64,000 nucleotides of DNA from Streptomyces ferrugineus (GTDB taxonomy: Bacteria; Actinomycetota; Actinomycetes; Streptomycetales; Streptomycetaceae), in contig NZ_CP063373.1 in NCBI RefSeq assembly GCF_015160855.1, positions 6,200,001-6,264,000 on the forward strand, given 5' to 3'. A program made the translations under genes and the position numbers. The notes beneath the pieces were generated by a model, which saw only the letters and a program-made list of their open reading frames with translations, ran no database searches and was not told where the DNA came from. Positions 1 through 64,000 of this stretch are shown here, in pieces. The first letter of the stretch is position 1. Every line of letters starts with the position of its first letter.

Positions 1-48
1 GTGACCAAGGCCGATGCCAAGAGCGTCACCTGGAAGTTCGAGCGCTGA
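1..48 (+). CDS. C-terminal end of an upstream gene (partial)
   Basis: Sixteen codons are open from the window edge to a TGA at 46-48, ending in the residues SVTWKFER. The 18-bp gap to the following ABC ATPase and the shared strand suggest one operon. The fragment is too short to assign a family. A regulator commonly precedes ABC genes of this type, but that is only a guess from context. Confidence 0.45.
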   Translation: MTKADAKSVTWKFER

Positions 49-66
49 GAAAGGCCACGCCACACC

Positions 67-750
67 ATGAGCACCGTCCTGGCCGGGTACGGCCTGATCA
101 AGAAGTACGGCTCCACCACCGCTCTCGCGGGCGTGGACGTGGAGGTCGGCGAGCGCGACTCGCTGGCGATCATGGGCCCGTCGGGGTCCGGCAAGTCGAC
201 CCTGCTGCACACCCTCGCCGGGATCATCCGGCCCGACGACGGCCAGGTGCTGTTGCGCGGCGAGCAGATTGACCGGCTCGGTGAGAACCGGCTCAGCGCG
301 CTGCGCCGCAAGCGGTTCGGGTTCGTCTTCCAGTTCGGTCAGCTGCTGCCGGAGCTGCCCGCCGAGGAGAACGCCGCCCTGCCGCTGATGCTGGAGGGCA
401 CACCGCGCAAGCGGGCCGTCGAACGCGCCCGCCGCTGGTTCGCACCCCTCGGCCTGGACGGTCTGGAGGGCCGCCGCCCCGGCCAGCTCTCCGGCGGCCA
501 GGCCCAGCGCGTGGCCATCGCCCGCGCACTCGCCGTGGAACCGGACGTGGTCTTCGCCGACGAGCCGACCGGCGCCCTGGACCAGAAGACCAGCACGGAG
601 GTCGTCCAACTGCTGACGTTCGCGACCCGGGACACCGGAGCCGCCCTGGTGATGGTCACCCACGACGCCGACGTCGCCGCCCACTGCGACCGCGTCCTCC
701 AGGTCCGGGACGGCCGGATCAGCAACCACAGCCAGTTCACGGTCGCCTGA
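67..750 (+). CDS. ABC transporter ATP-binding protein (LolD/MacB type)
   Basis: This is a 227-residue ATPase subunit of the kind that pairs with FtsX-like permeases. It shows a Walker A motif GPSGSGKST (about residues 37-45), the signature LSGGQAQRVAIARAL (about 141-155), Walker B VVFADEPTGALD and an H-loop VTHD. Length is normal for the family. The partner permease should follow directly, but the next gene is only a broken remnant (774-1122). This ATPase therefore probably has no cognate membrane subunit here, although it looks intact itself. Its former role was likely export or release of a lipophilic compound or a cell-envelope function. Confidence 0.9.
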   Translation: MSTVLAGYGLIKKYGSTTALAGVDVEVGERDSLAIMGPSGSGKSTLLHTLAGIIRPDDGQVLLRGEQIDRLGENRLSALRRKRFGFVFQFGQLLPELPAEENAALPLMLEGTPRKRAVERARRWFAPLGLDGLEGRRPGQLSGGQAQRVAIARALAVEPDVVFADEPTGALDQKTSTEVVQLLTFATRDTGAALVMVTHDADVAAHCDRVLQVRDGRISNHSQFTVA

Positions 751-773
751 CCCCGCCTTCCCCGGAGCCCGCC

Positions 774-1122
774 ATGTGTTCCCCCGTCCTTCCCCTGACC
801 TGGCACCTGAACCAGGTCCGCCGGCCGCCGCGGCCTCCAAAGCCACCTGCCGACCGCCGGTGCCGGGGCCGGGGCCGGGGCCGGGGCCGGGGCCGTCGGA
901 GCCTTCGTGATGCTGGTGGTCATCGCGACCACCCTCGGCGCCGGGACCCGTTACGTCCGCCAGGAGCCGGTCACCGTCGCCTCCCCGGCCCAACTGCCCG
1001 GCCACGAGGCCACCGCGGCGCCGCCCGGCCTCGGCGGCTTCCCGAAGCCCGACGAGGTGTACGTGTCCCCCCCGCCGGCCGAGCTGCTGCACCAGCTCCC
1101 GACCCGCACCCCTGAGGCATGA
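774..1122 (+). pseudogene. FtsX-like ABC permease remnant, frameshifted and truncated
   Basis: An ATG at 774 begins MCSPVLPLTWHLNQVRRP, which looks like a permease N-terminus. The reading frame is then lost around 820-845. The continuation lies in another frame from about 841: a Gly-Ala run, then a hydrophobic helix VGAFVMLVVIATTLGAG, then a segment with KPDEVYVSPPPAELL, which resembles the first extracellular part of FtsX-type permeases. It stops at 1122, so only about 110 of the usual several hundred residues remain. A GGGGCC-type repeat at 863-895 sits at the damaged part and could have promoted slippage. The assignment rests on position and local resemblance. Confidence 0.6.
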
Positions 1123-1129
1123 TCGAGCC

Positions 1130-1831
1130 ATGACCACCCCACCCCCGTCCGGGGCGCCCATCCGCGTCCTCATCGCCGACGACCAGGAGATGGTCCGCAC
1201 CGGCTTCCGCTTCTTCCTCAACGCCCAGCCCGACATGACCGTGGTCGCCGAGGCCGCCGACGGCGAGGAGGCGGTGGCGCTGGCGCGGCGGGAGCGGCCC
1301 GATGTGTGCCTGCTGGACATCCGGATGCCGAAACTGGACGGGCTGGAGGCGACCCGGCTGCTCGCGGGGCCCGATGTGGCCGATCCCATGCGGGTGGTCG
1401 TGGTGACGACCTTCGACCTCGACGAGTACGTGTACGGGGCGCTGCGCGGCGGTGCGTGCGGGTTCCTGCTGAAGGACTCCGGGCCCACGCTGCTCGCCGA
1501 GGCGGTGCGCGCCGCCGCGGCCGGCGACTCGCTGGTCTCGCCGTCGATCACGGTCCGGCTGCTCAAACACGTCACCGCCCCGCAGACCGCCACCGCCGCC
1601 CCGGTCAGGCCCGCGGCCACGCCCATGGAGCCCCTCACCGACCGTGAACTGGACGTGGTCCGGCTGGTCGCCCTCGGCCGCACGAACGCCGAGATCGCCG
1701 CCGAGTTGTACGTCTCGCTGTCCACGGTCAAGACGCACCTGTCCAGCGTGCAGTTGAAGCTGTCCGCCCGGAACCGCGTCGAGATCGCCGCCTGGGCCTG
1801 GCAGAACGGATACGGGCAGCCCGGCGGGTGA
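1130..1831 (+). CDS. NarL/LuxR-family response regulator (orphan)
   Basis: The 233-residue protein has an N-terminal receiver domain (about residues 10-125) with the acidic pair in IADDQ, the phospho-acceptor Asp in LLDIRMP and the conserved Lys in FLLKD. A LuxR-type HTH follows (about 168-228: LTDRELDVVRLVALGRTNAEIA, then STVKTHLSSVQLKL). No histidine kinase lies beside it. The gene starts eight bases after the permease remnant, so the partner may have been lost in the same decay, or the regulator may be served by a distant kinase. It probably controlled the adjacent ABC genes. Confidence 0.9.
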   Translation: MTTPPPSGAPIRVLIADDQEMVRTGFRFFLNAQPDMTVVAEAADGEEAVALARRERPDVCLLDIRMPKLDGLEATRLLAGPDVADPMRVVVVTTFDLDEYVYGALRGGACGFLLKDSGPTLLAEAVRAAAAGDSLVSPSITVRLLKHVTAPQTATAAPVRPAATPMEPLTDRELDVVRLVALGRTNAEIAAELYVSLSTVKTHLSSVQLKLSARNRVEIAAWAWQNGYGQPGG

Positions 1832-1941
1832 CGGTCCTGCCCCGCGGACGGCGCTCACTCGAACGGTCCGGTGCGGCTGGTGGGCCGTCAGGTCCGGTGG
1901 TGCGCTGGGGACACGTGTCACGTCCACAGGAGGCAGCCCAG

Positions 1942-2754
1942 ATGACCCGTCGCCCGTCGCCCCGACCCGTCCGTGTTCTCTGCTCGGCCCTGGCCGCCGG
2001 TGCGTTGCTGACCACCGCGGCCTGCTCGGACGGCGATGGCGAGGACGTCGCGCGGGCCGCGGCGGTGGCCCGGCAGACGCCGACCCCCTCGCCCACCACC
2101 ACCCTGACCGAGGCCGGCGCGAAGACCGCGCTGATCACCGAGGCGGACATCGAGGACGACTGGGCGCAGGTGACGGACTCGGAGGTCGCCACCTGGCACG
2201 ACACCATGGTCATCGGCACCGTCGACGCCGACGACTTCCTCACCGGCAGGACGGACGCCGCGGACTGCCAGCGGCTGCTCGACGGCCTCTACACCGACCA
2301 GTTGCTGGGCAAGCCGTCCGGGGCGTCCGCGCTGCGCGGCTTCCAGCAGGACGACTCCCGGCTGCTGTACCAGGTGGCCGCCTATGAGCGCAGCGACCCG
2401 CAGGAGTCCCTGGCCTGGTTGAAGACCCTGCCGCAGGAGTGCGACCAGTTCACGGTGACCGACAACGGTGAGAAGCGCACGGTCCAGGTCATCGAGACGT
2501 CCCTGCCCAAGGTGGGCGACGACCGCGTCGGCCTGCGCGTCACGGTCAAGGGCACGGCGGACGGCGATCCGGTCACCCTCACCGAGGACGTGGCCGCCGT
2601 GCGCGTCGGCAACGACGCGATCACCGTCACGGCGGGCGGGTTCGACGGGGACGAGGACGACTCCGTCGAGCAGGCGGTGAAGCTCGGCACCCAGCGGCTG
2701 AAGGACGTGCTGGCCGGGAAGTCGCCCGCCGCGAGCCCCAGCGAGATCGAGTAG
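1942..2754 (+). CDS. Putative lipoprotein
   Basis: The start at 1942 is chosen because AGGAGG lies just upstream (1929-1934) and the first residues form a signal peptide: Arg-rich n-region, hydrophobic core LCSALAAGALL, then a lipobox-like TTAAC with Cys at about residue 26. The mature 245 residues are soluble, with a low-complexity PTPSPTTT linker and then an alpha/beta region containing several Cys (for example AADCQRLL and PQECDQF). It loosely recalls the PknH-like extracellular sensor domain. The function is unknown; it should be anchored to the outer face of the membrane. Confidence 0.75.
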   Translation: MTRRPSPRPVRVLCSALAAGALLTTAACSDGDGEDVARAAAVARQTPTPSPTTTLTEAGAKTALITEADIEDDWAQVTDSEVATWHDTMVIGTVDADDFLTGRTDAADCQRLLDGLYTDQLLGKPSGASALRGFQQDDSRLLYQVAAYERSDPQESLAWLKTLPQECDQFTVTDNGEKRTVQVIETSLPKVGDDRVGLRVTVKGTADGDPVTLTEDVAAVRVGNDAITVTAGGFDGDEDDSVEQAVKLGTQRLKDVLAGKSPAASPSEIE

Positions 2755-2887
2755 CCCGGCCCGCCTCTCCCCCCGGCCTGCCCATGGCCGTGCCGGCTCT
2801 GCCGATTCCCGGGACAGCGTGATCAACGGACCGGCACAATGGCGGCGATGACCGGTTTCGGTCGTGCGTGCGAGGAGAGGACGAGTC

Positions 2888-3697
2888 GTGAGTGATGGCC
2901 ACACCCCGTCGGGCGGGTCGGCGAAGCTGAACACCGGTGTGGCGCACAACGCGCGTGTGTGGAACTACTGGATCGGCGGCAAGGACAACTACGAGGTCGA
3001 CCAGCAGGTCGGCGAGCACGTCGCCGGGATGTTCCCGATCATCCGGGACATCGCCCGCGCGGACCGCGAGTTCCTGGGCCGCGCCGTGCGCTTCGTCGCC
3101 GAGGAGCGGGGCGTACGGCAGTTCCTGGACATCGGCACCGGGCTGCCGACGGCGGACAACACCCATGAGATCGCCCAGCGCGTCGCGCCCGACTCGCGGA
3201 TCGTGTACGTCGACAACGACCCGATCGTGCTGGTGCACGCCCGCACGCTGCTCACCGGCACCCACGAGGGCGTCACCGCCTACATCGACGCCGATGTGCA
3301 CGACCCGGACGCCATCGTCGAACGCGCCGCGCGGACCCTGGACTTCGGCAAGCCGGTCGCGGTGATGATGCTGGGCATCCTCAACTTCGTCCTCGACTAC
3401 GACAAGGCCCGCGACATCGTGCGGCGTGTCCTGGCCGCCGTCCCCTCCGGCAGCCTGCTGGTCCTGACGCACCCGACGTTCGACGCCGAACTGGGCGGCG
3501 AGGGCCAGATCCCGGCGATGAAGTTCTGGAACGAGAACGCCACCCCGCCGATCACCGCCCGCAGCGGCGCGGACATCGCCGCCTTCTTCGACGGTCTGGA
3601 GCTGCTGGAGCCGGGGATGGTGTCCTGCTCGCAGTGGCGCGCCCCCGATTCTCCCGCGCCGGTGCCGCAGTACGGCGCGGTGGCCGTGAAACCCTGA
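2888..3697 (+). CDS. SAM-dependent methyltransferase (Methyltransf_19/DUF574 type)
   Basis: This 269-residue protein carries a class I methyltransferase fold. It shows FLDIGTGLPT (motif I, SAM glycine loop), IVYVDNDPIVLVHA (acidic ribose-binding loop) and the typical family opening RVWNYWIGGKDNYEVDQQ. These features fit a family that is highly expanded in Streptomyces, with substrates mostly unknown. GTG at 2888 is preferred over 2864 because GAGGAGAGG precedes it. The protein ends normally. It is a single gene with no obvious operon partner. Confidence 0.85.
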   Translation: MSDGHTPSGGSAKLNTGVAHNARVWNYWIGGKDNYEVDQQVGEHVAGMFPIIRDIARADREFLGRAVRFVAEERGVRQFLDIGTGLPTADNTHEIAQRVAPDSRIVYVDNDPIVLVHARTLLTGTHEGVTAYIDADVHDPDAIVERAARTLDFGKPVAVMMLGILNFVLDYDKARDIVRRVLAAVPSGSLLVLTHPTFDAELGGEGQIPAMKFWNENATPPITARSGADIAAFFDGLELLEPGMVSCSQWRAPDSPAPVPQYGAVAVKP

Positions 3698-3769
3698 CGC
3701 ACAGCGCGGACTACCGCACCAGCCGGAGCGAAACGGCACCCGACCGGCCGAGCTCGTCGAGGAGACCGT

Positions 3770-4558
3770 ATGACCACCCTTGCCGACCCCGTCCCGGGCG
3801 GGCGTCCCGGTGACGTCGAGCGGGCCGGCGCGCCGAGCGGCGAGCTGTCCGGGCGGGGCGTGCACGGGATCGTGCCGGCCTACGTGGAGACGGCGCGCAT
3901 CGGCCGGGTGAATACGATCCCGACGGCCAAGCTGGCCTCGGCGGCGGCCTGGGGCGTCGGGATGTCGCCGGTGTTCGACACGCTCCTCGCGAACGACTCG
4001 ATCGTCACCACCGACGTCCTCGGCTCACCGGACGGCGATCTGCGCCTGTATCCCGACCTGGACCACCTGGTGGAACTCACCGGGCAGCCGGGCTGGGCGT
4101 GGGCGCCGGTCGACCGGATCACCCAGGAGGGCGAGCGGCATCCCGGCTGCGGCCATACCTTCGTGCGGCGGACGGCCCAGGAGGCCGCCGAGCGGCACGG
4201 CGTCACCTTCGAGGCGGCCGTCGAGATCGAGGGGGCCGTCACCCGACCGCCGGGCGCCGACGGCGAGTTCGTGCCGGCGGCGACGGGTCCGGCGTACGGC
4301 GCCGCCCGCCAGGTCGAGCTGAACGACCGCGCCGCCGAGCTGCCGGCGGCGCTGGCCGAGTCGTACCGGCTCGGCGCACTGGCGTTCCGTCACGGCCTGG
4401 GCGAGCTGCTCCAGGAGCGGGTGGACGCCGACGAGCTGGGCCTGCCGGACGCGCTGCGGATCGCGGCGTGGCCGGCCGGCGACAATGCCCGCCGCCTCCA
4501 CGGACCGCCCGCCCCCGATTCCGTCCCCGCCCCCGACACCCGTCCGCACCGCGACTGA
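3770..4558 (+). CDS. Glutamine-synthetase-like protein lacking the catalytic barrel
   Basis: Residues 30-185 look like the N-terminal part of a GlnA-type enzyme of the glutamylpolyamine synthetase class: VETARIGRVNTIP, AAAWGVGMSPVFD, DDSIVTTD-like DSIVTTDVLGSPDGDLRLYPD, then FVPAATGPAYG. In full-length enzymes this is followed by more than 200 residues with the ATP and metal ligands. Here it passes directly into a short C-terminal helix region (LPAALAESYRLGALAFRHGLGELL) that resembles the far C-terminus of the same family. I infer an in-frame internal deletion, leaving 262 residues with no active site. It may be a non-functional relic or a non-catalytic partner. Confidence 0.65.
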   Translation: MTTLADPVPGGRPGDVERAGAPSGELSGRGVHGIVPAYVETARIGRVNTIPTAKLASAAAWGVGMSPVFDTLLANDSIVTTDVLGSPDGDLRLYPDLDHLVELTGQPGWAWAPVDRITQEGERHPGCGHTFVRRTAQEAAERHGVTFEAAVEIEGAVTRPPGADGEFVPAATGPAYGAARQVELNDRAAELPAALAESYRLGALAFRHGLGELLQERVDADELGLPDALRIAAWPAGDNARRLHGPPAPDSVPAPDTRPHRD

Positions 4559-4591
4559 GCGTTCGCAATTCCCGGAAAGTATGATCAAGCA

Positions 4592-5128
4592 ATGTCTGAC
4601 ATGACCGAAACCACGCCCGGCTGGCTGACCAGCGACGAACTGGAGCAGGCGCGCGCCCGCATGCCGATCCTGTACGTCGAGGCCGTGCCCGTGCGCGTCG
4701 ACGACAGCGGCGAGGTCACCAGCATCGGCCTCCTGCTGCGCATCGGACCGGACGGTACGGTCAGCCGGACCCTGGTCTCCGGCCGCGTGCTGCACCACGA
4801 GCGGGTCCGCGACGCCCTCCTGCGCCACCTGGAGAAGGACCTCGGCCCGGTGGCGCTGCCCCGGGTGCCGACCTCGCTGCAGCCGTTCACGGTCGCGGAG
4901 TACTTCCCGACGCAGGGCATCACGCCGTACCACGACCCGCGTCAGCACGCGGTCTCCCTGGCCTACGTCGTCCCGGTCACCGGTGACTGCCGCCCTCGCC
5001 AGGACGCCCTCGACCTGGTCTGGTTCAGCCCGCAGGAGGCCCTGTCACCGGCGGTGCAGAGCGAGATGCCCGGCGGCCACGGGGTGCTGCTGAAGCAGGC
5101 GCTGGCGCATGTGGGCTGTGTGATCTGA
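4592..5128 (+). CDS. Nudix-like protein (DUF4916 type)
   Basis: This 178-residue protein opens MSDMTETTPGWLTSDEL and contains IPYVEAVPV-like LYVEAVPVRVDDSGEV and LAYVVPVTGD strands typical of the Nudix fold in the DUF4916 group. The canonical Nudix box (GX5EX7REUXEEXGU) is not visible. The expected helix is replaced by RVRDALLRHLEKDLG, so hydrolase activity is doubtful. A terminator-like hairpin follows at 5146-5171, so this looks like a single transcription unit that may start with the gene at 3770. Confidence 0.7.
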   Translation: MSDMTETTPGWLTSDELEQARARMPILYVEAVPVRVDDSGEVTSIGLLLRIGPDGTVSRTLVSGRVLHHERVRDALLRHLEKDLGPVALPRVPTSLQPFTVAEYFPTQGITPYHDPRQHAVSLAYVVPVTGDCRPRQDALDLVWFSPQEALSPAVQSEMPGGHGVLLKQALAHVGCVI

Positions 5129-5145
5129 CCGCGTGAAACAGCGAA

Positions 5146-5171
5146 GGCAAGGAGCGCACCGACTCCTTGCC
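5146..5171 (+). terminator. Rho-independent-type hairpin after the Nudix-like gene
   Basis: GGCAAGGAG (5146-5154) pairs perfectly with CTCCTTGCC (5163-5171) across an 8-base loop. There is no U-tract, as is usual in Streptomyces. It separates the Nudix-like gene from rox. Confidence 0.6.
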
Positions 5172-5194
5172 ACTCTCAACGTATAGCGCAGCGG

Positions 5195-5214
5195 GGGGCT
5201 TGCGGCAAGGCCCC
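5195..5214 (+). promoter_or_regulatory. Rifamycin-associated element (RAE) upstream of rox
   Basis: GGGGCTTGCGGCAAGGCCCC is an imperfect inverted repeat 55 bp before the rox start. From memory, published RAE sequences, which sit upstream of rifamycin-inactivating genes in actinomycetes and mediate induction by rifamycins, share the core GGGGCTTGCGGCAAG. The match in both sequence and gene context makes the call strong. Confidence 0.8.
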
Positions 5215-5242
5215 CCTGGTGCCGCACAATCACCGATCGTAG

Positions 5243-6697
<1,455 letters not shown>

Positions 6698-6991
6698 CCG
6701 CGGCGCGGCGGGGCCACCGGGACCGGGTCGCCGGGGACTTTCCCGGCCCGGTCCGCCGGTGACGGAGTCGGCGACCAGGCGTACGGCCTCGGCAGCCACT
6801 GCTTCTTCAACGTCGACCCGAGTGTGACCGCCGAGCGGGCCATCGAGGCGCCGAACAACGCGGGCGTCCGCTTCAGCAGCATGGTGACGGTCTCCCCCGG
6901 CGGCACGGGCACCATCCGGCACGTCATCAACGACACGGGCGGTCCGTCCAACTCCTCGACCAGCGTGGCCAACCTGACGAACCACCCGTAG
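6698..6991 (+). pseudogene. C-terminal fragment of an unknown, probably secreted protein
   Basis: The frame is open from the rox stop to a TAG at 6989-6991. From about 6760 it reads like protein rather than spacer: DQAYGLGSHCFFNVDPSV, then GVRFSSMVTVSPGGTG, and a Ser/Thr/Asn-rich tail. No convincing start codon or ribosome binding site is present. It looks like the last 75 or so residues of a gene whose front was deleted when it became joined to rox. I do not recognise the family. Confidence 0.4.
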
Positions 6992-7019
6992 CGCTTTCCC
7001 GTGGTGAGTGAGGCGCGGT

Positions 7020-8048
7020 TCATCCGGTCGGCTGGCGCGGTGTGATCACCACCGTCACCGTCCGGTTTCTCGCGACGCTCGCGTACGGTGCGTCGCGCTG
7101 GTCCGCGCTGGCCGTGGTGAACGCGGTGAGGGGCTTGCCGCTGGCGGCGCTCAACTCGCGGGCGGCGATGAGGGCACGCCAGAGGGACAGGACGGAGCCG
7201 CCGCTGGTCGGGGCACCGGGCACGGTCGCGGTCTGGCCGTAGATCTCGACGTCCGCCGTCCGTCCCGCCAGGCGCTCTCCCAGGACGGCGAGCCGCTCGG
7301 CGCCGGTCGGGGTCAGTTCGGCGCCCTCGGAGAAGAGCCCGTCGGTGAAGGCGACCTCCACGGAGCCTTCCTGGACGACCGGGTCGACGCCCGGCGCCCG
7401 CAGCACGTCGGCCAGGGCTGTGGCCGCCTGTGTCCGCCGGGCCGTCGCGCGGTCCCGCTCGCGTGCCTGCTCCGCCCGGCGTTCGGCGTCGAGGCGCTCG
7501 GCGAGCTGCTCCGCGCGGTCGGCCGGCGACAGGCCGGGCGGGGCCGGGCGTTCGCCGGCGCCGTCGGTGAGGGCGACCGTGCCGGCCGTGATCGCGGCCA
7601 CGGCACAGATCGCGGCGACCAGGGCCGTGCGGGTGCGGTGCCGGGCGAGTGCCGCGCGTGGGCCGCGTCGGCCCAGCAGGTCGATCCTGGCCAGCCCGGC
7701 CGAGGCGGCCGGATCCTGCGGCTGCCGCTCCTGGACCCGGCGCCAGTACTCCGCCGCCCGGGCCGGCTCGCCGCGCTGGGCGTGCACACGGGCGAGCAGG
7801 TCCAGTACGTCCGGATGGGCCGCGGCGACGGGATCCCCGGCCTCGTGCAGCAGCCGCAGGGCACCGTCCAGGTCGCCGGAGCGGGCCGCCGTCCGGGCGC
7901 GTGAGACGAGCAGGGAGATGCGCAGCGAGTCGGCGGCCGGCGCCGTGACGCCCTGCCCCGTGCCGTCCGCGGCTGCGCCGCCGTTGTCGCCGTCGGCGGG
8001 CAGGAACGCGCCGGACGGGACGCCCGCCGGGACTCGGGATGTGGTCAC
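7020..8048 (-). CDS. TPR-containing, single-pass membrane protein with OmpA-like C-terminus
   Basis: GTG 8048 is preferred over TTG 8054 because AGGAGG is correctly spaced for it. The 342-residue protein has a cytoplasmic region with TPR-like helices (ARSGDLDGALRLLHEAGD; ARVHAQRGEPARAAEYWRRV), a transmembrane helix near residues 143-165 (ALVAAICAVAAITAGTVAL) and an Arg/Glu-rich coiled-coil-like stretch. It ends in a domain resembling OmpA/MotB: LTPTGAERLAVLGERL, VEIYGQT and ARNRTVTVVI. It is the last gene of the kinase/J-like/GrpE/Hsp70 operon, 23 bases after the Hsp70 stop. It may tether the chaperone module to the envelope or sense it. The assignment of the C-terminal domain is tentative. 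Confidence 0.75.
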   Translation of the reverse strand: MTTSRVPAGVPSGAFLPADGDNGGAAADGTGQGVTAPAADSLRISLLVSRARTAARSGDLDGALRLLHEAGDPVAAAHPDVLDLLARVHAQRGEPARAAEYWRRVQERQPQDPAASAGLARIDLLGRRGPRAALARHRTRTALVAAICAVAAITAGTVALTDGAGERPAPPGLSPADRAEQLAERLDAERRAEQARERDRATARRTQAATALADVLRAPGVDPVVQEGSVEVAFTDGLFSEGAELTPTGAERLAVLGERLAGRTADVEIYGQTATVPGAPTSGGSVLSLWRALIAARELSAASGKPLTAFTTASADQRDAPYASVARNRTVTVVITPRQPTG

Positions 8049-8071
8049 CGTCAACTCCTCCTGTCGGCCGA

Positions 8072-10573
8072 CTAGTTGATGCCGCCGGACAGCCGCTCGG
8101 CCTCATCCGCGACCCCGGGCGGCAGCAGTCGGCGCAGTCGCTCGTTGACCCCGGCGAGAGCACGGCGGTCCCCCGCGGCGACGGCACGGCGGCCCTCCAG
8201 GATGGCGGCGTCGGCCTGTGCGCGGGAGAACATGTCGTCACGCATCTCGACCAGCGCGTGGAAGACGACGTACTCCCACTGGTCGGTGCGGCGCAGCAGC
8301 TCGACGTGGAACTGCCCGGCCCGCTTGATGAGCCGGCGCAGATCCGCCGGAGAGGCGTCGTCGCCGAGCGAGCTGGCCCGGTCGCGCATGCTCTGCAGCT
8401 CGCGCCGGTCCGACGGGCTGCCGCCGACCTGTTCGATGACGTCCTCGCAGGCGCTGAGCAGATCCCACAGCTCGCGTTGCAGGCCGGGGATCTCGATGGC
8501 CTCCTCGATGTCGTCGAGCTGCGCCTCCACATCGCGGATGCGGCGGTCGCTGGTGACGGCGGCGCCGGTGTCGACGGCCGCCGCGTCCACCTCCTTGCGC
8601 AGCTGCGGGATGGCCTGCTGATCCGTGAGGTCCTCCAGCCGGGTCCGGGCCGGCTCGGAGTGGACGTCCTCGGCCTGGTCCTGGAGGAGGCGCGCCCGCT
8701 GTTCCAGATCGTGCAGGCGGTCCACGAGCTCGGCGTGCTCGGGGGCCAGCAGCTCGGAGCGGTTGATCGTCGCCTCGAACTGCTGCTGAAGCAGGGGAAT
8801 GTCGGCGGTGACGAGGACCTCGCGGTTGCTCGCCTGGATCTCGAAGGTCACCTCGACCTCGCTCTGGGAGGGCAGGTCGATGCGGATGTCGCGGGGGCGG
8901 ATCTCGATCAGTCCGACCCGGGTGTTGCGGTCGGCGCGCCTGCGCTCGCCCTCCAGCAGCGGAATGCGGATGACGGCGTCCGGCTCGGTGCGGCGCAGCG
9001 GGATCGTCGTCCGGTACGGCTTGGTCACCTGGGCCGGCAGGGTGGCGCCCTTGCGCAGCAGCGGGTCGAAGGTGCCGTCGGCCTTGCCGATGCCGAGGGT
9101 GCCGGTGAGCACGGCGTCGCCGGGGAGGACGGTGGCGTGGGTGATGGAGAAGGTGTCGCCCGCGAGGGTGCGCCGGGTGCCGGAGTTGTCGCTGAGCTCG
9201 ACGGTGAAGCGGGAGCGGGTGTCGGCGTCGATGGCGACCTCGGTGTAGAAGGTGCCGTCCGCGCCGAGTTCGGTGCGCGGGCCGCGGAAGGGCGGGCGCC
9301 CATCGGGGTTGCTGAGCGTGACGGTGTACCGGGTCCAGTCCACCGCGCTGCCGCTGCTGACCTTGCCGGAGACCGGGATACCGGTGGTGTCGACGGACTG
9401 CGCCGGATAGTGCAGCTCGATGGCGAACTCGCCCGGCGCCGCCTTCCGCGGCTGCTTCGGCAGCCGGACCGTGCTCGCGAACACGGCGGCTCCGCGCGCG
9501 ACCACGGTGGTGGGGTCCTGGCTGTGGTCGAGGGGGATGCCGGGTCCCTCGACCGGGTCGGCGAGCAGTTCGCGCAGCCCGGGGCTGAGGGTGGCGCCGC
9601 CGACCAGGAGCAGCCGGTCGATGTGGTCGGGGCGCAGCGAACTGTCGGCCAGCGCCTTGCGGCAGAGCCGGATGGCGCGCGTGTAGTGCGGCAGGGCGAG
9701 GTCGTCGAGGGCGCCCCGGGTCAGCGTGTACTCGAAGAGTTCGGTGCCGCCGCTGCCGTCGTCGAGGTCGACGGAGATCTCGACCGAAGCGGCGCGGGAC
9801 AGCGCGATCTTCGCGTTCTCCGCCTCCAGCTTGAGCTTGGCGAAGTTCTTGAGCCAGCGGTCGCGGTTGTCACGGCTGAAGTCCGCCAGGCCGAGGTCCC
9901 GGCGGACCGCGGGAGCCAGCAGGTCGTCGACGAGGGCCCAGTCGATGAGCTTGCCGCCGAGGTAGGGGTCGCCGGCGTGCTGGATGAGCTGGAGCTCGCC
10001 GTCGCGCTTGCTCATCACGGCCGCGTCGAAGGTGCCGCCGCCCAGGTCGAACACCATCCAGTGGGCGGACTCGGAGGCGTCCTGCACCCCGTAGGCGATG
10101 GCGGCGGCGGTCGGCTCCTGCACCAGCGGGCAGTGCTCGCCGAGCCCGGCGAGGGCCGCGGCCGAGCCGGTGGCGCTGTTCTGGTTCAGGGCGAAGGAGG
10201 CCGGGACGGTGATCACGGCCGCCTCGGGCTGGTACCCGTACTCGTGCGCGGCGTCCTGCCGCAGGGACTTGAGCACCTCGGCGGACAGCTCTTCGGGGCT
10301 GAGCGACAGGCCCGTGCGCTCGAAGAGCCGCTCCGCGCCCGCCGCGCCCATCTCCAGCTTGAACTCCGCATACGCGTTCTTCGGGTCGCTCTCCGTGCGT
10401 TCCCTGGCCCGCCTGCCCACATGGATCACCCCCTCCTTGGGGATCCACACGGCGGAGGGCGTGCAGTCCCACCCGTCGTTGTTCTTGATGATCCGTACGC
10501 CGTCGTCCTCGGCCACCGCGATGGCGCTGTTGGTGGTGCCGAGGTCGATGCCGAAGTCGATGGTCTCGCGCAT
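8072..10573 (-). CDS. Hsp70-family protein with non-canonical C-terminus
   Basis: The ATG at 10573 follows CCAAGGAG. The first 370 or so residues are a complete Hsp70 ATPase domain: FGIDLGTTNSAIAV (phosphate 1), VFDLGGGTFDAAV (phosphate 2) and LLLVGGATLSPGL (adenosine). After that the protein departs from DnaK: no typical DnaK substrate-binding domain is evident. Instead there are beta-rich segments (about 390-600) and a long helical, charged tail to residue 833. It sits 16 bases downstream of the GrpE-like gene. I infer an ATP-driven chaperone or scaffold dedicated to this operon rather than the housekeeping DnaK. Confidence 0.88.
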   Translation of the reverse strand: MRETIDFGIDLGTTNSAIAVAEDDGVRIIKNNDGWDCTPSAVWIPKEGVIHVGRRARERTESDPKNAYAEFKLEMGAAGAERLFERTGLSLSPEELSAEVLKSLRQDAAHEYGYQPEAAVITVPASFALNQNSATGSAAALAGLGEHCPLVQEPTAAAIAYGVQDASESAHWMVFDLGGGTFDAAVMSKRDGELQLIQHAGDPYLGGKLIDWALVDDLLAPAVRRDLGLADFSRDNRDRWLKNFAKLKLEAENAKIALSRAASVEISVDLDDGSGGTELFEYTLTRGALDDLALPHYTRAIRLCRKALADSSLRPDHIDRLLLVGGATLSPGLRELLADPVEGPGIPLDHSQDPTTVVARGAAVFASTVRLPKQPRKAAPGEFAIELHYPAQSVDTTGIPVSGKVSSGSAVDWTRYTVTLSNPDGRPPFRGPRTELGADGTFYTEVAIDADTRSRFTVELSDNSGTRRTLAGDTFSITHATVLPGDAVLTGTLGIGKADGTFDPLLRKGATLPAQVTKPYRTTIPLRRTEPDAVIRIPLLEGERRRADRNTRVGLIEIRPRDIRIDLPSQSEVEVTFEIQASNREVLVTADIPLLQQQFEATINRSELLAPEHAELVDRLHDLEQRARLLQDQAEDVHSEPARTRLEDLTDQQAIPQLRKEVDAAAVDTGAAVTSDRRIRDVEAQLDDIEEAIEIPGLQRELWDLLSACEDVIEQVGGSPSDRRELQSMRDRASSLGDDASPADLRRLIKRAGQFHVELLRRTDQWEYVVFHALVEMRDDMFSRAQADAAILEGRRAVAAGDRRALAGVNERLRRLLPPGVADEAERLSGGIN

Positions 10574-10589
10574 GGTCGCTCTCCTTGGG

Positions 10590-11126
10590 TCAGATGCCGG
10601 GGTGCTGATCGGGTGCGGGCCTGCCGACGATGACCTGGCCCATCTGGATCCGTTCGCCGCGGAAGTAGACCGACGGCCGTACGGTCTCCAGCACGACCTC
10701 GCGGTCCAGTTCCGGCTCGTCCTGGAACACCAGGACCTCCAGGGACTGTCCGGAGTCGAACGGCAGCCCGTCGTGCTCCTGGATCTCCAGCCCGTCGTCG
10801 GCGAGTGCCTGCCGGCTGGCGTGCACCTGGCGGCGCACCTGCCGCAGGTCGGCCGCGGACAGGGCGCCGGTGCCCTGGTCGAGCTTGCGCAGGGCACGCC
10901 AGATGCCGACGGCGGCCCCGAGCAGCGCGTCGGTGCCGGCGCCCTGCGGGGTGCGGGCCTGCCGCGCGAGGGCCTCGGCTGCCTCGGCGTCGGCGAGCAC
11001 CGCCGCGGCCCACTCGGCCTGGTCCGGCCGCAGCAGCGGGCGGGGGATGCGGAACTCGGGCGGGTGCCGCAACTGGCCGAGCGCGGCGCGCACTTCGCGT
11101 ACCCGTCGGTGGACTCGGGATGTCAC
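10590..11126 (-). CDS. GrpE-like nucleotide exchange factor (divergent)
   Basis: GTG 11126 overlaps the end of the upstream membrane gene by four bases (GTGA) and has AAGGAGGT upstream. The 178-residue protein has an acidic, helical N-terminal two-thirds (LADAEAAEALARQ; VRRQVHASRQALADDG). It ends with VRPSVYFRGERIQMGQVIVGRP, which matches the characteristic beta-wing end of GrpE (V.PGY...GRVIRPA.V.V). Similarity elsewhere is low, so the call relies on this C-terminus plus the position directly before an Hsp70 gene. Confidence 0.65.
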   Translation of the reverse strand: MTSRVHRRVREVRAALGQLRHPPEFRIPRPLLRPDQAEWAAAVLADAEAAEALARQARTPQGAGTDALLGAAVGIWRALRKLDQGTGALSAADLRQVRRQVHASRQALADDGLEIQEHDGLPFDSGQSLEVLVFQDEPELDREVVLETVRPSVYFRGERIQMGQVIVGRPAPDQHPGI

Positions 11127-12514
11127 CGGTACCTCCTTCTGCCCCTGTACATCCGGATCCGCGCGTACCACCGCGTGAGCTTCTGTACGACGAGGGCGAC
11201 CATGCCCACGCCCAGGAAGCCGCCCCACGCCGCTTCCCAGCCGTATTCCTGCCACAGCACGACCAGCACGCTGATGGCGAGGATGGCCACCACACAGCCC
11301 GGCCACGCACGGTCTGTGGAGTCGGGAGCGGTGCGGGTGTGGACGACTCCCGCTGACCACTCGTAGATGACGTCCCAGTTGTCCTTGAACGCCTTCACAT
11401 GGCGCTCCGGGGCGATCTCGTACGCCCGCTCCGCGAGTTCGACCACCGTCTTCTTCTCGGCGGCGGTCGGCCGGTGGAACTGGTAGTACCCCAGCATGGC
11501 CACGGCGAGGTTGCCGACGCCCACCGCGACGATGTGCGCCACGTCGTCGTGCCGCCATTCGGCGACGTAGGCCCGGAGGTCACCGAACCGGTCGAACGCG
11601 GGGAGGACCTCCTTGCGCACGACCCGGACGGCGTCCCTGAAATGCTTGGCGTCCTTCTTGTCGTTCACGGACCGCAGACCGTCGGTGATCTTCTGGACCG
11701 CCTCCTCCACGGCGTCCTCGAACAGCTCGGTGAACAGCCCCGAGAACGCCGCCTGTTCGGCCCAGCGGGCACAGACCTGCGCGAGGCGCGGCCTGAAGTC
11801 GGGGTCGGTGGCCAGTTCGCGGAACGGGGAGACGAGGAGGCCGGGCAGCGCGGCGAGGAAGTCGTCCACCGAGTGGTCGCCCAGCCGCGGGTCGTCCAGC
11901 TCCTCGATCCGGTGGGCGATGTGCCGGCGGAACTCGGGGCGCTCCAGCAGCGGTCCCCAGCAGCTCGCCGCGCCCTGCCAGAGGAGGTCCCGGCCGTCCG
12001 TGGTGGCGTGGCCGCGGCCGGCCTCCGCCTCGAGCGCCAGCGCGTGGAAGCGGACCGCCTCGTCGTGCTCCTCGTGCACGGAGTCGGGGCAGCCGCATCC
12101 CAGGGGCGCGCCCCACCGCCACAGGAGTTCGTCGACCAGCCGCCGCCGGGGATCCTGGAACTCCTCGAACGCGGCCCGGACTTCGTCCTTGCGATAGTCG
12201 CCCGTGACGGGCGAGTCCGGGTCCGCGGGCCGGACGCTCTCGACCGCGAGGCGGGCCTCCAGCCTCTGCCGGTGCTGCCGCACGGCTCGTCCTTGCGCGT
12301 TCGTCGGGAGCCCGGTGACGGCGAAGGCGTTGTCGCGGTACAGCCGCGTCCCGGCCAGATCCGTGAAGCGGGACAGGTTCCCGCCGCCGGTCCGGGCGGC
12401 GGACGGCTCGCCCCTCCGGCCGCCCGCACTCGTCTTGTCCATCCGGTCTCCAAACGTCCGCGTCCCGTACGTCCGCTGCCCGTACGCCCGTTCCTGGCGT
12501 GTCGGCCCCTTCAC
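11123..12514 (-). CDS. Membrane protein with degenerate J-like N-terminal domain
   Basis: GTG 12514 overlaps the kinase stop as GTGA. After a disordered 60-residue lead, residues 65-140 (DNAFAVTGLPTNAQGRAV, and later FEEFQDPRRRLVDELLWRW) resemble the DnaJ-like regions of some Hsp70 partners. The HPD tripeptide needed to stimulate Hsp70 ATPase is absent. A long helical central domain follows. Two hydrophobic helices near the end (CVVAILAISVLVVLW; GGFLGVGMVALVVQKL) anchor it. The total is 463 residues. With GrpE-like and Hsp70-like genes immediately downstream, it probably recruits the chaperone to the membrane. An internal ATG (MDKTSAG) is a possible alternative start. Confidence 0.65.
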   Translation of the reverse strand: MKGPTRQERAYGQRTYGTRTFGDRMDKTSAGGRRGEPSAARTGGGNLSRFTDLAGTRLYRDNAFAVTGLPTNAQGRAVRQHRQRLEARLAVESVRPADPDSPVTGDYRKDEVRAAFEEFQDPRRRLVDELLWRWGAPLGCGCPDSVHEEHDEAVRFHALALEAEAGRGHATTDGRDLLWQGAASCWGPLLERPEFRRHIAHRIEELDDPRLGDHSVDDFLAALPGLLVSPFRELATDPDFRPRLAQVCARWAEQAAFSGLFTELFEDAVEEAVQKITDGLRSVNDKKDAKHFRDAVRVVRKEVLPAFDRFGDLRAYVAEWRHDDVAHIVAVGVGNLAVAMLGYYQFHRPTAAEKKTVVELAERAYEIAPERHVKAFKDNWDVIYEWSAGVVHTRTAPDSTDRAWPGCVVAILAISVLVVLWQEYGWEAAWGGFLGVGMVALVVQKLTRWYARIRMYRGRRRYR

Positions 12515-13593
12515 ATGACCACCCCCCGGCGCCACGTCATCAGCCGTGCCACGTGCCGTTCCCGGAGCCGGGGGTGGCGGCTGACGGCCTCTTCGAGCTG
12601 GTTGGCGGCATCGGCCAGCCGGCCCGGCATCCGGGAGAGCTCGATGGCCGCCCGTACCTGCTCCTCGACCGACCGCTCCACCGAGGCCGCCCCGTGCGGT
12701 GGCGGTCTCACGGCGGCCGGGGGGCGCAGCGCCTCGGCGCGTTCGACGACCTCGCGGGCCGAGGCGGGCCGGTCGGCCGGGTCCACGCGCAGCATGTCGA
12801 CGACCAGCCGGTCCAGTTCGGCCCCCACTCCGTCGTTGAAGGCGCTGGGCGGCAGCAGCGGCCGGTTGAACCGCTCCAGGGAGAAGGACTGCACCGGGTC
12901 GCCGCCGTTGTACGGGAAGTGGTCGGTGAGCAGGAAGTAGGCGATGGTGCCCAGCGCCCAGACGTCCCCGGCGCACGAGTAGCCCGTGCCCCGGCGCAGC
13001 ACCTCCGGCGGCATGTAGGCGACCGTGCCCTGGGCGCTGGCCGCCATGGTGCCGGGGTCGGTCTCCTTGGCGAGTCCGAAGTCGCTGACCTTCACCCGCA
13101 GTCCGGACTCGTCGTAGGTGATGAGCACGTTCGCCAGCGACAGGTCGCGGTGCACGATCGGGTGCTGGCGCTCATGGGCGACGGCGAGGCCCTCGGCGGC
13201 CTGCCGCAGTACGGCCGTGGCCTCGTCGACGGGGACCGCGCCGGAGTGCGAGGCGACCAGCCGCTCCAGGCTGCCGCCCGCCACGTACTCCATGGTGATG
13301 TAGCCGCGCATCCCCTCGGAGGTCTGCACGGTGCCCGCGTCGAACACCCGGATGATGTTGGGGTGTCCGAGGGTGGAGAGGATGCGGGCCTCGTCGAACA
13401 GCCTGGAGGTCGCCTCCAGCGAGGCGACGTGCTTGAACAGCTTCAGCGCCTGCCAGCCGAGGATGTGGTGCCGTACCCGGTACACCTCGGCGAAGGCGCC
13501 CTCGCCCAGCCTGCGGTCCACGACCAGCGCCGAGTTGATCCGCTGCGCACGGGTCAGCAGTGTCCCCTCCACGCCGGTCGTGTCCCCCGCCAT
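12511..13593 (-). CDS. Hanks-type Ser/Thr protein kinase (cytoplasmic)
   Basis: This 360-residue kinase has all the usual motifs: glycine loop LGEGAFAEVYRV, catalytic Lys in ALKLFK, HRDLSLANVL, SDFGLAKE and activation-loop end AYMPPEV. No transmembrane helix or PASTA repeat follows. The last 80 residues are helical (SVEEQVRAAIELSRMPGRL). It heads the operon with the J-like, GrpE-like and Hsp70 genes and overlaps the next start by four bases, so phosphorylation of one of these chaperone proteins is a reasonable inference. The start is the last ATG before the conserved domain. Confidence 0.9.
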   Translation of the reverse strand: MAGDTTGVEGTLLTRAQRINSALVVDRRLGEGAFAEVYRVRHHILGWQALKLFKHVASLEATSRLFDEARILSTLGHPNIIRVFDAGTVQTSEGMRGYITMEYVAGGSLERLVASHSGAVPVDEATAVLRQAAEGLAVAHERQHPIVHRDLSLANVLITYDESGLRVKVSDFGLAKETDPGTMAASAQGTVAYMPPEVLRRGTGYSCAGDVWALGTIAYFLLTDHFPYNGGDPVQSFSLERFNRPLLPPSAFNDGVGAELDRLVVDMLRVDPADRPASAREVVERAEALRPPAAVRPPPHGAASVERSVEEQVRAAIELSRMPGRLADAANQLEEAVSRHPRLRERHVARLMTWRRGVVM

Positions 13594-13673
13594 CCGCCGC
13601 GCCCCTTCCCTGGCCTCGGTCACCGTCACCGTGACACGCCGCTGCCGGGACCCCTCCCGGGAGCGTGCACGGG

Positions 13674-14459
13674 TCACGTGTGGGTGACCTCGATGCGGGA
13701 GATGCGGACCTCGCCGTAGTTGTCGTCGTCGCACGGCTCGGAGTTGTCGCAGTTGGCCTGCGTGTAGGCGCCCGCCTTGAAGTAGTTGGTGTCGCCTTCG
13801 TGCGAGATCGTGGTCTCGCGCCGGCCGTTGTAGTAGACGTCGATCTCGCCGTCCTCGGCCACGAACTTGGCCTCGAACTCGGTGCCCAGCTCGTAGTCGT
13901 CGGTGACGAGGTGGTGGTGGCGGTCGTCGCCGTCGGTGACGTAGAGCTTGCTGCCCTCGAGGCGGAAGACGGTGACGTCGTCGTCCCCGCCGTGGACCTG
14001 GGCGCCGACCAGGTAGGGCCGCTCCTCGGGCAGCGTCATGAACGCCTCCCTGACCACGAGGGTGTGGGTGCCGTCCGTGGTGGACCATGCGGCCTCGTCC
14101 TCGCCGCCGTCGGTCATCTCCCGCAGCTCGGAGCGGGGGTAGCTGGAGCCGGACGTCGTCACGCCGTTGACGGCGGCCCGGAATCTGACCGCGTCACAGC
14201 CGGACTCGGCCCGGAACCAGGGCGCGGCGGAGAAGGTCGCCAGTTCGGGCTGGGTGATCTCGGTGGGGTCCTCGTCGTCGCCGGTGGGCAGGGTCAGCTT
14301 CCAGTCCGTCAGGTCGAGGACGTCGGCGGGGTCGGCGCACCGGGCGGCCGCCGCCCGCTCGTGCGGCGCCGGGGTGCCGGCGTGCGCGGACATGGCGAGC
14401 GTGGCGGTGGAGACGGCCGCGGTGATGCCGGCGAGCACGACGGTCCGGGTGCGGGGCAT
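13674..14459 (-). CDS. Secreted alginate lyase, polysaccharide lyase family 7
   Basis: The 261-residue protein begins with a signal peptide (MPRTRTVVLAGITAAVSTAT, cleavage near AHAG). It carries the three family 7 blocks: RSELREM, QVH in GAQVHGGDD, and YFKAGAYTQ. These hold the catalytic Arg, Gln/His and Tyr residues known for the family. It should cleave alginate or related glucuronans by beta-elimination outside the cell. GGGAGG precedes the ATG. It stands alone between two signalling blocks and shows no link to either. Confidence 0.9.
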   Translation of the reverse strand: MPRTRTVVLAGITAAVSTATLAMSAHAGTPAPHERAAAARCADPADVLDLTDWKLTLPTGDDEDPTEITQPELATFSAAPWFRAESGCDAVRFRAAVNGVTTSGSSYPRSELREMTDGGEDEAAWSTTDGTHTLVVREAFMTLPEERPYLVGAQVHGGDDDVTVFRLEGSKLYVTDGDDRHHHLVTDDYELGTEFEAKFVAEDGEIDVYYNGRRETTISHEGDTNYFKAGAYTQANCDNSEPCDDDNYGEVRISRIEVTHT

Positions 14460-14613
14460 GGAGGGTCCTCCCGTTGGGGGTGTGCGGGACTTTCAGACGA
14501 CTCCCTAGGGGTCGACGCGTACCGTAGGCGCCCTTCTCGGGACCCCTCCCGTGGTCTGCCGGTCCCGGCCGGTGGCTACGCATGCGTGCGACTGATGAAG
14601 GCTCTGGGTAGAC

Positions 14614-14639
14614 ACTGCGTGCGGCCCGGCATACGCAGT
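14614..14639. promoter_or_regulatory. Inverted repeat upstream of the kinase gene at 14713
   Basis: ACTGCGT (14614-14620) and ACGCAGT (14633-14639) form a perfect 7-bp inverted repeat with a 12-base spacer, 74 bp before the kinase start. A separate palindrome ACGCATGCGT lies at 14578-14587. Either could be an operator in this 253-bp gap between divergent genes. No regulator is known for it. Confidence 0.3.
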
Positions 14640-14712
14640 AGGTTCGACCCATACGCACGGCCATGGGCCGTGGCCGTGTGTGATTCCGGACTCGACCGAG
14701 GGGGAAGATTCC

Positions 14713-16629
14713 GTGCGTTCCGGGGAGGAGTTCGCCGACCGCTATGTCCTCAGAGAGGTCATCGGCGCGGGGCGGGGCGGTGACGTGTGGCTGGCGCACG
14801 ACACGGTGGTGGGCCAGGACGTCGCACTCAAACCGGAGCGGGCGGACGGCGAGGGCGAGACCGCGCTGCGGCGGCTGCTGGGCGAACCGCGCGCCATGGC
14901 CAAGTTCCGCGACCACCCCCATGTCGTGACGCTGTACGACGTGGTGACCGAAGCGAAGGACGGGCCCGGTTCGCAGACGTACTGGTTCGTCATGGAGTAC
15001 GTCCCGAGCGGCGGCCTGGACCGGCAGCCGACGGTCTCCCCCGAGCGGGCGGCCCGCATCGGCGCCGAGCTCGCCGACGCGCTGGCCGCCCTGCACGAGG
15101 CGGGCGTCGTGCACTGCGACGTCAAGCCCGCCAACATCGGCCTCACCCGGCACGGGGCCGCGAAGTTACTGGACTTCGGCGCCGCCTACCGGGTCGGCGG
15201 CAGCGAGACCATCACGGTCAACGGCCCGTACAGCTTCACCCCGGACTACGCCGCCCCCGAACTGGCCCGGGGCAACGTCCCCCGGCCGGCCTCGGACGTG
15301 TTCTGCCTCGCCACCACCCTGTACGCGCTGGTCACCGGAGCGCCGCCGCGCGGTGGCGCATCCGACGACGACGTCCCCGCGGGGACGGGGAAGGACGGTG
15401 AGGAGGCCGAGCGGCTGCGGCACTGGAAGGCCGAGCAGGGCGTCGTCGAGCTGGACGCCGCCGCGGTGGGGCCGCTCTACCCCGTGCTCACCTCCATGCT
15501 GCGCCGCGACCCCCGGCAACGCCCCGACGCCGCCGAGGTCGGACGGCTCCTGGCGGACATCGCCGGGTCCGAGCCGAAGCCGCCCAAGGACACGGCCACC
15601 ACCAGCACCGCCCCCGCGCGCCGACGGTGGCGCCGGCCGGTGATCGCGGGTGCCCTGGGCATCAGTGCCCTGCTGGCCCTGGGGCTGGTCGTCTTCCCCG
15701 GCGACGGCAACGGCGCCGACGGCAAGGCCACGCCGGGACCCGGCCAGAGCCTCCGGGACGGGGACGCCTCGCACGCCCTCGTCGGCGATCCGCACACGGC
15801 CGACGTGTGCGACATGGCCGACCCCGCCGCGCTCGACCAGTTCGGCAAGGGGGAAGTGGACGTGGACTACGGGAACTTCGACCGCTGCGACATGCTCGTG
15901 AGCGTCGACGACAAGACCCGTATCGACGTCTCGCTCCGCCTGCGCAAGGGCTCGCCGCCGGAGGGTTCGCAGCCCTCCCGCACCGTCGGGCGGATCGGCA
16001 TCCGGGAGGAGGAGTCGGAGAGCGACGAGTGCAATCTGCTGCTGACGTCCAACGGCGACGGCGAGGGCACGCTGGTCGGGGTCCGCGTCAACATGGGCAA
16101 GGGCTCCGTGACCGGCGGCACCGCGACCCTGTGCACGGTCGCCGACAAGGCCGCCGTCAGCGCGGCCGAGGTCCTCGACCGGGGTCCGCTGCCGCGCCGT
16201 TCGCCGGCCTACCCGCGCGCCTCGCTGGCCTGGGCGAACGCCTGCGAACTGCTCGACGCCAAGGCGCTGTCCGCGGTGCCCGGCCTCAAGGTGGACGTGC
16301 CGGACGAGGGCGTGGCGAACTGGAGCTGCGAGTGGTCCAGCGGCATCGACGAACTGGACGCCGAGGTGGCCTTCTTCCGCGACCAGCCCAAGTCCGCGGC
16401 GGACGGTACGGCCCACACGTTCAGCGGCTATCGCACCGTGGTCGAACCGGACGACGACGGCGACAGCTGCTCGGCCTTCGTCGAGTACCGCCGCTACAGC
16501 GGCCAGAACGCCGAGACCGCCGCGGAGATGGTGCGCCTGGATGTCGCCGGGCAGCGGCCCGCGGACGAGCTGTGCGGGATGGCGCAGAAGCTCGCGGCCT
16601 CGGCCGCCGCCGCACTCCGGGCGCGATGA
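14713..16629 (+). CDS. Membrane Ser/Thr protein kinase with paired extracellular modules
   Basis: GTG 14713 is chosen because GAGGGGGA lies eight bases upstream; ATG 14680 is the alternative. The kinase domain (residues 1-270) has VIGAGRGGDVW, VALKPER, LLDFGAAY and YAAPEL. The catalytic loop reads HCDVKPANI, with Cys in place of the usual Arg of HRD. A transmembrane helix follows near residues 305-325 (AGALGISALLALGLVVF). The external part (about 310 residues) holds two similar units, each opening with a D-x-C or N-A-C-E-L pattern and containing several Cys, resembling DUF3558-like domains. Loss of the HRD Arg usually means activation without loop phosphorylation. Confidence 0.85.
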   Translation: MRSGEEFADRYVLREVIGAGRGGDVWLAHDTVVGQDVALKPERADGEGETALRRLLGEPRAMAKFRDHPHVVTLYDVVTEAKDGPGSQTYWFVMEYVPSGGLDRQPTVSPERAARIGAELADALAALHEAGVVHCDVKPANIGLTRHGAAKLLDFGAAYRVGGSETITVNGPYSFTPDYAAPELARGNVPRPASDVFCLATTLYALVTGAPPRGGASDDDVPAGTGKDGEEAERLRHWKAEQGVVELDAAAVGPLYPVLTSMLRRDPRQRPDAAEVGRLLADIAGSEPKPPKDTATTSTAPARRRWRRPVIAGALGISALLALGLVVFPGDGNGADGKATPGPGQSLRDGDASHALVGDPHTADVCDMADPAALDQFGKGEVDVDYGNFDRCDMLVSVDDKTRIDVSLRLRKGSPPEGSQPSRTVGRIGIREEESESDECNLLLTSNGDGEGTLVGVRVNMGKGSVTGGTATLCTVADKAAVSAAEVLDRGPLPRRSPAYPRASLAWANACELLDAKALSAVPGLKVDVPDEGVANWSCEWSSGIDELDAEVAFFRDQPKSAADGTAHTFSGYRTVVEPDDDGDSCSAFVEYRRYSGQNAETAAEMVRLDVAGQRPADELCGMAQKLAASAAAALRAR

Positions 16630-16655
16630 CCGGGGGCTGATCCAGGGGCCGCCGG

Positions 16656-17435
16656 CTACTCGGGCCAGGGCGCGTCGTCCTCCATCAGGTCCAGGTCCGG
16701 CGGCACGAGCGTCGTCGACTCGACGAGCCCCTTGATCAGGTTGTGCAGCAGGCTGTTGTCGCCGGGGCGGCCCTGTGACTTGTCGTGCAGCAGGGGGTAC
16801 CGGAAGCCGGTGCGGTGCAGGCGGTGGCGTACGACCTCGATGCGGTGCTCGATCCTGCGCTCGGTCCAGTTGTCGTCCGGGCGCAGGTACTTGAGCTGCT
16901 TGGCGGCCACGGCGTAGGTCATGGGCCGCGGTTCCTCCTCGTACAGCAGATACCGCTGGCCGAGGATGACCAGGAGCAGCCGTTCGTCGTCGTCGAGCGC
17001 CCAGGTCTCCGGTCGGATGGTCTCGGCCTGCCGGCGCGACACCGGCCCCTGGTCGTCGTGGCCGGCCACATACAGCTCGACCAGGTGCTCGCGGTAGCCG
17101 GAGCCCTTCACGAACAGCGGGGTGTAGCCGGTGGCGAGCGGGATCGGCTCGGTGGCGAGGTGCATCATCTGGCCGCGTGGCAGCCGGACGAGCTGCTGCC
17201 CGGTGTTGCGCAGCCACCACATTCCCTGACGGTACGTCAACTCACCGTGGCGGCGGCTCACTCGCAGGTCGTCCACGCCGACGCCCAGGTCCACATCGGG
17301 CTTCTCACCGCGCCCGAAGCGGACCGTCAGCCCCGGGCGGGGCGGGGCGCTGAGTTCACCGGTGACCGTACGGGCGTGCAGGGTCCCGGGCGTGCCGGGC
17401 GCGACACCACGCGCGAGGCTGGCGGAGAGGGGCAT
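16656..17435 (-). CDS. FHA-domain protein
   Basis: This 259-residue cytoplasmic protein has an FHA fold at about residues 38-90: VRFGRGEKPDVDLGV, then RVSRRHGELTYRQG, including the phosphothreonine-binding Arg, Ser and His. The C-terminal part is helical (TWALDDDERLLLVILGQRYL; RRIEHRIEVVRHRLH) and looks like a winged-helix or helical adaptor. It lies between two Ser/Thr kinases and is convergent with the one at 14713. It is a natural reader of their phosphorylation. Start chosen: ATG 17435 after GAGGAGACC. Confidence 0.85.
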   Translation of the reverse strand: MPLSASLARGVAPGTPGTLHARTVTGELSAPPRPGLTVRFGRGEKPDVDLGVGVDDLRVSRRHGELTYRQGMWWLRNTGQQLVRLPRGQMMHLATEPIPLATGYTPLFVKGSGYREHLVELYVAGHDDQGPVSRRQAETIRPETWALDDDERLLLVILGQRYLLYEEEPRPMTYAVAAKQLKYLRPDDNWTERRIEHRIEVVRHRLHRTGFRYPLLHDKSQGRPGDNSLLHNLIKGLVESTTLVPPDLDLMEDDAPWPE

Positions 17436-17576
17436 CGCTGGTCTCCTCGGTTCATGGGCTTGTTCGGTTCGAAGTCGTTCGGCGGACGCACGGCGTCCTG
17501 ACCAGTGTCCGCGCCTTGCACGGGACCCCTCCCCAAACCGGTCGGTCGCCCGGCCGAGGCGGCACCCGCACGGGAG

Positions 17577-19481
17577 TCAGTACGCCGATTTCAGCGCTCC
17601 CGCGGGAAGCTTCCCGCCGTCCTCCCGGCCCACGCTGCACAGCACCTCGCGGAATCCGGCGTCCCACTCCTCGTCCGAGGAATACCAGCCCCACATCTCG
17701 TGCCCCTTGCCGCGGGCCCAGTTGACCCCGTACTTCTCCTCACAGAGGGCGCCGGTGTCGACGCTGTCGGCCGAGCTGTCGCCGGAGGCCCGGGTCCAGC
17801 CGACGAGCTGCTCGTCATGCGGATCGTCGCAGCTCACCAGGGTCTTGGTGTAGGAGCCGTCGTCGTGCTCCTTGACGTCGATGCAGTCGCCCGGGCCGAG
17901 CTGGGTGATGTACACCTCGTCGCCGAACTTGCGGAAGTCGCCGATCGGGCCGCCGAGCGTGGCGTGCCTCAGGAACAGCACACAGGCCGCGGCGGGCGGC
18001 TCGCTCTGTCCCGGCTCGGGGGTGAGGACGTACAGCACCGGGTCGGCCATGGTCTTGCGCAGCTCCGCGGTGCGCCGGGCGCACTCGTCCCGTATCGCCT
18101 GTGCACCGGATCCCCCGGCGGCGTCACCGGCCCCGACGGTCGCGATGACCTGCCCCTCGGGATCGTCGTCGTAGCAGTCACGGCCCTTCAGCCCGGGCCG
18201 CCCCTCGAACTCCCCGCCCTTCCAGTCGGCGTCGACGCACTGCCCCGGCGTCAGCTCCTGGCGCAGGCCCGCCTGACGGCCGTACGGGTAGGTGCTGCGG
18301 GTCACCGTCGGGGAGGGGGTCGCGGCCACCTTCGCGGCGCCCTGCCGCTCCTCGGCCCCGTCCCGCTGGGTGACGGCGCCGAGCGCGAAGCCGCCGGCCC
18401 CGAACAGTACGGCGGCGAGGGCCAGCAGCACGGGGGTGCGCCGGCCCGGCATCCGGCGAGCGGAGCCCGTGGCGCGCCGGGCGCGGTCCCTCCAGGAGAG
18501 CGGGGAGGGGGTGGGCCGTGTCGTGGCGCCGCCGGGCTGCCGGGGCTCGGACAGACCCGGACCCGTGGGTGCACCGGCGTCCGCGGACTGCCCCGATCCG
18601 GTGAGCGGGGGCAGAGCCGCCGGGCCGGCGGCGCCACCGCAATCCGCGGCCTCAGCGAGCAGTTCGCGCGCCCGTTCCGCCTGCGTACGGTTCGCCGGGT
18701 CCTTGGCCAGCAGCCCCATGATCACGCGGTTCAGGGGCTCGCTCGCCCGCTGGGGCACGGCGGGTTCGGTGGTCAGCGCCGCCATCAGGGAGGCGTCCAG
18801 CGTGTCCCGCTCGAACGGGGAGACGCCCTCGACGGCGAAGTAGAGGGTCACGCCGAGCGAGAACAGGTCGGTCGCGGGCGTCGCCTCGCCGCCGGACAGC
18901 CGCTCCGGCGCCAGGAACCCCGGGGTGCCGACCACCATGCCGCTCTGGGTGACCCGGGTCTCGCGCGGCCACAGCGAGATGCCGTAGTCCGTGAGCAGGA
19001 CCCGCCGGTCGGCGGCGCCCGAACGGTCCGGCGCCAGCAGGATGTTGGACGGCTTCACATCGCGGTGGATGATGCCGAGCCGGTGCCCGGCGCACAGGGC
19101 GTCCAGGGCGGCCGTCCCGATCCCGGCCACCTCCTCGCTCGGCAGCGCGCCGCGCTCCTCGACGGCGGCGCGCAGATCCCGTGTGCCCGGCAGGTACTCC
19201 ATCACGATCCACGGACGGCCGTCGTCCTCCACCACGTCGTACACCGTGATCACATGCGGGTGCTCACGCAGCTGCGCCGCCTTCAGCGCCTCCTTGCGGC
19301 CCCGGGCGGCGGGGTCGTCGCCGCCGGGTCCGGTCCGCTCGTGCGGTACGTCGATCTCCTTGACGGCGACCCGGACCCGGAGTTCCTCGTCCTCGGCCAG
19401 CCACACGTCGCCTCCGCCCCCGGAGCCCAGCCGCTGCCGCAGCCGGTACCGCCCGGCGATGACCCGTTCGTTCCGTGCCAC
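17577..19481 (-). CDS. Membrane Ser/Thr protein kinase with secreted C-terminal domain
   Basis: GTG 19481 is preceded by AAAGGGG. The 634-residue protein has a kinase domain (residues 10-275): LGSGGGGDVWLA, VAVKEID, HRDVKPSNIL, TDYGISL (DYG instead of DFG) and GFLAPERL. A Pro/Thr-rich linker leads to a transmembrane helix near residue 360 (VLLALAAVLFGAGGFALGA). The extracellular 240 residues contain PGQCVDADW and GDCIDVKEHDDG units with several Cys, resembling septum-formation-like domains. It is likely an envelope sensor. The gene is separated by a 140-bp gap from the FHA gene and by a long gap from the redox island. Confidence 0.87.
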   Translation of the reverse strand: MARNERVIAGRYRLRQRLGSGGGGDVWLAEDEELRVRVAVKEIDVPHERTGPGGDDPAARGRKEALKAAQLREHPHVITVYDVVEDDGRPWIVMEYLPGTRDLRAAVEERGALPSEEVAGIGTAALDALCAGHRLGIIHRDVKPSNILLAPDRSGAADRRVLLTDYGISLWPRETRVTQSGMVVGTPGFLAPERLSGGEATPATDLFSLGVTLYFAVEGVSPFERDTLDASLMAALTTEPAVPQRASEPLNRVIMGLLAKDPANRTQAERARELLAEAADCGGAAGPAALPPLTGSGQSADAGAPTGPGLSEPRQPGGATTRPTPSPLSWRDRARRATGSARRMPGRRTPVLLALAAVLFGAGGFALGAVTQRDGAEERQGAAKVAATPSPTVTRSTYPYGRQAGLRQELTPGQCVDADWKGGEFEGRPGLKGRDCYDDDPEGQVIATVGAGDAAGGSGAQAIRDECARRTAELRKTMADPVLYVLTPEPGQSEPPAAACVLFLRHATLGGPIGDFRKFGDEVYITQLGPGDCIDVKEHDDGSYTKTLVSCDDPHDEQLVGWTRASGDSSADSVDTGALCEEKYGVNWARGKGHEMWGWYSSDEEWDAGFREVLCSVGREDGGKLPAGALKSAY

Positions 19482-19675
19482 CAGCGCCCCTTTCTTCGGC
19501 CGCGCTTCCCGACCGACCGCCGAGGCTCCCGGACAGCCGTCGCCCGATGCTGACTTGACCCACTCGGGAGCCCTCCCGTGCCCATGGTCAGGTCGACGAC
19601 CGGGGACCGGTCCCGGGCGGCCGACATCGCCGTGGACGACCGTCGGGCCGACCCGGTGTACGAGCCGGTGCATGA

Positions 19676-19689
19676 GGGCCGATCGGCCC
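19676..19689. promoter_or_regulatory. GGGCCG palindrome (putative OsdR box), perfect copy
   Basis: GGGCCGATCGGCCC, flanked as A...T to give a 16-bp palindrome. A half-conserved copy (GGGCCGACCCGGTG) lies 31 bp to the left at 19645. It sits in the 545-bp gap 19482-20026, which otherwise holds no convincing gene. It is 195 bp before the kinase at 19481 and 338 bp before the small gene at 20027, so its target is unclear. Confidence 0.55.
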
Positions 19690-20026
19690 TGTCGCGGGCG
19701 TGGTCCTCGTGGTGTGCTGGATGTGACGGGAAGGACCCGACAGGACGCGGGGCAGCGGCTCTGGGACGCTCACCGCGCAATCAGGATCCGCGAGAAGCGG
19801 GTGACGTCCTTCCCGTCCCCGCCCTTTCCATTCCCGCGCCCTCAAGCGCATCGCACCCCCTGTCGGCGTGGACACGCCATGGGCCGAAGGCCCCGGAACG
19901 CCTCCACGCGGTCTCCCCGGCACAGGGCGCGTGGCCTGTCCGGCAGGGCCCTGGAGGGGCTGCCGAGCGCGATGCGCGCAGGAGCGGGCCGGGGGTGCGA
20001 GGGGAGCTTCGGGGAGGGGAGAGGTC

Positions 20027-20161
20027 ATGGCGTCCGCGACCGCCAAGGTCGGCCAGGACACCGTGACGATGGTCGTCCGTCTCCCTGGACGGCCCGTTCG
20101 CGGCAAGGGCGACCAGCTGCGCGTCACCGTCCTCCCGGAGGCTGCCACCGGCGACGGCTGA
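20027..20161 (+). CDS. Small protein, 44 residues
   Basis: An ATG with a strong purine-rich ribosome binding site (GGGGAGGGGAGAGG) opens a 44-codon frame starting MASATAKVGQDTVTMVV and ending in TGA. The sequence is basic with alternating hydrophobic residues, consistent with a small beta-rich protein. No family is recognised. It is supported by its start site and position only. Confidence 0.45.
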   Translation: MASATAKVGQDTVTMVVRLPGRPVRGKGDQLRVTVLPEAATGDG

Positions 20162-20223
20162 GGTACCGTGGCGCCCCCGGATCGGGGCGAGAGACCTCCG
20201 CCTCGCGGACCGTCCGGTCCCCG

Positions 20224-20835
20224 TCAGCCGAACATCCGCTTCCTCCACCGCGGGCCGACCCGCTCCCACTCCTCGGCCCACTCCGCCATACGCCTCCGGA
20301 CCAACCGACCGCGCACGAGCCATGTGCACGTCAGCGCACCCGCTCCGGCGCCCGCCGTGGCCAGGACACCGGCCAGTGCCGCCTGGAGCCGTGCCTGTGT
20401 CGCCGAGGCCGGTTCGGCGACCAGCGCGCCCGTGCGGTCGGTCCACACGGGGACCGCGGAGCCCGCCGTCGTGCCGGGATCGGCCTTCGCCCGGCCCGTG
20501 TGCGCCGACCCGTCGGCGGCGGTCCAGCGCACCTTCACCCACACCCGGTCGTCACCGGTCTCGACCGCCGCCAGGGAGGAGTCCGCCGACGCGTCCTGGG
20601 TCAGTACGGCCGAGACGGGGTGCGCCTCCGCGCGCCGTGCCGCGAGGGTGTGGTCCACCGATGCCGCCACCGCCTGCCCCGCGAGCAGGCCGCCGATCAG
20701 GGCGACCGTCCAGCCGACGAGCACGATCCAGGCCTCGACCACGTCGCTGCGGCGCCGCAGGGGGTTGCGCCGCCACCGCCAGAGCCCCAACCTCGGCGGC
20801 CGTGTGCGAGGTGGCGTCCGACGCTCTTCCGCCAT
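20224..20835 (-). CDS. Rv1733c-family membrane protein
   Basis: This 203-residue protein starts with an Arg-rich cytoplasmic segment containing WRWRRNPLRRRSDVVEAW. A helix (IVLVGWTVALIGGLLAGQAV), an external domain of about 85 residues (VKVRWTAADGSAHTG and VPVWTDRTG) and a second helix (AGVLATAGAGAGALTC) follow. This layout and the NPL-R-x-D-x-x-EA signature match M. tuberculosis Rv1733c, a member of the DosR dormancy regulon. The function is unknown. It is the last gene of a run that begins with the transhydrogenase genes. A paralogue lies at 35931. Confidence 0.85.
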   Translation of the reverse strand: MAEERRTPPRTRPPRLGLWRWRRNPLRRRSDVVEAWIVLVGWTVALIGGLLAGQAVAASVDHTLAARRAEAHPVSAVLTQDASADSSLAAVETGDDRVWVKVRWTAADGSAHTGRAKADPGTTAGSAVPVWTDRTGALVAEPASATQARLQAALAGVLATAGAGAGALTCTWLVRGRLVRRRMAEWAEEWERVGPRWRKRMFG

Positions 20836-20857
20836 GGGTCGACACCCCCTTTCGGTG

Positions 20858-21247
20858 TCAGGAGGCCTTTCGGCCCCCGGCGGCCCGGGACGTCTCTTCG
20901 GCGTCCGAGAGGTTCGGGCGCAGGGACGGGCCCATGAGCGCGCAGGCCACGTCCACCACCCCCTCCACGGCTCGCGTCAGGCGCTTGGCGACCGGCACGA
21001 GCATGGTGTCCGGGATTCGGCCGGTGAGGGTGACGACACCGGCCCGCACCTCCACCCGGATCGGCCAGAGCGGCTCCGGGAACAGAGAGGAGACGACCTC
21101 CCGGCGTACCTCCTCGGCGATGTCCTCGTCGTCCCGCAGGAACACCTTGAGCAGATCCGGTTCATCGCAGCCTCCTTCGCCCCTTCCAGCCAACGCCCGC
21201 GCACCGGTGCTCCCCAAGTGCCGTATGGTCCCTGGCAGGTGGGCCAT
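20858..21247 (-). CDS. BON-domain protein, probably a truncated CBS-BON protein
   Basis: The recognisable part starts at about residue 30 (DLLKVFLRDDEDIAEEVRREVV) and runs through a BON domain (PIRVEVRAGVVTLTGRIPD, then VKRLTRAVEGVVDV-like AKRLTRAVEGVVDVACAL). In Streptomyces CBS-BON proteins the segment DLLKVFLR joins the second CBS domain to BON. Here the 28 residues before it do not look like CBS sequence, so the paired CBS domains appear lost. The only ATG lies inside an inverted repeat (21219-21253) and lacks a ribosome binding site, so expression is doubtful. Confidence 0.6.
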   Translation of the reverse strand: MAHLPGTIRHLGSTGARALAGRGEGGCDEPDLLKVFLRDDEDIAEEVRREVVSSLFPEPLWPIRVEVRAGVVTLTGRIPDTMLVPVAKRLTRAVEGVVDVACALMGPSLRPNLSDAEETSRAAGGRKAS

Positions 21248-21253
21248 ACGGCA
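21219..21253 (-). terminator. Hairpin downstream of pntB
   Basis: TGCCGTATGG (21219-21228) pairs perfectly with CCATACGGCA (21244-21253) around a 15-base loop. It lies 21 bases after the pntB stop on the minus strand and could end the transhydrogenase transcript. It spans the start of the BON remnant. It could instead be a regulator site. Confidence 0.5.
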
Positions 21254-21273
21254 CCGCGCGTGCCGTGCCGGGT

Positions 21274-22698
21274 TCAGCCGACGAACTCCCCCACCGCTGC
21301 CTTCAGTTCACCGAGTCCCTTCTTCGCGTCGGAGAAGAACATCCCGGTCTTCGGGTTGGTGTAGAGCTCGTTGTCGATGCCCGCGTAGCCGTGGCCCATG
21401 GAGCGCTTGATGACGACGATGCTCCTGGCCTTGTCGACGTCCAGGATCGGCATGCCCGAGATGGCGTTGCCGGGCTTGCGGGCGACGGGGTTGGTCACGT
21501 CGTTCGCGCCGATCACCAACGCCACGTCCGCCTGCGCGAACTCGGGGTTGACGTCGTCCATCTCCTTGAGCTGCGGGTACGGCACGTTGGCCTCGGCCAG
21601 CAGCACGTTCATGTGCCCCGGCATGCGGCCCGCGACCGGGTGGACGGCGTAGCTGACGTCCACGCCGTGGTCGGTCAGCAGCTTGGCCAGGTCGCCGAGT
21701 TCGTGCTGGGCCTGTGCGGCGGCGAGGCCGTAGCCCGGGACGAAGATGACCTTGCGCGCGTACGCCAGCTGGATCGCCACGTCGTCCGCGGAGACCGACC
21801 GCACCTGGACGGGCGCCCCGGATCCGGCCGCCGCGGGTGCGCTGTCGCCGGTGCCGAAGCCGCCGATCACGATGTTGGCCACGGAGCGGTTCATGGCGTC
21901 GGCCATGAGCTTGGTGAGGATGCCGCCCGAGGCGCTGACCAGCATGCCCGCGATGATGAGCGCCGTCTCGTCGAGTACGAAGCCCGCCATCGCGACCGCC
22001 GACCCCGTGAAGGCGTTCAGCAGGGCGATGACCACCGGCATGTCGGCGCCGCCGATCGGCAGCACCATCGTCACGCCGAAGAGCAGCGCCACGGCCACCA
22101 GTCCGTACAGCGCCACACGGGAGTCGGGGGCCAGCACCAGCCACACCGTGCCGGCGACGAAGGACGCGGGCAGCAGGACGTTGAGCAGCCGCGCACCCGG
22201 GAAGACCACCGGCGCGCCGGACACGACTCCTTGCAGCTTGCCCGCCGCGATCAGCGAGCCGGAGAAGGTGACCGCGCCGATGACGATGTCCAGCCCGCCC
22301 GGCAGGGAGACCCGCGCGCCCAGCAGGGCGGCGTCGTCGGCCTGGAGCAGGTCGTTGACGGCGATGAGGGCCGCCGCGCCGCCGCCGACGGCGTTGAAGA
22401 GGCTGACCAGTTGGGGCATGGCGGTCATCCGCACCCCGCGCGCGGCCCACAGGCCGAGTGCCGCGCCGACCAGCCCGCCGGTGCCCAGCACGAGCCACCC
22501 GGTGCGGCTGATCGTGCCCTCGTCGGCCACCAGCCAGAAGGTGGCGGCGATCGCGACGGCCATCGCCCCGGCCGAGAGGGTGTTGCCGCGGCGGGCGGTG
22601 CGCGGATGGTTCATCAGGTGCAGGCCGATCACGAAGCAGGCGGCCGCGGCGAGAAAGATGTAGTGGACGGCGTTGGAGACGTTGTCCATGGCACTCAC
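21274..22698 (-). CDS. pntB: NAD(P) transhydrogenase subunit beta
   Basis: This 474-residue integral membrane protein has nine or so helices in its first 280 residues, then a soluble NADP-binding domain. That domain begins KVIFVPGYGLAAAQAQHEL and contains AVHPVAGRMPGHMNVLLAEA, VALVIGANDVTNP and RSMGHGYAGIDNELY, all hallmarks of PntB. With PntAA and PntAB it couples proton entry to hydride transfer from NADH to NADP+. The GTG start overlaps the pntAB stop as GTGA; ATG 22689 is a second option. Confidence 0.95.
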   Translation of the reverse strand: MSAMDNVSNAVHYIFLAAAACFVIGLHLMNHPRTARRGNTLSAGAMAVAIAATFWLVADEGTISRTGWLVLGTGGLVGAALGLWAARGVRMTAMPQLVSLFNAVGGGAAALIAVNDLLQADDAALLGARVSLPGGLDIVIGAVTFSGSLIAAGKLQGVVSGAPVVFPGARLLNVLLPASFVAGTVWLVLAPDSRVALYGLVAVALLFGVTMVLPIGGADMPVVIALLNAFTGSAVAMAGFVLDETALIIAGMLVSASGGILTKLMADAMNRSVANIVIGGFGTGDSAPAAAGSGAPVQVRSVSADDVAIQLAYARKVIFVPGYGLAAAQAQHELGDLAKLLTDHGVDVSYAVHPVAGRMPGHMNVLLAEANVPYPQLKEMDDVNPEFAQADVALVIGANDVTNPVARKPGNAISGMPILDVDKARSIVVIKRSMGHGYAGIDNELYTNPKTGMFFSDAKKGLGELKAAVGEFVG

Positions 22699-23036
22699 GC
22701 CTTCTTCTCTGTGATCGGCACTTCCTCGGTGATCGGCTTCTTCTCTGTCGCCGGCCTGGCCTTGAACATCTCCAGCATCCGGTCGGTGACGACATAGCCG
22801 CCGACGACGTTCATCGCTCCGAACGCCATCGCCACGAAGGCGAGGACGTGGCCGAGCCAGGTGTGGGACTCGGCGGCGATCAGCATGGCGCCGATGACGA
22901 CGATGCCGTGCACCGAGTTGGAGCCGGACATCAGCGGGGTGTGCAGGGTGGCCGGGACCTTGCTGATGACCTCGACGCCGACGAGGACGCTCAGCACGAA
23001 CACGGTGATGGCGGTGAGGAGATCGAGGTTGTTCAC
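22695..23036 (-). CDS. pntAB: NAD(P) transhydrogenase subunit alpha, membrane part
   Basis: This 113-residue protein has three transmembrane helices (LLTAITVFVLSVLVGVEVI; SVHGIVVIGAMLIAA; WLGHVLAFVAMAFGAMNVVGG) and the conserved TPLMSGSNSVHG loop. The tail has an imperfect repeat, PITEKKPITEEVPITEKKA. It overlaps the genes on both sides by GTGA, giving a strictly coupled three-gene operon pntAA-pntAB-pntB. The split-alpha form is typical of actinobacteria. Confidence 0.93.
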   Translation of the reverse strand: MNNLDLLTAITVFVLSVLVGVEVISKVPATLHTPLMSGSNSVHGIVVIGAMLIAAESHTWLGHVLAFVAMAFGAMNVVGGYVVTDRMLEMFKARPATEKKPITEEVPITEKKA

Positions 23037-24148
23037 GACAGTTCTCCTCCCATGAGCGCGGCCGTGATCTCGTCGGCCGGATCGAGGACGATCTCGCCGT
23101 CGCGCACGAGGTGGCGCACGACGGCGACGAGGTTGCGGGCGTACGCCGTGGACGCGGCGGTCGCCATGGCGGACGGCAGGCGTCCGGCGCCGATGAGGGT
23201 GACTCCGTTGTCGAGGACGTCGGTCTTGTCGGGTTCGGTGCCCTCGACGTTGCCGCCGAGGTCGCTCGCGGCGACGTCGACGACGACCGAACCGGGCGCC
23301 ATCCGCGCGAGCACGGCCGCCGTCACCAGCAACGGCGGTTTGCGGCCCGGCACTTGGGCCGTGGTGATGACGATGTCGCTGCGGGCGATGGTCGTGTCGA
23401 GAGCCTCGCGCTGGGCCCGCTGTTCCTCCTCGGTCAGCTCGCGTGCGTAGCCGCCCCGGCCGGCGCCCGATCCCGTGCCTGGCAGGCGCGCTGTGTCGAG
23501 GAATCGGGCGCCGAGAGACTCCACCTCCCCTCTCGACTCGGGGCGTACGTCGTACGCCGTGACGACGGCGCCGAGGCGGCGGGCGGTGGCGATCGCCTGG
23601 AGCCCGGCCACGCCGGCGCCGAGGACGAGGACCTGCGCCGGGCGCATGGTGCCCGCCGCGGTGGTCAGCATCGGGAAGAAGCGGTCGTAGGAGTCGGCCG
23701 CGAGCAGGGCCGCCTTGTAGCCGGCGACGTTGGCCTGGGAGGTCAGCGCGTCCATGGACTGGGCGCGGCTGAGGGTGCGGGGCAGCAGGTCCAGGCTCAC
23801 CGTGCGGATGCCGCGCTCGGTCAGGTCCTGCACGAGGGCCGGGTGCCGCAGCGGTTCGAGCAGGCCGATCAGGGTCTGTCCGGAGCGCAGTGCGGTCGCG
23901 GTCTCCTCGTCCGGCGGGCCGACGCACAGGACGGCGTCCGCGCGGGCGTACAGCTCGTCGGGGGGCACGACACGTGCGCCCACGGCCGTGTAGTCGGCGT
24001 CGGTGAACCAGGCGCCGGCGCCCGCGCCGGTCTCGATCAGCACGTCGAGTCCGGCCCGGCGCAGGAGGGTGACGGCCTCGGGGACGAGGGCGACCCGGCG
24101 TTCGCCGGGTGCCCGCTCCCGTGCGGCGCCTACGGTGACGGTTGCCAT
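23033..24148 (-). CDS. pntAA: NAD(P) transhydrogenase subunit alpha, NAD-binding part
   Basis: The 371-residue soluble subunit resembles alanine dehydrogenase. It shows AARERAPGERRVALVPEAV at the N-terminus, the MDALTSQANVAGYKA signature, the Rossmann motif VLVLGAGVAGLQAIATA and SVVVDVAASDLGGN. It binds NAD(H) and delivers hydride to PntB. It is the first gene of the operon, 40 bases downstream of the alcohol dehydrogenase stop, so the two may be co-transcribed. In a low-oxygen setting it would link NADH produced by the dehydrogenases to NADPH supply. Confidence 0.95.
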   Translation of the reverse strand: MATVTVGAARERAPGERRVALVPEAVTLLRRAGLDVLIETGAGAGAWFTDADYTAVGARVVPPDELYARADAVLCVGPPDEETATALRSGQTLIGLLEPLRHPALVQDLTERGIRTVSLDLLPRTLSRAQSMDALTSQANVAGYKAALLAADSYDRFFPMLTTAAGTMRPAQVLVLGAGVAGLQAIATARRLGAVVTAYDVRPESRGEVESLGARFLDTARLPGTGSGAGRGGYARELTEEEQRAQREALDTTIARSDIVITTAQVPGRKPPLLVTAAVLARMAPGSVVVDVAASDLGGNVEGTEPDKTDVLDNGVTLIGAGRLPSAMATAASTAYARNLVAVVRHLVRDGEIVLDPADEITAALMGGELS

Positions 24149-24188
24149 GATCTGCTGCCTCTCCCTGTGTCCCGGTGGGTGCCGGGCC

Positions 24189-25202
24189 TCAGAACTCGAA
24201 GACGAGCCGGGCTTCGGCCCGTCCGCCGAGGACCTCGTCGAAGGAGTCGTTGACCTGTTCCAGGCGTCGCGGTTCGGCGATCACCTGGGTGCGTCCGGCG
24301 GCGTGCAGCGCGAACACCTCGGTCAGGTCCTGGCGGGTGCCGACGATGGAGCCGATCACGGAGATCCCGCCGAGCACGGTCTCGAAGATCGGCACGTTGA
24401 TCGCCGCGTTGTCGGCGGGCAGCGCGACCATGACCAGGCGCCCGCCCCGGTTGAGGGACCGGTACGCCTGCTCGAACGCCTTGGGTGCGGCGGCGAGTAC
24501 GACGGCCACGTCCGCGCCGCCGGCCTTCTTGATCTCCTCGACCGGGTCGTGGGTGCGGGCGTTGACGATCTCGTCGGCGCCGAGCCGGTGGGCCAGGCCG
24601 AGCTTGTCCGGTTCGAGGTCGACGGCGGTGACGAAGCCGCCGACCAGTCGCGCGTACTGCAGGGCCAGGTGGCCGAGGCCGCCGATGCCGAAGACGGCGA
24701 CGCGTTCGGCCGGCTGCACGTGGGCGACCTTGATGGCCTTGTAGGTGGTGACGCCCGCGCAGGTCAGGGGCGCCGCGTCGAAGGAGGACACACCCTCGGG
24801 CACATGGACGACCGCGCCCGCGTTCGCGACGGCGTACTCGGCGTAGCACCCGTCCACGGAGTACCCGGAGTTGACCTGGCTCTCGCACAGGGTCTCCCAG
24901 CCGGAGACGCAGTAGCGGCAGGAGCCGCAGGAGGAGCCGAGCCACGGGACGGCGACCCGCTTGCCGATCAGGTCCTCGGAGACGCCGGCGCCGACGGCCC
25001 GGACGGGGCCGATGCCCTCGTGGCCGGGGACGAACGGCGGCCGCGGCTTGACCGGCCAGTCGCCGTGGGCGGCGTGGATGTCGGTGTGGCAGAGGCCGGA
25101 TGCCTCCATGCGGACGAGTACCTGGCCGGGGCCGGGCTCGGGGACGGGCAGGTCCTGGATCTCCAGGGGCTTGCCGAAGTCGGTGACGACCGCTGCCTTC
25201 AT
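24189..25202 (-). CDS. Zinc-dependent alcohol dehydrogenase (AdhP type)
   Basis: This 337-residue medium-chain dehydrogenase has the catalytic zinc set CHTDIHAAHGDW with GHEGIG, four structural zinc Cys (CGSCRYCVSGWETLC) and the NAD motif VFGIGGLGHLALQ. It reversibly oxidises primary alcohols to aldehydes. It follows the DUF779 and aldehyde dehydrogenase genes closely, so the pair would convert ethanol to acetate, or regenerate NAD+ by reducing acetaldehyde when oxygen is limiting. ATG 25202 is preceded by GAGGAGCG. Confidence 0.95.
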   Translation of the reverse strand: MKAAVVTDFGKPLEIQDLPVPEPGPGQVLVRMEASGLCHTDIHAAHGDWPVKPRPPFVPGHEGIGPVRAVGAGVSEDLIGKRVAVPWLGSSCGSCRYCVSGWETLCESQVNSGYSVDGCYAEYAVANAGAVVHVPEGVSSFDAAPLTCAGVTTYKAIKVAHVQPAERVAVFGIGGLGHLALQYARLVGGFVTAVDLEPDKLGLAHRLGADEIVNARTHDPVEEIKKAGGADVAVVLAAAPKAFEQAYRSLNRGGRLVMVALPADNAAINVPIFETVLGGISVIGSIVGTRQDLTEVFALHAAGRTQVIAEPRRLEQVNDSFDEVLGGRAEARLVFEF

Positions 25203-25212
25203 GTTTCGCTCC

Positions 25213-25581
25213 TCAACTCGGTACGTTTCCGGGCGGGTTGACCCGGCTGACGAAGTGCAGCCCGTCCCCGGCTGCGAGGGAGAATCCGCCCGGCGTGCCG
25301 GGGGCGACGTCCAGGACGAGGCGCGGGCGGCCGAGCGCCTCGTACAGGTCCGCGTCGATGTGGAAGGTGCAGCCGTCCACGACGCCCAGCAGCAGGTCCC
25401 CCTCCCCCAGGGCGAGTTCGCCGGCCGGGAAGCACATCGGGTCGCTGCCGTCGCAGCATCCGCCGGACTGGACGAACATCACCGGTCCCCCGTGGGCGGC
25501 GCGCAGGGCCGCGATGGCCTCGCGCGCCGCCTCGGTGACGGTGACGCGCCCGGCGGTGTCGTCGTGGGCGTGTCCGGGCAT
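25213..25581 (-). CDS. DUF779 protein (aldehyde dehydrogenase companion)
   Basis: This 122-residue protein has the family core FVQSGGCCDGSDPMCFP, which contains a vicinal Cys pair and a third Cys, and DVAPGTPGGFSL near the end. DUF779 genes are regularly found beside NAD-dependent aldehyde dehydrogenases; their biochemical role is not known to me. Here it sits 12 bases after the dehydrogenase stop. The Cys cluster suggests metal or thiol chemistry, which is only an inference. Confidence 0.85.
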   Translation of the reverse strand: MPGHAHDDTAGRVTVTEAAREAIAALRAAHGGPVMFVQSGGCCDGSDPMCFPAGELALGEGDLLLGVVDGCTFHIDADLYEALGRPRLVLDVAPGTPGGFSLAAGDGLHFVSRVNPPGNVPS

Positions 25582-25593
25582 GTCCGATACCCC

Positions 25594-27114
25594 CTAGAAC
25601 AGCCCGAGCGGCTTGGTGCCGTAGCTGACCAGGAGGTTCTTGGTCTGGCTGTAGTGCTCGAGCATCATCTTGTGCGTCTCGCGGCCGATGCCGGAGACCT
25701 TGTAGCCACCGAACGCGGCGCCCGCCGGGTACTGGTGGTAGCAGTTGGTCCAGACGCGGCCGGCCTTGATGGCGCGGCCCATCCGGTAGGTGCGGCCGGT
25801 GTCGCGGCTCCACACGCCGGCGCCGAGGCCGTACAGCGTGTCGTTGGCGATCTCCAGGGCCTCCGCCTCGTCCTTGAAGGTGGTGACGGCGAGGACGGGT
25901 CCGAAGATCTCCTCCTGGAAGACCCGCATCCTGTTGTGGCCCTTGAGGACGGTCGGCTCGAAGAAGTAGCCGTCCTCGAACTCCGCGCCGACAGCCGGAC
26001 GGTGACCGCCGACCAGCAGTTCGGCGCCCTCCTTCAGGCCGATCTCGACGTACGACGCGATCTTCTCGACCTGCTGCCTGGAGACCTGCGGGCCGATCAT
26101 GGTGTCGGTGTCGAGCGGGTCGCCCTGCTTGATGGCGCGGATCCGCTCCAGGCAGCGGCCCATGAACTCCTCGTAGATGTCCTCCTGGATCAGCGCGCGG
26201 GAGGGGCAGGTGCAGACCTCGCCCTTGTTGAACGCGTAGAGCACGAGTCCTTCGACAGCCTTGTCGAGGAAGTCGTCGTCGGCCGCGGCCACGTCGTTGA
26301 AGAAGATGTTCGGCGACTTGCCGCCCAGCTCCAGCGTGACCGGGATGATGTTCTGGGACGCGTACTGCATGATCAGGCGGCCGGTGGTGGTCTCGCCGGT
26401 GAAGGCGACCTTGGCGATGCGCTTGTTGGTGGCCAGCGCCTTGCCGATCTCGGCGCCGGGGCCGTTGACGACGTTGAGGACGCCCGCGGGCACGTGGTCG
26501 CCGATGACCTCCATCAGCTTCAGGATCGACCACGGGGTCGGGGAGGCCGGCTTGATCACCGTGGCGTTTCCGGCGGCGAGGGCCGGGGCGAGCTTCCACG
26601 CGGCCATCAGCAGCGGGAAGTTGAAGGGGATGATCTGGCCGACCACGCCCAGCGGCTCGTGGAAGTGGTAGGCGATCGTCTCCTTGTCGATCTCGGTGAT
26701 CTCGCTCTCCTGGGCGCGGATCGCGGCCGCGAAGTAGCGGAAGTGGTCGGCGGCGAGCGGGATGTCGGCGGCCAGGGTCTCGCGGACCGGCTTGCCGTTC
26801 TCCCAGCTCTCGGCGACGGCGAGTTCCTCGCGGTGGGCGTCGATGGCGTCGGCCACCTTGTTCAGCACCGCGGCGCGCTCGGTGGTGGACGCCTCGCCCC
26901 ACTTGTCCTTGGCGGCGTGCGCGGCGTCCAGGGCGAGTTCGATGTCGGCGGCCCCGGACTTCGGGACCTCACAGATGGGCTTGGCGGTGGCGGGGCACAG
27001 GTTGGGCGTGTACTGGCCCGTGGTGGGTGCCTGCCACTTGCCGCCGATGAAGTTCTCGTACCGGGGCGCGACGTCGACCGGGCTGCCCGGCCTCCCCGGA
27101 GGCTCGTACTTCAT
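25594..27114 (-). CDS. NAD-dependent aldehyde dehydrogenase (acetaldehyde type)
   Basis: This 506-residue enzyme has the oxyanion/NAD motif [24 protein letters not shown], the catalytic Glu in LELGGKSPN and the catalytic Cys in GEVCTCPSR. It belongs to the AldB/ExaC group, which uses short-chain aldehydes including acetaldehyde. It is first in the aldh-DUF779-adh run, transcribed away from a GAF-domain regulator 55 bp upstream on the same strand. That regulator is the likely activator, as for other AcoR-like/aldehyde dehydrogenase pairs. Confidence 0.95.
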
Positions 27115-27169
27115 GACCGTCCCCTTTCGGATCATTGCCGGTCTCGACGATCGGGTGATGCTGGGCACG

Positions 27170-28492
27170 TTAGGAGCCGGAACGCTGCAACAGCGCTGCA
27201 TGCCGCCCCACCTGTGGCGGGACGGCCAGGCCGATGTCCAGTGCGTGCGCGCGGGCCGCGGCGGCGGCGCGCTGCGGTGAGCCGCCCGGCAGGGTCCTGG
27301 CAAGCGCCGCCCAGGCGGAGACGTCGTCGGCTCCCGCGTCCGTGCCCACCCAGCGGCGCAGCAGCCCCGGATCGCCGCTGCCCAGGACGGCGCCGCGCAA
27401 CTGCTGCTCCAGGGAACGCCGTCGCTCCACCACGAGCGGCGCCTGAGAGCGCGGCAGCAGCGGACCGGCGTAGCGGGTGAGCGCCTCGGCCGCCCGTCCC
27501 TCGGCGAGCAGCGACTCGACGTCCCCGAAGTCGGTGCGCACCGGGCGGAGCAACGTGTACGGCCGCGACCCGAGCAGATCGGGTCCCAGCACGGCACGCA
27601 GCCGGGTCATCTCGGCGCGCAGGGTCGAGGGCGGTATCTCGCGCTCCGACAGGTCCACCGCGAGGCGGTCGCCGGTCACGCCCCGGCCGGCCAGGGTCAG
27701 CGTCAGCACGATCTCGCTGTGCCGCGGGCTGAGGTGCCGCACCCGGTCGGCGCACTCCAGCACGGCGCGGTCCCGGCCCAGCGCCCACAGCCGTGCGGCG
27801 GGCACCGGCGTCGCCCCGGCGTGCGGGACCCGCCCGTCGGGGACCAGGCGCGCGGCCGGCGTACGGGCGAGCTCGGCCTCGGCCGCCAGCGCCGCCGCGC
27901 GCACCGCGGCCAGGGCGGGAGGGGTGGCGATGGTGCTGCCGCCGGTGAGGTCGACCACGCCGAGGACACGTCCGGTGCGCGGATCGCGTACCGGGGCGGC
28001 GGCGCACGACCAGGCGTGCACGGCGGCGCTGTAGTGCTCGCCCGCCACGATCTGGACGGCGCGGCCCAACTCCAGTGCGGTACCGGGGGCGTTGGTCCCG
28101 GCCTGCTGCTCCGACCACACGGCGCCCTCGACGAAGCGCATCCGCTCGGCCCGGCCCACGGTCGCGGCGTCGCCCTCGACCCACAGCAGCGTCCCGTCGG
28201 CGTCGCCGACCGCGAACACATGCCCGTCGTCCGCCGCACCGGCGCCCAGCAGCTCCCGGAACAGGGGCAGTACGGCGACGAGCGGGTGGGTCAGCCGGTA
28301 GTCGTCCAGCTCGGCACGGGTGCCCCGCAGGGGCGGCAGTCCGCTGCCGTCGGGCCGTACGCCGCGGGCCGCGCAGCGCCGCCACGAGTCGGCCACCAGG
28401 GCCCGGCCCGCCGGCGGCGCTCCGGGCGAGGTCATGAACCGCTCGTGTGCGGTGCGCAGCGCGGACAGCGAGGCGACGGTGGAAGCCTCCAT
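27170..28492 (-). CDS. GAF-domain transcriptional regulator (AcoR-like, no AAA domain)
   Basis: The 440-residue protein opens like AcoR-family regulators ([16 protein letters not shown]) and has a GAF-like sensor region at about residues 80-200 ([35 protein letters not shown]). It lacks the sigma-54 AAA module. A region from about 250 ([42 protein letters not shown]) looks like a winged-helix DNA-binding part. Actinobacterial members of this type activate adjacent aldehyde and alcohol dehydrogenase genes. Putative OsdR boxes lie 69-137 bp upstream. Confidence 0.8.
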
Positions 28493-28560
28493 GGCACCTC
28501 CCCTGTACGAGCCTGCCGTGCGTCCGCACCAGCCTCACCCGCACGGGGCAGCGGGCCCAG

Positions 28561-28574
28561 GTGCCGAACGTCCC
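28561..28574. promoter_or_regulatory. Putative OsdR box, variant copy
   Basis: GTGCCGAACGTCCC matches the palindrome GGGCCG-NN-CGGCCC at 10 of 12 fixed positions. It lies 69 bp before the GAF regulator start. Confidence 0.45.
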
Positions 28575-28615
28575 CTGCGGCGGGGCCTCTTGGGCTTCCG
28601 GCAGGGGCGGGGCAC

Positions 28616-28629
28616 GGGCCGGACAGCCG
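28616..28629. promoter_or_regulatory. Putative OsdR box, variant copy
   Basis: GGGCCGGACAGCCG has a perfect left half and a right half like the CAGCCC variants seen before hmp and ctaD. It is 124 bp before the GAF regulator. Confidence 0.4.
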
Positions 28630-28745
28630 TACGAGAAGCCCGCGAGACGGGGGTGCGTGCCGGGCCCGACGGGCCGAACGAACGGGAACGCCCGTATCCG
28701 GACCGAAACCGCCCGCCCCCCACGATCCGCGCAGGCCCGGCACGC

Positions 28746-28771
28746 AGGGCAGGGGAACGCGGCCCTGCCCT
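28746..28771 (-). terminator. Hairpin downstream of the osdK-like gene
   Basis: AGGGCAGGG (28746-28754) pairs perfectly with CCCTGCCCT (28763-28771) around an 8-base loop. It lies 137 bases past the histidine kinase stop and before the promoter region of the GAF regulator, in a 415-bp gap with no convincing gene. Confidence 0.5.
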
Positions 28772-28863
28772 TTCCGGGAGGCCGTCCGAGGCGATCCCCC
28801 CATCAGCAGATCCGCCTCGCCGGACTCGGCACCACCCTCGCAGCGCACGGAACGGCACGACAG

Positions 28864-28898
28864 GGACCGAACGGCCCTACCGGGGTCCTGACCGGCCC
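28864..28898. promoter_or_regulatory. Tandem putative OsdR boxes
   Basis: GGACCGAACGGCCC (28864-28877) and GTCCTGACCGGCCC (28885-28898) have identical right halves placed exactly 21 bp apart. They lie immediately after the histidine kinase stop codon, about 370 bp upstream of the GAF regulator start. They may serve a distant promoter for the GAF regulator or an unseen small transcript. Confidence 0.45.
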
Positions 28899-28907
28899 AT
28901 GCGGGCC

Positions 28908-30671
28908 CTACCGCTCCCCCACCGGCACCCGCCACACCAGCGTCGTGCCGCCACCGGCGGGGCAGTCCACCCGCAGCGCGCCACCCAACTGCGCGGCGCG
29001 TTCCGCCATGTTGCGCAGGCCACTGCGGCGGCCGTCGGCAGGGATGCCCACGCCGGTGTCGGAGACGGTCAGGCGCACCTCCCTGCCGTCGGTCTCGAGT
29101 ACGACCTCGGCGCGGTCCGCGTGGGCGTGGCGGGCGACGTTGGTCAGGGCCTCGGAGAGGACGGCCACCACATGGTCGGCGACCTCCTTGGGCACGTGGG
29201 TGTCCAGCAGACCTTCCATCCGCACGCCGGGCGCGAAGCCCAGCACCGGTGCGGCCTCGCCGACCACGCGCACCGCACGGGCCCGCAGGCCGGGGCCGCC
29301 CGCGCCCTCGCGTTCCCGCAGCCCGAAGATGGTCGACCGGATGATCTTGATGGTCTCGTCCAGGTCCTCCACCGCCCGTGCGACGCGGTCCGAGGCCTGC
29401 TGGTGCTCGATGAACCGCCCGGCGCTCTGCAGCGTCATCCCCGTGGCGAACAGCCGCTGGATCGCCAGGTCGTGCAGGTCGCGGGCGATGCGGTCGCGGT
29501 CCTGGAGCACCGCGATCCGCTCCGCGTCCGCGCGGCGCTCGGCCAGTTCCATCGCGACCGCGGCCTGGGCGGCGAAACCCCGCAGCGGCTCGGTCTCCCG
29601 CTCGGCGAACACCGGCTGGTCCACCGCCCGCACGAGCAGCACGACACCCCTCAGTCCCTCGCCGGCGCCGATGGGCACCGCCACGGCCGGCCCCAGGCCG
29701 GTGAAGCGCCGCGAACCCGGGGCGGCCTTGCCCGGCCCTTCGGCCGGGCGGCTCCACGTCTCGCTCCGCTCGTCCTCGGAGATGTCCGGGCTGGAGACCA
29801 GCGTGGCGTCCGCGAAGGCCTTGCCGATCAGGCTGCCGTCCACGGGCAGGACCAGACCCCGGTGCGCCTCCGCCTCGCGCCCGATGGCCAGTTCCACGGT
29901 CAGCGAGTCGGTGCCCTCCATGGGCACCGCGACCACGGCGAGGGCCGCGCCGGTGATCTCCCGGGCCCGTTCGGCGATCAGCCCGAGGACCTCGCCGCGG
30001 TCGCTGCCGGACATCAGACTGTGCGTGATCTCGGCGCTCGCCCGCAGCCAGCGCTCGCGCAGCCGGGACTCCTCGTACAGACGGGCGTTGTCGATCGCCA
30101 CACCGGCCGCCACGGCCAGGGTGGACAGCACCGACTCGTCCTCCTCGTCGAACTGCGCCCCGCCCCGCTTCTCGGTCAGGTAGAGGTTGCCGAAGACCTG
30201 GTCCCGGACCCGGATCGGAACGCCGAGGAAGGAGTTCATCGGGGGATGGTGCGCCGGGAAGCCGTACGAGGCCGGGTGCTCGGAGAGCCTGGTCAGCCGC
30301 AGCGGCTCGGGATGGCGGATCAGCTCGCCGAGGATGCCGTGCCCCTCCGGGTAGTGGCCGATCTTCGCGGCCTGTTCCTCGGTGACGCCGACCGTGAGGA
30401 AGTCCGCGATCCCCTTGCCGTCGGGGCCGATCACGCCGAGCGCGGCGTACTGCGCGTCGACCAGCGCCGCCGCGGCCTCGACGATGCTCTTCAGCGCCTG
30501 CTCCAGGTCCAGCTCCCGGCCGACCGAGAGCACCGCCTCCAGCAGGCTGTGCACCCGGTCGCGGGTGCCCCGGGCCGCGTCCAGCCGGGCCTGCAGCTCC
30601 TCCAGCAACTCGTCCAGCCTGAGCTGCGGCAGCCGTACGCGGGCCTCCCCGGACTCCTCGGAGCTTCCCAC
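28908..30671 (-). CDS. osdK: DevS/OsdK-like GAF-GAF sensor histidine kinase
   Basis: This cytoplasmic kinase has two GAF domains (about residues 35-185 and 205-360), an H-box RDRIARDLHDLAIQRLF with the phospho-acceptor His, and a HATPase domain (SEALTNVARHAHA; DTGVGIP; GLRNMAERA). GAF-A contains LSEHPASYGFPAHHPPMNSF, then FGNLYLTEK, almost the same as the haem pocket of mycobacterial DosS, including the HPPM His that ligates haem there. It is thus a candidate O2/NO/CO or redox sensor. GTG 30671 is chosen because GGAGG lies seven bases upstream; ATG 30722 lacks one. The response regulator gene is 131 bp upstream on the same strand. Confidence 0.9.
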   Translation of the reverse strand: MGSSEESGEARVRLPQLRLDELLEELQARLDAARGTRDRVHSLLEAVLSVGRELDLEQALKSIVEAAAALVDAQYAALGVIGPDGKGIADFLTVGVTEEQAAKIGHYPEGHGILGELIRHPEPLRLTRLSEHPASYGFPAHHPPMNSFLGVPIRVRDQVFGNLYLTEKRGGAQFDEEDESVLSTLAVAAGVAIDNARLYEESRLRERWLRASAEITHSLMSGSDRGEVLGLIAERAREITGAALAVVAVPMEGTDSLTVELAIGREAEAHRGLVLPVDGSLIGKAFADATLVSSPDISEDERSETWSRPAEGPGKAAPGSRRFTGLGPAVAVPIGAGEGLRGVVLLVRAVDQPVFAERETEPLRGFAAQAAVAMELAERRADAERIAVLQDRDRIARDLHDLAIQRLFATGMTLQSAGRFIEHQQASDRVARAVEDLDETIKIIRSTIFGLREREGAGGPGLRARAVRVVGEAAPVLGFAPGVRMEGLLDTHVPKEVADHVVAVLSEALTNVARHAHADRAEVVLETDGREVRLTVSDTGVGIPADGRRSGLRNMAERAAQLGGALRVDCPAGGGTTLVWRVPVGER

Positions 30672-30801
30672 CGGCGGTCCTCCGATCCCCTCGACACACC
30701 CGCGGCCGAACCTGCCCGTCATGTGTCACGTAGTGGTGCTGCGCAGGGACGATACGGGATCAGGTCCGGCGGCCGGGAGCCGGGCATCGCGTCGGCAGGG
30801 C

Positions 30802-31494
30802 TCAGTGGCCGTCCTGCTTGAGCCTGTCGCGGGCCTGGGTGGCGATCACCGCGGCCTGGATGCGCCGCTCCACGCCGAGCTTGGCCAGCAGGCGGGAGAT
30901 GTGGTTCTTGACCGTCTTCTCCGCCAAGAAGAGGCGCTGCCCGATCTGCCGGTTGGTCAGCCCTTCTCCGATCAGCTCCAGGATCTCCCGCTCCCGGTCG
31001 GTCAGTCCCGGCAGGGCGTCCGGCTCCTCCTCCTTCTGCTCCCCCTCGCGCAACCGGGCCATCAGCTTGGTGGTGGCGCTCGGGTCGAGCAGCGACTGGC
31101 CGCGGGCCACCGTGCGCACGGCCGCCACCAGGTCGGATCCCTGGATCTGCTTCAGCACGTATCCGGACGCCCCGGCCATGATCGAGTCCAGCAGGGCCTC
31201 CTCGTCGTCGAACGAGGTCAGCATCAGGCACGCCAGGTCGGGCAGTCGCGAGCGCAGCTCGCGGCACACGGTCACACCGTCGCCGTCCGGCAGTCGGACA
31301 TCGAGCACCGCGACCTGCGGGCGCAGGGCGGGGACGCGGACGAGTGCCTGCTCGGCGGTGGCGGCCTCGCCGACCACGCTGATGTCCGGTTCGTCGTTCA
31401 GCAGGTCGTGCACCCCCCGCCGTACCACCTCGTGGTCGTCCAGCAGGAAGACCCGGATCGGGTTGCCGGGGTCGGCCTGCTCGCTGTCAGCCAT
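30802..31494 (-). CDS. osdR: DevR/OsdR-like response regulator
   Basis: This 230-residue NarL-family regulator has a receiver domain ([13 protein letters not shown]; Asp in [26 protein letters not shown]) and a LuxR HTH ([21 protein letters not shown]; recognition helix [16 protein letters not shown]). The recognition helix keeps the Lys and Asn residues that contact the DosR box in M. tuberculosis DosR. It is the presumed partner of the kinase at 28908 and the best candidate to bind the GGGCCG palindromes scattered through this island, one of which lies 112 bp upstream. ATG 31494 has AAGGAG eight bases before it. Confidence 0.93.
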
Positions 31495-31591
31495 CGGGAT
31501 GCTCCTTGTGTCTGGTTCACGGTCCTGCGGTCTCACACCGATGCCCCGTCGTCGACGGTACCGGCTCCCTCACTGGATCCTTCTCGCCGAC

Positions 31592-31619
31592 GGGCCGAAA
31601 GACCAGGGCCGGTCGGCCC
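31592..31619. promoter_or_regulatory. Putative OsdR boxes upstream of osdR
   Basis: GGGCCGGTCGGCCC (31606-31619) is a perfect palindrome. A second left half (GGGCCGAAAGACCA) starts 14 bp away at 31592. They lie 98-126 bp before the osdR start, which suggests autoregulation. Confidence 0.55.
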
Positions 31620-31642
31620 CGAAGCGCCACGGATGCCGAAGG

Positions 31643-32260
31643 TCAGAGCAGCCACCGGTGACGGCTGACGAACGGCAGGCGTGCCCACGCCCTGCCGAGT
31701 CCCCAGACCGCTCCGGCTCCCACAGCCGCGAGGGCGATCAGGACGACGGCGTAGACGACGTGGTACTCGGCGAACGGGTTGGTCGACATGCTCGGCGAGC
31801 CGTCGGAGAGGTGCTTGGCCGGCGGCCACTCGGCGATCCACATCAGCGCCATCATCAACGTGCCCGCGACGGCGGCCAGCCGCAGCCCGATGCCCAGGAC
31901 CAGCGCCAGGCCGATGCCGAGCAGGCCCAGCATGAACAGCCAGTCCGCCCAGCCGGCCCCGGCCCAGTCGTGGAACGTGGACTCCATCGGCCCGGCCGCG
32001 ACACCGCTGAGGAAGCCCTTGGTGGGCGAGCCGCCGTCGATCCAGCCGTTGCCGGACCGGGTGGCGTAGCCGAGGCCGAAGGCCTTGTCCAGGAACGCCC
32101 ACAGGAAGACGAACCCGGTCAGCAGGCGCAGGGACGCGAAGACGTACGCGCTCGTCGCGGTCGCCGTCGTCGTGGCGGCCGCCGCGGGTGCCGTGCCGGT
32201 CCCGCGCAGCGACGGGAAGCGGAACCCCGGGTGCCGGTGAGGGTGGTCGTGGACTGCCAT
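31643..32260 (-). CDS. DoxX-like membrane protein
   Basis: The 205-residue protein has a His-rich N-terminus (AVHDHPHRHPGF) and four transmembrane helices (ASLRLLTGFVFLWAFLDK; WLFMLGLLGIGLALVLG; LAAVAGTLMMALMWIAEWP; VVYAVVLIALAAVGAGAVWG). It has the DoxX-like RLLTGFVFLWAFLDKAFGLG segment. DoxX/DoxD relatives are linked to quinone reduction or redox stress at the membrane. ATG 32260 is chosen because GGAAGGG is nine bases upstream; ATG 32269 is too close to it. A tandem OsdR-type box precedes it. Confidence 0.82.
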   Translation of the reverse strand: MAVHDHPHRHPGFRFPSLRGTGTAPAAAATTTATATSAYVFASLRLLTGFVFLWAFLDKAFGLGYATRSGNGWIDGGSPTKGFLSGVAAGPMESTFHDWAGAGWADWLFMLGLLGIGLALVLGIGLRLAAVAGTLMMALMWIAEWPPAKHLSDGSPSMSTNPFAEYHVVYAVVLIALAAVGAGAVWGLGRAWARLPFVSRHRWLL

Positions 32261-32348
32261 GGTGCTCATCCCTTCCAGGCGTGCCGCTCGAGACGTCGAC
32301 GACTCGCGTCGCGCCCTCAATGTCCCGCTTCGACGCCCGGGATCGGAG

Positions 32349-32384
32349 GGGCCGCGCGGCCCGCGGGAAGGGGCCGAACGTCCC
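32349..32384. promoter_or_regulatory. Tandem putative OsdR boxes upstream of the DoxX gene
   Basis: GGGCCGCGCGGCCC (32349-32362, perfect) and GGGCCGAACGTCCC (32371-32384, one mismatch) are 22 bp apart start to start, placed on the same face of the helix. They lie 89-124 bp before the start at 32260. Confidence 0.6.
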
Positions 32385-32435
32385 TGTTCTCAGCCTCCGG
32401 TCAGCCGTCCCCCGTCCAGTGGGTGAGGCTCCGCC

Positions 32436-32876
32436 TCAGGAGGCGAGGTGCACGCCGTACATCGTGCGGCCGCCGACGAGTTCCCGTCCGGTGATCAGAT
32501 CGGGTTCGACCCGCACGAACACCTCCTCGGGCGAGGGCACCCAGGAGCGGGGTCCCTCCCGGCACAGGCGCGCGTGCTCGGCCGGGTCCCGCACCACGCC
32601 GGCCCGGCCGGTGACGACCACGCTCCAGCCGGACCGCGCGGCGGCATCGAACGCGTCCGCCTCGAAGGCGACCACCGCGCCGTCGACGGCGCGGGCCAGC
32701 TCCGAGGCCGCCGACGTCCGCAGCAGGACCGCACCGCCGGGGTCCAGACAGAAGTTGACCGGCAGTACGGCGGGCAGGGCGAAGCGGGTGTAGACGATAC
32801 GGCCGACAGGCGCCTTCGCCAGCATGCGCAGGCACTCCCGCCGATCGAGCTCACGGAAACCGTCGTTGGGGTACAT
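32436..32876 (-). CDS. PPOX-type FMN split-barrel protein
   Basis: This protein of about 146 residues has a pyridoxamine-phosphate-oxidase fold: LDRRECLRMLAKAPVGRIVYT, PAVLPVNFCLD, VVAFEADAFD and SGWSVVVTGRAGVV. These proteins bind FMN or F420; several belong to the mycobacterial dormancy regulon. The start at 32876 (MYPNDGF) is chosen because the paralogue at 48531 begins the same way (MFHNDGF); ATG 32918 is a possible extension. These two paralogues are much closer to each other than to the other four in the window. Confidence 0.85.
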   Translation of the reverse strand: MYPNDGFRELDRRECLRMLAKAPVGRIVYTRFALPAVLPVNFCLDPGGAVLLRTSAASELARAVDGAVVAFEADAFDAAARSGWSVVVTGRAGVVRDPAEHARLCREGPRSWVPSPEEVFVRVEPDLITGRELVGGRTMYGVHLAS

Positions 32877-32947
32877 GGCCAGTCCGTCTTTCGCCTGAAG
32901 CTGCCTTGTGGACTCCATCGTGTCGCCCGGCCGCGCCCGGCGGTGAG

Positions 32948-33003
32948 GGGCCGTGAGTCCCGGCCCTGACGGCGAGCGGCCCTGCGGCAGGGACGTCTGT
33001 CCC
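32948..33003. promoter_or_regulatory. Putative OsdR box array with 21-bp phasing
   Basis: GGGCCGTGAGTCCC (32948-32961) and GGGACGTCTGTCCC (32990-33003) are separated by 42 bp (two times 21), with a half site ACGGCGAGCGGCCC at exactly the midpoint (32969-32982). The variants AGTCCC and GGGACG move toward the mycobacterial GGGACT box. The array is 72 bp before the PPOX start at 32876. Confidence 0.5.
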
Positions 33004-33024
33004 GCACCGGCACTCGGGCGGCGG

Positions 33025-33717
33025 CTACCGCCGACCGGCGTCCCCCTGGGCGGCGGGACGGGCCACCAGGACCAGCACGTCCTGGTGGAGTTCGTCGCGA
33101 GGGATGTCCAGGCCCGCCCACAGCGCGGCGGCGGCGAGCAGATTGAAGGGGCGGTGCGGGGCGCAGTTCACGTCGGACGCGAGGGCGGGCAGCCGCGGCA
33201 GGCGCTCGGCCAGGATCCGGGCCGCCGCCTCCGCGTCGGCCGCGTGCGGTCCGGCCTCCGTGGGCACGGGCTTTCCCGCGCCGGACACCAGGGCCTCGGT
33301 GAGGAGCAGCCGCGGGCCGTGCGCGGCCGTCCACCGGTCCGGCCGGGTGGTCGCCGCCACGCCGGGTACGGCGTCGACGACCCGGCCCAGCATCCAGGCG
33401 GCCTGTGCGACTCCGGTGGCCAGCACGCCGGCGCCGGCGCCCGCCGACCACGGGCGGTTCCCCTCGCCGGTGCGGGCCCGGCCGAGCGCCTGCCATCCGT
33501 CGGCCCGGTCGGTGACCGGAACCGGCACGGACATGGGTGCCTCCAGCACGAGTGCCGCCCGGCCGCCGGAGGTCAGGGCCGCGGCCAGCGCCCGGACCGC
33601 CGACTCGGGGTCGGTCCCCTGGCCGGTGAGCGACAGTGCCGGCGCGTCGAGTGCCGCCCAGGCGAACCGCCCGAGGGCAACCGAGCCGACGTCCACCCCG
33701 ACCACCCGCGCTTCCAT
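33025..33717 (-). CDS. Hypothetical protein, DUF429-like RNase H fold
   Basis: This 230-residue protein starts MEARVVGVDVGSVALGRFAWAAL, an RNase-H-like first strand with a nucleotide- or metal-binding Asp. It has VLEAPMSVPVPV and a second acidic region (AADAEAAARILAE) with DVNCAPHRPFNLLAAAALWA near the end. This order fits DUF429 predicted nucleases, whose substrate is unknown. It lies between two PPOX genes on the same strand. Its role in the island is unclear. Confidence 0.6.
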   Translation of the reverse strand: MEARVVGVDVGSVALGRFAWAALDAPALSLTGQGTDPESAVRALAAALTSGGRAALVLEAPMSVPVPVTDRADGWQALGRARTGEGNRPWSAGAGAGVLATGVAQAAWMLGRVVDAVPGVAATTRPDRWTAAHGPRLLLTEALVSGAGKPVPTEAGPHAADAEAAARILAERLPRLPALASDVNCAPHRPFNLLAAAALWAGLDIPRDELHQDVLVLVARPAAQGDAGRR

Positions 33718-33760
33718 GGCGCCCAGTCCACCACAGCGCGGCCGGCCGGGGCACGGGATC

Positions 33761-34462
33761 TCACCTGTGCGCGGGCGAGCGCTCCCTGATCTCGCGGCCG
33801 GTGATCTCGACCGGGTCGACGCACACCCACATGTCGCGCCCGTCGCCCGCCCAGGGCTTGCTGTACGCCCGCTCCTCCAGCCGGCGCCTGGCTTCGGGAT
33901 CCGTCACACCGCGGGCACGGCCGCGCACCAGCACGCTCCAGCCCCGGCTGAACGCCTCGTCGATGTGGTCGACTTCGAAGCCGACTCGGGTGCCGAGAAC
34001 CTGTGAGGGAACGGAGCCGGGCGCGGTCCTGAAGACGATCGAGCCGTCCACGACGCTGTAGTTGACGGGGAGCACCACCGGCCCCTCGGCCCGGGTCACC
34101 GCCAGCCTGCCCACACCGTGGGTCGACAGCCGCCGCCAGCACTCCTCGACGCCGAGCTCCACGAACTCCGCGTTCCGGGCGGCCCTCCCCCGGCCGGGCG
34201 GCAGGTCGACGTCGCCGCCGGTGAGCACCGTCACGCTCGTCCGCAGGGCGCCCGCGAGTCGCACGAGGGCGCTGATGCTCGGTGCGGCGGCCGGGGACTC
34301 CTCCAGATAGCGGAGATAGCCGGGGGCCATGCCCGCCCGGACGGCCACGTCACGCCGCGTCAGGCCCAGTTCCGCCCGCCGGCGCATGAGACGGCGGCCG
34401 AGATCGGCCCGTGCGGTTTCGGGCGGCACCTTCGCGGCGCCTGCTGCCGCCTGTCCGAGCAC
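33761..34462 (-). CDS. HTH-PPOX fusion protein
   Basis: The 233-residue protein joins an XRE-type helix-turn-helix (residues 20-78: LGRRLMRRRAELGLTRRDVA, then MAPGYLRYLEESPAAAPS) to a PPOX FMN split barrel (about 95-225: CWRRLSTHGVGRLAVT, VVLPVNYSVVDGSIVFRT, RGWSVLVRGRARGVTD). The fusion could make DNA binding depend on flavin or F420 state. GTG 34462 has AGAGGAGG eight bases upstream. A perfect OsdR-type box lies 111 bp before the start. Both domains look complete. Confidence 0.85.
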   Translation of the reverse strand: MLGQAAAGAAKVPPETARADLGRRLMRRRAELGLTRRDVAVRAGMAPGYLRYLEESPAAAPSISALVRLAGALRTSVTVLTGGDVDLPPGRGRAARNAEFVELGVEECWRRLSTHGVGRLAVTRAEGPVVLPVNYSVVDGSIVFRTAPGSVPSQVLGTRVGFEVDHIDEAFSRGWSVLVRGRARGVTDPEARRRLEERAYSKPWAGDGRDMWVCVDPVEITGREIRERSPAHR

Positions 34463-34572
34463 GGTTCTCGCCTCCTCTGCATCGGGCCGCCGGAACGGCC
34501 GGGTTGCCTGCGGGATGCGATGCCAGAAAGGCCCCGCATGTCCAGTGTGTCCACTGTGATCGGTATCCGCTT

Positions 34573-34586
34573 GGGCCGACCGGCCC
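34573..34586. promoter_or_regulatory. Putative OsdR box, perfect copy
   Basis: GGGCCGACCGGCCC lies 111 bp upstream of the HTH-PPOX gene and 33 bp beyond the end of the nitroreductase gene at 34619. Confidence 0.6.
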
Positions 34587-34618
34587 TGCTGTGCCGCGCG
34601 AGACGCCCGGCGGACCGC

Positions 34619-35611
34619 CTACCGGCCCGTGCCGAGCACGACTCGCTGGTCGCGGCGCGGGGTGGCGGGGCCCTCCGGGCCGTAGCCGAGGCGGATCAGC
34701 ATCTGCGCGTGCCCGGTGTGGTCCGGTGCGGGGTTCAGGTCCCGGCGCAGGTCGGGCCACTCCATCGGCTGATGCAGCAGGGACGCGCGCAGGCCGTGGA
34801 CCGTGGCCAGCAGCAGGACGTGCTCCAGGGCCTGGCCGGCGCGCAACCAGTCGGCGCGGCGGTCGTGTTCGGTCGTCAGCAGGGCGATGACCGGGGTGGT
34901 CTCGAAGTCCCGGGCGGGCAGCCGTTCGGAGTGCCGCTGCGCGGTGAAGTCGCGCAGCGGGATGCGTTCGCGCGCGTCCTGCGGGCCGAGCGCCGTCCGC
35001 GGGAGGCCGATGTCGGCGGGGTCGTCCGGGTCCGCGTGCACCCAGCGGCGACTCTCCGGCCCGCGGTCGGGGTCGGCCCGGTTGCGCTGCTCGGCCTCGG
35101 CGGCCACGCGGAGCAGCCGGGCCGTCTCGGCGGCCACCGGGAAGGTGAGCGAGGCGCCCTCGGTGTGGGCGGCTTCGGCGAGTTCGGCGCCCACGGGTGA
35201 CGGGAGCGGACGGCCGGAGAAGGGGACGCGGCTGGTGCGCCGGCGCCGGATCACCGGGTAGAGGTCGGCGCGGTGGCCGACGGTGTGCCGGTTCAGCGGC
35301 GCCGTCGGCCGGACGGTGGCCAGCAGCCCGGGGTGGTCGGGGCTGGGCAGCAGCCGTACGACGGGTGACCGGCCGAAGTGGGCCACCGCGACCCGGAGGT
35401 TGAAGACCGAGGCACCCACTGACATGTGCAGGGCGCGGCCGACGGGATCCGCGTGGCGCAAGGTCCGCTCCGGGGCGGCGTGCACCTCGAGGGTGCCGGT
35501 GTCGGTGTCCAGCCGGTAGCGCCAGGGCTGGGTGTTGAAGATCGAGGGTGCGGCCACAGCGGCCGAGACACAGGCTTCGAGGGTCGCCGCGTCCAGGGGT
35601 GCGGTGTGCAT
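34619..35611 (-). CDS. Acg-like nitroreductase-family protein
   Basis: This 330-residue protein opens AAVAAPSIFNTQPWRYRL, the flavin-site signature of the Acg branch of nitroreductases, and has RRRTSRVPFSGRPLP, VIALLTTEHDRRADWLRAGQALEHVLLLAT and MLIRLGYGPEGP. Mycobacterial Acg proteins are DosR-controlled, and Acg itself is thought to sequester FMN rather than reduce nitro compounds. ATG 35611 follows GGAGGAGG. It is divergent from the Rv1733c-like gene at 35931, with a box-rich 319-bp gap between. Paralogues lie at 48971 and 62867. Confidence 0.9.
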   Translation of the reverse strand: MHTAPLDAATLEACVSAAVAAPSIFNTQPWRYRLDTDTGTLEVHAAPERTLRHADPVGRALHMSVGASVFNLRVAVAHFGRSPVVRLLPSPDHPGLLATVRPTAPLNRHTVGHRADLYPVIRRRRTSRVPFSGRPLPSPVGAELAEAAHTEGASLTFPVAAETARLLRVAAEAEQRNRADPDRGPESRRWVHADPDDPADIGLPRTALGPQDARERIPLRDFTAQRHSERLPARDFETTPVIALLTTEHDRRADWLRAGQALEHVLLLATVHGLRASLLHQPMEWPDLRRDLNPAPDHTGHAQMLIRLGYGPEGPATPRRDQRVVLGTGR

Positions 35612-35688
35612 GGAGCCCTCCTCCCGCACGGGCGTCGGACGGATTCCGGGTGCCTTCGAGAGTGGGAGGCCGTCGGTACGGGGGTCAG

Positions 35689-35842
35689 GGGCCGATGGTC
35701 CCTCGTCCGGGGCCGACCAGGGCACGGTGTACGACCGCTGCCGGGCCGTACGGGAGTGCGCCGGGCGGCGCGGCCCTCCGGCACGCCTCCGAATCAGGGG
35801 CGGAACGGCCCACGCGGTGCGGCGACTTGGCCCCGACCGGCC
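35689..35842. promoter_or_regulatory. Cluster of putative OsdR boxes in a divergent promoter region
   Basis: The 319-bp gap holds GGGCCGATGGTCCC (35689), a left half GGGCCGACCAGGGC 21 bp later (35710), GGGCCGTACGGGAG (35743), GGGCGGCGCGGCCC (35763), GGGCGGAACGGCCC (35798) and GCCCCGACCGGCCC (35829). The first pair is 78-113 bp from the nitroreductase start and the last ones 89-130 bp from the Rv1733c-like start, consistent with service in both directions. No copy here is a perfect 12/12 match. Confidence 0.5.
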
Positions 35843-35930
35843 CCATTGACGCCCCCTGATCGGCCCATGCCGGGACGCGCTCGCGGCTGTCACGGTCCTG
35901 GCAGTGACAGCGACAGGGAGGTGCGGACCG

Positions 35931-36500
35931 ATGCGTGGCGGCAGGCGTACGAAGAGGTGGCTGTGGCGGTGGCGGAGCAACCCGCTGCGGCGGCGCGACG
36001 ACGTTCTCGAGGCATGGCTGGTGCTCGCCGTCTGGGCGCTCATCGCGGTGGGCGGCACGTTCGCCGGTGTCGTGACGGCCGGTGCCGCCGACGGCGTCTT
36101 CACCCAGCAGCGCGCCGAACGGACCTCCGTGCGTGCCGTGCTCCTCGCCGACACCCCGCAGGCCGCCGCCCGGGGTTACCGCGCCAAGGCGGAGGTCCGC
36201 TGGACGGCCCCCGACGGCTCGGTGCACACCGACGAGACGCTGGTGGCCTCCGGGCAGAAGGCCGGAGGGAAGATCGTGCTCTGGACGGACGAGCAGGGGG
36301 CCCTGACCCCCGCCCCACCGAGCCGGACGGAGGCGGCGGCCCAAGCGGGGCTGCTGGGCGCCGCGGCCGCCCTCGCCGCGGCCGGCGTGGCGTTCGGTGC
36401 CGGAGGCGCCGCGCGGTGGGTGCTCGATCGGCACCGTATCGGCCAGTGGGGCAGGGAGTGGGACCTGATCGGTCCCCGCTGGAGCCACAAGACGACCTGA
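35931..36500 (+). CDS. Rv1733c-family membrane protein
   Basis: This 189-residue paralogue of the gene at 20224 has a basic N-terminus with WRWRSNPLRRRDDVLEAW, a first helix (LVLAVWALIAVGGTFAGVV), an external domain with KAEVRWTAPDGSVHTDETL and KIVLWTDEQG, a second helix (LLGAAAALAAAGVAFGAGG), and a C-terminal WGREWDLIGPRW segment shared with its paralogue. The start at 35931 has AGGGAGG about nine bases upstream; GTG 35904 is an alternative. It matches the DosR-regulon protein Rv1733c in architecture. The function is unknown. Confidence 0.87.
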   Translation: MRGGRRTKRWLWRWRSNPLRRRDDVLEAWLVLAVWALIAVGGTFAGVVTAGAADGVFTQQRAERTSVRAVLLADTPQAAARGYRAKAEVRWTAPDGSVHTDETLVASGQKAGGKIVLWTDEQGALTPAPPSRTEAAAQAGLLGAAAALAAAGVAFGAGGAARWVLDRHRIGQWGREWDLIGPRWSHKTT

Positions 36501-36660
36501 CGGCCCTAGGTCCACCGCGCGTCCCTCCCAGCCGCGCCCCGGGCCATCGGGCCTCCCGGTGGGACCCACTCGGCCCTCGCGGCTCGGCCCGGGCGGTGGA
36601 CACGCTGGTCGTAGAACGGATTCAGCACGTCACTCCCTCGGGGTCAAGGAGCTGATCGCC

Positions 36661-37326
36661 ATGACGACCCTGGCAGGATTCCCGGACCGCCCGGTCCGGG
36701 TGAACGCGGTGCTCGACGCGCCGCTGTCGCGATGGCTGTGGCTGGTGAAGTGGATCCTGGTCATCCCGCACTACGTGGTGCTGCTCTTCCTCTGGATCGG
36801 GTTCGTCGCGGTGAGCGTGGTGGCGTTCTTCGCCATCCTGTTCACCGAGCGCTACCCACGTGCCCTGTTCGACTTCAACCTGGGTGTGCTGCGCTGGAGC
36901 TGGCGGGTCGCGTACTACTCGTACGGCGCCCTGGGCACGGACCGCTACCCGCCGTTCAGCCTGCGCGAGGAACCCGACTACCCGGCACGGCTGGACATCG
37001 CCTACCCCGAGCACCTCTCCCGTGGGCTGGTGCTGGTCAAGTGGTGGCTGCTGGCGATCCCGCACTACATCGTGATCGGCTTCTTCCTCGGCGGCTACCA
37101 CCTCGGCTGGTGGGACGGCGGGCTGGTCGCCGTGCTCGCGGTGATCGCCGCGGTGATCATGGCCTTCACCGAGAAGTACCCGACGAGCCTGTTCGACCTC
37201 ATCCTGGGCCTGAACCGCTGGGTGCTGCGCGTCGCCGCCTACGCCGCGCTGATGACCGACAGCTACCCGCCGTTCCGGCTCGACATGGGCGGCACGGAGC
37301 CGGCCGCGCCTGCGGAGCCGCGGTGA
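36661..37326 (+). CDS. DUF4389 membrane protein
   Basis: The 221-residue protein contains two similar halves, each with an amphipathic lead, helices and an FTE-R/K-YP...LFD motif: FTERYPRALFDFNLGVLRW and FTEKYPTSLFDLILGLNRW. There are about four transmembrane helices (WILVIPHYVVLLFLWIGFVA; WWLLAIPHYIVIGFFLGGYH among them). The family is of unknown function but common beside redox and stress genes in actinobacteria. ATG 36661 has AAGGAG nine bases upstream. The 160-bp gap before it has only degenerate box-like sequence (GGGCCATCGGGCCT at 36541). Confidence 0.85.
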   Translation: MTTLAGFPDRPVRVNAVLDAPLSRWLWLVKWILVIPHYVVLLFLWIGFVAVSVVAFFAILFTERYPRALFDFNLGVLRWSWRVAYYSYGALGTDRYPPFSLREEPDYPARLDIAYPEHLSRGLVLVKWWLLAIPHYIVIGFFLGGYHLGWWDGGLVAVLAVIAAVIMAFTEKYPTSLFDLILGLNRWVLRVAAYAALMTDSYPPFRLDMGGTEPAAPAEPR

Positions 37327-37364
37327 TCGCCGTCATGGTGGGACGTCCCCCTCCTCTATCATCA

Positions 37365-37378
37365 TGAAGAGTTCTTCA
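37365..37378. promoter_or_regulatory. ArsR-type operator palindrome
   Basis: TGAAGAGTTCTTCA, with 6-bp arms, lies in an unusually AT-rich patch (37353-37390), 48 bp before the small gene that leads the ArsR operon. The shape and position fit an autoregulatory ArsR site. Confidence 0.6.
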
Positions 37379-37425
37379 ATTCGATAGTTGCCGGGTCAGG
37401 CAGGTCATCGGGGAGGAGGTCCTTC

Positions 37426-37614
37426 GTGGGCGGGTTCGCCGAGGCCTTGAGGGAACGGGTGCGCGCGGCACGTGCCGCGCTCGCGGTCGCTGTGGAGGCC
37501 GAGGACGCCTACGAGGTGGCCGTGGCGCAGGACGAGCTGGACGACGCGGTGCGTGTGGCGTGGCGGCACGGCATCGATGTCGGCGCCGACGGAGCGGTGG
37601 CGGACGAGGGGTGA
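37426..37614 (+). CDS. Small helical protein leading the ArsR operon
   Basis: GTG 37426 follows GGAGG. The 62-residue product (start VGGFAEALRERVRAARAAL) is almost wholly helical and highly charged, with a heptad-like pattern through EAEDAYEVAVAQDELDDAV, so it may form a coiled coil. No family is recognised. It is followed after five bases by the ArsR gene and shares its promoter palindrome. Confidence 0.65.
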   Translation: MGGFAEALRERVRAARAALAVAVEAEDAYEVAVAQDELDDAVRVAWRHGIDVGADGAVADEG

Positions 37615-37619
37615 TCGAG

Positions 37620-37958
37620 ATGCCGGTTCCGCTGTACGAGGCGAAGGCGGAGTTCTTCCGCATGCTCGGGCATCCCGTGCGCATCCGGGTACTGGAGCTG
37701 CTGCAGGACGGCCCCAAGCCGGTCCGTGATCTGCTCGCGGCGATCGAGGTCGAGCCCTCCAATCTGTCGCAGCAGTTGGCGGTGCTGCGCCGCTCCGGGA
37801 TCGTCACCGCCACCCGCACCGGCTCCACGGTGGTCTACGAGCTGGCGGGCGGCGATGTCGCGGAGCTGCTGGCCGCGGCCCGGCGGATCCTGTCCGTGCT
37901 GCTGGCCGGGCGCCAGGACCTGCTCGACGAGCTGCGCCGCACGCAGGCGGCGCGGTGA
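37620..37958 (+). CDS. ArsR/SmtB-family regulator
   Basis: This 112-residue winged-helix repressor has FFRMLGHPVRIRVLELLQDGPKPVRDL, recognition helix VEPSNLSQQLAVLRRSGIV and wing TATRTGSTVVYEL. No Cys is present, so the usual ArsR or SmtB metal-thiol sites are absent; it may sense another ligand or redox partner. ATG 37620 is chosen with GAGGGG eight bases upstream; GTG 37611 overlapping the previous stop is an alternative. The next gene starts within its stop codon (GTGA). Confidence 0.9.
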   Translation: MPVPLYEAKAEFFRMLGHPVRIRVLELLQDGPKPVRDLLAAIEVEPSNLSQQLAVLRRSGIVTATRTGSTVVYELAGGDVAELLAAARRILSVLLAGRQDLLDELRRTQAAR

Positions 37959-38431
37959 CGGACGGCGCCCGCAGGTTCCGGATGCCGTGGCACCGCGGCC
38001 GGCCCACGGCCGGCGTCGAGCACGTCCGCCCGCATGTGCGCCGGCACATCGCCTCGGTGCGCGTGGGGCCCGACGCCGTACGCGAAGCCCGCGAGGCGGT
38101 GGCCGAGCACTTCGCCGAGGTCGGTGTCGCTCCCGGCTCCGCCTTCGCGGACGCGGTGCTGCTCGTGGTCAGCGAGCTGGTCACCAACGTGCTGCGGCAC
38201 GCCGCGCACTCGCCGCTGATGGACGTGGGGCTCACGGTCTCGGCCGACCAGCTGGTCGTCAGCGTCGCGGACGCCGAGCCCCGGCTGCCCGATCTCACCC
38301 TCGAGGGCATGGGTACCGGGCTGCGGATGGTGGCCGAGCTGGCCGCCGACTACGACGGGGACGTCAGCGCCGAGCCGGCCGTCGATCACGACGGCAAGGT
38401 CGTTCTCGTCCGGTTCGAGGTCCCCGTGTGA
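37955..38431 (+). CDS. RsbW-like ATP-binding protein (anti-sigma type)
   Basis: This 158-residue GHKL ATPase has VVSELVTNVLRHAAHSPL (N-box), VVSVADAEPRLP (G1) and GMGTGLRMVAELAADY (G2), typical of HATPase_c_2 regulators. Such proteins bind sigma factors or anti-sigma antagonists. It is translationally coupled to the ArsR gene. No STAS partner is adjacent, although a STAS gene lies about 1.5 kb away at 39979. Confidence 0.87.
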   Translation: MTDGARRFRMPWHRGRPTAGVEHVRPHVRRHIASVRVGPDAVREAREAVAEHFAEVGVAPGSAFADAVLLVVSELVTNVLRHAAHSPLMDVGLTVSADQLVVSVADAEPRLPDLTLEGMGTGLRMVAELAADYDGDVSAEPAVDHDGKVVLVRFEVPV

Positions 38432-38485
38432 GTGTGCGCGTCGGCGGCGCGCGGCGCGCGAACAGGCCGGATGCAGGGTCTGCAA

Positions 38486-38499
38486 GGGCCGACCGGCCC
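38486..38499. promoter_or_regulatory. Putative OsdR box, perfect copy
   Basis: GGGCCGACCGGCCC, extended to the 16-bp palindrome AGGGCCGACCGGCCCT, lies 128 bp upstream of the gene at 38627, which is coupled to a PPOX gene. Confidence 0.6.
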
Positions 38500-38626
38500 T
38501 ATCTCCGACCCGGCAGACCCTCGCGGACCCGGACCCCGTCCGGAGACGATCAAGTGGACCCCTGGTCGTGCGTCTGCCAGTCGGTCGCCATAGCTGCTGT
38601 GAGGTGGGAAGAGAGGGAAACCAGGA

Positions 38627-39124
38627 GTGATCGCTGTTGTGGGGCACCCCGATCTCACCGCGCAGACGCTCGCGCTGCTGGAGGAGGAGCTGCGCTCGCG
38701 GCTGGCCGACTTCGCCCGGGCGGGCAGGGCCGGGGTGGTGCGGGCCGGGCGAGGACTTCCGGTCGCCTTCGCGCGGGCTGCCCGCAAGGCCGGGCTGGCC
38801 CTGGTCACGGTCCTGCCGTCCCACAACAGCGTGCCCGCGCAGCTCACCGAGCCCGATCGCAGGGCCGCCGGGGAGCTGTTGCTGCTGTCGGAGCAGGTGC
38901 GCCTGCTGGAGTTCGACCCGGCCGACCGCGGTGCCTGCGTGAGCGCGGACGAGGAACTGCTGCGCGCCTGCGCGCGCGTGCTGGCCGTCTGGGACGGCTC
39001 ACCGTCGAACGGCCGGGACGCGACAGCCCACCTCGTGGCCTATGCCCGCAGTCACGGAGTCGCCGTCGAGGTGCTCTGGCCGCGCGGGGCCGAGCACCGG
39101 ACCGCCCGCGGGGAGCCGTCATGA
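38627..39124 (+). CDS. Hypothetical protein with SLOG-like nucleotide-binding fold
   Basis: The 165-residue protein begins MIAVVGHPDLTAQTLALLEE and ends with VLAVWDGSPSNGRDATAHLV. This pattern recalls SLOG/DprA-like Rossmann proteins, in which the terminal D-G-x-x-G loop binds a nucleotide ligand. The middle has GVVRAGRGLPVAFARAARKAG. Ligand and function are unknown. GTG 38627 has AGGA three bases before it and a stronger GAGGGAAA further back. It overlaps the following PPOX gene by ATGA. Confidence 0.6.
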   Translation: MIAVVGHPDLTAQTLALLEEELRSRLADFARAGRAGVVRAGRGLPVAFARAARKAGLALVTVLPSHNSVPAQLTEPDRRAAGELLLLSEQVRLLEFDPADRGACVSADEELLRACARVLAVWDGSPSNGRDATAHLVAYARSHGVAVEVLWPRGAEHRTARGEPS

Positions 39125-39549
39125 CCGCCCGGCCCTCTCCCTCCGCCGCCGGCTCCCGCATGGTCGAACTGGACCGGGAGGAGTCGCTCGGGCTGCTGGC
39201 CGGCGTGTCCATGGGACGCGTGGGCTTCACCCATCAGGCACTGCCGGTGATCCGGCCGGTCAACCACCTCGTGAGCAACGGCGGCGACATCGTCATCCGC
39301 ACCCACGCCGGAGCCGCGCTGCTGGCGTCGGCGTGGGCGTCGGAGGTGGTGGTGTACGAGGCCGACGAGATCGACGCGGCCACGCGGACCGGCTGGAGCG
39401 TGATGGTCACCGGCACCGCGAGCCGGGTGACGGAGCCCCAGGAGCTGTCCCGCTTCAACGCCGAGCTCTCGCCGTGGATCAACACGGAGATGGAGCATGT
39501 CGTACGCATCCGGGCCGAGCTGGTGACCGGCTACCGCCTGCTGCGCTGA
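39121..39549 (+). CDS. PPOX-type FMN split-barrel protein
   Basis: This 142-residue protein has the family core MVELDREESLGLLAGVSMGR, PVIRPVNHLVSNGGDIVIRT, VVYEADEIDAATRTGWSVMV and VVRIRAELVTGYRL. It is most like the paralogues at 40838 and 45859, and less like those at 32436 and 48531. It is translated together with the SLOG-like protein upstream, through an overlapping ATGA, under the perfect box at 38486. Confidence 0.87.
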   Translation: MTARPSPSAAGSRMVELDREESLGLLAGVSMGRVGFTHQALPVIRPVNHLVSNGGDIVIRTHAGAALLASAWASEVVVYEADEIDAATRTGWSVMVTGTASRVTEPQELSRFNAELSPWINTEMEHVVRIRAELVTGYRLLR

Positions 39550-39589
39550 GGCACCCGGTCGAAGGGCCGTGACCGGCGTGCGGACGCCG

Positions 39590-39940
39590 TCAGGCCTTCT
39601 TGACCACGCCGGACTTGAGCTGCATCGCGCCGAACCCGTCGACCTTGCAGTCGATGTCGTGCCCGTCCACGCCGTCGACGAGGCGGATGTTGCGGACCTT
39701 GGTGCCGGCCTTGATGCCGGTCGGACTGCCCTTGACCTTCAGGGTCTTGACGACCGTCACGGTGTCGCCGTCGGCGAGCACGTTGCCGACCGAGTCCCTG
39801 ATCACCTTGTCCGCAGCACCGGCCGTGGATCCCTCGGACGGCGACCACTCGTGCCCGCATTCGGGGCAGACCAGCAGCGCGCCCATCTCGTAGGCGTAGG
39901 CACCGGAGCATTCGGGGCAGGGGGGAAGACTGTCGTTCAT
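39590..39940 (-). CDS. PhnA/YjdM-like zinc-ribbon protein
   Basis: This 116-residue protein starts with a zinc ribbon of two CPEC motifs (PPCPECSGAYAYE and LLVCPECGHEW). An SH3-like beta domain follows with DSVGNVLADGDTVTVVKTLKVKG and ends KSGVVKKA. This is the YjdM family, formerly annotated as PhnA, whose link to phosphonate metabolism is weak. It is convergent with the PPOX gene at 39121 and monocistronic here. Confidence 0.88.
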   Translation of the reverse strand: MNDSLPPCPECSGAYAYEMGALLVCPECGHEWSPSEGSTAGAADKVIRDSVGNVLADGDTVTVVKTLKVKGSPTGIKAGTKVRNIRLVDGVDGHDIDCKVDGFGAMQLKSGVVKKA

Positions 39941-39978
39941 GGCACAAGTGTCTTTCAGTCGGTGAGCCGATGGGGACG

Positions 39979-40374
39979 TCAGGTGGGCCAGCCGTCGGTG
40001 CGCCACGCCTGCTGCCCTTCCTCGGGGTCCGAGGAGTGCCGGGCATGGGCGGAGAAGGCGGCCGTCAGGTCGCTGTGGACCGGGATCTCGGGGCAGTCGC
40101 CGTCGGGAACGAGGGAGCCGTCGGCGGGGATCGCGGCCAGCTCCAGACCGCGGCCGGCCGCGGCGAGGCGGCGGGCGGCCTCGGTGATGGCCAGCCGGCC
40201 CTCGGCCGACCAGCCGCGCAGCTCGGTCAGATCGACGATGACCGGTCCGGCGCCGCGGGCGACGACCCAGCCGATCGCTCCACTGAAGCGGCGGACCGCC
40301 TCCGGGCCGAGGTAGCCGGCGACGGAGAGGACGCCGAGATCCCGCTCGACGGTGTAGCGCCACTCGATGGTCAT
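39979..40374 (-). CDS. STAS-domain protein (anti-sigma antagonist type)
   Basis: This 131-residue protein shows a STAS fold: LGVLSVAGYLGPEAVRRFSGAI, then PVIVDLTELRGWSAEGRLAITE. The phosphorylatable Ser normally found after D-L-x-x is within GWSAEG. It ends with an extra acidic 30 residues. It overlaps the RsbW-like gene by ATGA, so the two form a switch pair at the end of the SulP operon. Confidence 0.85.
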   Translation of the reverse strand: MTIEWRYTVERDLGVLSVAGYLGPEAVRRFSGAIGWVVARGAGPVIVDLTELRGWSAEGRLAITEAARRLAAAGRGLELAAIPADGSLVPDGDCPEIPVHSDLTAAFSAHARHSSDPEEGQQAWRTDGWPT

Positions 40375-40838
40375 GATCGTGAACTTCCTTGCGTGTGCCG
40401 CTCTTCGGGTTCCGTCAGAGGGAGGGTGATCCAGATGCTCTTGCCCTTGCCGTCGGCGTCCGCACGGACGACCGCGGTGCCGCCGAGGCCGAGGACCAGC
40501 TCCATGACGGTGGCCAGGCCACCCGCCCCGACGCCGGTGACCGCGCCGTACAGCAGGGGCCGATGGGGATGGCGGTCGTGGACGGCGAGGGCCAGGCAGT
40601 CGGCACCGGCCGCGTAGATCACGGTGAGCTGAGGGGAGAGCGCGGCCGCGTGGCGGACGCTGTTGGTGACCAGCTCGCTCAGGATCAGCAGGGCGGGGCC
40701 GACGGTGGGGTGGCCCAGGCCGATCCCCCACTCCACCAGTGCCCGTTCGGCGGTCTCGCGGGCGAGGCGGACGGCGGACGGCTCGCTGGGGAGGGTGAGC
40801 ACGTGCCGGTGGGGCAGGGCTTCGAGCCGCGTCGGCAT
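40371..40838 (-). CDS. RsbW-like ATP-binding protein
   Basis: This 155-residue GHKL ATPase has LLILSELVTNSVRHAAALSP (N-box), CLALAVHDRHPHRP and GGLATVMELVLGLGG. ATG 40838 follows GGAGG at short spacing; GTG 40841 overlapping the PPOX stop is the alternative. Position between a PPOX gene and a STAS gene, with overlaps on both sides, suggests a partner-switching unit tied to the SulP/PPOX proteins. Confidence 0.83.
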   Translation of the reverse strand: MPTRLEALPHRHVLTLPSEPSAVRLARETAERALVEWGIGLGHPTVGPALLILSELVTNSVRHAAALSPQLTVIYAAGADCLALAVHDRHPHRPLLYGAVTGVGAGGLATVMELVLGLGGTAVVRADADGKGKSIWITLPLTEPEERHTQGSSRS

Positions 40839-41245
40839 CACACCTCCGCGCGGGCGAGGCGGAAGCCGGCGACCGACTTGGGCGCCAGGCGCAGCAGGGT
40901 GTCGTGCGGTCCGTGGCTCCAGCCGGTGAGGGTGCGCCGATAGTGGGCGGCCTCGTCGGGGTCGGTGATCACCTCGGCGGGGCCGGAGACGGTGAGCGTC
41001 CAGCCGGTGCCGGCGACGGCGCGGATCTCGTCCACGTGGTAGGTCGCCGTCGCGGGCACCGCCGCGGCCGGGGCCGGTGTGCGCACGACCAGACGGCCGT
41101 ACTCCCACACATGACGGGCGGGCCGCACCGCGGTCAGGTCCCGCTGCACGTACACCAGTCGCCCCAGGCTGCTGCCCTCCAGCAGCCACAGGGCCTCCGC
41201 TCCGGAGACCTCGACCATGCGGGAAGTGGCGGGGGGATTGCTCAT
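40838..41245 (-). CDS. PPOX-type FMN split-barrel protein
   Basis: This 135-residue protein has MVEVSGAEALWLLEGSSLGRLVYV, RPARHVWEYGRLVVRTP, YHVDEIRAVAGTGWTLTVSG and LLRLAPKSVAGFRL. The flavin-site Asn of the usual RPVN motif is replaced (RPARHV), so cofactor binding may differ. It starts inside the SulP stop codon (ATGA), with GAGGAAGG upstream. Confidence 0.82.
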   Translation of the reverse strand: MSNPPATSRMVEVSGAEALWLLEGSSLGRLVYVQRDLTAVRPARHVWEYGRLVVRTPAPAAAVPATATYHVDEIRAVAGTGWTLTVSGPAEVITDPDEAAHYRRTLTGWSHGPHDTLLRLAPKSVAGFRLARAEV

Positions 41246-42966
41246 CGAAGGCCTTCCTCGCTGGACGTTCGGGGCTGCTGGGCGGGCACGGCGGTCAGGA
41301 CGCCGGAGGTCTCCAAGTGGGCGCGGGCGGCCCGGATCGCCTCGGGTGTGGTGGCGTACTCCCCGCCCTCCCGGCCCAGCAGGTCCAGCGCGCCGACGGA
41401 GTCGAGGACCTGACGCTGGCCGGCGCGTATCCCGGACGCCAGGACGAGGATGCCGCGCCGCCGCAGCTTCTGGACGGCGTCCTTCAGGACCAGGGCGCCG
41501 GTGGCGTCCATCGTCGACACCCGCGACATGCGCAGGATGACGACCCGTACGTCGGCGACCTCGGTCAGCTCCAGCAGGAACCGGTGCGCGGCGGCGAAGA
41601 ACAGCGGCCCGTCGATGCGGTACGCGACGATGTGCTCGGCGAGCAGCGTGTGCTCCTCGACGCTGTGGTCGCCCCGGTCGAGCGGCACCTGGTCGAAGCG
41701 GGCCTGCTTGGCCACGGCGCGCAGGGCGAGGGCGCCCGCGACGACCAGGCCGATGATCACCGCGTAGACCAGGTCCAGGGCGAGGGTGGCCACGGCGGTC
41801 AGCACGAGGATCAGCGCATCTGAACGGGTGGCCCTGGCCATCGCCCTGAGTGAGCCGACCTCGACCATGCGGACCGCGGTGGCCAGCAGCACGCCGGCGA
41901 GAGCGGCCAGCGGGATCCTGGAGACGAGCGGTGCCGCCGCGAAGACGATCACGGCGAGGATCGCGGCGTGGGTGAGGGCGGCGAGGCGGGAGTTCGCGCC
42001 GGTGCGGACGTTGACGGCGGTGCGCGCGATGGCGCCGGTCGCCGGCACTCCGCCGAACAGGGGCGCGGCGACGTTGGCCAGTCCCTGCCCGAACAGCTCC
42101 CGGTCCGGGTCGTGCTTCTGGCCGACCGTCATGCCGTCGGCGACGGACGCCGACAGCAGGGACTCCAGCGCGGCCAGGGCGGCGACCGCGACGGCGGGGG
42201 CGAGCAGGGTGCCCAGCGAGCCGAGGTCGAGGAAGGCGAGTGAGGGTGCGGGCAGACCGGCGGGGAGGTCACCGATCGGCGGCGCCGCGTCCAGCCCGGC
42301 CACCTGCGTGACGACGGTCGCCGCGATCACGGCGACGATGGAGAACGGGACGGTGGGGCGCCAGCGGGCACCGACCAGCATCACCACGGCCACCGCGACG
42401 GCGAGGCCGACGGCCGTCCAGTTCGGGGACTTCGCGAACTCCTCGATCGCCCGCCAGGTGACGACGAGCACCCGGTCGCCCTCCGGCTTGGGCACGCCGA
42501 GGGCGTTCGGGATCTGCTGGAGACCGATCACGCAGGCGATGCCGAGCGTGAAGCCCTCGACGACCGGGGCGGGCACGTACCGCATGTACTTCCCGGCCCG
42601 CAGCGCGGCGAGGACGACGAGCATCACGCCGGCCATCAGACCGACCGTGAGGACGCCGCCCGGCCCGTACTGTCCGACGATCGGGACGAGCACCACGGTC
42701 ATCGCCCCGGTCGGCCCCGACACCTGCAGGTTCGAGCCGCCGAACACCGCCGCGAGCGCACCCGCGACGACGGCGGTCGCCAGGCCCGCCTCCGCCCCCA
42801 GCCCGGAGGACACGCCGAAGCCGAGGGCGAGCGGCAGGGCCACGATGGCCACGGTCAGTCCGGCCAGCAGATCCCGGCGCGGGCCGCGGCCCATCTCGGC
42901 CACGTCGGTACGGGAGGGGAGCAGCGAGGCGATGCGGGACCAGGCGCTTCGGAGGAGGGTGCTCAT
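41242..42966 (-). CDS. SulP-family anion transporter with STAS domain
   Basis: This 574-residue protein has about 12 transmembrane segments (from LLAGLTVAIVALPLALGFG), the family stretch FGGSNLQVSGPTGAMTVVLVP, and a cytoplasmic STAS domain at about 430-560 (IVAYRIDGPLFFAAAHRFLLEL; SRVSTMDATGALVLKDAV). SulP carriers move sulfate, bicarbonate or other anions. The operon continues with PPOX, RsbW-like and STAS genes, all overlapping. A small ArsR-like relic precedes it, also overlapping by ATGA. Confidence 0.93.
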   Translation of the reverse strand: MSTLLRSAWSRIASLLPSRTDVAEMGRGPRRDLLAGLTVAIVALPLALGFGVSSGLGAEAGLATAVVAGALAAVFGGSNLQVSGPTGAMTVVLVPIVGQYGPGGVLTVGLMAGVMLVVLAALRAGKYMRYVPAPVVEGFTLGIACVIGLQQIPNALGVPKPEGDRVLVVTWRAIEEFAKSPNWTAVGLAVAVAVVMLVGARWRPTVPFSIVAVIAATVVTQVAGLDAAPPIGDLPAGLPAPSLAFLDLGSLGTLLAPAVAVAALAALESLLSASVADGMTVGQKHDPDRELFGQGLANVAAPLFGGVPATGAIARTAVNVRTGANSRLAALTHAAILAVIVFAAAPLVSRIPLAALAGVLLATAVRMVEVGSLRAMARATRSDALILVLTAVATLALDLVYAVIIGLVVAGALALRAVAKQARFDQVPLDRGDHSVEEHTLLAEHIVAYRIDGPLFFAAAHRFLLELTEVADVRVVILRMSRVSTMDATGALVLKDAVQKLRRRGILVLASGIRAGQRQVLDSVGALDLLGREGGEYATTPEAIRAARAHLETSGVLTAVPAQQPRTSSEEGLR

Positions 42967-43079
42967 CGCGCGATGACCTCGGCATCCCGCAGTTCGGCCG
43001 GCGCGTAGACGACCGCCTGGCCCTCTCGTGCGGAGCGGACGAGGTCCCGTACCACGGCCTGGTACAGCGGAACGGACAC
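42963..43079 (-). pseudogene. Truncated ArsR-like gene upstream of the SulP gene
   Basis: A GTG with GAAGGAAG upstream opens 38 codons beginning VSVPLYQAVVRDLV and ending VVYAPAELRDAEVIAR. The ends resemble the start (MPVPLYEAKAEFF) and the wing-to-helix region (STVVYELAGGDVAEL) of ArsR proteins such as that at 37620. The whole DNA-binding core is missing. I infer an internal deletion of a repressor that once controlled this operon. It could still be a translated leader, since it overlaps the SulP start by ATGA. Confidence 0.5.
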
Positions 43080-43170
43080 GACGCCTCGGCTTCCTTCAAC
43101 GCCCCGCGGGGGCACACGCAAGGCTGTGCCCGCGGCTACCTGCAGGCACAGCCATCACAGCATCTAACCA

Positions 43171-43188
43171 ATTGCAAAATTTCGCAAT
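43171..43188. promoter_or_regulatory. AT-rich palindrome upstream of the SulP operon (ArsR-type operator)
   Basis: ATTGCAAAATTTCGCAAT is an 18-bp palindrome with one mismatched pair, within a very AT-rich stretch (43163-43200) about 92 bp before the ArsR-like relic. It resembles ArsR operators and remains intact although the adjacent repressor gene is broken. A different ArsR protein may now act on it. Confidence 0.55.
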
Positions 43189-43255
43189 TCCGATATTCGT
43201 TATGTGGCGATCTGCACATCGGTCGGTTCGAGCCCCCGGTCTGCCCGGGAGCGGC

Positions 43256-43801
43256 TCAGCGGCCAGCGTGGCTCCGCCCGCGCGCATGCGTTGCCGCCAC
43301 AGCCAGGAACACTCCGACGACCGCGGCGGGAGCGGTGACGGCCAGCAGCCAGTCCCCGCCGTCCTCGGGCCCGGCGGCCAGCAGGACGGCCGCGACGACC
43401 AGGGCGGCGAGCAGCCCGGAGCCGACGAGGGCGACGAAGGTGTAGCGCGTGGGGCCGTCGCCGCGGTGGTCCGGGGGCGCGGTGTGGCGCAGGGCCGCCC
43501 AGTGGCGGGCGATCTCCCGGGCCTCGTAGCGGCGCCGGACGGCCGCGCGGATCCGCAGTCCGGCCGTGGCCGCGGCACCCACGGCGGCCGTGCCCACGGG
43601 CGCCCACCAGGCGTCGGCCACGAGGAGGAGAACGGCGACGGCCGCCGTCGTGGACCAGCCGGTCAGGCAGGCGGCCGCCGCGGTCCGGCGGAAGTCCGGG
43701 CGGTCGGCGCCGGCGCGCAGTTCGGCGAGGGCGGGGACGTACCAGACACAGCCGGAGGCGGTCACCAGTGCGGCGCCCAGCGCCAGGACGGCATGGGCCA
43801 T
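43256..43801 (-). CDS. Four-helix membrane protein following ctaD
   Basis: This 181-residue protein has four predicted transmembrane helices (VLALGAALVTASGCVWYVPAL; TGWSTTAAVAVLLLVADAWWA; FVALVGSGLLAALVVAAVLLA; LLAVTAPAAVVGVFLAVAAT). Helices two and three are joined by a basic region (RIRAAVRRRYEAREIARHW). It starts three bases after the ctaD stop and must be co-transcribed. No family is recognised; an oxidase accessory subunit or assembly factor is a reasonable inference. Confidence 0.7.
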   Translation of the reverse strand: MAHAVLALGAALVTASGCVWYVPALAELRAGADRPDFRRTAAAACLTGWSTTAAVAVLLLVADAWWAPVGTAAVGAAATAGLRIRAAVRRRYEAREIARHWAALRHTAPPDHRGDGPTRYTFVALVGSGLLAALVVAAVLLAAGPEDGGDWLLAVTAPAAVVGVFLAVAATHARGRSHAGR

Positions 43802-43804
43802 GGC

Positions 43805-45508
43805 TCACCGCACCGCCTCTGCCTCGGCGATCTCGGGGTGGTGCAGGTCGAGCGCCGGGGATTCGGAGCGGATCCGGGGCAGCAGGACGAAGTTGTGCCG
43901 CGGGGGCGGGCAGGAGGTGGCCCACTCCAGCGAGCGGCCGTAGCCCCAGGGGTCGTCGACCTGGACCCGCTTGCCGTACTTGGCCGTCTTCCAGACGTTG
44001 TAGAAGAACGGCAGGAGCGACAGGCCCAGCACGAACGAGCCGATCGAGGACAGGGTGTTGAGGGCGGTGAAGCCGTCGGCGGCGAGGTAGTCGGCGTATC
44101 GGCGCGGCATGCCCTCGGCGCCCAGCCAGTGCTGGACCAGGAAGGTGAGGTGGAAGCCCGCCGTGAGCGTCCAGAAGGTGATCTTGCCGAGGCGCTCGTC
44201 GAGCAGCTTGCCGGTGAACTTCGGCCACCAGAAGTGGAATCCGGCGAACATCGCGTACACGACCGTGCCGAAGAGCGTGTAGTGGAAGTGCGCCACGACG
44301 AAATAGGTGTCGGACACGTGGAAGTCCATCGGCGGCGAGGCGAGGATCACGCCCGTCAGACCGCCGAAGGTGAAGGTGACCAGAAAGCCGGTGGCCCACA
44401 GCATCGGCGTCTCGAAGCTCAGCGAGCCCTTCCACATCGTGCCGATCCAGTTGAAGAACTTCACGCCGGTCGGCACCGCGATCAGGAAGGTCATGAAGGA
44501 GAAGAACGGCAGCAGCACACCACCGGTGACGTACATGTGGTGCGCCCACACCGTCACCGAGAGACCGGCGATCGCGATCGTCGCGCCTATCAGACCCATG
44601 TAGCCGAACATCGGCTTGCGGGAGAACACCGGGATCACCTCGGAGACGATCCCGAAGAACGGCAGTGCCAGGATGTACACCTCGGGATGGCCGAAGAACC
44701 AGAACAGGTGCTGCCACAGCAGCGCACCGCCGTTGGCCGCGTCGAAGACATGGCTGCCGAACTTGCGGTCGCACTCCAGCGCGAACAGCGCGGCGGCCAG
44801 CACCGGGAACACGATCAGGATCAGTACGCCGGTCAGCAGCACGTTCCAGGTGAAGATCGGCATGCGGAACATGGTCATGCCGGGCGCGCGCATGCAGATG
44901 ATCGTGGTGATGAAGTTGACCGCGCCGGCGATCGAGCCGAACCCGGAGAGCGCCACGCCCATGATCCACAGGTCGGCGCCGAGGCCCGGCGAGTAGACGG
45001 AGTTGGACAGCGGGGCGTACAGGAACCAGCCGAAGTCGGCGGCTCCGCCCGGGGTGAGGAAGCCGGCGGCCGCGATCGTCGAGCCGAACAGGAACAGCCA
45101 GAAGGCGAGCATGTTCAGCCGGGGGAAGGCCACGTCCGGGGCGCCGATCTGCAGCGGCATGATCCAGTTGGCGAAGCCCGTGAACAGCGGCATCGCGAAC
45201 AGCAGCAGCATGATCGAGCCGTGCATGGTGAACGCCTGGTTGAACTGCTCGTTCGACATGATCTGCATGCCGGGGCGGGCGAGTTCGGCGCGCATCATCA
45301 GCGCCATCGCGCCGCCGACGATGAAGAAGGCGAACGCGCTGACCAGGTACATCGTCCCGATCTTCTTGTGGTCGGTGGTGGTCAGCCACTCCACCCACGA
45401 AGGACGGCTCGCCGTCCGTACGGCCACCGGCCCGGCCTGCGCGCGGACCGCTGGGCGGGTCCGTGCCTCCTTCACGTGCCGTGCCTGCTCTGTCTGTGCC
45501 TCGTCCAC
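43805..45508 (-). CDS. ctaD: Cytochrome c oxidase subunit I (aa3 type)
   Basis: The 567-residue protein has 12 helices and all haem-copper ligands: low-spin haem His in [10 protein letters not shown] and [11 protein letters not shown], CuB/Tyr cross-link motif [12 protein letters not shown], and the HH pair in [13 protein letters not shown] 45508 is chosen because GGGGAGG precedes it; ATG 45535 has no ribosome binding site. Subunits II and III are not adjacent, so it must use subunits encoded elsewhere. Two OsdR-type boxes upstream suggest it is an alternative subunit I made under low oxygen. Confidence 0.95.
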
Positions 45509-45633
45509 CGGACGGTGTCCTCCCCATCGGTTCATGTCGCATGACGAACCGGGAAGTGCCGTACGTGCGGGGGTCGGTACGGCGCTTCCCGGCCGCCGCC
45601 ACATGATCGCCACAGGGGTACGGGGGCCGGGTA

Positions 45634-45680
45634 GGGCCGAACAGCCCCCGCCCGGGATCACGGACAGGGACCAACGGCCC
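45634..45680. promoter_or_regulatory. Putative OsdR boxes upstream of ctaD
   Basis: GGGCCGAACAGCCC (45634-45647) and GGGACCAACGGCCC (45667-45680), one and one or two mismatches from the palindrome, lie 126-172 bp before the ctaD start at 45508 and 33 bp apart. Confidence 0.55.
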
Positions 45681-45746
45681 CTCCTGTCGTGGAGCGGCCC
45701 ACTGGAGGCTTGGCCGAGTGAAGTCGGCGCGCCCGACGGGCAACAA

Positions 45747-45760
45747 GGGCCGAACGGCCC
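45747..45760. promoter_or_regulatory. Putative OsdR box, perfect copy
   Basis: GGGCCGAACGGCCC, within AGGGCCGAACGGCCCT, lies 99 bp upstream of the PPOX gene at 45859 and faces the boxes of the divergent ctaD. Confidence 0.6.
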
Positions 45761-45858
45761 TGGCAAGGAGCCTTCGACGCGCTTTCCATGGAGGCCATCA
45801 GACCTGCCGGCAGCCCCCGTGCGGCGGGCAGGTACCGCGTGCGAGAAGGACACCATCG

Positions 45859-46353
45859 ATGGCGCACCAGCCACGCCGCCCCACCGCGAGCCGGTCCGAC
45901 AACCCATGGCCGGTCTCGACTGCGCCCGCGCCACGTCGCACCATCGAGCTGGCCCCGGACGAGGCGCTGCGGCTGCTCGGCAGCATCCCCATCGGGCGGA
46001 TCATCTTCACCCGGCACGCGCTGCCCACCGCCCGCCCGGTCAACCACGTCCTCGACGCCGGGGACATCATCATCCGCACCCACGAGGGCGCCGCGCTGGT
46101 CTCGTCCGCCCAGCAGGGCGGTCCGCAGGGGATCGTCGTCGCCTACGAGGCCGACGACATCGACATCGAATCCCGCCTCGGCTGGAGCGTCGTCGCCACC
46201 GGCTACTGCCGGCTGGTCACCGACCCGGCACAGGTGGCCCGTTACCAGACGATGCTCCACACCTGGTCGGACCAGCACATGGACCAGGTCGTACGGATCC
46301 ACCCCGATCTGGTCACCGGCATCAGACTCGTCGCGGCGGACGGCGCGACCTGA
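45859..46353 (+). CDS. PPOX-type FMN split-barrel protein
   Basis: This 164-residue protein begins [15 protein letters not shown] with AAGGA eight bases upstream, then has the family core [68 protein letters not shown] and [14 protein letters not shown]. It is divergently transcribed from ctaD. It groups with the copies at 39121 and 40838. Confidence 0.88.
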
Positions 46354-46480
46354 GGAACACGGCGAGGACGCGGCCCTCGTGGCGCGAGGCCCCCGATGGC
46401 CTGCATCAGGGGCCGGGTGTCCTTTTCGCACCGGCTACCGCCGAGTGGTCATTGAGTCAGGCGCGCCCGCCGGCCAGGAC

Positions 46481-46513
46481 ACGCCGACCGCGAACGCGGT
46501 GCCCCCGGTGCCG
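46481..46513 (-). pseudogene. Short vestige of a NarK-like gene
   Basis: This 33-bp segment matches 47888-47920 inside narK at 32 of 33 positions. Read on the minus strand it encodes GTGGTAFAVGV, against GIGGTAFAVGV in NarK. No longer similarity is visible on either side beyond a weak match. It may be the trace of a deleted second narK copy next to the hemerythrin gene. Confidence 0.4.
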
Positions 46514-46542
46514 CAGGCCCGCCCTCCGCCCGGGACGCCAGG

Positions 46543-47016
46543 TCACGGCGAGGGCTGCGGCAGCCGGTTGCCGGCGCGGGCGCGGACCGCCTCGACGGCC
46601 TCCCACTGTTCGGGGTCCAGCAGGGCCAGTGCGGCGGGGAAGACGCCGTCCTGCTCCTTGAGGATGTGCTCGCGCAGCAGGCCGAGCGTCTCGATCAGCC
46701 GGCCGGGCCAGGTGGGATCGGCCAGGAACGGTCCGTCGGCCTCGGCCAGCACGGCCTCGATCCTGCGGTGCTCGGCCTCCAGTGCGGCGATCTTCTCGGG
46801 GAACTCGGCGGCCATCACCGGGAACAGGCCCTGCTCCTCGACCTGGGTGTGCGGGCCGAGGACGGCGGCGATCTCCCGGGCCAGCTGCGCCATGCGTGTG
46901 ACCTCGCCGTCGCGGTGGGCGTCGCGGACGTGGCTGATGAGGTGGACGACCCTCTCGTGCTCCATGGTCAGCTCGTCGATCGTTTCCAGCGCCTGGCAGC
47001 CGCAGTACTCGCACAT
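46543..47016 (-). CDS. Hemerythrin-domain (HHE) protein
   Basis: This 157-residue helical protein has the iron ligands expected for hemerythrin: MEHERVVHLISHVRDAH, LGPHTQVEEQGLFP, EAEHRRIEAVL and LREHILKEQDGVFP. The N-terminus carries CEYCGC, a Cys cluster that could bind a metal or act as a redox switch. Likely roles are O2 or NO binding or iron handling. It lies 21 bases after the narK stop, so the two share a transcript under OsdR-type boxes. Confidence 0.9.
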   Translation of the reverse strand: MCEYCGCQALETIDELTMEHERVVHLISHVRDAHRDGEVTRMAQLAREIAAVLGPHTQVEEQGLFPVMAAEFPEKIAALEAEHRRIEAVLAEADGPFLADPTWPGRLIETLGLLREHILKEQDGVFPAALALLDPEQWEAVEAVRARAGNRLPQPSP

Positions 47017-47037
47017 CGCGGGACTCTCCTTGCCTGG

Positions 47038-48285
47038 TCAGTGCGGTTGGGTGGCGAGGACGCGGCGGGTGCGGGTGACCGCGTGGCGTACGCCGGTGCC
47101 GGTGAAGGCCAGGGCCGCGGCCGCGACGACGGCCAGCAGGGCCAGGCCGATCGCGTAGCTGCCGTACGCGCCGTACAGCGAGCCCATCACCAGCGGCGGG
47201 ACGAACCCGCCCAGTCCGCCGGCGGCGCCGACGACGCCGGTGACGGAGCCGACCTTGTCGGCCGGGGCCAGCAGGGCCACCAGGGCGAACACGGCTCCGC
47301 TGCCCGCGCCGAGCGCGCCGGCCATGGCGAGGCAGGCGATGGTGCCGACCGGTGCCAGGGACGGGGTGAAGGACTGCGCGAACGCCCCCGCGAGCACCAC
47401 GCCCAGCGATCCGGTGAGCACCCGGACCGGCCCGATGCGGTCCGACAGCCAGCCGCCGACCGGCCGCATGGCCACCGCGAGCAGCACGAAGCCGGCCATG
47501 CGGTTGGCCGCGTCGGCCTGGGTGAGGCCGTAGCCGGTCTTGAGGTAGGTGGGCAGGTAGACCGAGAAGGCGACGTAGCCGCCGAAGGCCACCGCGTAGA
47601 GCGCGGACGCCTGCCAGGTGACGCCGAGGCGCAGGGTGGCGGTCAGCCGGTGGGCCAGCGGCTCGGTGGGCACCTGGCGGCCGGGCGCGTCACGCAGGAC
47701 GAGCGCGGCCACGACCGCGTACGCGGCCAGGACGGCGGCGGTGATCAGGAACGGGTTGGCCATGCCATGGGCGTCGACCAGCTTGACCGTGGTCAGGGCG
47801 CTGATCGCAGTGCCGCCCATGCCGGCGCCGAAGATCCCGATCGCCAGACCTCGCCGCTCGGGCGGGAACCAGGCGCTGACGAAGGGCACGCCGACCGCGA
47901 ACGCGGTGCCCCCGATGCCGAGGAAGAAGCCGCCGGCCAGCAGCGCCGCCAGCGAGGAGTGACCGGCCAGGCCGAGGTAGAGGACGGGCACGATGGTGGC
48001 GGCCGAGACGAGCGGGAACATCACCCGGCCGCCGAACCGGTCGGTCAGCGCCCCGACCGGGATCCGGCCCAGCGAGCCGACGACCACCGGCACCGCCACC
48101 AGCAGGGACTGCTGGAACGAGCTCAGGTCCAGGCTGTCCTTGAACCTGGGGCCGAGGGGGCTGAGCAGCGCCCAGGCCCAGAAGTTGAGGGCGAAGCCGA
48201 CCGTGGCCAGCGTCAACATCAGCCAGGCCCGCCCGGACACGGACGCCACCGGTGCGCCGCTGTGGTTTCTCGACGGCTGAAGCAT
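47038..48285 (-). CDS. narK: NarK-family nitrate/nitrite transporter
   Basis: This 415-residue MFS protein has about 12 helices and the NarK signature regions GSLGRIPVGALTDRFGGRVMF (first), GIGGTAFAVGVPFVSAWFPPE and GVVGAAGGLGGFVPP (nitrate signature). It imports nitrate or exports nitrite for the nar system encoded at 54665-61407. ATG 48285 is preferred because GGAAGGGA is eight bases upstream; ATG 48303 is possible. Box variants at 48338 and 48416 lie upstream. Confidence 0.93.
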   Translation of the reverse strand: MLQPSRNHSGAPVASVSGRAWLMLTLATVGFALNFWAWALLSPLGPRFKDSLDLSSFQQSLLVAVPVVVGSLGRIPVGALTDRFGGRVMFPLVSAATIVPVLYLGLAGHSSLAALLAGGFFLGIGGTAFAVGVPFVSAWFPPERRGLAIGIFGAGMGGTAISALTTVKLVDAHGMANPFLITAAVLAAYAVVAALVLRDAPGRQVPTEPLAHRLTATLRLGVTWQASALYAVAFGGYVAFSVYLPTYLKTGYGLTQADAANRMAGFVLLAVAMRPVGGWLSDRIGPVRVLTGSLGVVLAGAFAQSFTPSLAPVGTIACLAMAGALGAGSGAVFALVALLAPADKVGSVTGVVGAAGGLGGFVPPLVMGSLYGAYGSYAIGLALLAVVAAAALAFTGTGVRHAVTRTRRVLATQPH

Positions 48286-48337
48286 GCCGCCCGTCCCTTC
48301 CATGCTGGGAGTAGGTGCGGCCCTGGAGGTGGGCCCA

Positions 48338-48351
48338 GGGCCGCGGGTCCT
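48338..48351. promoter_or_regulatory. Putative OsdR box upstream of narK
   Basis: GGGCCGCGGGTCCT (left half perfect, right half like the DosR-style GTCC) lies 53 bp before the narK start. A second copy with left half perfect, GGGCCGACAGTCCT, is at 48416-48429. Confidence 0.5.
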
Positions 48352-48415
48352 CTGGTCGCCCATGGCGTGCCAGTGACCTGCTGCCACTATCCGCACCTCG
48401 GCGGCCGCGCGGCGT

Positions 48416-48429
48416 GGGCCGACAGTCCT
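48416..48429. promoter_or_regulatory. Putative OsdR box between narK and PPOX genes
   Basis: GGGCCGACAGTCCT lies in the 245-bp divergent gap. Its right half AGTCCT is nearly the mycobacterial AGTCCC. Confidence 0.45.
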
Positions 48430-48480
48430 GATCACCCGGCCCAGCAGGCCCCCGCCTTCCCCCGGCGGGTCCCCGTATGA

Positions 48481-48494
48481 GGGCCGTCCGGCCC
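48481..48494. promoter_or_regulatory. Putative OsdR box, perfect copy
   Basis: GGGCCGTCCGGCCC, within AGGGCCGTCCGGCCCT, is only 36 bp upstream of the PPOX start at 48531. A degenerate partner GCCCCGGCCGTCCA begins 21 bp later (48502). Confidence 0.6.
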
Positions 48495-48530
48495 TAACCC
48501 GGCCCCGGCCGTCCAGGGGAACATGGACTG

Positions 48531-48947
48531 ATGTTCCACAACGACGGCTTTCGCGCACTTGACCGGCAGGAGTGTCTGCGCCTGCTGGCCAAGGTGCCGG
48601 TCGGCCGCATCGTGTACACCCGGCAGGCACTGCCCGCGGTCCTGCCCGTCAACTTCTCGCTGGACACGGACTCCGCCGTGCTGCTGCGCAGCACGGCGTC
48701 CTCGGACCTCGTCCGTGCGACCGACGGGTCCGTGGTCGCCTTCGAGGCGGACGACTTCGATGCCGTCCGGTGCTCGGGGTGGAGCGTGGTCGTCACCGGC
48801 CGGGCCACGGTGGTGACGGACCCCGCCGAACACGAACGGCTGTCCCGGCACGGCCCGAGCTCCTGGGTGGTCGCCGAGGACGGCGTCTTCGTCCGCATCG
48901 AGCCCGAGCTGGTCACCGGCCGGGAGATCATCGGCACGCGGAACTGA
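48531..48947 (+). CDS. PPOX-type FMN split-barrel protein
   Basis: This 138-residue protein begins MFHNDGFRALDRQECLRLLAKVPVG-like and has PAVLPVNFSLDTDSAVLLR, VVAFEADDFDAV, SGWSVVVTGRATVV and FVRIEPELVTGREI. It is clearly the sister of the gene at 32436, with the same length and ends. It is divergent from narK. The ribosome binding site is weak (AGGGGA, 11 bases off). Confidence 0.88.
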   Translation: MFHNDGFRALDRQECLRLLAKVPVGRIVYTRQALPAVLPVNFSLDTDSAVLLRSTASSDLVRATDGSVVAFEADDFDAVRCSGWSVVVTGRATVVTDPAEHERLSRHGPSSWVVAEDGVFVRIEPELVTGREIIGTRN

Positions 48948-48970
48948 AACGGCGCACGGACCCGGCGGAC

Positions 48971-49951
48971 TCAGGTCGTGGCCGCCTCTCCGGAGGCGCG
49001 CGGAGTGCGGCCGCCGTCGGGACCGTAGCCGAATCGGATCAGCAGCTGGGGGCGGCACCGACGCCTCGGTCCGCTCATCGCCGCCCGCAGGTCCGGCCAC
49101 TCCATGGCCTGGTGCAGCATCGAGGTGCGCACCCCGTGCGCGGTCGCGGTCAGCAGCACGCGTTGCAGGGCCTGGCCCGCGCGCAGCCAGTCCTCCGGCC
49201 GGTCGTGCGCGGTCCACAGCAGGCCCACCTGGGCGTGACGCTCGAAGCGGAGGGCCGGCAGCCGCGGCGCCGGCAGCGGGCCGGTGAAGTCGCGCACCGG
49301 CATCCGGCCGGCCGCGTCCGGCGGGCCGAGGGCGGCGAGCGGGATGCCGTACGGACTGTGCGCCGCCGGGGCGTTGATCCAGGTGCGGGTTTCCGCGGTG
49401 CGCGCCGGGTGGGCGTGGTTGCGCGTCTCGGCCACGGCGGTCAGACGCAGCAGTCGCCGGGTTTCGATGATGTCGGGCACCTGCATCCGCGCGCCCTCGG
49501 TGTGCGCGGCCCCGGTCATCGCGGCCACGACCGGCTCGGGCACCGGGCGGCCGGTGAACGGCAGCCTGCTGGTGTGCCGTCGCGCGATCGCACCGTAGAG
49601 GTCCGGCTCCCGCGCGTGGTCGGTGTCCGGCACGGCCGGACCGGTCAGGTGAAGGGTGGCGAGCAGTTCGGGCCTGCCCGGGTCGGGCAGCAGCCGTACC
49701 TGCGGGCGTCGGCCCAGACGGGCCGCGGCGAGGCGCAGGTTGAACACCGCGGCACCCACCGAGACATGCTGGGCGCGTCCCTCGGGGTCGGTCAGCGGCA
49801 ATGACCGCTCCGGCGCCGTACGGATCTCCAGCGTCCAGGTGTCGGGGTCCATACGGAAACGCCAGGGCTGGGTGTTGTGGATCGACGGGGCGGCTACGGC
49901 CGCTGCCAGCAGTGTCTCCACAGCGGCCGCGTCCAGGACCGGGGTGCGCAC
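48971..49951 (-). CDS. Acg-like nitroreductase-family protein
   Basis: This 326-residue protein has the Acg opening AAVAAPSIHNTQPWRFRM, ARRHTSRLPFTGRPVP, GLLWTAHDRPEDWLRAGQALQRVLLTATAHG and LIRFGYGPDGG. GTG 49951 with AGGAG is chosen to match the start of the paralogues; ATG 49987, overlapping the previous gene as ATGA, would add 12 residues. It ends the radical SAM/NirK/CopD-like operon, so it may be co-expressed with nitrite reduction. Confidence 0.9.
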   Translation of the reverse strand: MRTPVLDAAAVETLLAAAVAAPSIHNTQPWRFRMDPDTWTLEIRTAPERSLPLTDPEGRAQHVSVGAAVFNLRLAAARLGRRPQVRLLPDPGRPELLATLHLTGPAVPDTDHAREPDLYGAIARRHTSRLPFTGRPVPEPVVAAMTGAAHTEGARMQVPDIIETRRLLRLTAVAETRNHAHPARTAETRTWINAPAAHSPYGIPLAALGPPDAAGRMPVRDFTGPLPAPRLPALRFERHAQVGLLWTAHDRPEDWLRAGQALQRVLLTATAHGVRTSMLHQAMEWPDLRAAMSGPRRRCRPQLLIRFGYGPDGGRTPRASGEAATT

Positions 49952-49983
49952 GATGTCTCCTGTTTCGTCCGGGTGTTCGCGGG

Positions 49984-50430
49984 TCATGTCGCGGGCAGGG
50001 CGGTGGCGAGCAGGACGACGCCCAGCGAGCCGACCAGGGACACGACCGCCAGGGTGCGAGCCATTTCGGTGCGGCCCTTGGAGTGGGCGATGCCGTGTCC
50101 CGCCGCGGCGAGCATCACGAGCACGAACAGGGCGAGTTTGGTCGCCAGGGTGCGGCCGTAGCCGGGTTCGGCCAGCGAGGCCCAGGTGACGCCCTTGTGC
50201 CAGGCCATGGCCCAGCCGGTGGCGAGCTGCACCGGCAGGAACACCGCGCCGGTCAGGATCCCGAAGCGGCGGCCGGCCCGGGCGGTGAAGCGGTCTCTGG
50301 CCTCCGGCTCGAGCATGCGGCGGGCCAGCGGCAGGATCACCAGGGACAGGGCCAGTTGCCCGCCCACCCACAGGGCGGCGCCGGCCACATGGGCGAACCG
50401 CACGAGGGACCACAGGCCCACGGTGTCCAC
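49984..50430 (-). CDS. CopD-like four-helix membrane protein
   Basis: This 148-residue protein has four helices: LVRFAHVAGAALWVGGQLALSL, FGILTGAVFLPVQLATGWAMA, TLATKLALFVLVMLAAAGHG and TLAVVSLVGSLGVVLLATAL. The His residues in RFAHVAGAALW and AGHGIAHSK sit as in CopD/DUF2269-type haem or copper proteins. It overlaps the nitrite reductase stop by one base (TAGTG). It may supply electrons or copper to that enzyme. Confidence 0.75.
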   Translation of the reverse strand: MDTVGLWSLVRFAHVAGAALWVGGQLALSLVILPLARRMLEPEARDRFTARAGRRFGILTGAVFLPVQLATGWAMAWHKGVTWASLAEPGYGRTLATKLALFVLVMLAAAGHGIAHSKGRTEMARTLAVVSLVGSLGVVLLATALPAT

Positions 50431-53033
50431 TACTCGCTCACCTCCACGGTGCCGTGCGCGCCGGACTCGGCGTGGCGCATGTCGTGGTCGACGAAGGAGT
50501 AGTGGCCGGGCTCCGGGAACGTCGTCTCGACGAAGCCGCCCTGCGCGGGTGCCAGGTCGAGGACCTGCGCGCCGCCCGGCTGATCCGGTTTCAGCAGGTG
50601 GGCGCCCTCCTTGTACACGGTGTCGAAGACGGTGCCGACGACGTGGAAGGCGATGCCGTCGCCCGGGCCGGCGGCGACCACCCAGAAGCGGGCCCGCTCG
50701 CCCGCCTTCGCGGTCAGTGGCCGCTTGGCGTACTGGGCGGCGACGCCGTTGAAGGCCCAGGCGTCGGGGGTGCCCTCGCGCATCTTGGTCACCTGGGCGG
50801 TGCTGCCCGGGGTGCCCAGATAGAGCTCGGAGGAGACCAGGACGTACTCGCGGTCCACCTGCTTCAGGCCGGGCGGGTCGATGACGACGGCTCCGTACAT
50901 GCCGTTGCCGATGTGCTGGAGCATGGGTGCGGTGCTGCAGTGGTACAGCCACGCCCCGGCCCGCTCCGCGCGGAACCGGTAGACGAGGCGTTCGCCGGGC
51001 TGGATGGTGCGCATCGGCCGGTCGGGGGCGAGGGAGCCGGCGTGGAAGTCGATGCCGTGGCCCATGCCCTGGTCGTCGTTGACCAACGTGATCTCGAAGA
51101 CGTCGCCGACCTTGCCGCGCAGGGTGGGGCCGGGAGCGGTGCCGCCGAAGGTCCACATCTGCTGCCTGACGCCGGGGGCGACCTCGACGGTGGTGTGGGC
51201 GGCGCGCAGTTCGGCCTTGTGGACGGTGCCGCCGGGGGCGGGGGCCAGGTCGGCGTCGCGGGGCCGCCATCCACCGGAGAACTCGCCGGAGAGGTCGAGG
51301 CCGGCGCTGTCGGCGAGGGACGCGTGTCCGTCGTGGGCATCGGCGTCCTCGCCGGTGCTGCCCTTGACGACGATGTCCAGGGTCATCCCGGCGGCGCGGT
51401 GCCCGGGGAGGGTGCACCATGCCTCGCGGTCCTCGGTGACCGGGCCGAGGTCGAGGGTGTGGTCGTCGCCCCGGGCCAGCAGCGGGGTGGCCGGACCGTC
51501 CTCGACCTTGAGGTCGTGGCGTTGCGCGTCCTTGTTGGTGACCTCGAGCCGCAGGGTCGTGCCGCGGGTCACCTCGATCCGGCTCGGCCGGACGCGCATG
51601 CCGGACAGGGTGACGTCGACGGTGCGCGCGGCGCTGGAGCCACCGCTGCCCGCGTCGGCGGCGACGGCCGGGCCGCTCGTGTCCCCGCCGCTGTTCGCGA
51701 CGAGTACGGCCAGCACGGTCAGCACGGCTCCGGCCGCGGTACCCAGCAGGACCGGCCGCCGGGAGGAGCCGCCCTCGCCCGCGCGGTGGGCGCCGCGTAC
51801 GAGCACGGACGCGGTCAGCACGAGGAACGCCGCTCCGGCGGCTGCGGCCGACACCATGCCCGCCGCGCCGGCGGGGTCGGGGAGCGGCAGCGCCAGCAGT
51901 GCGACACCGGCGTTGAGGGTGACCACCCGGACCGCCCAGCCCCGCTCCAGCACCGCCCGCAGCGCGGCCCGTTCCTTCGGGCCACTGGCGAGCACGACCG
52001 GCAGCAGATAGGTCAGGGCCCCGATGAGGACCTGCGCGACGAACCCGACCAGCAGCACCGGAACCAGGGACCCGACCCCCTCCTGGGCCTCGGCGGGCTG
52101 ACGGGCCGCCAGGATCGCCCCGTCCGCCACCGTCCCGGCCAGGAGCCAGCCGGCGGCCGCGCCCAGCATCCAGGCGGCCGCCGCCGAGACCGGGCTGCGC
52201 CGGCGCACCGTCCGGGCGAACAGTTCCACCGCGACGCCCACCCCGGCGACGTACAGCCCGACTCCGGCCACGGCGGCCCAGCGCCACCCGGCGGCCAGGG
52301 CGACGACCGTCGTCAGCAGGCCGCCCCCGGTCAGGGCGAGCGCCCAGGGCGCCACCTTCGTGGTGCGCTCGGCCATGCGTACGCCCAGCACGGTGGGCCA
52401 CAGCATGAACAGGGTGCCCAGCACCGGCAGGCCGATCCAGCCGAGCAGGGTCACGTGGACGTGCGCCAGCCGCAGTCCGGTGTAATTCCGCGCACCGGCA
52501 TGGCCGGTGGCCAGCAGCCCGCCCAGTGCCGCGCCGACGATCAGCGCCACCGCGGCGGCCCGGTAGAAGCCGACGACCGGGGCGAGTCTCCCGCCGAGGG
52601 CGCCCCGGCCCATCCGCACCAGCACCACCAGGTGGGCGGCGACCGCCGTGACCAGCAGTGCGCACGCGGCGCCGGTCAGCACCGGCCGGTCCGCCCACAC
52701 CCCGATCAGCACCCCCGCCACCGCGAGGTTGACCCCGGCCAGCCGGGCGTCGCTCCACCGCTCGTCGGGGAGCCTGGCGTGCAGCAGGGCGACGGCGAAG
52801 TGCTCGCTCCAGACCACGATGGCGGTGGTGGCGGCGCCGAGCAGGAACAGGTGGATCGCCAGCCAGCGGGCCACCGGAAGCGTCTGCTGGGCGGTGGCCG
52901 CCGCCAGCGCCAGAGCCAGCCATGCCACCACCACGATGTGGGCGTGCAGATGGCGGGCCTTCAGTCCGGACCGCCGGAACCTGCTGGGGTACCGGCCGCC
53001 GGTGGGCTCGCGGCCGTCCTGCTCGATGTTCAC
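50430..53033 (-). CDS. Membrane-fused copper nitrite reductase (NirK-like)
   Basis: This 867-residue fusion has an N-terminal bundle of about 11-12 helices (residues 30-440) with LRLAHVHVTLLGWIGLPVLG, as in NnrS or haem-copper-type membrane modules. A single cupredoxin follows (about 465-560: RHDLKVEDG, WCTLPGHRAAGM), then two NirK-type cupredoxin domains. The latter carry HGIDFH, LYHCSTAPMLQHIGNGM (type 1 Cu Cys/His/Met plus type 2 His) and a third His in AFHVVGTVFD. It should reduce nitrite to NO outside the membrane. GTG 53033 overlaps the radical SAM stop as GTGA. Other multicopper oxidase activity is possible. Confidence 0.85.
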   Translation of the reverse strand: MNIEQDGREPTGGRYPSRFRRSGLKARHLHAHIVVVAWLALALAAATAQQTLPVARWLAIHLFLLGAATTAIVVWSEHFAVALLHARLPDERWSDARLAGVNLAVAGVLIGVWADRPVLTGAACALLVTAVAAHLVVLVRMGRGALGGRLAPVVGFYRAAAVALIVGAALGGLLATGHAGARNYTGLRLAHVHVTLLGWIGLPVLGTLFMLWPTVLGVRMAERTTKVAPWALALTGGGLLTTVVALAAGWRWAAVAGVGLYVAGVGVAVELFARTVRRRSPVSAAAAWMLGAAAGWLLAGTVADGAILAARQPAEAQEGVGSLVPVLLVGFVAQVLIGALTYLLPVVLASGPKERAALRAVLERGWAVRVVTLNAGVALLALPLPDPAGAAGMVSAAAAGAAFLVLTASVLVRGAHRAGEGGSSRRPVLLGTAAGAVLTVLAVLVANSGGDTSGPAVAADAGSGGSSAARTVDVTLSGMRVRPSRIEVTRGTTLRLEVTNKDAQRHDLKVEDGPATPLLARGDDHTLDLGPVTEDREAWCTLPGHRAAGMTLDIVVKGSTGEDADAHDGHASLADSAGLDLSGEFSGGWRPRDADLAPAPGGTVHKAELRAAHTTVEVAPGVRQQMWTFGGTAPGPTLRGKVGDVFEITLVNDDQGMGHGIDFHAGSLAPDRPMRTIQPGERLVYRFRAERAGAWLYHCSTAPMLQHIGNGMYGAVVIDPPGLKQVDREYVLVSSELYLGTPGSTAQVTKMREGTPDAWAFNGVAAQYAKRPLTAKAGERARFWVVAAGPGDGIAFHVVGTVFDTVYKEGAHLLKPDQPGGAQVLDLAPAQGGFVETTFPEPGHYSFVDHDMRHAESGAHGTVEVSE

Positions 53034-54250
53034 TGTGCTCCTCGCGGGTGCGCCGGAACGCCGCTGCCCAGCAGCGCCTCCAGTTCACCGGGATAGGGGA
53101 AGGAACCGGGCCGGTAGCCGCACCACGGCTCCTCGGCGTACGGGTCGCCGGTGACGCCGTAGGCGCGGGACCGGGAGCCGCCACAGACGCGGCGGAACTC
53201 GCACCGCCCGCACCGGCCGCCGAGGCGGTCGGCGTCCCGCAGGCCGGTGAACAGGCCGGCGTCGCGGTAGATGTCGGTGAGCGGCGTCTCGCGGACGTTG
53301 CCCGCGCCGAGCGGCAGGAAGCCGCTGGGGTGCACGGTGCCGGTGTGGGAGACGAAGACGAAGCCCCGTCCCGCGTTGACGTCCAGCGGTGGCCGTCGGG
53401 CGCGCCGGCCGCCGGAGTCGAGGCCCAAATCGGCGGCGCGCTCGCGCAACTCCCGGTAGAGCGGCCCGAGACGCAGGACCGTCACGGGGTCGTCGCCGGT
53501 GTCGGAGAGGATCCGGCGCTGCAGCGCGACGCGGCGGAAGTGGTGGGCCTCGGTGGTCTTGGCGGGCACGGTCAGACCCACGTCGTAGACGAAGTTCAGG
53601 ACGTCCTCCGTCTCGGCGGGCGTGAGGACGCCGAGCCCGCGGCCCCGTCCGGTGGGCACCAGGAAGAACGCGCTCCACAGCATCGCCCCGTGGTCGCGGA
53701 CGAGACGGACGACGTCCGGCAGGTCGTGCAGGTTGTGGCGGGCGACCGTGGTGTTGATCTGCACCTTCATGCCCAGGGCACGGGCGGCGTCCCAGGCGTC
53801 CAGGGTCCAGCGGTAGACGCCTGGCACACCGCGGAACCCGTCGTGCAGTTCGGCGGTGGAGCCGTCCAGGCTGAGCGAGAGCCCGACCGCGCCCGCCGCG
53901 TGGATCTCCCGCAGCCGGAGCGGAGTGAGGGTGGGGGTGCCGGAGGGGGAGACGGCGACGCGGACGCCCGCCTCCGCCCCGTGGGCGATGAGTTCCGTCA
54001 GGTCGGGGCGCTGGAACGGATCGCCGCCGGTGATCACGAACAGCGGGGCGGGCTGCCCGAACGCGGCGACCTGACGCATCAGGTCCTTGGCCGCGGCGGT
54101 GTCCAGCTCCCTCGGGTCGCGGTCCGGCACGGCCTCGGCGCGGCAGTGCAGACAGGCCAGCGGACAGGCCCGGGTGGACTCCCAGATGACGATGAACGGC
54201 CGCTCGGCCACGTCCTGACGCTGTCGGCGGATGGCTCGGGTGCCGCTCAC
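53030..54250 (-). CDS. Radical SAM/SPASM protein (TIGR04053-like)
   Basis: The 406-residue enzyme has the radical SAM cluster CPLACLHC, the GGDPFQRPDL loop (SAM binding), SLSLDGSTAELHDGFRG, and a SPASM-type C-terminus with CGRCEFRRVCGG and a last Cys in EEPWCGY. It resembles the TIGR04053 group and haem-modifying relatives such as NirJ/AhbD. It leads the operon with the NirK fusion and the CopD-like protein. It may modify a haem or protein cofactor for that enzyme. GTG 54250 has GGAGGG seven bases before it. Confidence 0.85.
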   Translation of the reverse strand: MSGTRAIRRQRQDVAERPFIVIWESTRACPLACLHCRAEAVPDRDPRELDTAAAKDLMRQVAAFGQPAPLFVITGGDPFQRPDLTELIAHGAEAGVRVAVSPSGTPTLTPLRLREIHAAGAVGLSLSLDGSTAELHDGFRGVPGVYRWTLDAWDAARALGMKVQINTTVARHNLHDLPDVVRLVRDHGAMLWSAFFLVPTGRGRGLGVLTPAETEDVLNFVYDVGLTVPAKTTEAHHFRRVALQRRILSDTGDDPVTVLRLGPLYRELRERAADLGLDSGGRRARRPPLDVNAGRGFVFVSHTGTVHPSGFLPLGAGNVRETPLTDIYRDAGLFTGLRDADRLGGRCGRCEFRRVCGGSRSRAYGVTGDPYAEEPWCGYRPGSFPYPGELEALLGSGVPAHPRGAQ

Positions 54251-54558
54251 CGGCCCGCCCTCCGCCCCACCTGGGTGCGCGGCGTGCGTCCGGCCGCCCG
54301 GGAGACAGGGCAGATGCGACGGGCGGCCGGACGGTGACGGAACCGGCCCGTGCACGGCACCCGCGACGGGGGACGGGGATGGAGACAGCCGCGCGGGTGC
54401 TCGGTGCGGTCGTACACGGGTTACCTCCGGATCGGTCACTGGTCAGCCTGGGGCAAGGGGCGGGGGCGGCGCGGCGGCCGGTGGGCCCTTGTGCGGGGGC
54501 CAGAAGTCCCTCGTCGCGGCAGGCGTGGCCCGGCAACAGCCGTCCGACGGCCGCCACC

Positions 54559-54572
54559 GGGCCCTGGGTCCC
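54559..54572. promoter_or_regulatory. Putative OsdR box in the nar/radical SAM intergenic region
   Basis: GGGCCCTGGGTCCC is 106 bp before narG. Its arms are GGGCCC and GGTCCC, close to both the local palindrome and the mycobacterial GGGAC-type box. The 414-bp gap 54251-54664 shows no gene. Confidence 0.45.
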
Positions 54573-54612
54573 GGCGACGCGGACGAGGACAGGCCGGAAG
54601 GACGCACCGGCA

Positions 54613-54626
54613 GGGCCGTTCGGCCC
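54613..54626. promoter_or_regulatory. Putative OsdR box upstream of narG, perfect copy
   Basis: GGGCCGTTCGGCCC ends 38 bp before the narG start codon. A left half AGGCCGGAAGGACG sits 22 bp upstream (54591). Confidence 0.65.
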
Positions 54627-54664
54627 AAGGCCCCACCGGCGGCCGAAACCTAGCGTTCTCAACC

Positions 54665-57600
54665 ATGGAGAACGACGACAACGCACGACAGGGACTGTCG
54701 GGCGCCGCGCACGCCTGGCCGCTGGCCGCCCGGCGCCTGCTCACCCGCCGTGAGATCTCGGCCGACGGGCGCGCGGTGTTCGGCGCGAACGACGGCAAGT
54801 GGGAGGGCTTCTACCGGGACCGGTGGGCGCACGACAAGGTGGTGCGCTCCACGCACGGTGTGAACTGCACCGGTTCCTGCTCGTGGATGGTGTACGTCAA
54901 GGACGGCATCATCACGTGGGAGCACCAGGCCACCGACTACCCGTCGATCGGCGCGGACTGCCCGGAGTACGAACCGCGGGGCTGCCCGCGCGGGGCGTCC
55001 TTCTCCTGGTACACCTACTCCCCCAGCCGGGTCCGCTACCCCTATGTGCGGGGCGCGCTGCTGAAGCTGTGGCGCGAGGCCCGCAGGCGGCTGGGCGACC
55101 CGGTGGCCGCCTGGGCCGAGATCACGTCCGATCCGGCCAAGGCGCGGGCCTACAAGCGGGCCCGCGGCAAGGGCGGTCTGGTGCGCGCCGACTGGGACGA
55201 GGTCAGCGAGCTGATCGCCGCCGCCCAGGTGCACACCGTCAAGGCGTACGGCCCCGACCGCGTCGCGGGCTTCTCGCCGATCCCGGCGATGTCGATGGCG
55301 TCGTTCGCGGCCGGGGCGCGCTTTCACTCGCTGATCGGCGGCACCCTGCTGTCGTTCTACGACTGGTATGCCGATCTGCCGATCGCCTCACCGCAGGTGT
55401 TCGGCGACCAGACGGACGTCCCCGAGGCCGCGGACTGGTGGAACGCGGGCTATCTGATCATGTGGGGCTCCAACATCCCCGTTACCCGCACGCCCGACGC
55501 CCACTTCCTCACCGAGACCCGCTACAACGGCACCAAGGTCGTCGCGGTCAGCCCCGACTACGCCGACAACGTCAAGCACGCCGACGAGTGGCTCGCCCCG
55601 CACCCCGGCACCGACGGGGCGCTGGCGATGGCGATGGGGCATGTGATCCTGCGCGAGTTCCTCGTCGAGCGCGAAGTGCCGTACTTCCAGGACTACCTGC
55701 GCAGGTTCACCGACGCCCCGTTCCTGGTGAGCCTGCGCGAGCGCGCCGGGAGCGGCCTCGTCCCGGACGGGTTCCTGACCGCCGCCGACCTCGGACGCGA
55801 CACGGAGCACGCCGAGTCCAAGACGGTGCTTCTCGACTCGGCCACCGGCGAACCGGTGGTGCCGAACGGCTCGCTCGGCTTCCGCTGGGGGGAGGCCGAG
55901 CCCGGCCGCTGGAACCTCGACCTGGGCGGCGTCGTGCCCGAGTTGAGCCTGTTCGACCGTGCGGAGGAGACCGTGGCCGTGGCGCTGCCCCGCTTCGACG
56001 AGGGCGGCACGGAGGGCGGCTCGGTCATGGTGCGCGGGGTCCCGGTGCGCAGGATCGGCGGGCGGCTCGTCACCACGGTGTTCGATCTGATGCTGGCGCA
56101 GTACGGAGTGCGGCGGCCGGGTCTGCCGGGCAGTTGGCCGTCGTCGTACGAGGACGCGTCGGAGCCCTGCACCCCCGCCTGGCAGGAGACGATCACCTCG
56201 GTGCCGGCCGCGCAGGCGGCCCGCATCGCCCGGGAGTTCGCCCGCAACGCCGAGCAGACCCGGGGCCGTTCGATGATCGCGCTGGGCGCCGGCACCAACC
56301 ACTGGTTCCACTCGGACACCATCTACCGTGCCTTCCTCGCCCTGGTGACGATGACCGGCTGCCAGGGTGTCAACGGCGGCGGTTGGGCGCACTACGTCGG
56401 CCAGGAGAAGGTCCGCCCGGTCACCGGTCAGCAGCACCTGTCGTTCGCGTTCGACTGGCAGCGGCCCACCCGGCACATGGCGGGCACCTCTTACTGGTAC
56501 CTGAACTCGGACCAGTGGCGCTACGAGGCGTTCGGGCCCGACGAGCTGGCGTCCCCGCTCGGGGAGGGGCGGTTCGCGGGCAAGGGGTTCGCCGACTGCC
56601 TCGCCCAGGCCGTGCGGCTGGGCTGGACGCCCGGCCACCCCGGCTTCAACCGCAACCCGCTGGATCTGACGGACGAGGCGCGGGCCCAGGGCAAGCAGGT
56701 CGCCGAGCACGTCGTCGACGAGCTGAAGTCGGGGCGGCTGCGGTTCGCCGTCGAGGACCCGGACGACCCGGCCAACTTCCCGCGCGTGCTGACCGTGTGG
56801 CGGGCGAACCTGCTGGGCTCGTCCGGCAAGGGCAACGAGTACTTCCTGCGCCATCTGCTGGGCACGGACGCGGCGGTCCGCTCGGAGGAGACACCGCCGC
56901 AGGGGCGCCCCAAGGACGTGGTGTGGCGGGAGGAGGCGCCCGAGGGCAAGCTCGACCTGCTGGTCTGCATGGACTTCCGGATGACCTCGACCGGTCTGAT
57001 GGCTGACGTGGTCCTGCCGGCGGCGACCTGGTACGAGAAGGACGACCTGTCCAGCACGGACATGCACCCCTTCGTGCACGCCTTCACCCCGGCCATCGCC
57101 CCGCCCTGGCAGGCGCGCACCGACTACGACACCTTCCTGACCATCGCCGACCGGTTCAGCGAACTGGCCGCCGAGCACCTGGGCACCCGCACCGACGTCC
57201 TGGCCGTGCCGCTGCTGCACGACACCCCCGACGAACTCGCCCAGCCCGGCGGGGTCGTACGGGACTGGAAGGACGGCGCGTGCGAACCGGTTCCGGGCCG
57301 GACCATGCCGAAGCTGGCCGTCATCGAGCGGGACTACGCCGCGATCGCGCAGAAGATGCGCGCCGTCGGCCCTCTGCTGGACACCCTGGGCACCACCACC
57401 AAGGGTGTCTCGGTCCAGGTGGGCCCGGAGATCGATGACCTCCGGCGCCGCAACGGCACCGTCAGGGACGGAGTCGCCGCCGGGCGCCCCTCCCTGGCCA
57501 CCGCCTCCGACATGTGCGAGGCGATCCTCGCCCTGTCCGGCACCACCAACGGCCGTCTGGCCACCGAGGGCTTCCGCGAGATGGAGCGCAGGACCGGCAG

Positions 57601-58363
57601 CGAGGGGCTGGTGGACCTGGCCGCCGAGCGGGAGGCCGAGCGGATCACCTTCGCCGACACCCGCACCCAGCCGCGCTCGGTGATGACCTCCTACGAGTGG
57701 TCGGGCTCGGAGACGGGCGGGCGCCGCTACTCGCCGTTCGTCATCAACACCGAGCACCTCAAGCCCTGGCACACCCTCACCGGCCGGCAGCACTTCTTCG
57801 TCCAGCACGACTGGATCGCCGAACTCGGTGAGCAACTGCCGGTCTACCGGCCGCCGTTGAACACACCCCGGCACTACGGCAACGAAGAACTCGGCGGCGA
57901 GCGCGCCGAAGTCACGGTCAGGTATCTGACCCCGCACTCGAAGTGGTCCATCCACTCGAACTACCAGGACAACAAGTACATGCTCGACCTGTCCCGCGGC
58001 GGTCCCACGATCTGGATGTCCCTGGAGGACGCCGAGAAGATCGGCGTCAAGGACAACGAGTGGATCGAGGCCTACAACCGCAACGGCGTCGTCGCCGCCC
58101 GCGCCGTGGTCACCCACCGCATGCCCGAGGGCACCGTGTACATGTACCACGCCCAGGACCGCAACGTGAACGTCCCGAAGACCGAGGTCAGCGGCAAGCG
58201 GGGAGGAATCCACAACTCGCTCACCCGGCTGCTGCTCAAGCCCACCCATCTCGCGGGCGGCTACGCCCAGTTCACCTACGCCTTCAACTACTACGGCCCG
58301 ACCGGCAACCAGCGCGACGAGGTCACCGTCATCCGCCGCCGCAGCCAGCAAGTGGAGTACTGA
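54665..58363 (+). CDS. narG: Respiratory nitrate reductase alpha subunit
   Basis: This 1232-residue molybdopterin enzyme has the NarG FS0 cluster site HGVNCTGSCSWMVYVKDG and CPEYEPRGCPRGASFSW, the active-site region YDWYADLPIASPQVFGDQTD, and WGSNIPVTRTPDAHF, all characteristic of membrane-bound cytoplasmic-side nitrate reductases. No Tat signal is seen apart from the usual vestigial RR region (AARRLLTRREIS). It is the first gene of narGHJI; narH begins one base after its stop. The length is normal. Confidence 0.97.
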   Translation: MENDDNARQGLSGAAHAWPLAARRLLTRREISADGRAVFGANDGKWEGFYRDRWAHDKVVRSTHGVNCTGSCSWMVYVKDGIITWEHQATDYPSIGADCPEYEPRGCPRGASFSWYTYSPSRVRYPYVRGALLKLWREARRRLGDPVAAWAEITSDPAKARAYKRARGKGGLVRADWDEVSELIAAAQVHTVKAYGPDRVAGFSPIPAMSMASFAAGARFHSLIGGTLLSFYDWYADLPIASPQVFGDQTDVPEAADWWNAGYLIMWGSNIPVTRTPDAHFLTETRYNGTKVVAVSPDYADNVKHADEWLAPHPGTDGALAMAMGHVILREFLVEREVPYFQDYLRRFTDAPFLVSLRERAGSGLVPDGFLTAADLGRDTEHAESKTVLLDSATGEPVVPNGSLGFRWGEAEPGRWNLDLGGVVPELSLFDRAEETVAVALPRFDEGGTEGGSVMVRGVPVRRIGGRLVTTVFDLMLAQYGVRRPGLPGSWPSSYEDASEPCTPAWQETITSVPAAQAARIAREFARNAEQTRGRSMIALGAGTNHWFHSDTIYRAFLALVTMTGCQGVNGGGWAHYVGQEKVRPVTGQQHLSFAFDWQRPTRHMAGTSYWYLNSDQWRYEAFGPDELASPLGEGRFAGKGFADCLAQAVRLGWTPGHPGFNRNPLDLTDEARAQGKQVAEHVVDELKSGRLRFAVEDPDDPANFPRVLTVWRANLLGSSGKGNEYFLRHLLGTDAAVRSEETPPQGRPKDVVWREEAPEGKLDLLVCMDFRMTSTGLMADVVLPAATWYEKDDLSSTDMHPFVHAFTPAIAPPWQARTDYDTFLTIADRFSELAAEHLGTRTDVLAVPLLHDTPDELAQPGGVVRDWKDGACEPVPGRTMPKLAVIERDYAAIAQKMRAVGPLLDTLGTTTKGVSVQVGPEIDDLRRRNGTVRDGVAAGRPSLATASDMCEAILALSGTTNGRLATEGFREMERRTGSEGLVDLAAEREAERITFADTRTQPRSVMTSYEWSGSETGGRRYSPFVINTEHLKPWHTLTGRQHFFVQHDWIAELGEQLPVYRPPLNTPRHYGNEELGGERAEVTVRYLTPHSKWSIHSNYQDNKYMLDLSRGGPTIWMSLEDAEKIGVKDNEWIEAYNRNGVVAARAVVTHRMPEGTVYMYHAQDRNVNVPKTEVSGKRGGIHNSLTRLLLKPTHLAGGYAQFTYAFNYYGPTGNQRDEVTVIRRRSQQVEY

Positions 58364-58364
58364 C

Positions 58365-59900
58365 ATGCGCGTCATGGCACAGATCGCGATGGTGATGAAC
58401 CTCGACAAGTGCATCGGCTGCCACACCTGCTCCGTCACCTGCAAGCAGACGTGGACCAACCGCACCGGCGTCGAGTACGCCTGGTTCAACAACGTGGAGA
58501 CCAAGCCCGGCGTCGGCTACCCCCGCCGCTACGAGGACCAGCAGCAGTGGAAGGGCGGCTGGATGCTCGACAAGCGCGGACGCCTCGTCCTGCGTTCCGG
58601 GGGCCGCATCAAGCGCCTGCTGTCGCTGTTCTCCAACCCCGACCTGCCCGGCATCGAGGACTACTACGAGCCGGTCACCTACGACTACGACAACCTCGTC
58701 AGCGCCCCCGCCCAGAAGGACATCCCGGTCGCCCGCCCGCGCTCGGTCCTCACCGGCCGGCCCACCGCCATCACCTGGGGCGCCAACTGGGAGGACGGCC
58801 TGGGCGGCGCGCCCGAGAACGCCGGCGGCGACCCCAATCTCAGCGGCGAGTGGGCACAGAAGGTCAAGTTCGAGTTCGAGCAGACCTTCCTCTTCCACCT
58901 GCCCCGTCTGTGCGAGCACTGCCTCAACCCGGCCTGCGTCTCCGCCTGTCCGTCCGGCGCGATGTACAAGCGGGTCGAGGACGGCATCGTCCTCGTCGAC
59001 CAGGACCGCTGCCGGGGCTGGCGGATGTGCGTGACGGCGTGTCCGTACAAGAAGGTGTACGTCAACCACGCCACCGGCAAGGCCGAGAAGTGCACCTTCT
59101 GCTTCCCGCGCATCGAGGCCGGGCAGCCGACGGTCTGCTCGGAGACCTGTGTGGGTCGGCTGCGCTACCTGGGGTTGATGCTGTACGACGCCGACCGCGT
59201 CGGCGAGGCGGCCGCCACCCCGGACGAAGCGGACCTCCTCGACGCCCAGCGCGGTGTCTTCCTCGACCCGCACGACCCCGACGTCATCGCCGCGGCAAGG
59301 GAGTCCGGGATCCCGGAGGACTGGCTGGACGCCGCCCGCCGCTCCCCGGTGTACGACCTGGTCATGCGCTACAAGGTGGCGCTGCCGCTGCACCCGGAGT
59401 ACCGGACGATGCCGATGGTCTGGTACGTCCCGCCGCTCTCCCCCGTTCTCGACGCCGTCGACGCGGCCGGCGGCAACCAGGACGACCCCGACCACGTCTT
59501 CGCCGCCGTCACCCGGCTGCGCATCCCGCTGGAGTACCTGGCCGAGCTGTTCACCGCCGGGGACACCGACGTCGTCGCCGGTGTGCTGATGAAGCTCACC
59601 GCGCTCCGCTCGTACATGCGCGAACGCACCCTCGGACACGAGGGCGACGACTCCGCGCTCGAGGCGGTCGGCCTCACCGGGCGTGAGGCCGAGGACCTGC
59701 ACCGGCTCCTCGCCGTCGCCAAGTACGCCGACCGGTACGTCGTCCCCGCCGCCCACAAGGAGGACGCCGCCGCGCTCACCGCGATGGAGAACCGCTGCCC
59801 GGTCGAATCCTCCGTCCCCGACGAGCCCCGCAAGGTCATGCTCGGCATCCCCACCCTGCGCCGCCGTACGTCCGACACCCCTGCCGGAGGCCCCCTGTGA
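58365..59900 (+). CDS. narH: Respiratory nitrate reductase beta subunit
   Basis: This 511-residue iron-sulfur subunit has four Cys clusters. The first is CIGCHTCSVTCKQ; then CEHCLNPACVSACPSG, CRGWRMCVTACPYKK (the Trp variant giving the 3Fe-4S centre) and CTFCFPRIEAGQP with CSETCVG. It passes electrons from NarI to NarG. ATG 58365 has GTGGAG seven bases upstream, inside the end of narG. It overlaps narJ as GTGA. Confidence 0.97.
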   Translation: MRVMAQIAMVMNLDKCIGCHTCSVTCKQTWTNRTGVEYAWFNNVETKPGVGYPRRYEDQQQWKGGWMLDKRGRLVLRSGGRIKRLLSLFSNPDLPGIEDYYEPVTYDYDNLVSAPAQKDIPVARPRSVLTGRPTAITWGANWEDGLGGAPENAGGDPNLSGEWAQKVKFEFEQTFLFHLPRLCEHCLNPACVSACPSGAMYKRVEDGIVLVDQDRCRGWRMCVTACPYKKVYVNHATGKAEKCTFCFPRIEAGQPTVCSETCVGRLRYLGLMLYDADRVGEAAATPDEADLLDAQRGVFLDPHDPDVIAAARESGIPEDWLDAARRSPVYDLVMRYKVALPLHPEYRTMPMVWYVPPLSPVLDAVDAAGGNQDDPDHVFAAVTRLRIPLEYLAELFTAGDTDVVAGVLMKLTALRSYMRERTLGHEGDDSALEAVGLTGREAEDLHRLLAVAKYADRYVVPAAHKEDAAALTAMENRCPVESSVPDEPRKVMLGIPTLRRRTSDTPAGGPL

Positions 59901-60676
59901 GCCCGCTGCCAGCGACGATCCCCGCCCTCGTCCGCACCCGCGTCCGCGCGGCCGTACGCCGCCCGGCCCGCCTCACGCCCGAGGAGGCCGAGGCGCGCAC
60001 CCTGCTGCTGCGGCTGTGCTCGCTGCTGCTGCAGTACCCGGACGCCGACCTCGCCGCCGCCCGGCCGGTGCTCACCAGCAGCGTCGCCGCGCTGCCGCCC
60101 TCCCCCGCCGCCAGGCAACTCGCCGCCTTCACCGACTGGTTCACCCGGCAGGAGACGGACGCGCTGGAGCGGCACTACGTCGAGATGTTCGACCTGCGCC
60201 GCAAGAGCAGCCTGTACCTGACCTACTACCTGCACGGCGACACCCGCCGCCGCGGCATGGCCCTGCTCACCCTGGCCCAGCGCTACCGCGCCGCCGGCTG
60301 GGACACCGACGGCGGCGAACTGCCCGACCACCTCCCGGTCGTCCTCGAGTTCGCCGCCCTCACCGGACCGGGGCGCGGCGAGGCGCCGCTGCGCCAGCAC
60401 CGGCGCGGGCTCGAACTCATCCACCGCGCCCTCACCGACGCCGACTCCCCCTACCGGCATGTCCTCGCCGCGCTGATCACCCTGCTGCCGCCGCCGACCG
60501 AGGCGGATCTGCTCGCCGTGGCCGAACTGGCCGCCCAGGGCCCGCCGAACGAGGAAGTCGGCCTCGACCCGTACGGGGCGGGCGAGTTCGCGCCGCCGGG
60601 GGCCTTCGTCCCGCCCGAGCAGGCCCCGCCCACCCTCGCCCGACCGGCCGAGACGCACCGTCAGGAAGACCGCTGA
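59897..60676 (+). CDS. narJ: Nitrate reductase assembly chaperone
   Basis: This 259-residue helical protein of the TorD/NarJ type has LRLCSLLLQYPDADL near the start, HYVEMFDLRRKSSLYLTYYLHGDTRRRG (the conserved core) and LPVVLEFAAL. It holds NarG for molybdenum-cofactor insertion. GTG 59897 overlaps narH and its stop overlaps the narI ATG (TGATG). The long Pro-rich tail is variable in the family. Confidence 0.95.
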   Translation: MSPLPATIPALVRTRVRAAVRRPARLTPEEAEARTLLLRLCSLLLQYPDADLAAARPVLTSSVAALPPSPAARQLAAFTDWFTRQETDALERHYVEMFDLRRKSSLYLTYYLHGDTRRRGMALLTLAQRYRAAGWDTDGGELPDHLPVVLEFAALTGPGRGEAPLRQHRRGLELIHRALTDADSPYRHVLAALITLLPPPTEADLLAVAELAAQGPPNEEVGLDPYGAGEFAPPGAFVPPEQAPPTLARPAETHRQEDR

Positions 60677-61407
60677 TGAACACCTCCGCAGCCGACCTCC
60701 TCCTCTGGGTCGCCGTCCCCTACATCTGCCTGGCCGTGTTCGCCGTCGGGCACGTCTGGCGCTATCGCCAGGACCAGTTCGGCTGGACCTCCCGCACCAG
60801 CCAGCTCCTGGAGCACCGCTGGCTGCGCTTCGGCAGCCCGCTGTTCCACCTCGGCGCCTTCATGGTGATCGCCGGGCACGTCGTGGGGCTCGCCGTCCCC
60901 GACTCGTGGACCGAGGCCGTCGGCATCAGCGAGCACGCCTACCACACCACCGCCGTGTGGGCGGGTTCGGTGGCGGGCGTCGCCATGGTCGCGGGGCTGG
61001 GCATGCTGTGCGCGCGCCGTCTGCTGACCCGGCGGATCCGGCTCGGCACCGACCGCAGCGACAAGCTCCTCTTCCCGCTGCTGTCCGCCACCGTGCTGCT
61101 CGGCATCACCGCCACCTTCGCCCACAACGTCTTCGGCGACGGCTACGACTACCGCTCCACCGTCTCGGTCTGGTTCCGCGGCCTGTTCACCCTCCAGCCG
61201 CAGCCGGAGGCGATCAGCGGCGCACCCCTGCTGTTCCAACTGCACGCCCTGACCGCGTTCCTCCTGTTCGCGGCCTGGCCGTTCACCCGTCTCGTCCACG
61301 TGTGGAGCGCCCCCGTCGGCTACCTCGCCCGCCCTTACCTCGTCTACCGGCGCCGGGCGACCACGCCGGCCCCGGCGCGGCGCGACAGGGTGCGGGCCGA
61401 AGGCTGA
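60676..61407 (+). CDS. narI: Respiratory nitrate reductase gamma subunit (cytochrome b)
   Basis: This 243-residue protein has five helices and the two haem-b His pairs placed in VGHVWRYRQDQFGW, LFHLGAFMVIAGHVVGL and LHALTAFLLFAAWPFTRLVHVW. It oxidises menaquinol and delivers electrons to NarH. It closes the narGHJI operon and is followed six bases later by a strong terminator. Confidence 0.96.
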   Translation: MNTSAADLLLWVAVPYICLAVFAVGHVWRYRQDQFGWTSRTSQLLEHRWLRFGSPLFHLGAFMVIAGHVVGLAVPDSWTEAVGISEHAYHTTAVWAGSVAGVAMVAGLGMLCARRLLTRRIRLGTDRSDKLLFPLLSATVLLGITATFAHNVFGDGYDYRSTVSVWFRGLFTLQPQPEAISGAPLLFQLHALTAFLLFAAWPFTRLVHVWSAPVGYLARPYLVYRRRATTPAPARRDRVRAEG

Positions 61408-61412
61408 GAAAA

Positions 61413-61448
61413 ACACCCCGGCCCCCGCGATCGCGGGGGCCGGGGTGT
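61413..61448. terminator. Bidirectional terminator between narI and hmp
   Basis: An uninterrupted 36-bp palindrome: the arm 61413-61430 (ACACCCCGGCCCCCGCGA) is followed immediately by its exact complement (61431-61448). An A-run precedes it on the plus strand, giving U-tract character for the minus-strand hmp transcript. Confidence 0.85.
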
Positions 61449-61466
61449 GCGGGCCGGGACTCGGGC

Positions 61467-62672
61467 TCAGTCCTCCGCGTGGGCCAGCCACAGGTCGGGG
61501 CCGAAGACCTCGTAGCGGATGTGGCGGGCGGGGATGCCGGCCCGCAGCAGTTGGGTGCGCACCGCGCGCATGAAGGGCAGCGAGCCGCACAGGTAGACGT
61601 CGGAGTCGGCGGGCAGGTCGACGTCGTCGAGGTCCATCAGGCCGGCCCGGGCGCCCGGTTCGTCGGCCGCGTTCTGCTCATACCAGAACTGGGCGCGGGC
61701 GCCCGGCAGTTCCTCCAGGGCGCGGTCCGTGTCGGCGCGCAGCGCGTGGTCGGCCGGGGAGCGGTCGGCGTGCAGGACCCACACCGTGCGGGTGGCGCCG
61801 GTGGCCGCGAGGTGTTCGAGCATGCCGACCATCGGGGTGCAGCCGATGCCCGCCGACACCAGCAGCAGCGGGGTGTCGGCGTCGTCGAGCACCACGTCGC
61901 CGAAGGGTGCCGACAGGGTGAGTTCGTCGCCGGCCCGGACGGTGCGGTGGAGCTGGTTGGACACCTCGCCCTCGGGGGCGTCGGCGACGCTCGCGACCCG
62001 CTTGACGGTGATGCGCCGCAGCCCGTCGCCGGGCGCGTTGGACAGGCTGTACTGGCGGGTCTGGTGGATGCCGTCCGGCATGGGCACCCGGACGCTGACG
62101 TACTGGCCTGCGCGGGCCGCGGGCAGGGGGGTGCCGTCGGCCGGGCGCAGCAGGAAGGAGGCCACGTCCGGGGTTTCCTCCCGCCGCTCGACCACGGTCC
62201 ACCGCCGCCACGGTTTGCGGGGATCGACCTGCGCCTCCTGGTAGAGGCGGGCCTCGCGGGCGATGAGGGCACCGGCCATCAGCCAGTACACCTCGTCCCA
62301 GGCTGCGGCCACCTCGGGGGTGACCGCCTCGCCCAGTACGTCGCCGATGGCGCGGAAAAGGTACTTGTGGACGATCGTGTACTGGTCCTCGGTGACGCCG
62401 AGCGCGGCGTGCTTGTGGGCGATCCTCGCCAGCAGCGCGTCCGGGCGGGCGTCGGGGTCGGCCAGCAGCGCCTGTGCGAAGCCCGCTATGGATCCGGCCA
62501 GGGCCCGGCGCTGCTCGCCGCTGGCCTGGTTGCCGCGGTTGAACAGCCCGTCCAGCAGCTCGGGCTGCTCGGCGAACATGACGCCGTAGAAGCGTGCCGT
62601 GATCTCGTCGAGGGCGCCGCCGACGGCGGGCAGGGTGGCGCGCACGACGGCGGCCGACTCGGGCGAAAGCAT
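61467..62672 (-). CDS. hmp: Flavohaemoglobin (nitric oxide dioxygenase type)
   Basis: This 401-residue protein joins a globin domain (residues 1-140) to FAD- and NAD-binding reductase domains (GQYVSVRV, RQYSLSNAP, AGIGCTPMVGML, YLCGSLPFM). It should convert NO to nitrate, protecting against NO made by nitrate/nitrite reduction. Oddly, where E. coli Hmp has its proximal haem ligand (IVGEHLL) this protein reads IVHKYLF: Tyr at the ligand position and His two residues earlier. B10 Tyr (RFYGVMF) and E7 Gln appear kept. ATG 62672 has AGGGAGA upstream. Confidence 0.92.
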   Translation of the reverse strand: MLSPESAAVVRATLPAVGGALDEITARFYGVMFAEQPELLDGLFNRGNQASGEQRRALAGSIAGFAQALLADPDARPDALLARIAHKHAALGVTEDQYTIVHKYLFRAIGDVLGEAVTPEVAAAWDEVYWLMAGALIAREARLYQEAQVDPRKPWRRWTVVERREETPDVASFLLRPADGTPLPAARAGQYVSVRVPMPDGIHQTRQYSLSNAPGDGLRRITVKRVASVADAPEGEVSNQLHRTVRAGDELTLSAPFGDVVLDDADTPLLLVSAGIGCTPMVGMLEHLAATGATRTVWVLHADRSPADHALRADTDRALEELPGARAQFWYEQNAADEPGARAGLMDLDDVDLPADSDVYLCGSLPFMRAVRTQLLRAGIPARHIRYEVFGPDLWLAHAED

Positions 62673-62731
62673 GAATCTCCCTTTGCAGGTGCGGGTGTGC
62701 CGGGGTGTGCACAGCCGGGCGCCGTCCGGCG

Positions 62732-62814
62732 GGTCCGGTCGGCCCACCGATCGTCGCGGTGACGCCGCCGGCTCCCATAGGGCCGAACAGCCCGAAGGAA
62801 GGGCCCATCGGTCC
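62732..62814. promoter_or_regulatory. Putative OsdR boxes upstream of hmp
   Basis: GGTCCGGTCGGCCC (62732), GGGCCGAACAGCCC (62780) and GGGCCCATCGGTCC (62801). The last two are exactly 21 bp apart. They lie 60-142 bp before the hmp start. Confidence 0.6.
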
Positions 62815-62866
62815 GATCACGCCGCTGGGCCCGGGCACGCCCTTCCCGGGCGCCGGGGAGAGCCGG

Positions 62867-63862
62867 TCAGTCCAGGTCGAGGACGTCCCGGACCGGGCGG
62901 CGTGGCGTGGCCGGGCCCTGTGGGCCGTAGCCGAGGCGCAGCACCATCTGCACATGGCCCCGGCCCGCCATCGGGTCACGGGCGAGCCTGCGCAGGTCGT
63001 CGCTCTCCAGGGGGTGGGAGGTCAGGGAGGTGGCCAGGCCGGCCAGGGTCGCCTCGAGCAGGATCCGCTCGAGCGCCTGCCCGGCGTGCAGCCAGTCGGC
63101 GGGGCGGTCGCCGGGCGTGCTGAGCAGGGCCAGGTGGGGGCGTCGCTCGAAGGCGGTGGAGCCGCGGTCGGCCACGGGCCGGCGGCCGGCGAAGTCCCGC
63201 CAGGGCGCCTTGCCGTCCCGTCGGCGGGGTCCGAAGGCGTACTCGGGGACGCCGTCGACGGCGGTGTCCGCGTCCGTGCCGAGCCGGGTCCAGCGGACCA
63301 GGTCCACTCTGCCCTCGGGCTCGGTGGCGTCGCGGCTCTCGGCGTCGTGGACCAGGTCCAGCAGGGTCTCGGCATGCCAGGCGCCGGGAAACAGCAGGAC
63401 GGCCTCCTCGGCCGCCGCGACCTCCACCAGCGTGGTCCGCACGTCGTCCGGGATGTCCTTCTCGTCGAACGGGTGGCGGCTGGTGTGCCGCTGCCGGATC
63501 GCGGGATACAGCCGCGCCAGGGCGTCGTCGACGCGCGCCGTCTCCTCGGGGCGGGCCAGCCGGACCGCGGCGAGCTGCGCCGGGTCACCGGGCTCGGGAA
63601 GCTGCCGGACGTCCGTGGTCAGGCCCGCGTGGGCAGCGGCGACGCGCAGGTTCAGCAGGGCCGCGCCGCAGCCGATGGACAGCGCCCGGTTGCCGGGGTC
63701 GGATCGTGGCATGGCCCGTTCGAGGTCGGCGCGCAGCAGGAGCAGTCGCTCCGCGGCGACGTAGCGGAAGTGCCACGGCTGGGCGTTGTGCATGGACGGG
63801 GCGGTCGTGGCGTCGGCGACCAGTGCGGTCACCGTCTTCGCGTCGAGCTGCTGCGTGACCAT
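62867..63862 (-). CDS. Acg-like nitroreductase-family protein
   Basis: This 331-residue protein has TTAPSMHNAQPWHFRY, RQRHTSRHPFDEKDIP, LALLSTPGDRPADWLHAGQALERILLEAT and MVLRLGYGPQGP, as in the copies at 34619 and 48971 but more divergent. ATG 63862 follows GAGGAGGG. No OsdR-type box is visible in the 138 bases available upstream (63863-64000), which hold no recognisable gene. Confidence 0.9.
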   Translation of the reverse strand: MVTQQLDAKTVTALVADATTAPSMHNAQPWHFRYVAAERLLLLRADLERAMPRSDPGNRALSIGCGAALLNLRVAAAHAGLTTDVRQLPEPGDPAQLAAVRLARPEETARVDDALARLYPAIRQRHTSRHPFDEKDIPDDVRTTLVEVAAAEEAVLLFPGAWHAETLLDLVHDAESRDATEPEGRVDLVRWTRLGTDADTAVDGVPEYAFGPRRRDGKAPWRDFAGRRPVADRGSTAFERRPHLALLSTPGDRPADWLHAGQALERILLEATLAGLATSLTSHPLESDDLRRLARDPMAGRGHVQMVLRLGYGPQGPATPRRPVRDVLDLD

Positions 63863-64000
63863 CACGCCCTCCTCGCCGATCGCGCGGCCCCCGGTCACCC
63901 GGGCGAGTACCCCGACGACCCCGGCTCCAGTATCGGTTGTTTCATGCCGTTGATGCGCGAACGAGGGTGTTGTCGCCGACGCGGCCCGCGAAGTGGTCCG

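Follow-up and report, generated by a model that had tools for sequence, protein, structure and literature searches.

A repeated palindrome in the osdR region of Streptomyces ferrugineus as the probable operator of OsdR

Genes and boxes at the locus

The window analyzed here is a stretch of 64,000 nucleotides of Streptomyces ferrugineus. In it, the response regulator gene osdR adjoins the sensor kinase gene osdK, and nar2, narK-hemerythrin, PPOX and nitroreductase genes are found nearby (Table 1). The osdR product combines a receiver domain with a LuxR-type HTH, and its top sequence match in the PDB is DevR (3c3w; 267 bits). Its recognition region reads KTVKNH..RRIQ and, as originally predicted, retains the residues with which DosR/DevR contacts DNA, i.e., Lys179, Lys182, and Asn183 (PMC4082495, PMC5861037). 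OsdK, which contains the motifs GFPAHHPPM and LYLTEK, matches the structures of DosT (2vzw) and DevS in its GAF region, which may bind haem.

The genome carries three OsdR and two OsdK genes, and two of the three OsdR genes are located in a second island of boxes at 5.84-5.88 Mb, 0.34 Mb from the island in the window. At position 198, which in DosR is the PknH phosphosite Thr198 (PMC12919924), OsdR1 and OsdR2 carry Ile and OsdR3 carries Val; at position 205, the three proteins have Thr, Ser, and Thr, respectively. Thus, one of the two DosR phosphosites is kept in OsdR1 and OsdR3, and the Thr198-Thr205 pair is incomplete in OsdR1, OsdR2, and OsdR3.

Table 1. Genes and boxes in the window (window coordinates; box scores according to the matrix trained on relatives)
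Feature	Coordinates	Strand	Score (bits)	Position or Pfam domains
osdK (sensor kinase, GAF domains)	28908..30671	-		GAF, HisKA_3, HATPase_c
osdR (response regulator, DosR orthologue)	30802..31494	-		Response_reg, GerE
ctaD-like oxidase subunit I	43805..45394	-		COX1
MFS transporter (narK-like) + hemerythrin	46543..48249	-		MFS_1, Hemerythrin
narGHJI (four genes)	54665..61407	+		Molybdopterin, Nitr_red_bet_C, Nitrate_red_del, Nitrate_red_gam
hmp flavohaemoglobin	61467..62672	-		Globin, FAD_binding_6, NAD_binding_1
Perfect box	19676..19689	.	23.9	195 bp upstream of Ser/Thr kinase gene
Box GTGCCGAACGTCCC	28561..28574	.	10.7	upstream of GAF gene 27170-28492
Box GGACCGAACGGCCC	28864..28877	.	17.8	between osdK and GAF gene 27170-28492
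Perfect box	31606..31619	.	19.7	upstream of osdR
Perfect copy, central CG	32349..32362	.	below 8
Box GGGCCGAACGTCCC	32371..32384	.	20.5	upstream of DoxX-like gene; 22 bp from 32349
Box GGGACGTCTGTCCC	32990..33003	.	10.6	upstream of PPOX gene 32436-32918
Perfect box	34573..34586	.	18.7	upstream of HTH-PPOX gene 33761-34462
Box GGGCCGATGGTCCC	35689..35702	.	17.5	between nitroreductase 34619-35611 and gene 35931-36500
Weak box	35798..35811	.	9.1	between nitroreductase 34619-35611 and gene 35931-36500
Perfect box	38486..38499	.	22.4	upstream of genes 38639-39549 (second = PPOX)
Box	45634..45647	.	14.9	between ctaD and PPOX
Box GGGACCAACGGCCC	45667..45680	.	17.2	33 bp from box 45634
Perfect box	45747..45760	.	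23.5	between ctaD and PPOX
Perfect box	48481..48494	.	19.9	between narK-hemerythrin and PPOX
Weak box	54475..54488	.	8.3	between radical SAM gene and narG
Weak box	54497..54510	.	8.4	22 bp from box 54475
Perfect box	54613..54626	.	20.2	upstream of narGHJI
Box	62732..62745	.	10.8	upstream of hmp
Box	62780..62793	.	14.7	upstream of hmp
Box	62801..62814	.	14.7	upstream of hmp; 21 bp from box 62780

Enrichment of the palindrome

The eight perfect copies of GGGCCG-NN-CGGCCC listed in the original prediction were all recovered at the positions given there, and the 64-kb window contains no ninth. In 100 dinucleotide shuffles of the window, the mean was 0.15 perfect copies and the maximum 2; the original estimate was roughly 0.3. 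According to our own gene calls, which were based on codon usage without outside annotation, all eight copies are intergenic, as had been claimed. As the coding share of positions 19000-64000 is 88.7%, such placement has a chance probability of ~3e-8. When 50 palindromic arms consisting of G and C only were compared, GGGCCG ranked first in the window (8 copies; next 2) and also across the loci of 80 relatives (137; next 24). Among spacers of 0 to 8 nucleotides between GGGCCG arms, enrichment was found at 2 only (137; others 2-15).

That the palindromes are chance occurrences or structural repeats, such as terminator hairpins or products of base composition, might be considered in a genome of 70-73% GC, where the reversed control gives 28 copies as against 39 of the perfect 14-mer. 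However, the shuffles, the arm controls, the spacer test, and the intergenic placement all contradict this explanation, and no run of four Ts follows any of the 15 boxes inspected; we consider it extremely improbable. Besides the 8 copies in the window, the 39 include 9 in the second island and 22 that are scattered. The intergenic bias holds in the window but not outside both islands, where only 7 of the 22 are intergenic and 15 lie inside genes; hence, a perfect match alone is an unreliable indicator of a site. Since the plain 14-mer is inconspicuous genome-wide, AGGGCCGNNCGGCCC was used for comparisons within the genus.

Variant boxes and their spacing

Variants were scored with a matrix trained on the genomes of relatives only, in rounds with a fixed threshold. 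Such rounds replaced a free-running expectation-maximization motif, which drifted to a GC-rich background pattern. Counting of sites with up to two mismatches was also abandoned because it left real variants inseparable from chance: 77 were found, and the shuffles averaged 56.9 (sd 7.6, largest 75). At a score of at least 8 bits, the window contains 22 sites, 20 intergenic and 2 coding. The intergenic ones comprise 7 perfect copies and 13 variants, which is near the approximately 15 variants claimed. At 14 bits or more, the window has 14 intergenic sites and no coding one; 400 kb of the S. ferrugineus genome yielded 2 and 1, respectively. The remaining perfect copy (32349) is centered on CG, which is rare in the family, and its neighbor at 32371 is the better site.

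Boxes that lie close together show a tendency towards spacing in phase with the DNA helix. Since 1 of 60 column-permuted matrices gave a stronger signal than the real matrix, the evidence for phasing is good but not overwhelming. The distances of 48 and 80 bp between boxes in the window do not fit it.

OsdR as the probable reader of the palindrome

The palindrome is very probably the operator of OsdR, through which OsdK and OsdR would adjust respiratory, NO-handling, and stress genes of two islands. The predicted identity of the site agrees with the published OsdR consensus AGGGCCGATCGGCCCT (PMC5069765), and both the exact count and the matrix reveal AGGGCCGATCGGCCCT-like sites in the window. 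This interpretation is already known: a 2016 paper described the consensus, which it supported in S. coelicolor by point mutations and gel shifts, as well as many of these targets (PMC5069765). In that species, OsdK phosphorylates OsdR, which raises its binding (PMC5069765). Control of narG2 by OsdR has also been shown in S. coelicolor, and the DNA upstream of narG2 is a binding target of recombinant DevR (SCO0204) (PMC4766573). In the proposed mechanism, OsdK would sense low oxygen or NO and then phosphorylate OsdR, a dimer of which would insert one recognition helix per GGGCCG half-site. Adjacent dimers on the same helical face would cooperate, and transcription of the respiratory, NO-handling, and stress genes in the two chromosomal islands would be adjusted. 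The three OsdR proteins of this strain presumably all bind, and share, these sites.

The genus supplies a further argument. Among 150 genomes, AGGGCCGNNCGGCCC occurs on average 12.3 times in those with a close OsdR (n = 104) and 6.4 times in those without any at E 1e-80 (n = 14; p = 3e-5), the cut between close and distant OsdR (E = 1e-90) having been chosen after the table was seen. A control pattern showed no difference between the same groups (p = 0.47). The ratio of AGGGCCGNNCGGCCC to the reversed control is 0.88 with close OsdR, 0.62 with distant OsdR only, and 0.50 with none; as it is below 1 in all groups, the argument is the contrast between OsdR groups and not an excess over the control.

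The main reader could instead be another regulator encoded in the region, i.e., a CRP-like protein, ArsR, or a NarL-type regulator, and cNMP-binding proteins are indeed encoded in island 2 and an ArsR at 37611. Yet copy number tracks OsdR across the 150 genomes, and the type of box goes with the OsdR clade. Furthermore, a box lies upstream of osdR itself, both here (31606) and in 68 of 79 relatives, compared with 10 of 367 genes in the background set. With the gel shifts in print as well (PMC5069765), another main reader is very unlikely.

A different half-site in the OsdR clade

The arm of the mycobacterial DosR half-site is GGGACT. GGGACT was not found as the main half-site in the boxes of the present regulator, which is therefore classed as OsdR, a DosR orthologue with a shifted box, and its site not as a DosR box. 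In the OsdR clade, residue 184 is His or Asn instead of Tyr, and residue 198 is Ile or Val instead of Thr. Half-sites with CG versus AC or AT number 7 versus 27 in Y184/T198 loci and 414 versus 88 in the H/N clade, at equal mean GC (0.724 vs. 0.724). With loci as units, A is in the majority in 19 of 25 and 2 of 80, respectively. In five f4 loci, AT is present in 4 of 14 half-sites. In the first 20 Y184 loci, GGG.C....G.CCC occurs 0 to 4 times per locus, in most of them less often than nine control arms on average; the only evidence for the box of the Y184 group is therefore its intergenic placement, together with a few perfect copies.

The difference between GGGCCG and GGGACT might reflect only GC drift of one site with an unchanged protein. 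In line with this, GGGAC variants also occur in the window (32990, 45667), and in vitro OsdR also binds to DevR promoters from mycobacteria (PMC5069765), which means that its specificity is not exclusive. Nevertheless, Y184/T198 orthologues favor GGGAC at the same GC content, in half-sites as well as in loci, and drift as the sole cause seems unlikely. The step to GGGCCG appears to be more than plain GC drift. The comparison suggests that the form of the site read by the Streptomyces family differs from that read by its relatives. In the original prediction, variants linked the DosR box with that of OsdR; such variants exist, but when loci are compared, the two types of box fall mostly into different clades.

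We infer that the Y184H/N and T198I/V replacements are connected with the altered half-site. As both residues changed once, in one clade, their coincidence with the box amounts to a single evolutionary event. Other clade-specific changes could also be responsible for the altered half-site. Tentatively, and with slightly more doubt than confidence, we propose that the preferred DNA shifted once, at the root of the OsdR clade of Streptomycetaceae, in an event in which residue 184, beside the base-contacting Asn183, and residue 198 changed once, the half-site went from GGGAC(C/T) to GGGCCG regulon-wide, the kinase restraint at Thr198 was lost, and an older Y184 paralogue, present in some Streptomyces, stayed separate from the regulon. 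The comparison may exemplify the joint change of a regulator and of its operators throughout a regulon, with two candidate residues.

Targets and comparison with known regulons

Among the targets originally listed, narGHJI, hmp, osdR, and others carry boxes, but conservation does not support the two nitroreductases (a conserved box in 0 of 14 relatives each) and narK (1 of 3), and DoxX is a weak assignment (17.9 bits vs. a cut-off of 23.6). The boxes also agree with the proposal that most of this region is one regulon, although, given the second island, the regulon is not confined to it.

The OsdR (SCO0204) regulon of S. coelicolor is similar in its consensus, the osdR box, and its nar2, narK-hemerythrin, PPOX, nitroreductase, and USP targets (PMC5069765). 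Its SCO6041/SCO6040 target resembles site 7382835 here, between amine-oxidase-family and DUF4349 genes, which are the same genes by annotation only. The present case differs from it in having three OsdR and two OsdK genes and two boxed islands. The DosR/DevR dormancy regulon of M. tuberculosis shares the orthologous regulator, a DevS/DosT-like kinase, the 6+2+6 palindrome, neighboring boxes, and a USP gene upstream of that for the regulator (here in island 2), but has GGGACT, Tyr184, and Thr198. Sequence alone confirms the published low-oxygen regulon in another Streptomyces, spread over two islands. The additions to the published work are the OsdR and OsdK copies, the probable half-site shift, the tendency to helical phasing, and the hmp boxes.

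Three boxes precede hmp, which is absent from Table 1 of PMC5069765, and OsdR boxes are found in 16 of 17 relatives with hmp near osdR. In S. coelicolor, where nitrate reductase and flavohaemoglobin likewise form a source and a sink of NO, DevSR (OsdKR) controls Nar, and NsrR controls Fhb (PMC4766573). In contrast, hmp adjoins narGHJI here and carries OsdR boxes; hence, both may answer to OsdR. This predicts that, unlike in the description for S. coelicolor, the NO producer Nar and the NO remover Hmp can share one regulator.

The probable OsdR-binding site

Eight perfect copies of the palindrome GGGCCG-NN-CGGCCC are present in the window at the predicted positions (see table), compared with a mean of 0.15 in shuffled sequence, and all eight are intergenic when genes are called by codon usage. 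The original prediction that this box is the OsdR site matches the published consensus, AGGGCCGATCGGCCCT, and the list of predicted targets, which overlaps and includes osdR, nitroreductase and PPOX genes, narK-hemerythrin and narGHJI (PMC5069765). Single-base changes weaken OsdR binding (PMC5069765), recombinant SCO0204 protein binds the upstream region of narG2, and narG2 transcripts drop without SCO0204 (PMC4766573). The finding is thus a rediscovery in another genome.

For comparison, the best 80 of 555 candidate loci around OsdR orthologues in named genomes were used (1.52 Mb). Among 50 GC-only arms, GGGCCG occurred 137 times and the runner-up 24 times; a spacer of 2 alone was enriched (137), the remaining spacers of 0 to 8 giving 2-15. 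A palindromic matrix from 306 intergenic sites of these loci, none from the S. ferrugineus genome, has the approximate consensus A-GGG-(C/a)-C-G-N-N-C-G-(G/t)-CCC-T. With a cut-off of 14 bits, all 14 sites that it found in the window are intergenic, whereas 20 stretches of 20 kb from the same genome (400 kb in total) yielded 2 intergenic sites and 1 coding site. In island 2, a second boxed region, it found 8 intergenic sites and 2 nominally coding ones, the dehydrogenase boxes discussed below.

Distribution in the genome and in the genus

The single 9.96 Mb contig, of which the window covers bases 6200001-6264000, contains 39 perfect copies, vs. 28 for the reversed control: 8 in the window, 9 at 5840-5879 kb and 22 in the remainder. 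In the window, 8/8 copies are intergenic; of the 22 copies outside the islands, 7 are intergenic and 15 coding. The gene caller placed two of the nine island-2 copies inside a dehydrogenase gene. Since the ADH domain of this protein starts at residue 91 and an ATG at codon 67 is preceded by AGGGAAGG, the start was called too far upstream; therefore, both boxes lie upstream of the gene and all nine copies are intergenic.

S. ferrugineus has three OsdR genes, for OsdR1 (in the window), OsdR2 (89% identity) and OsdR3 (75%), and two OsdK genes, for OsdK1 and OsdK2 (82%); both OsdK copies share with the aligned DosT GAF domain the motifs GFPxHHPPM and LYLTEK. On one strand of island 2, a USP gene with a perfect box upstream is followed by osdR2, a GAPDH gene and osdK2; in M. 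tuberculosis, the USP gene Rv3134c likewise lies upstream of devR (PMC5069765). Other genes in island 2 encode more USPs, a phosphoketolase, a 2-oxoacid oxidoreductase, two cNMP-binding proteins and a zinc dehydrogenase. One of the 7 intergenic copies outside the islands, at 7382835, separates a DUF4349 gene from one of the amine-oxidase family, resembling SCO6041/SCO6040 of S. coelicolor, a gel-shift target (PMC5069765); judging from the annotation, these are probably the same genes. The box flanked by two divergent phosphatase genes (see table) marks a candidate OsdR target.

Positions of boxes and genes in S. ferrugineus
Feature	Position	Remarks
Perfect boxes	window 19676, 31606, 32349, 34573, 38486, 45747, 48481, 54613	19676 has the top score in the window
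Ser/Thr protein kinase gene	window 17577-19481	box 19676 lies 195 bp upstream
Pyridox_ox_2 (pyridoxamine-oxidase-like) genes	window 32436, 33761, 39121, 40838, 45859, 48531	six in ~17 kb
Multicopper-oxidase-like (867 aa) and radical SAM protein genes	window 50430-54250	between nitroreductase and narG; best box within 350 bp, 8.4 bits; radical SAM gene 363 bp from box 54613
osdR3	5849 kb	island 2
osdK2	5872 kb	island 2
osdR2	5875 kb	island 2
Perfect intergenic box (L138:2001)	7126096	flanked by two divergent PAS-GAF-SpoIIE phosphatase genes
Perfect intergenic box	7382835	
Perfect intergenic box (L142:3001)	9248651	neighbours: sensor kinase and LuxR-type response regulator genes

In a sample of 150 genomes of the genus, S. 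ferrugineus included, 136 encode an OsdR-like protein at E <=1e-80 and 83 encode two or more, a count that takes in a more distant paralogue. On both strands, AGGGCCGNNCGGCCC occurs on average 12.3 times in genomes with a close OsdR (E <1e-90; n=104), 7.8 times in those with a distant one only (n=32) and 6.4 times in those with none at E 1e-80 (n=14, one of which has a match at 1.3e-71). The first group differs from those with none (p=3e-5) and with a distant one (p=9e-6), whilst the reversed control shows no difference (p=0.47 and p=0.19, respectively). The ratio of AGGGCCGNNCGGCCC to this control is below 1 in every group (0.88, 0.62 and 0.50, respectively).

Conservation of targets

A gene was considered boxed when a site scoring >=10 bits lay within 350 bp, a box between divergent genes being credited to both; the denominators are relatives with a homologue at >=45% identity within the 80 loci, hence genes near osdR only. 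Against a background of 10/367 genes, the box is present at osdR in 68/79 relatives, hmp in 16/17, ctaD in 4/4, the DoxX-like gene in 9/12 and narG in 5/7. Conservation is weak for narK (1/3) and osdK (6/52). Among PPOX and nitroreductase genes, whose homologues may be paralogues, four PPOX genes are boxed in 16/20, 31/39, 21/23 and 18/35 relatives; conservation is weak for an HTH-PPOX gene (3/14) and the third nitroreductase gene (3/9), whilst no box was found at the other two nitroreductase genes in 14 relatives each. Among the genes named in the original prediction, two nitroreductase genes and narK lack support from conservation.

For five of the six Pyridox_ox_2 genes, an OsdR box precedes either the gene itself or, where it comes second, the gene ahead of it. 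The window Ser/Thr kinase has no homologue at >=45% identity within the 80 loci; by analogy with PknH, a Ser/Thr kinase that acts on mycobacterial DosR (PMC12919924), it is possibly linked with OsdR.

Helical phasing and a possible mechanism

Intergenic boxes of >=12 bits in the relatives form 82 pairs at 15-95 bp with partners of >=6 bits. In-phase distances account for 24 pairs at 20-24 bp, 8 at 30-34, 8 at 40-44, 9 at 50-54, 4 at 60-64 and 6 at 70-74, vs. 1, 2, 0, 3, 2, 2 and 3 pairs in the half-turn bins from 15-19 through 75-79 bp; among these 82 pairs, the contrast is absent past 80 bp. Phasing at 10.5 bp amounts to R=0.40, the best period being ~10-10.25 bp. It persists when similar pairs are taken out (71 left, p ~1e-4), and 1 of 60 permuted matrices gave stronger phasing than the real one. 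Of the neighbouring boxes in the window, those 21, 22, 22 and 33 bp apart fit this phasing; those 48 and 80 bp apart do not. The pattern agrees with cooperative binding at a strong site with a weak one next to it, as described for DevR (PMC3029386).

In the proposed mechanism, low oxygen or NO would set OsdK, and OsdR~P would bind boxes along one face of the helix; nitrate respiration genes would respond, along with those for an oxidase, for the removal of NO and for redox enzymes. In S. coelicolor, NO inhibits DevSR and derepresses hmp via NsrR (PMC4766573), whereas hmp in the S. ferrugineus window carries predicted OsdR boxes. Therefore, NO source and sink may move together in S. ferrugineus.

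A possible shift of the half-site with residues 184 and 198

In DosR numbering, taken from peptide 175-188 (PMC5861037), all 80 relatives' loci, like the three S. ferrugineus copies, have H or N at residue 184, and I or V at residue 198 where the alignment extends that far (not read in one locus, L108). Forty other loci have Y184, with T198 except in the seven Streptomyces paralogues among them, which have S or A; in one of the forty (L182), 198 was not read. In a tree of 40 H/N and 40 Y sequences, a single branch with 100/100 support separates the H/N set from the Y set, in a bootstrap that is not fully settled.

Intergenic GGGxCy half-sites are mostly CG in H/N loci (414/736; AC 83), vs. AC 36/108, AT 12 and CG 10 in 33 Y184/T198 loci. 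In the 18 of the latter with GC >=0.70, whose mean GC (0.724) equals that of H/N loci, the contrast persists, with CG counted 7 times vs. 27 for AC/AT (Fisher 9e-14, the half-sites not being independent). With the locus as unit, A is the majority at position 4 in 2/80 H/N loci vs. 19 of the 25 Y184/T198 loci with data (of 33), and the contrast holds in the high-GC subset (14 loci, p=8e-6). The H/N loci contain 137 perfect palindromes with the GGGCCG arm and 0 with the GGGACC arm; in 618 kb of Y184/T198 loci, the counts are 0 and 5, respectively. The seven Streptomyces Y184-paralogue loci contain none of the five kinds of perfect palindrome that were scored. Against a shift of the box, most of the first 20 Y184 loci show no more of the core pattern than of control arms, and an exact core precedes the regulator gene in 71/83 H/N loci but in 11/28 other Y184/T198 loci and 1/5 loci of a further Y184/T198 subset. 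OsdR also binds mycobacterial DevR promoters (PMC5069765), and therefore the change in the box is at most a matter of preference. The same paper gives 11 of 13 DNA-binding residues as conserved. In the accessible parts of the open-access literature, PMC12161575 and PMC10552308 included, we found no mention of a box shift or of several OsdR copies.

The 80 loci are filed under Streptomycetaceae genera, except for one 4.4-kb contig filed as Actinomadura logoneensis (L049). Its OsdR is 90% identical to that of the window, and either contamination or transfer may account for this filing. In the seven loci of the more distant DosR-like paralogue (Y184, mostly S198; L169-L175) from other Streptomyces genomes, no perfect OsdR-type palindrome was found in the 20-kb stretch of each; the same imperfect element, GTGACAGGTGCCCC, is located upstream in 7/7.
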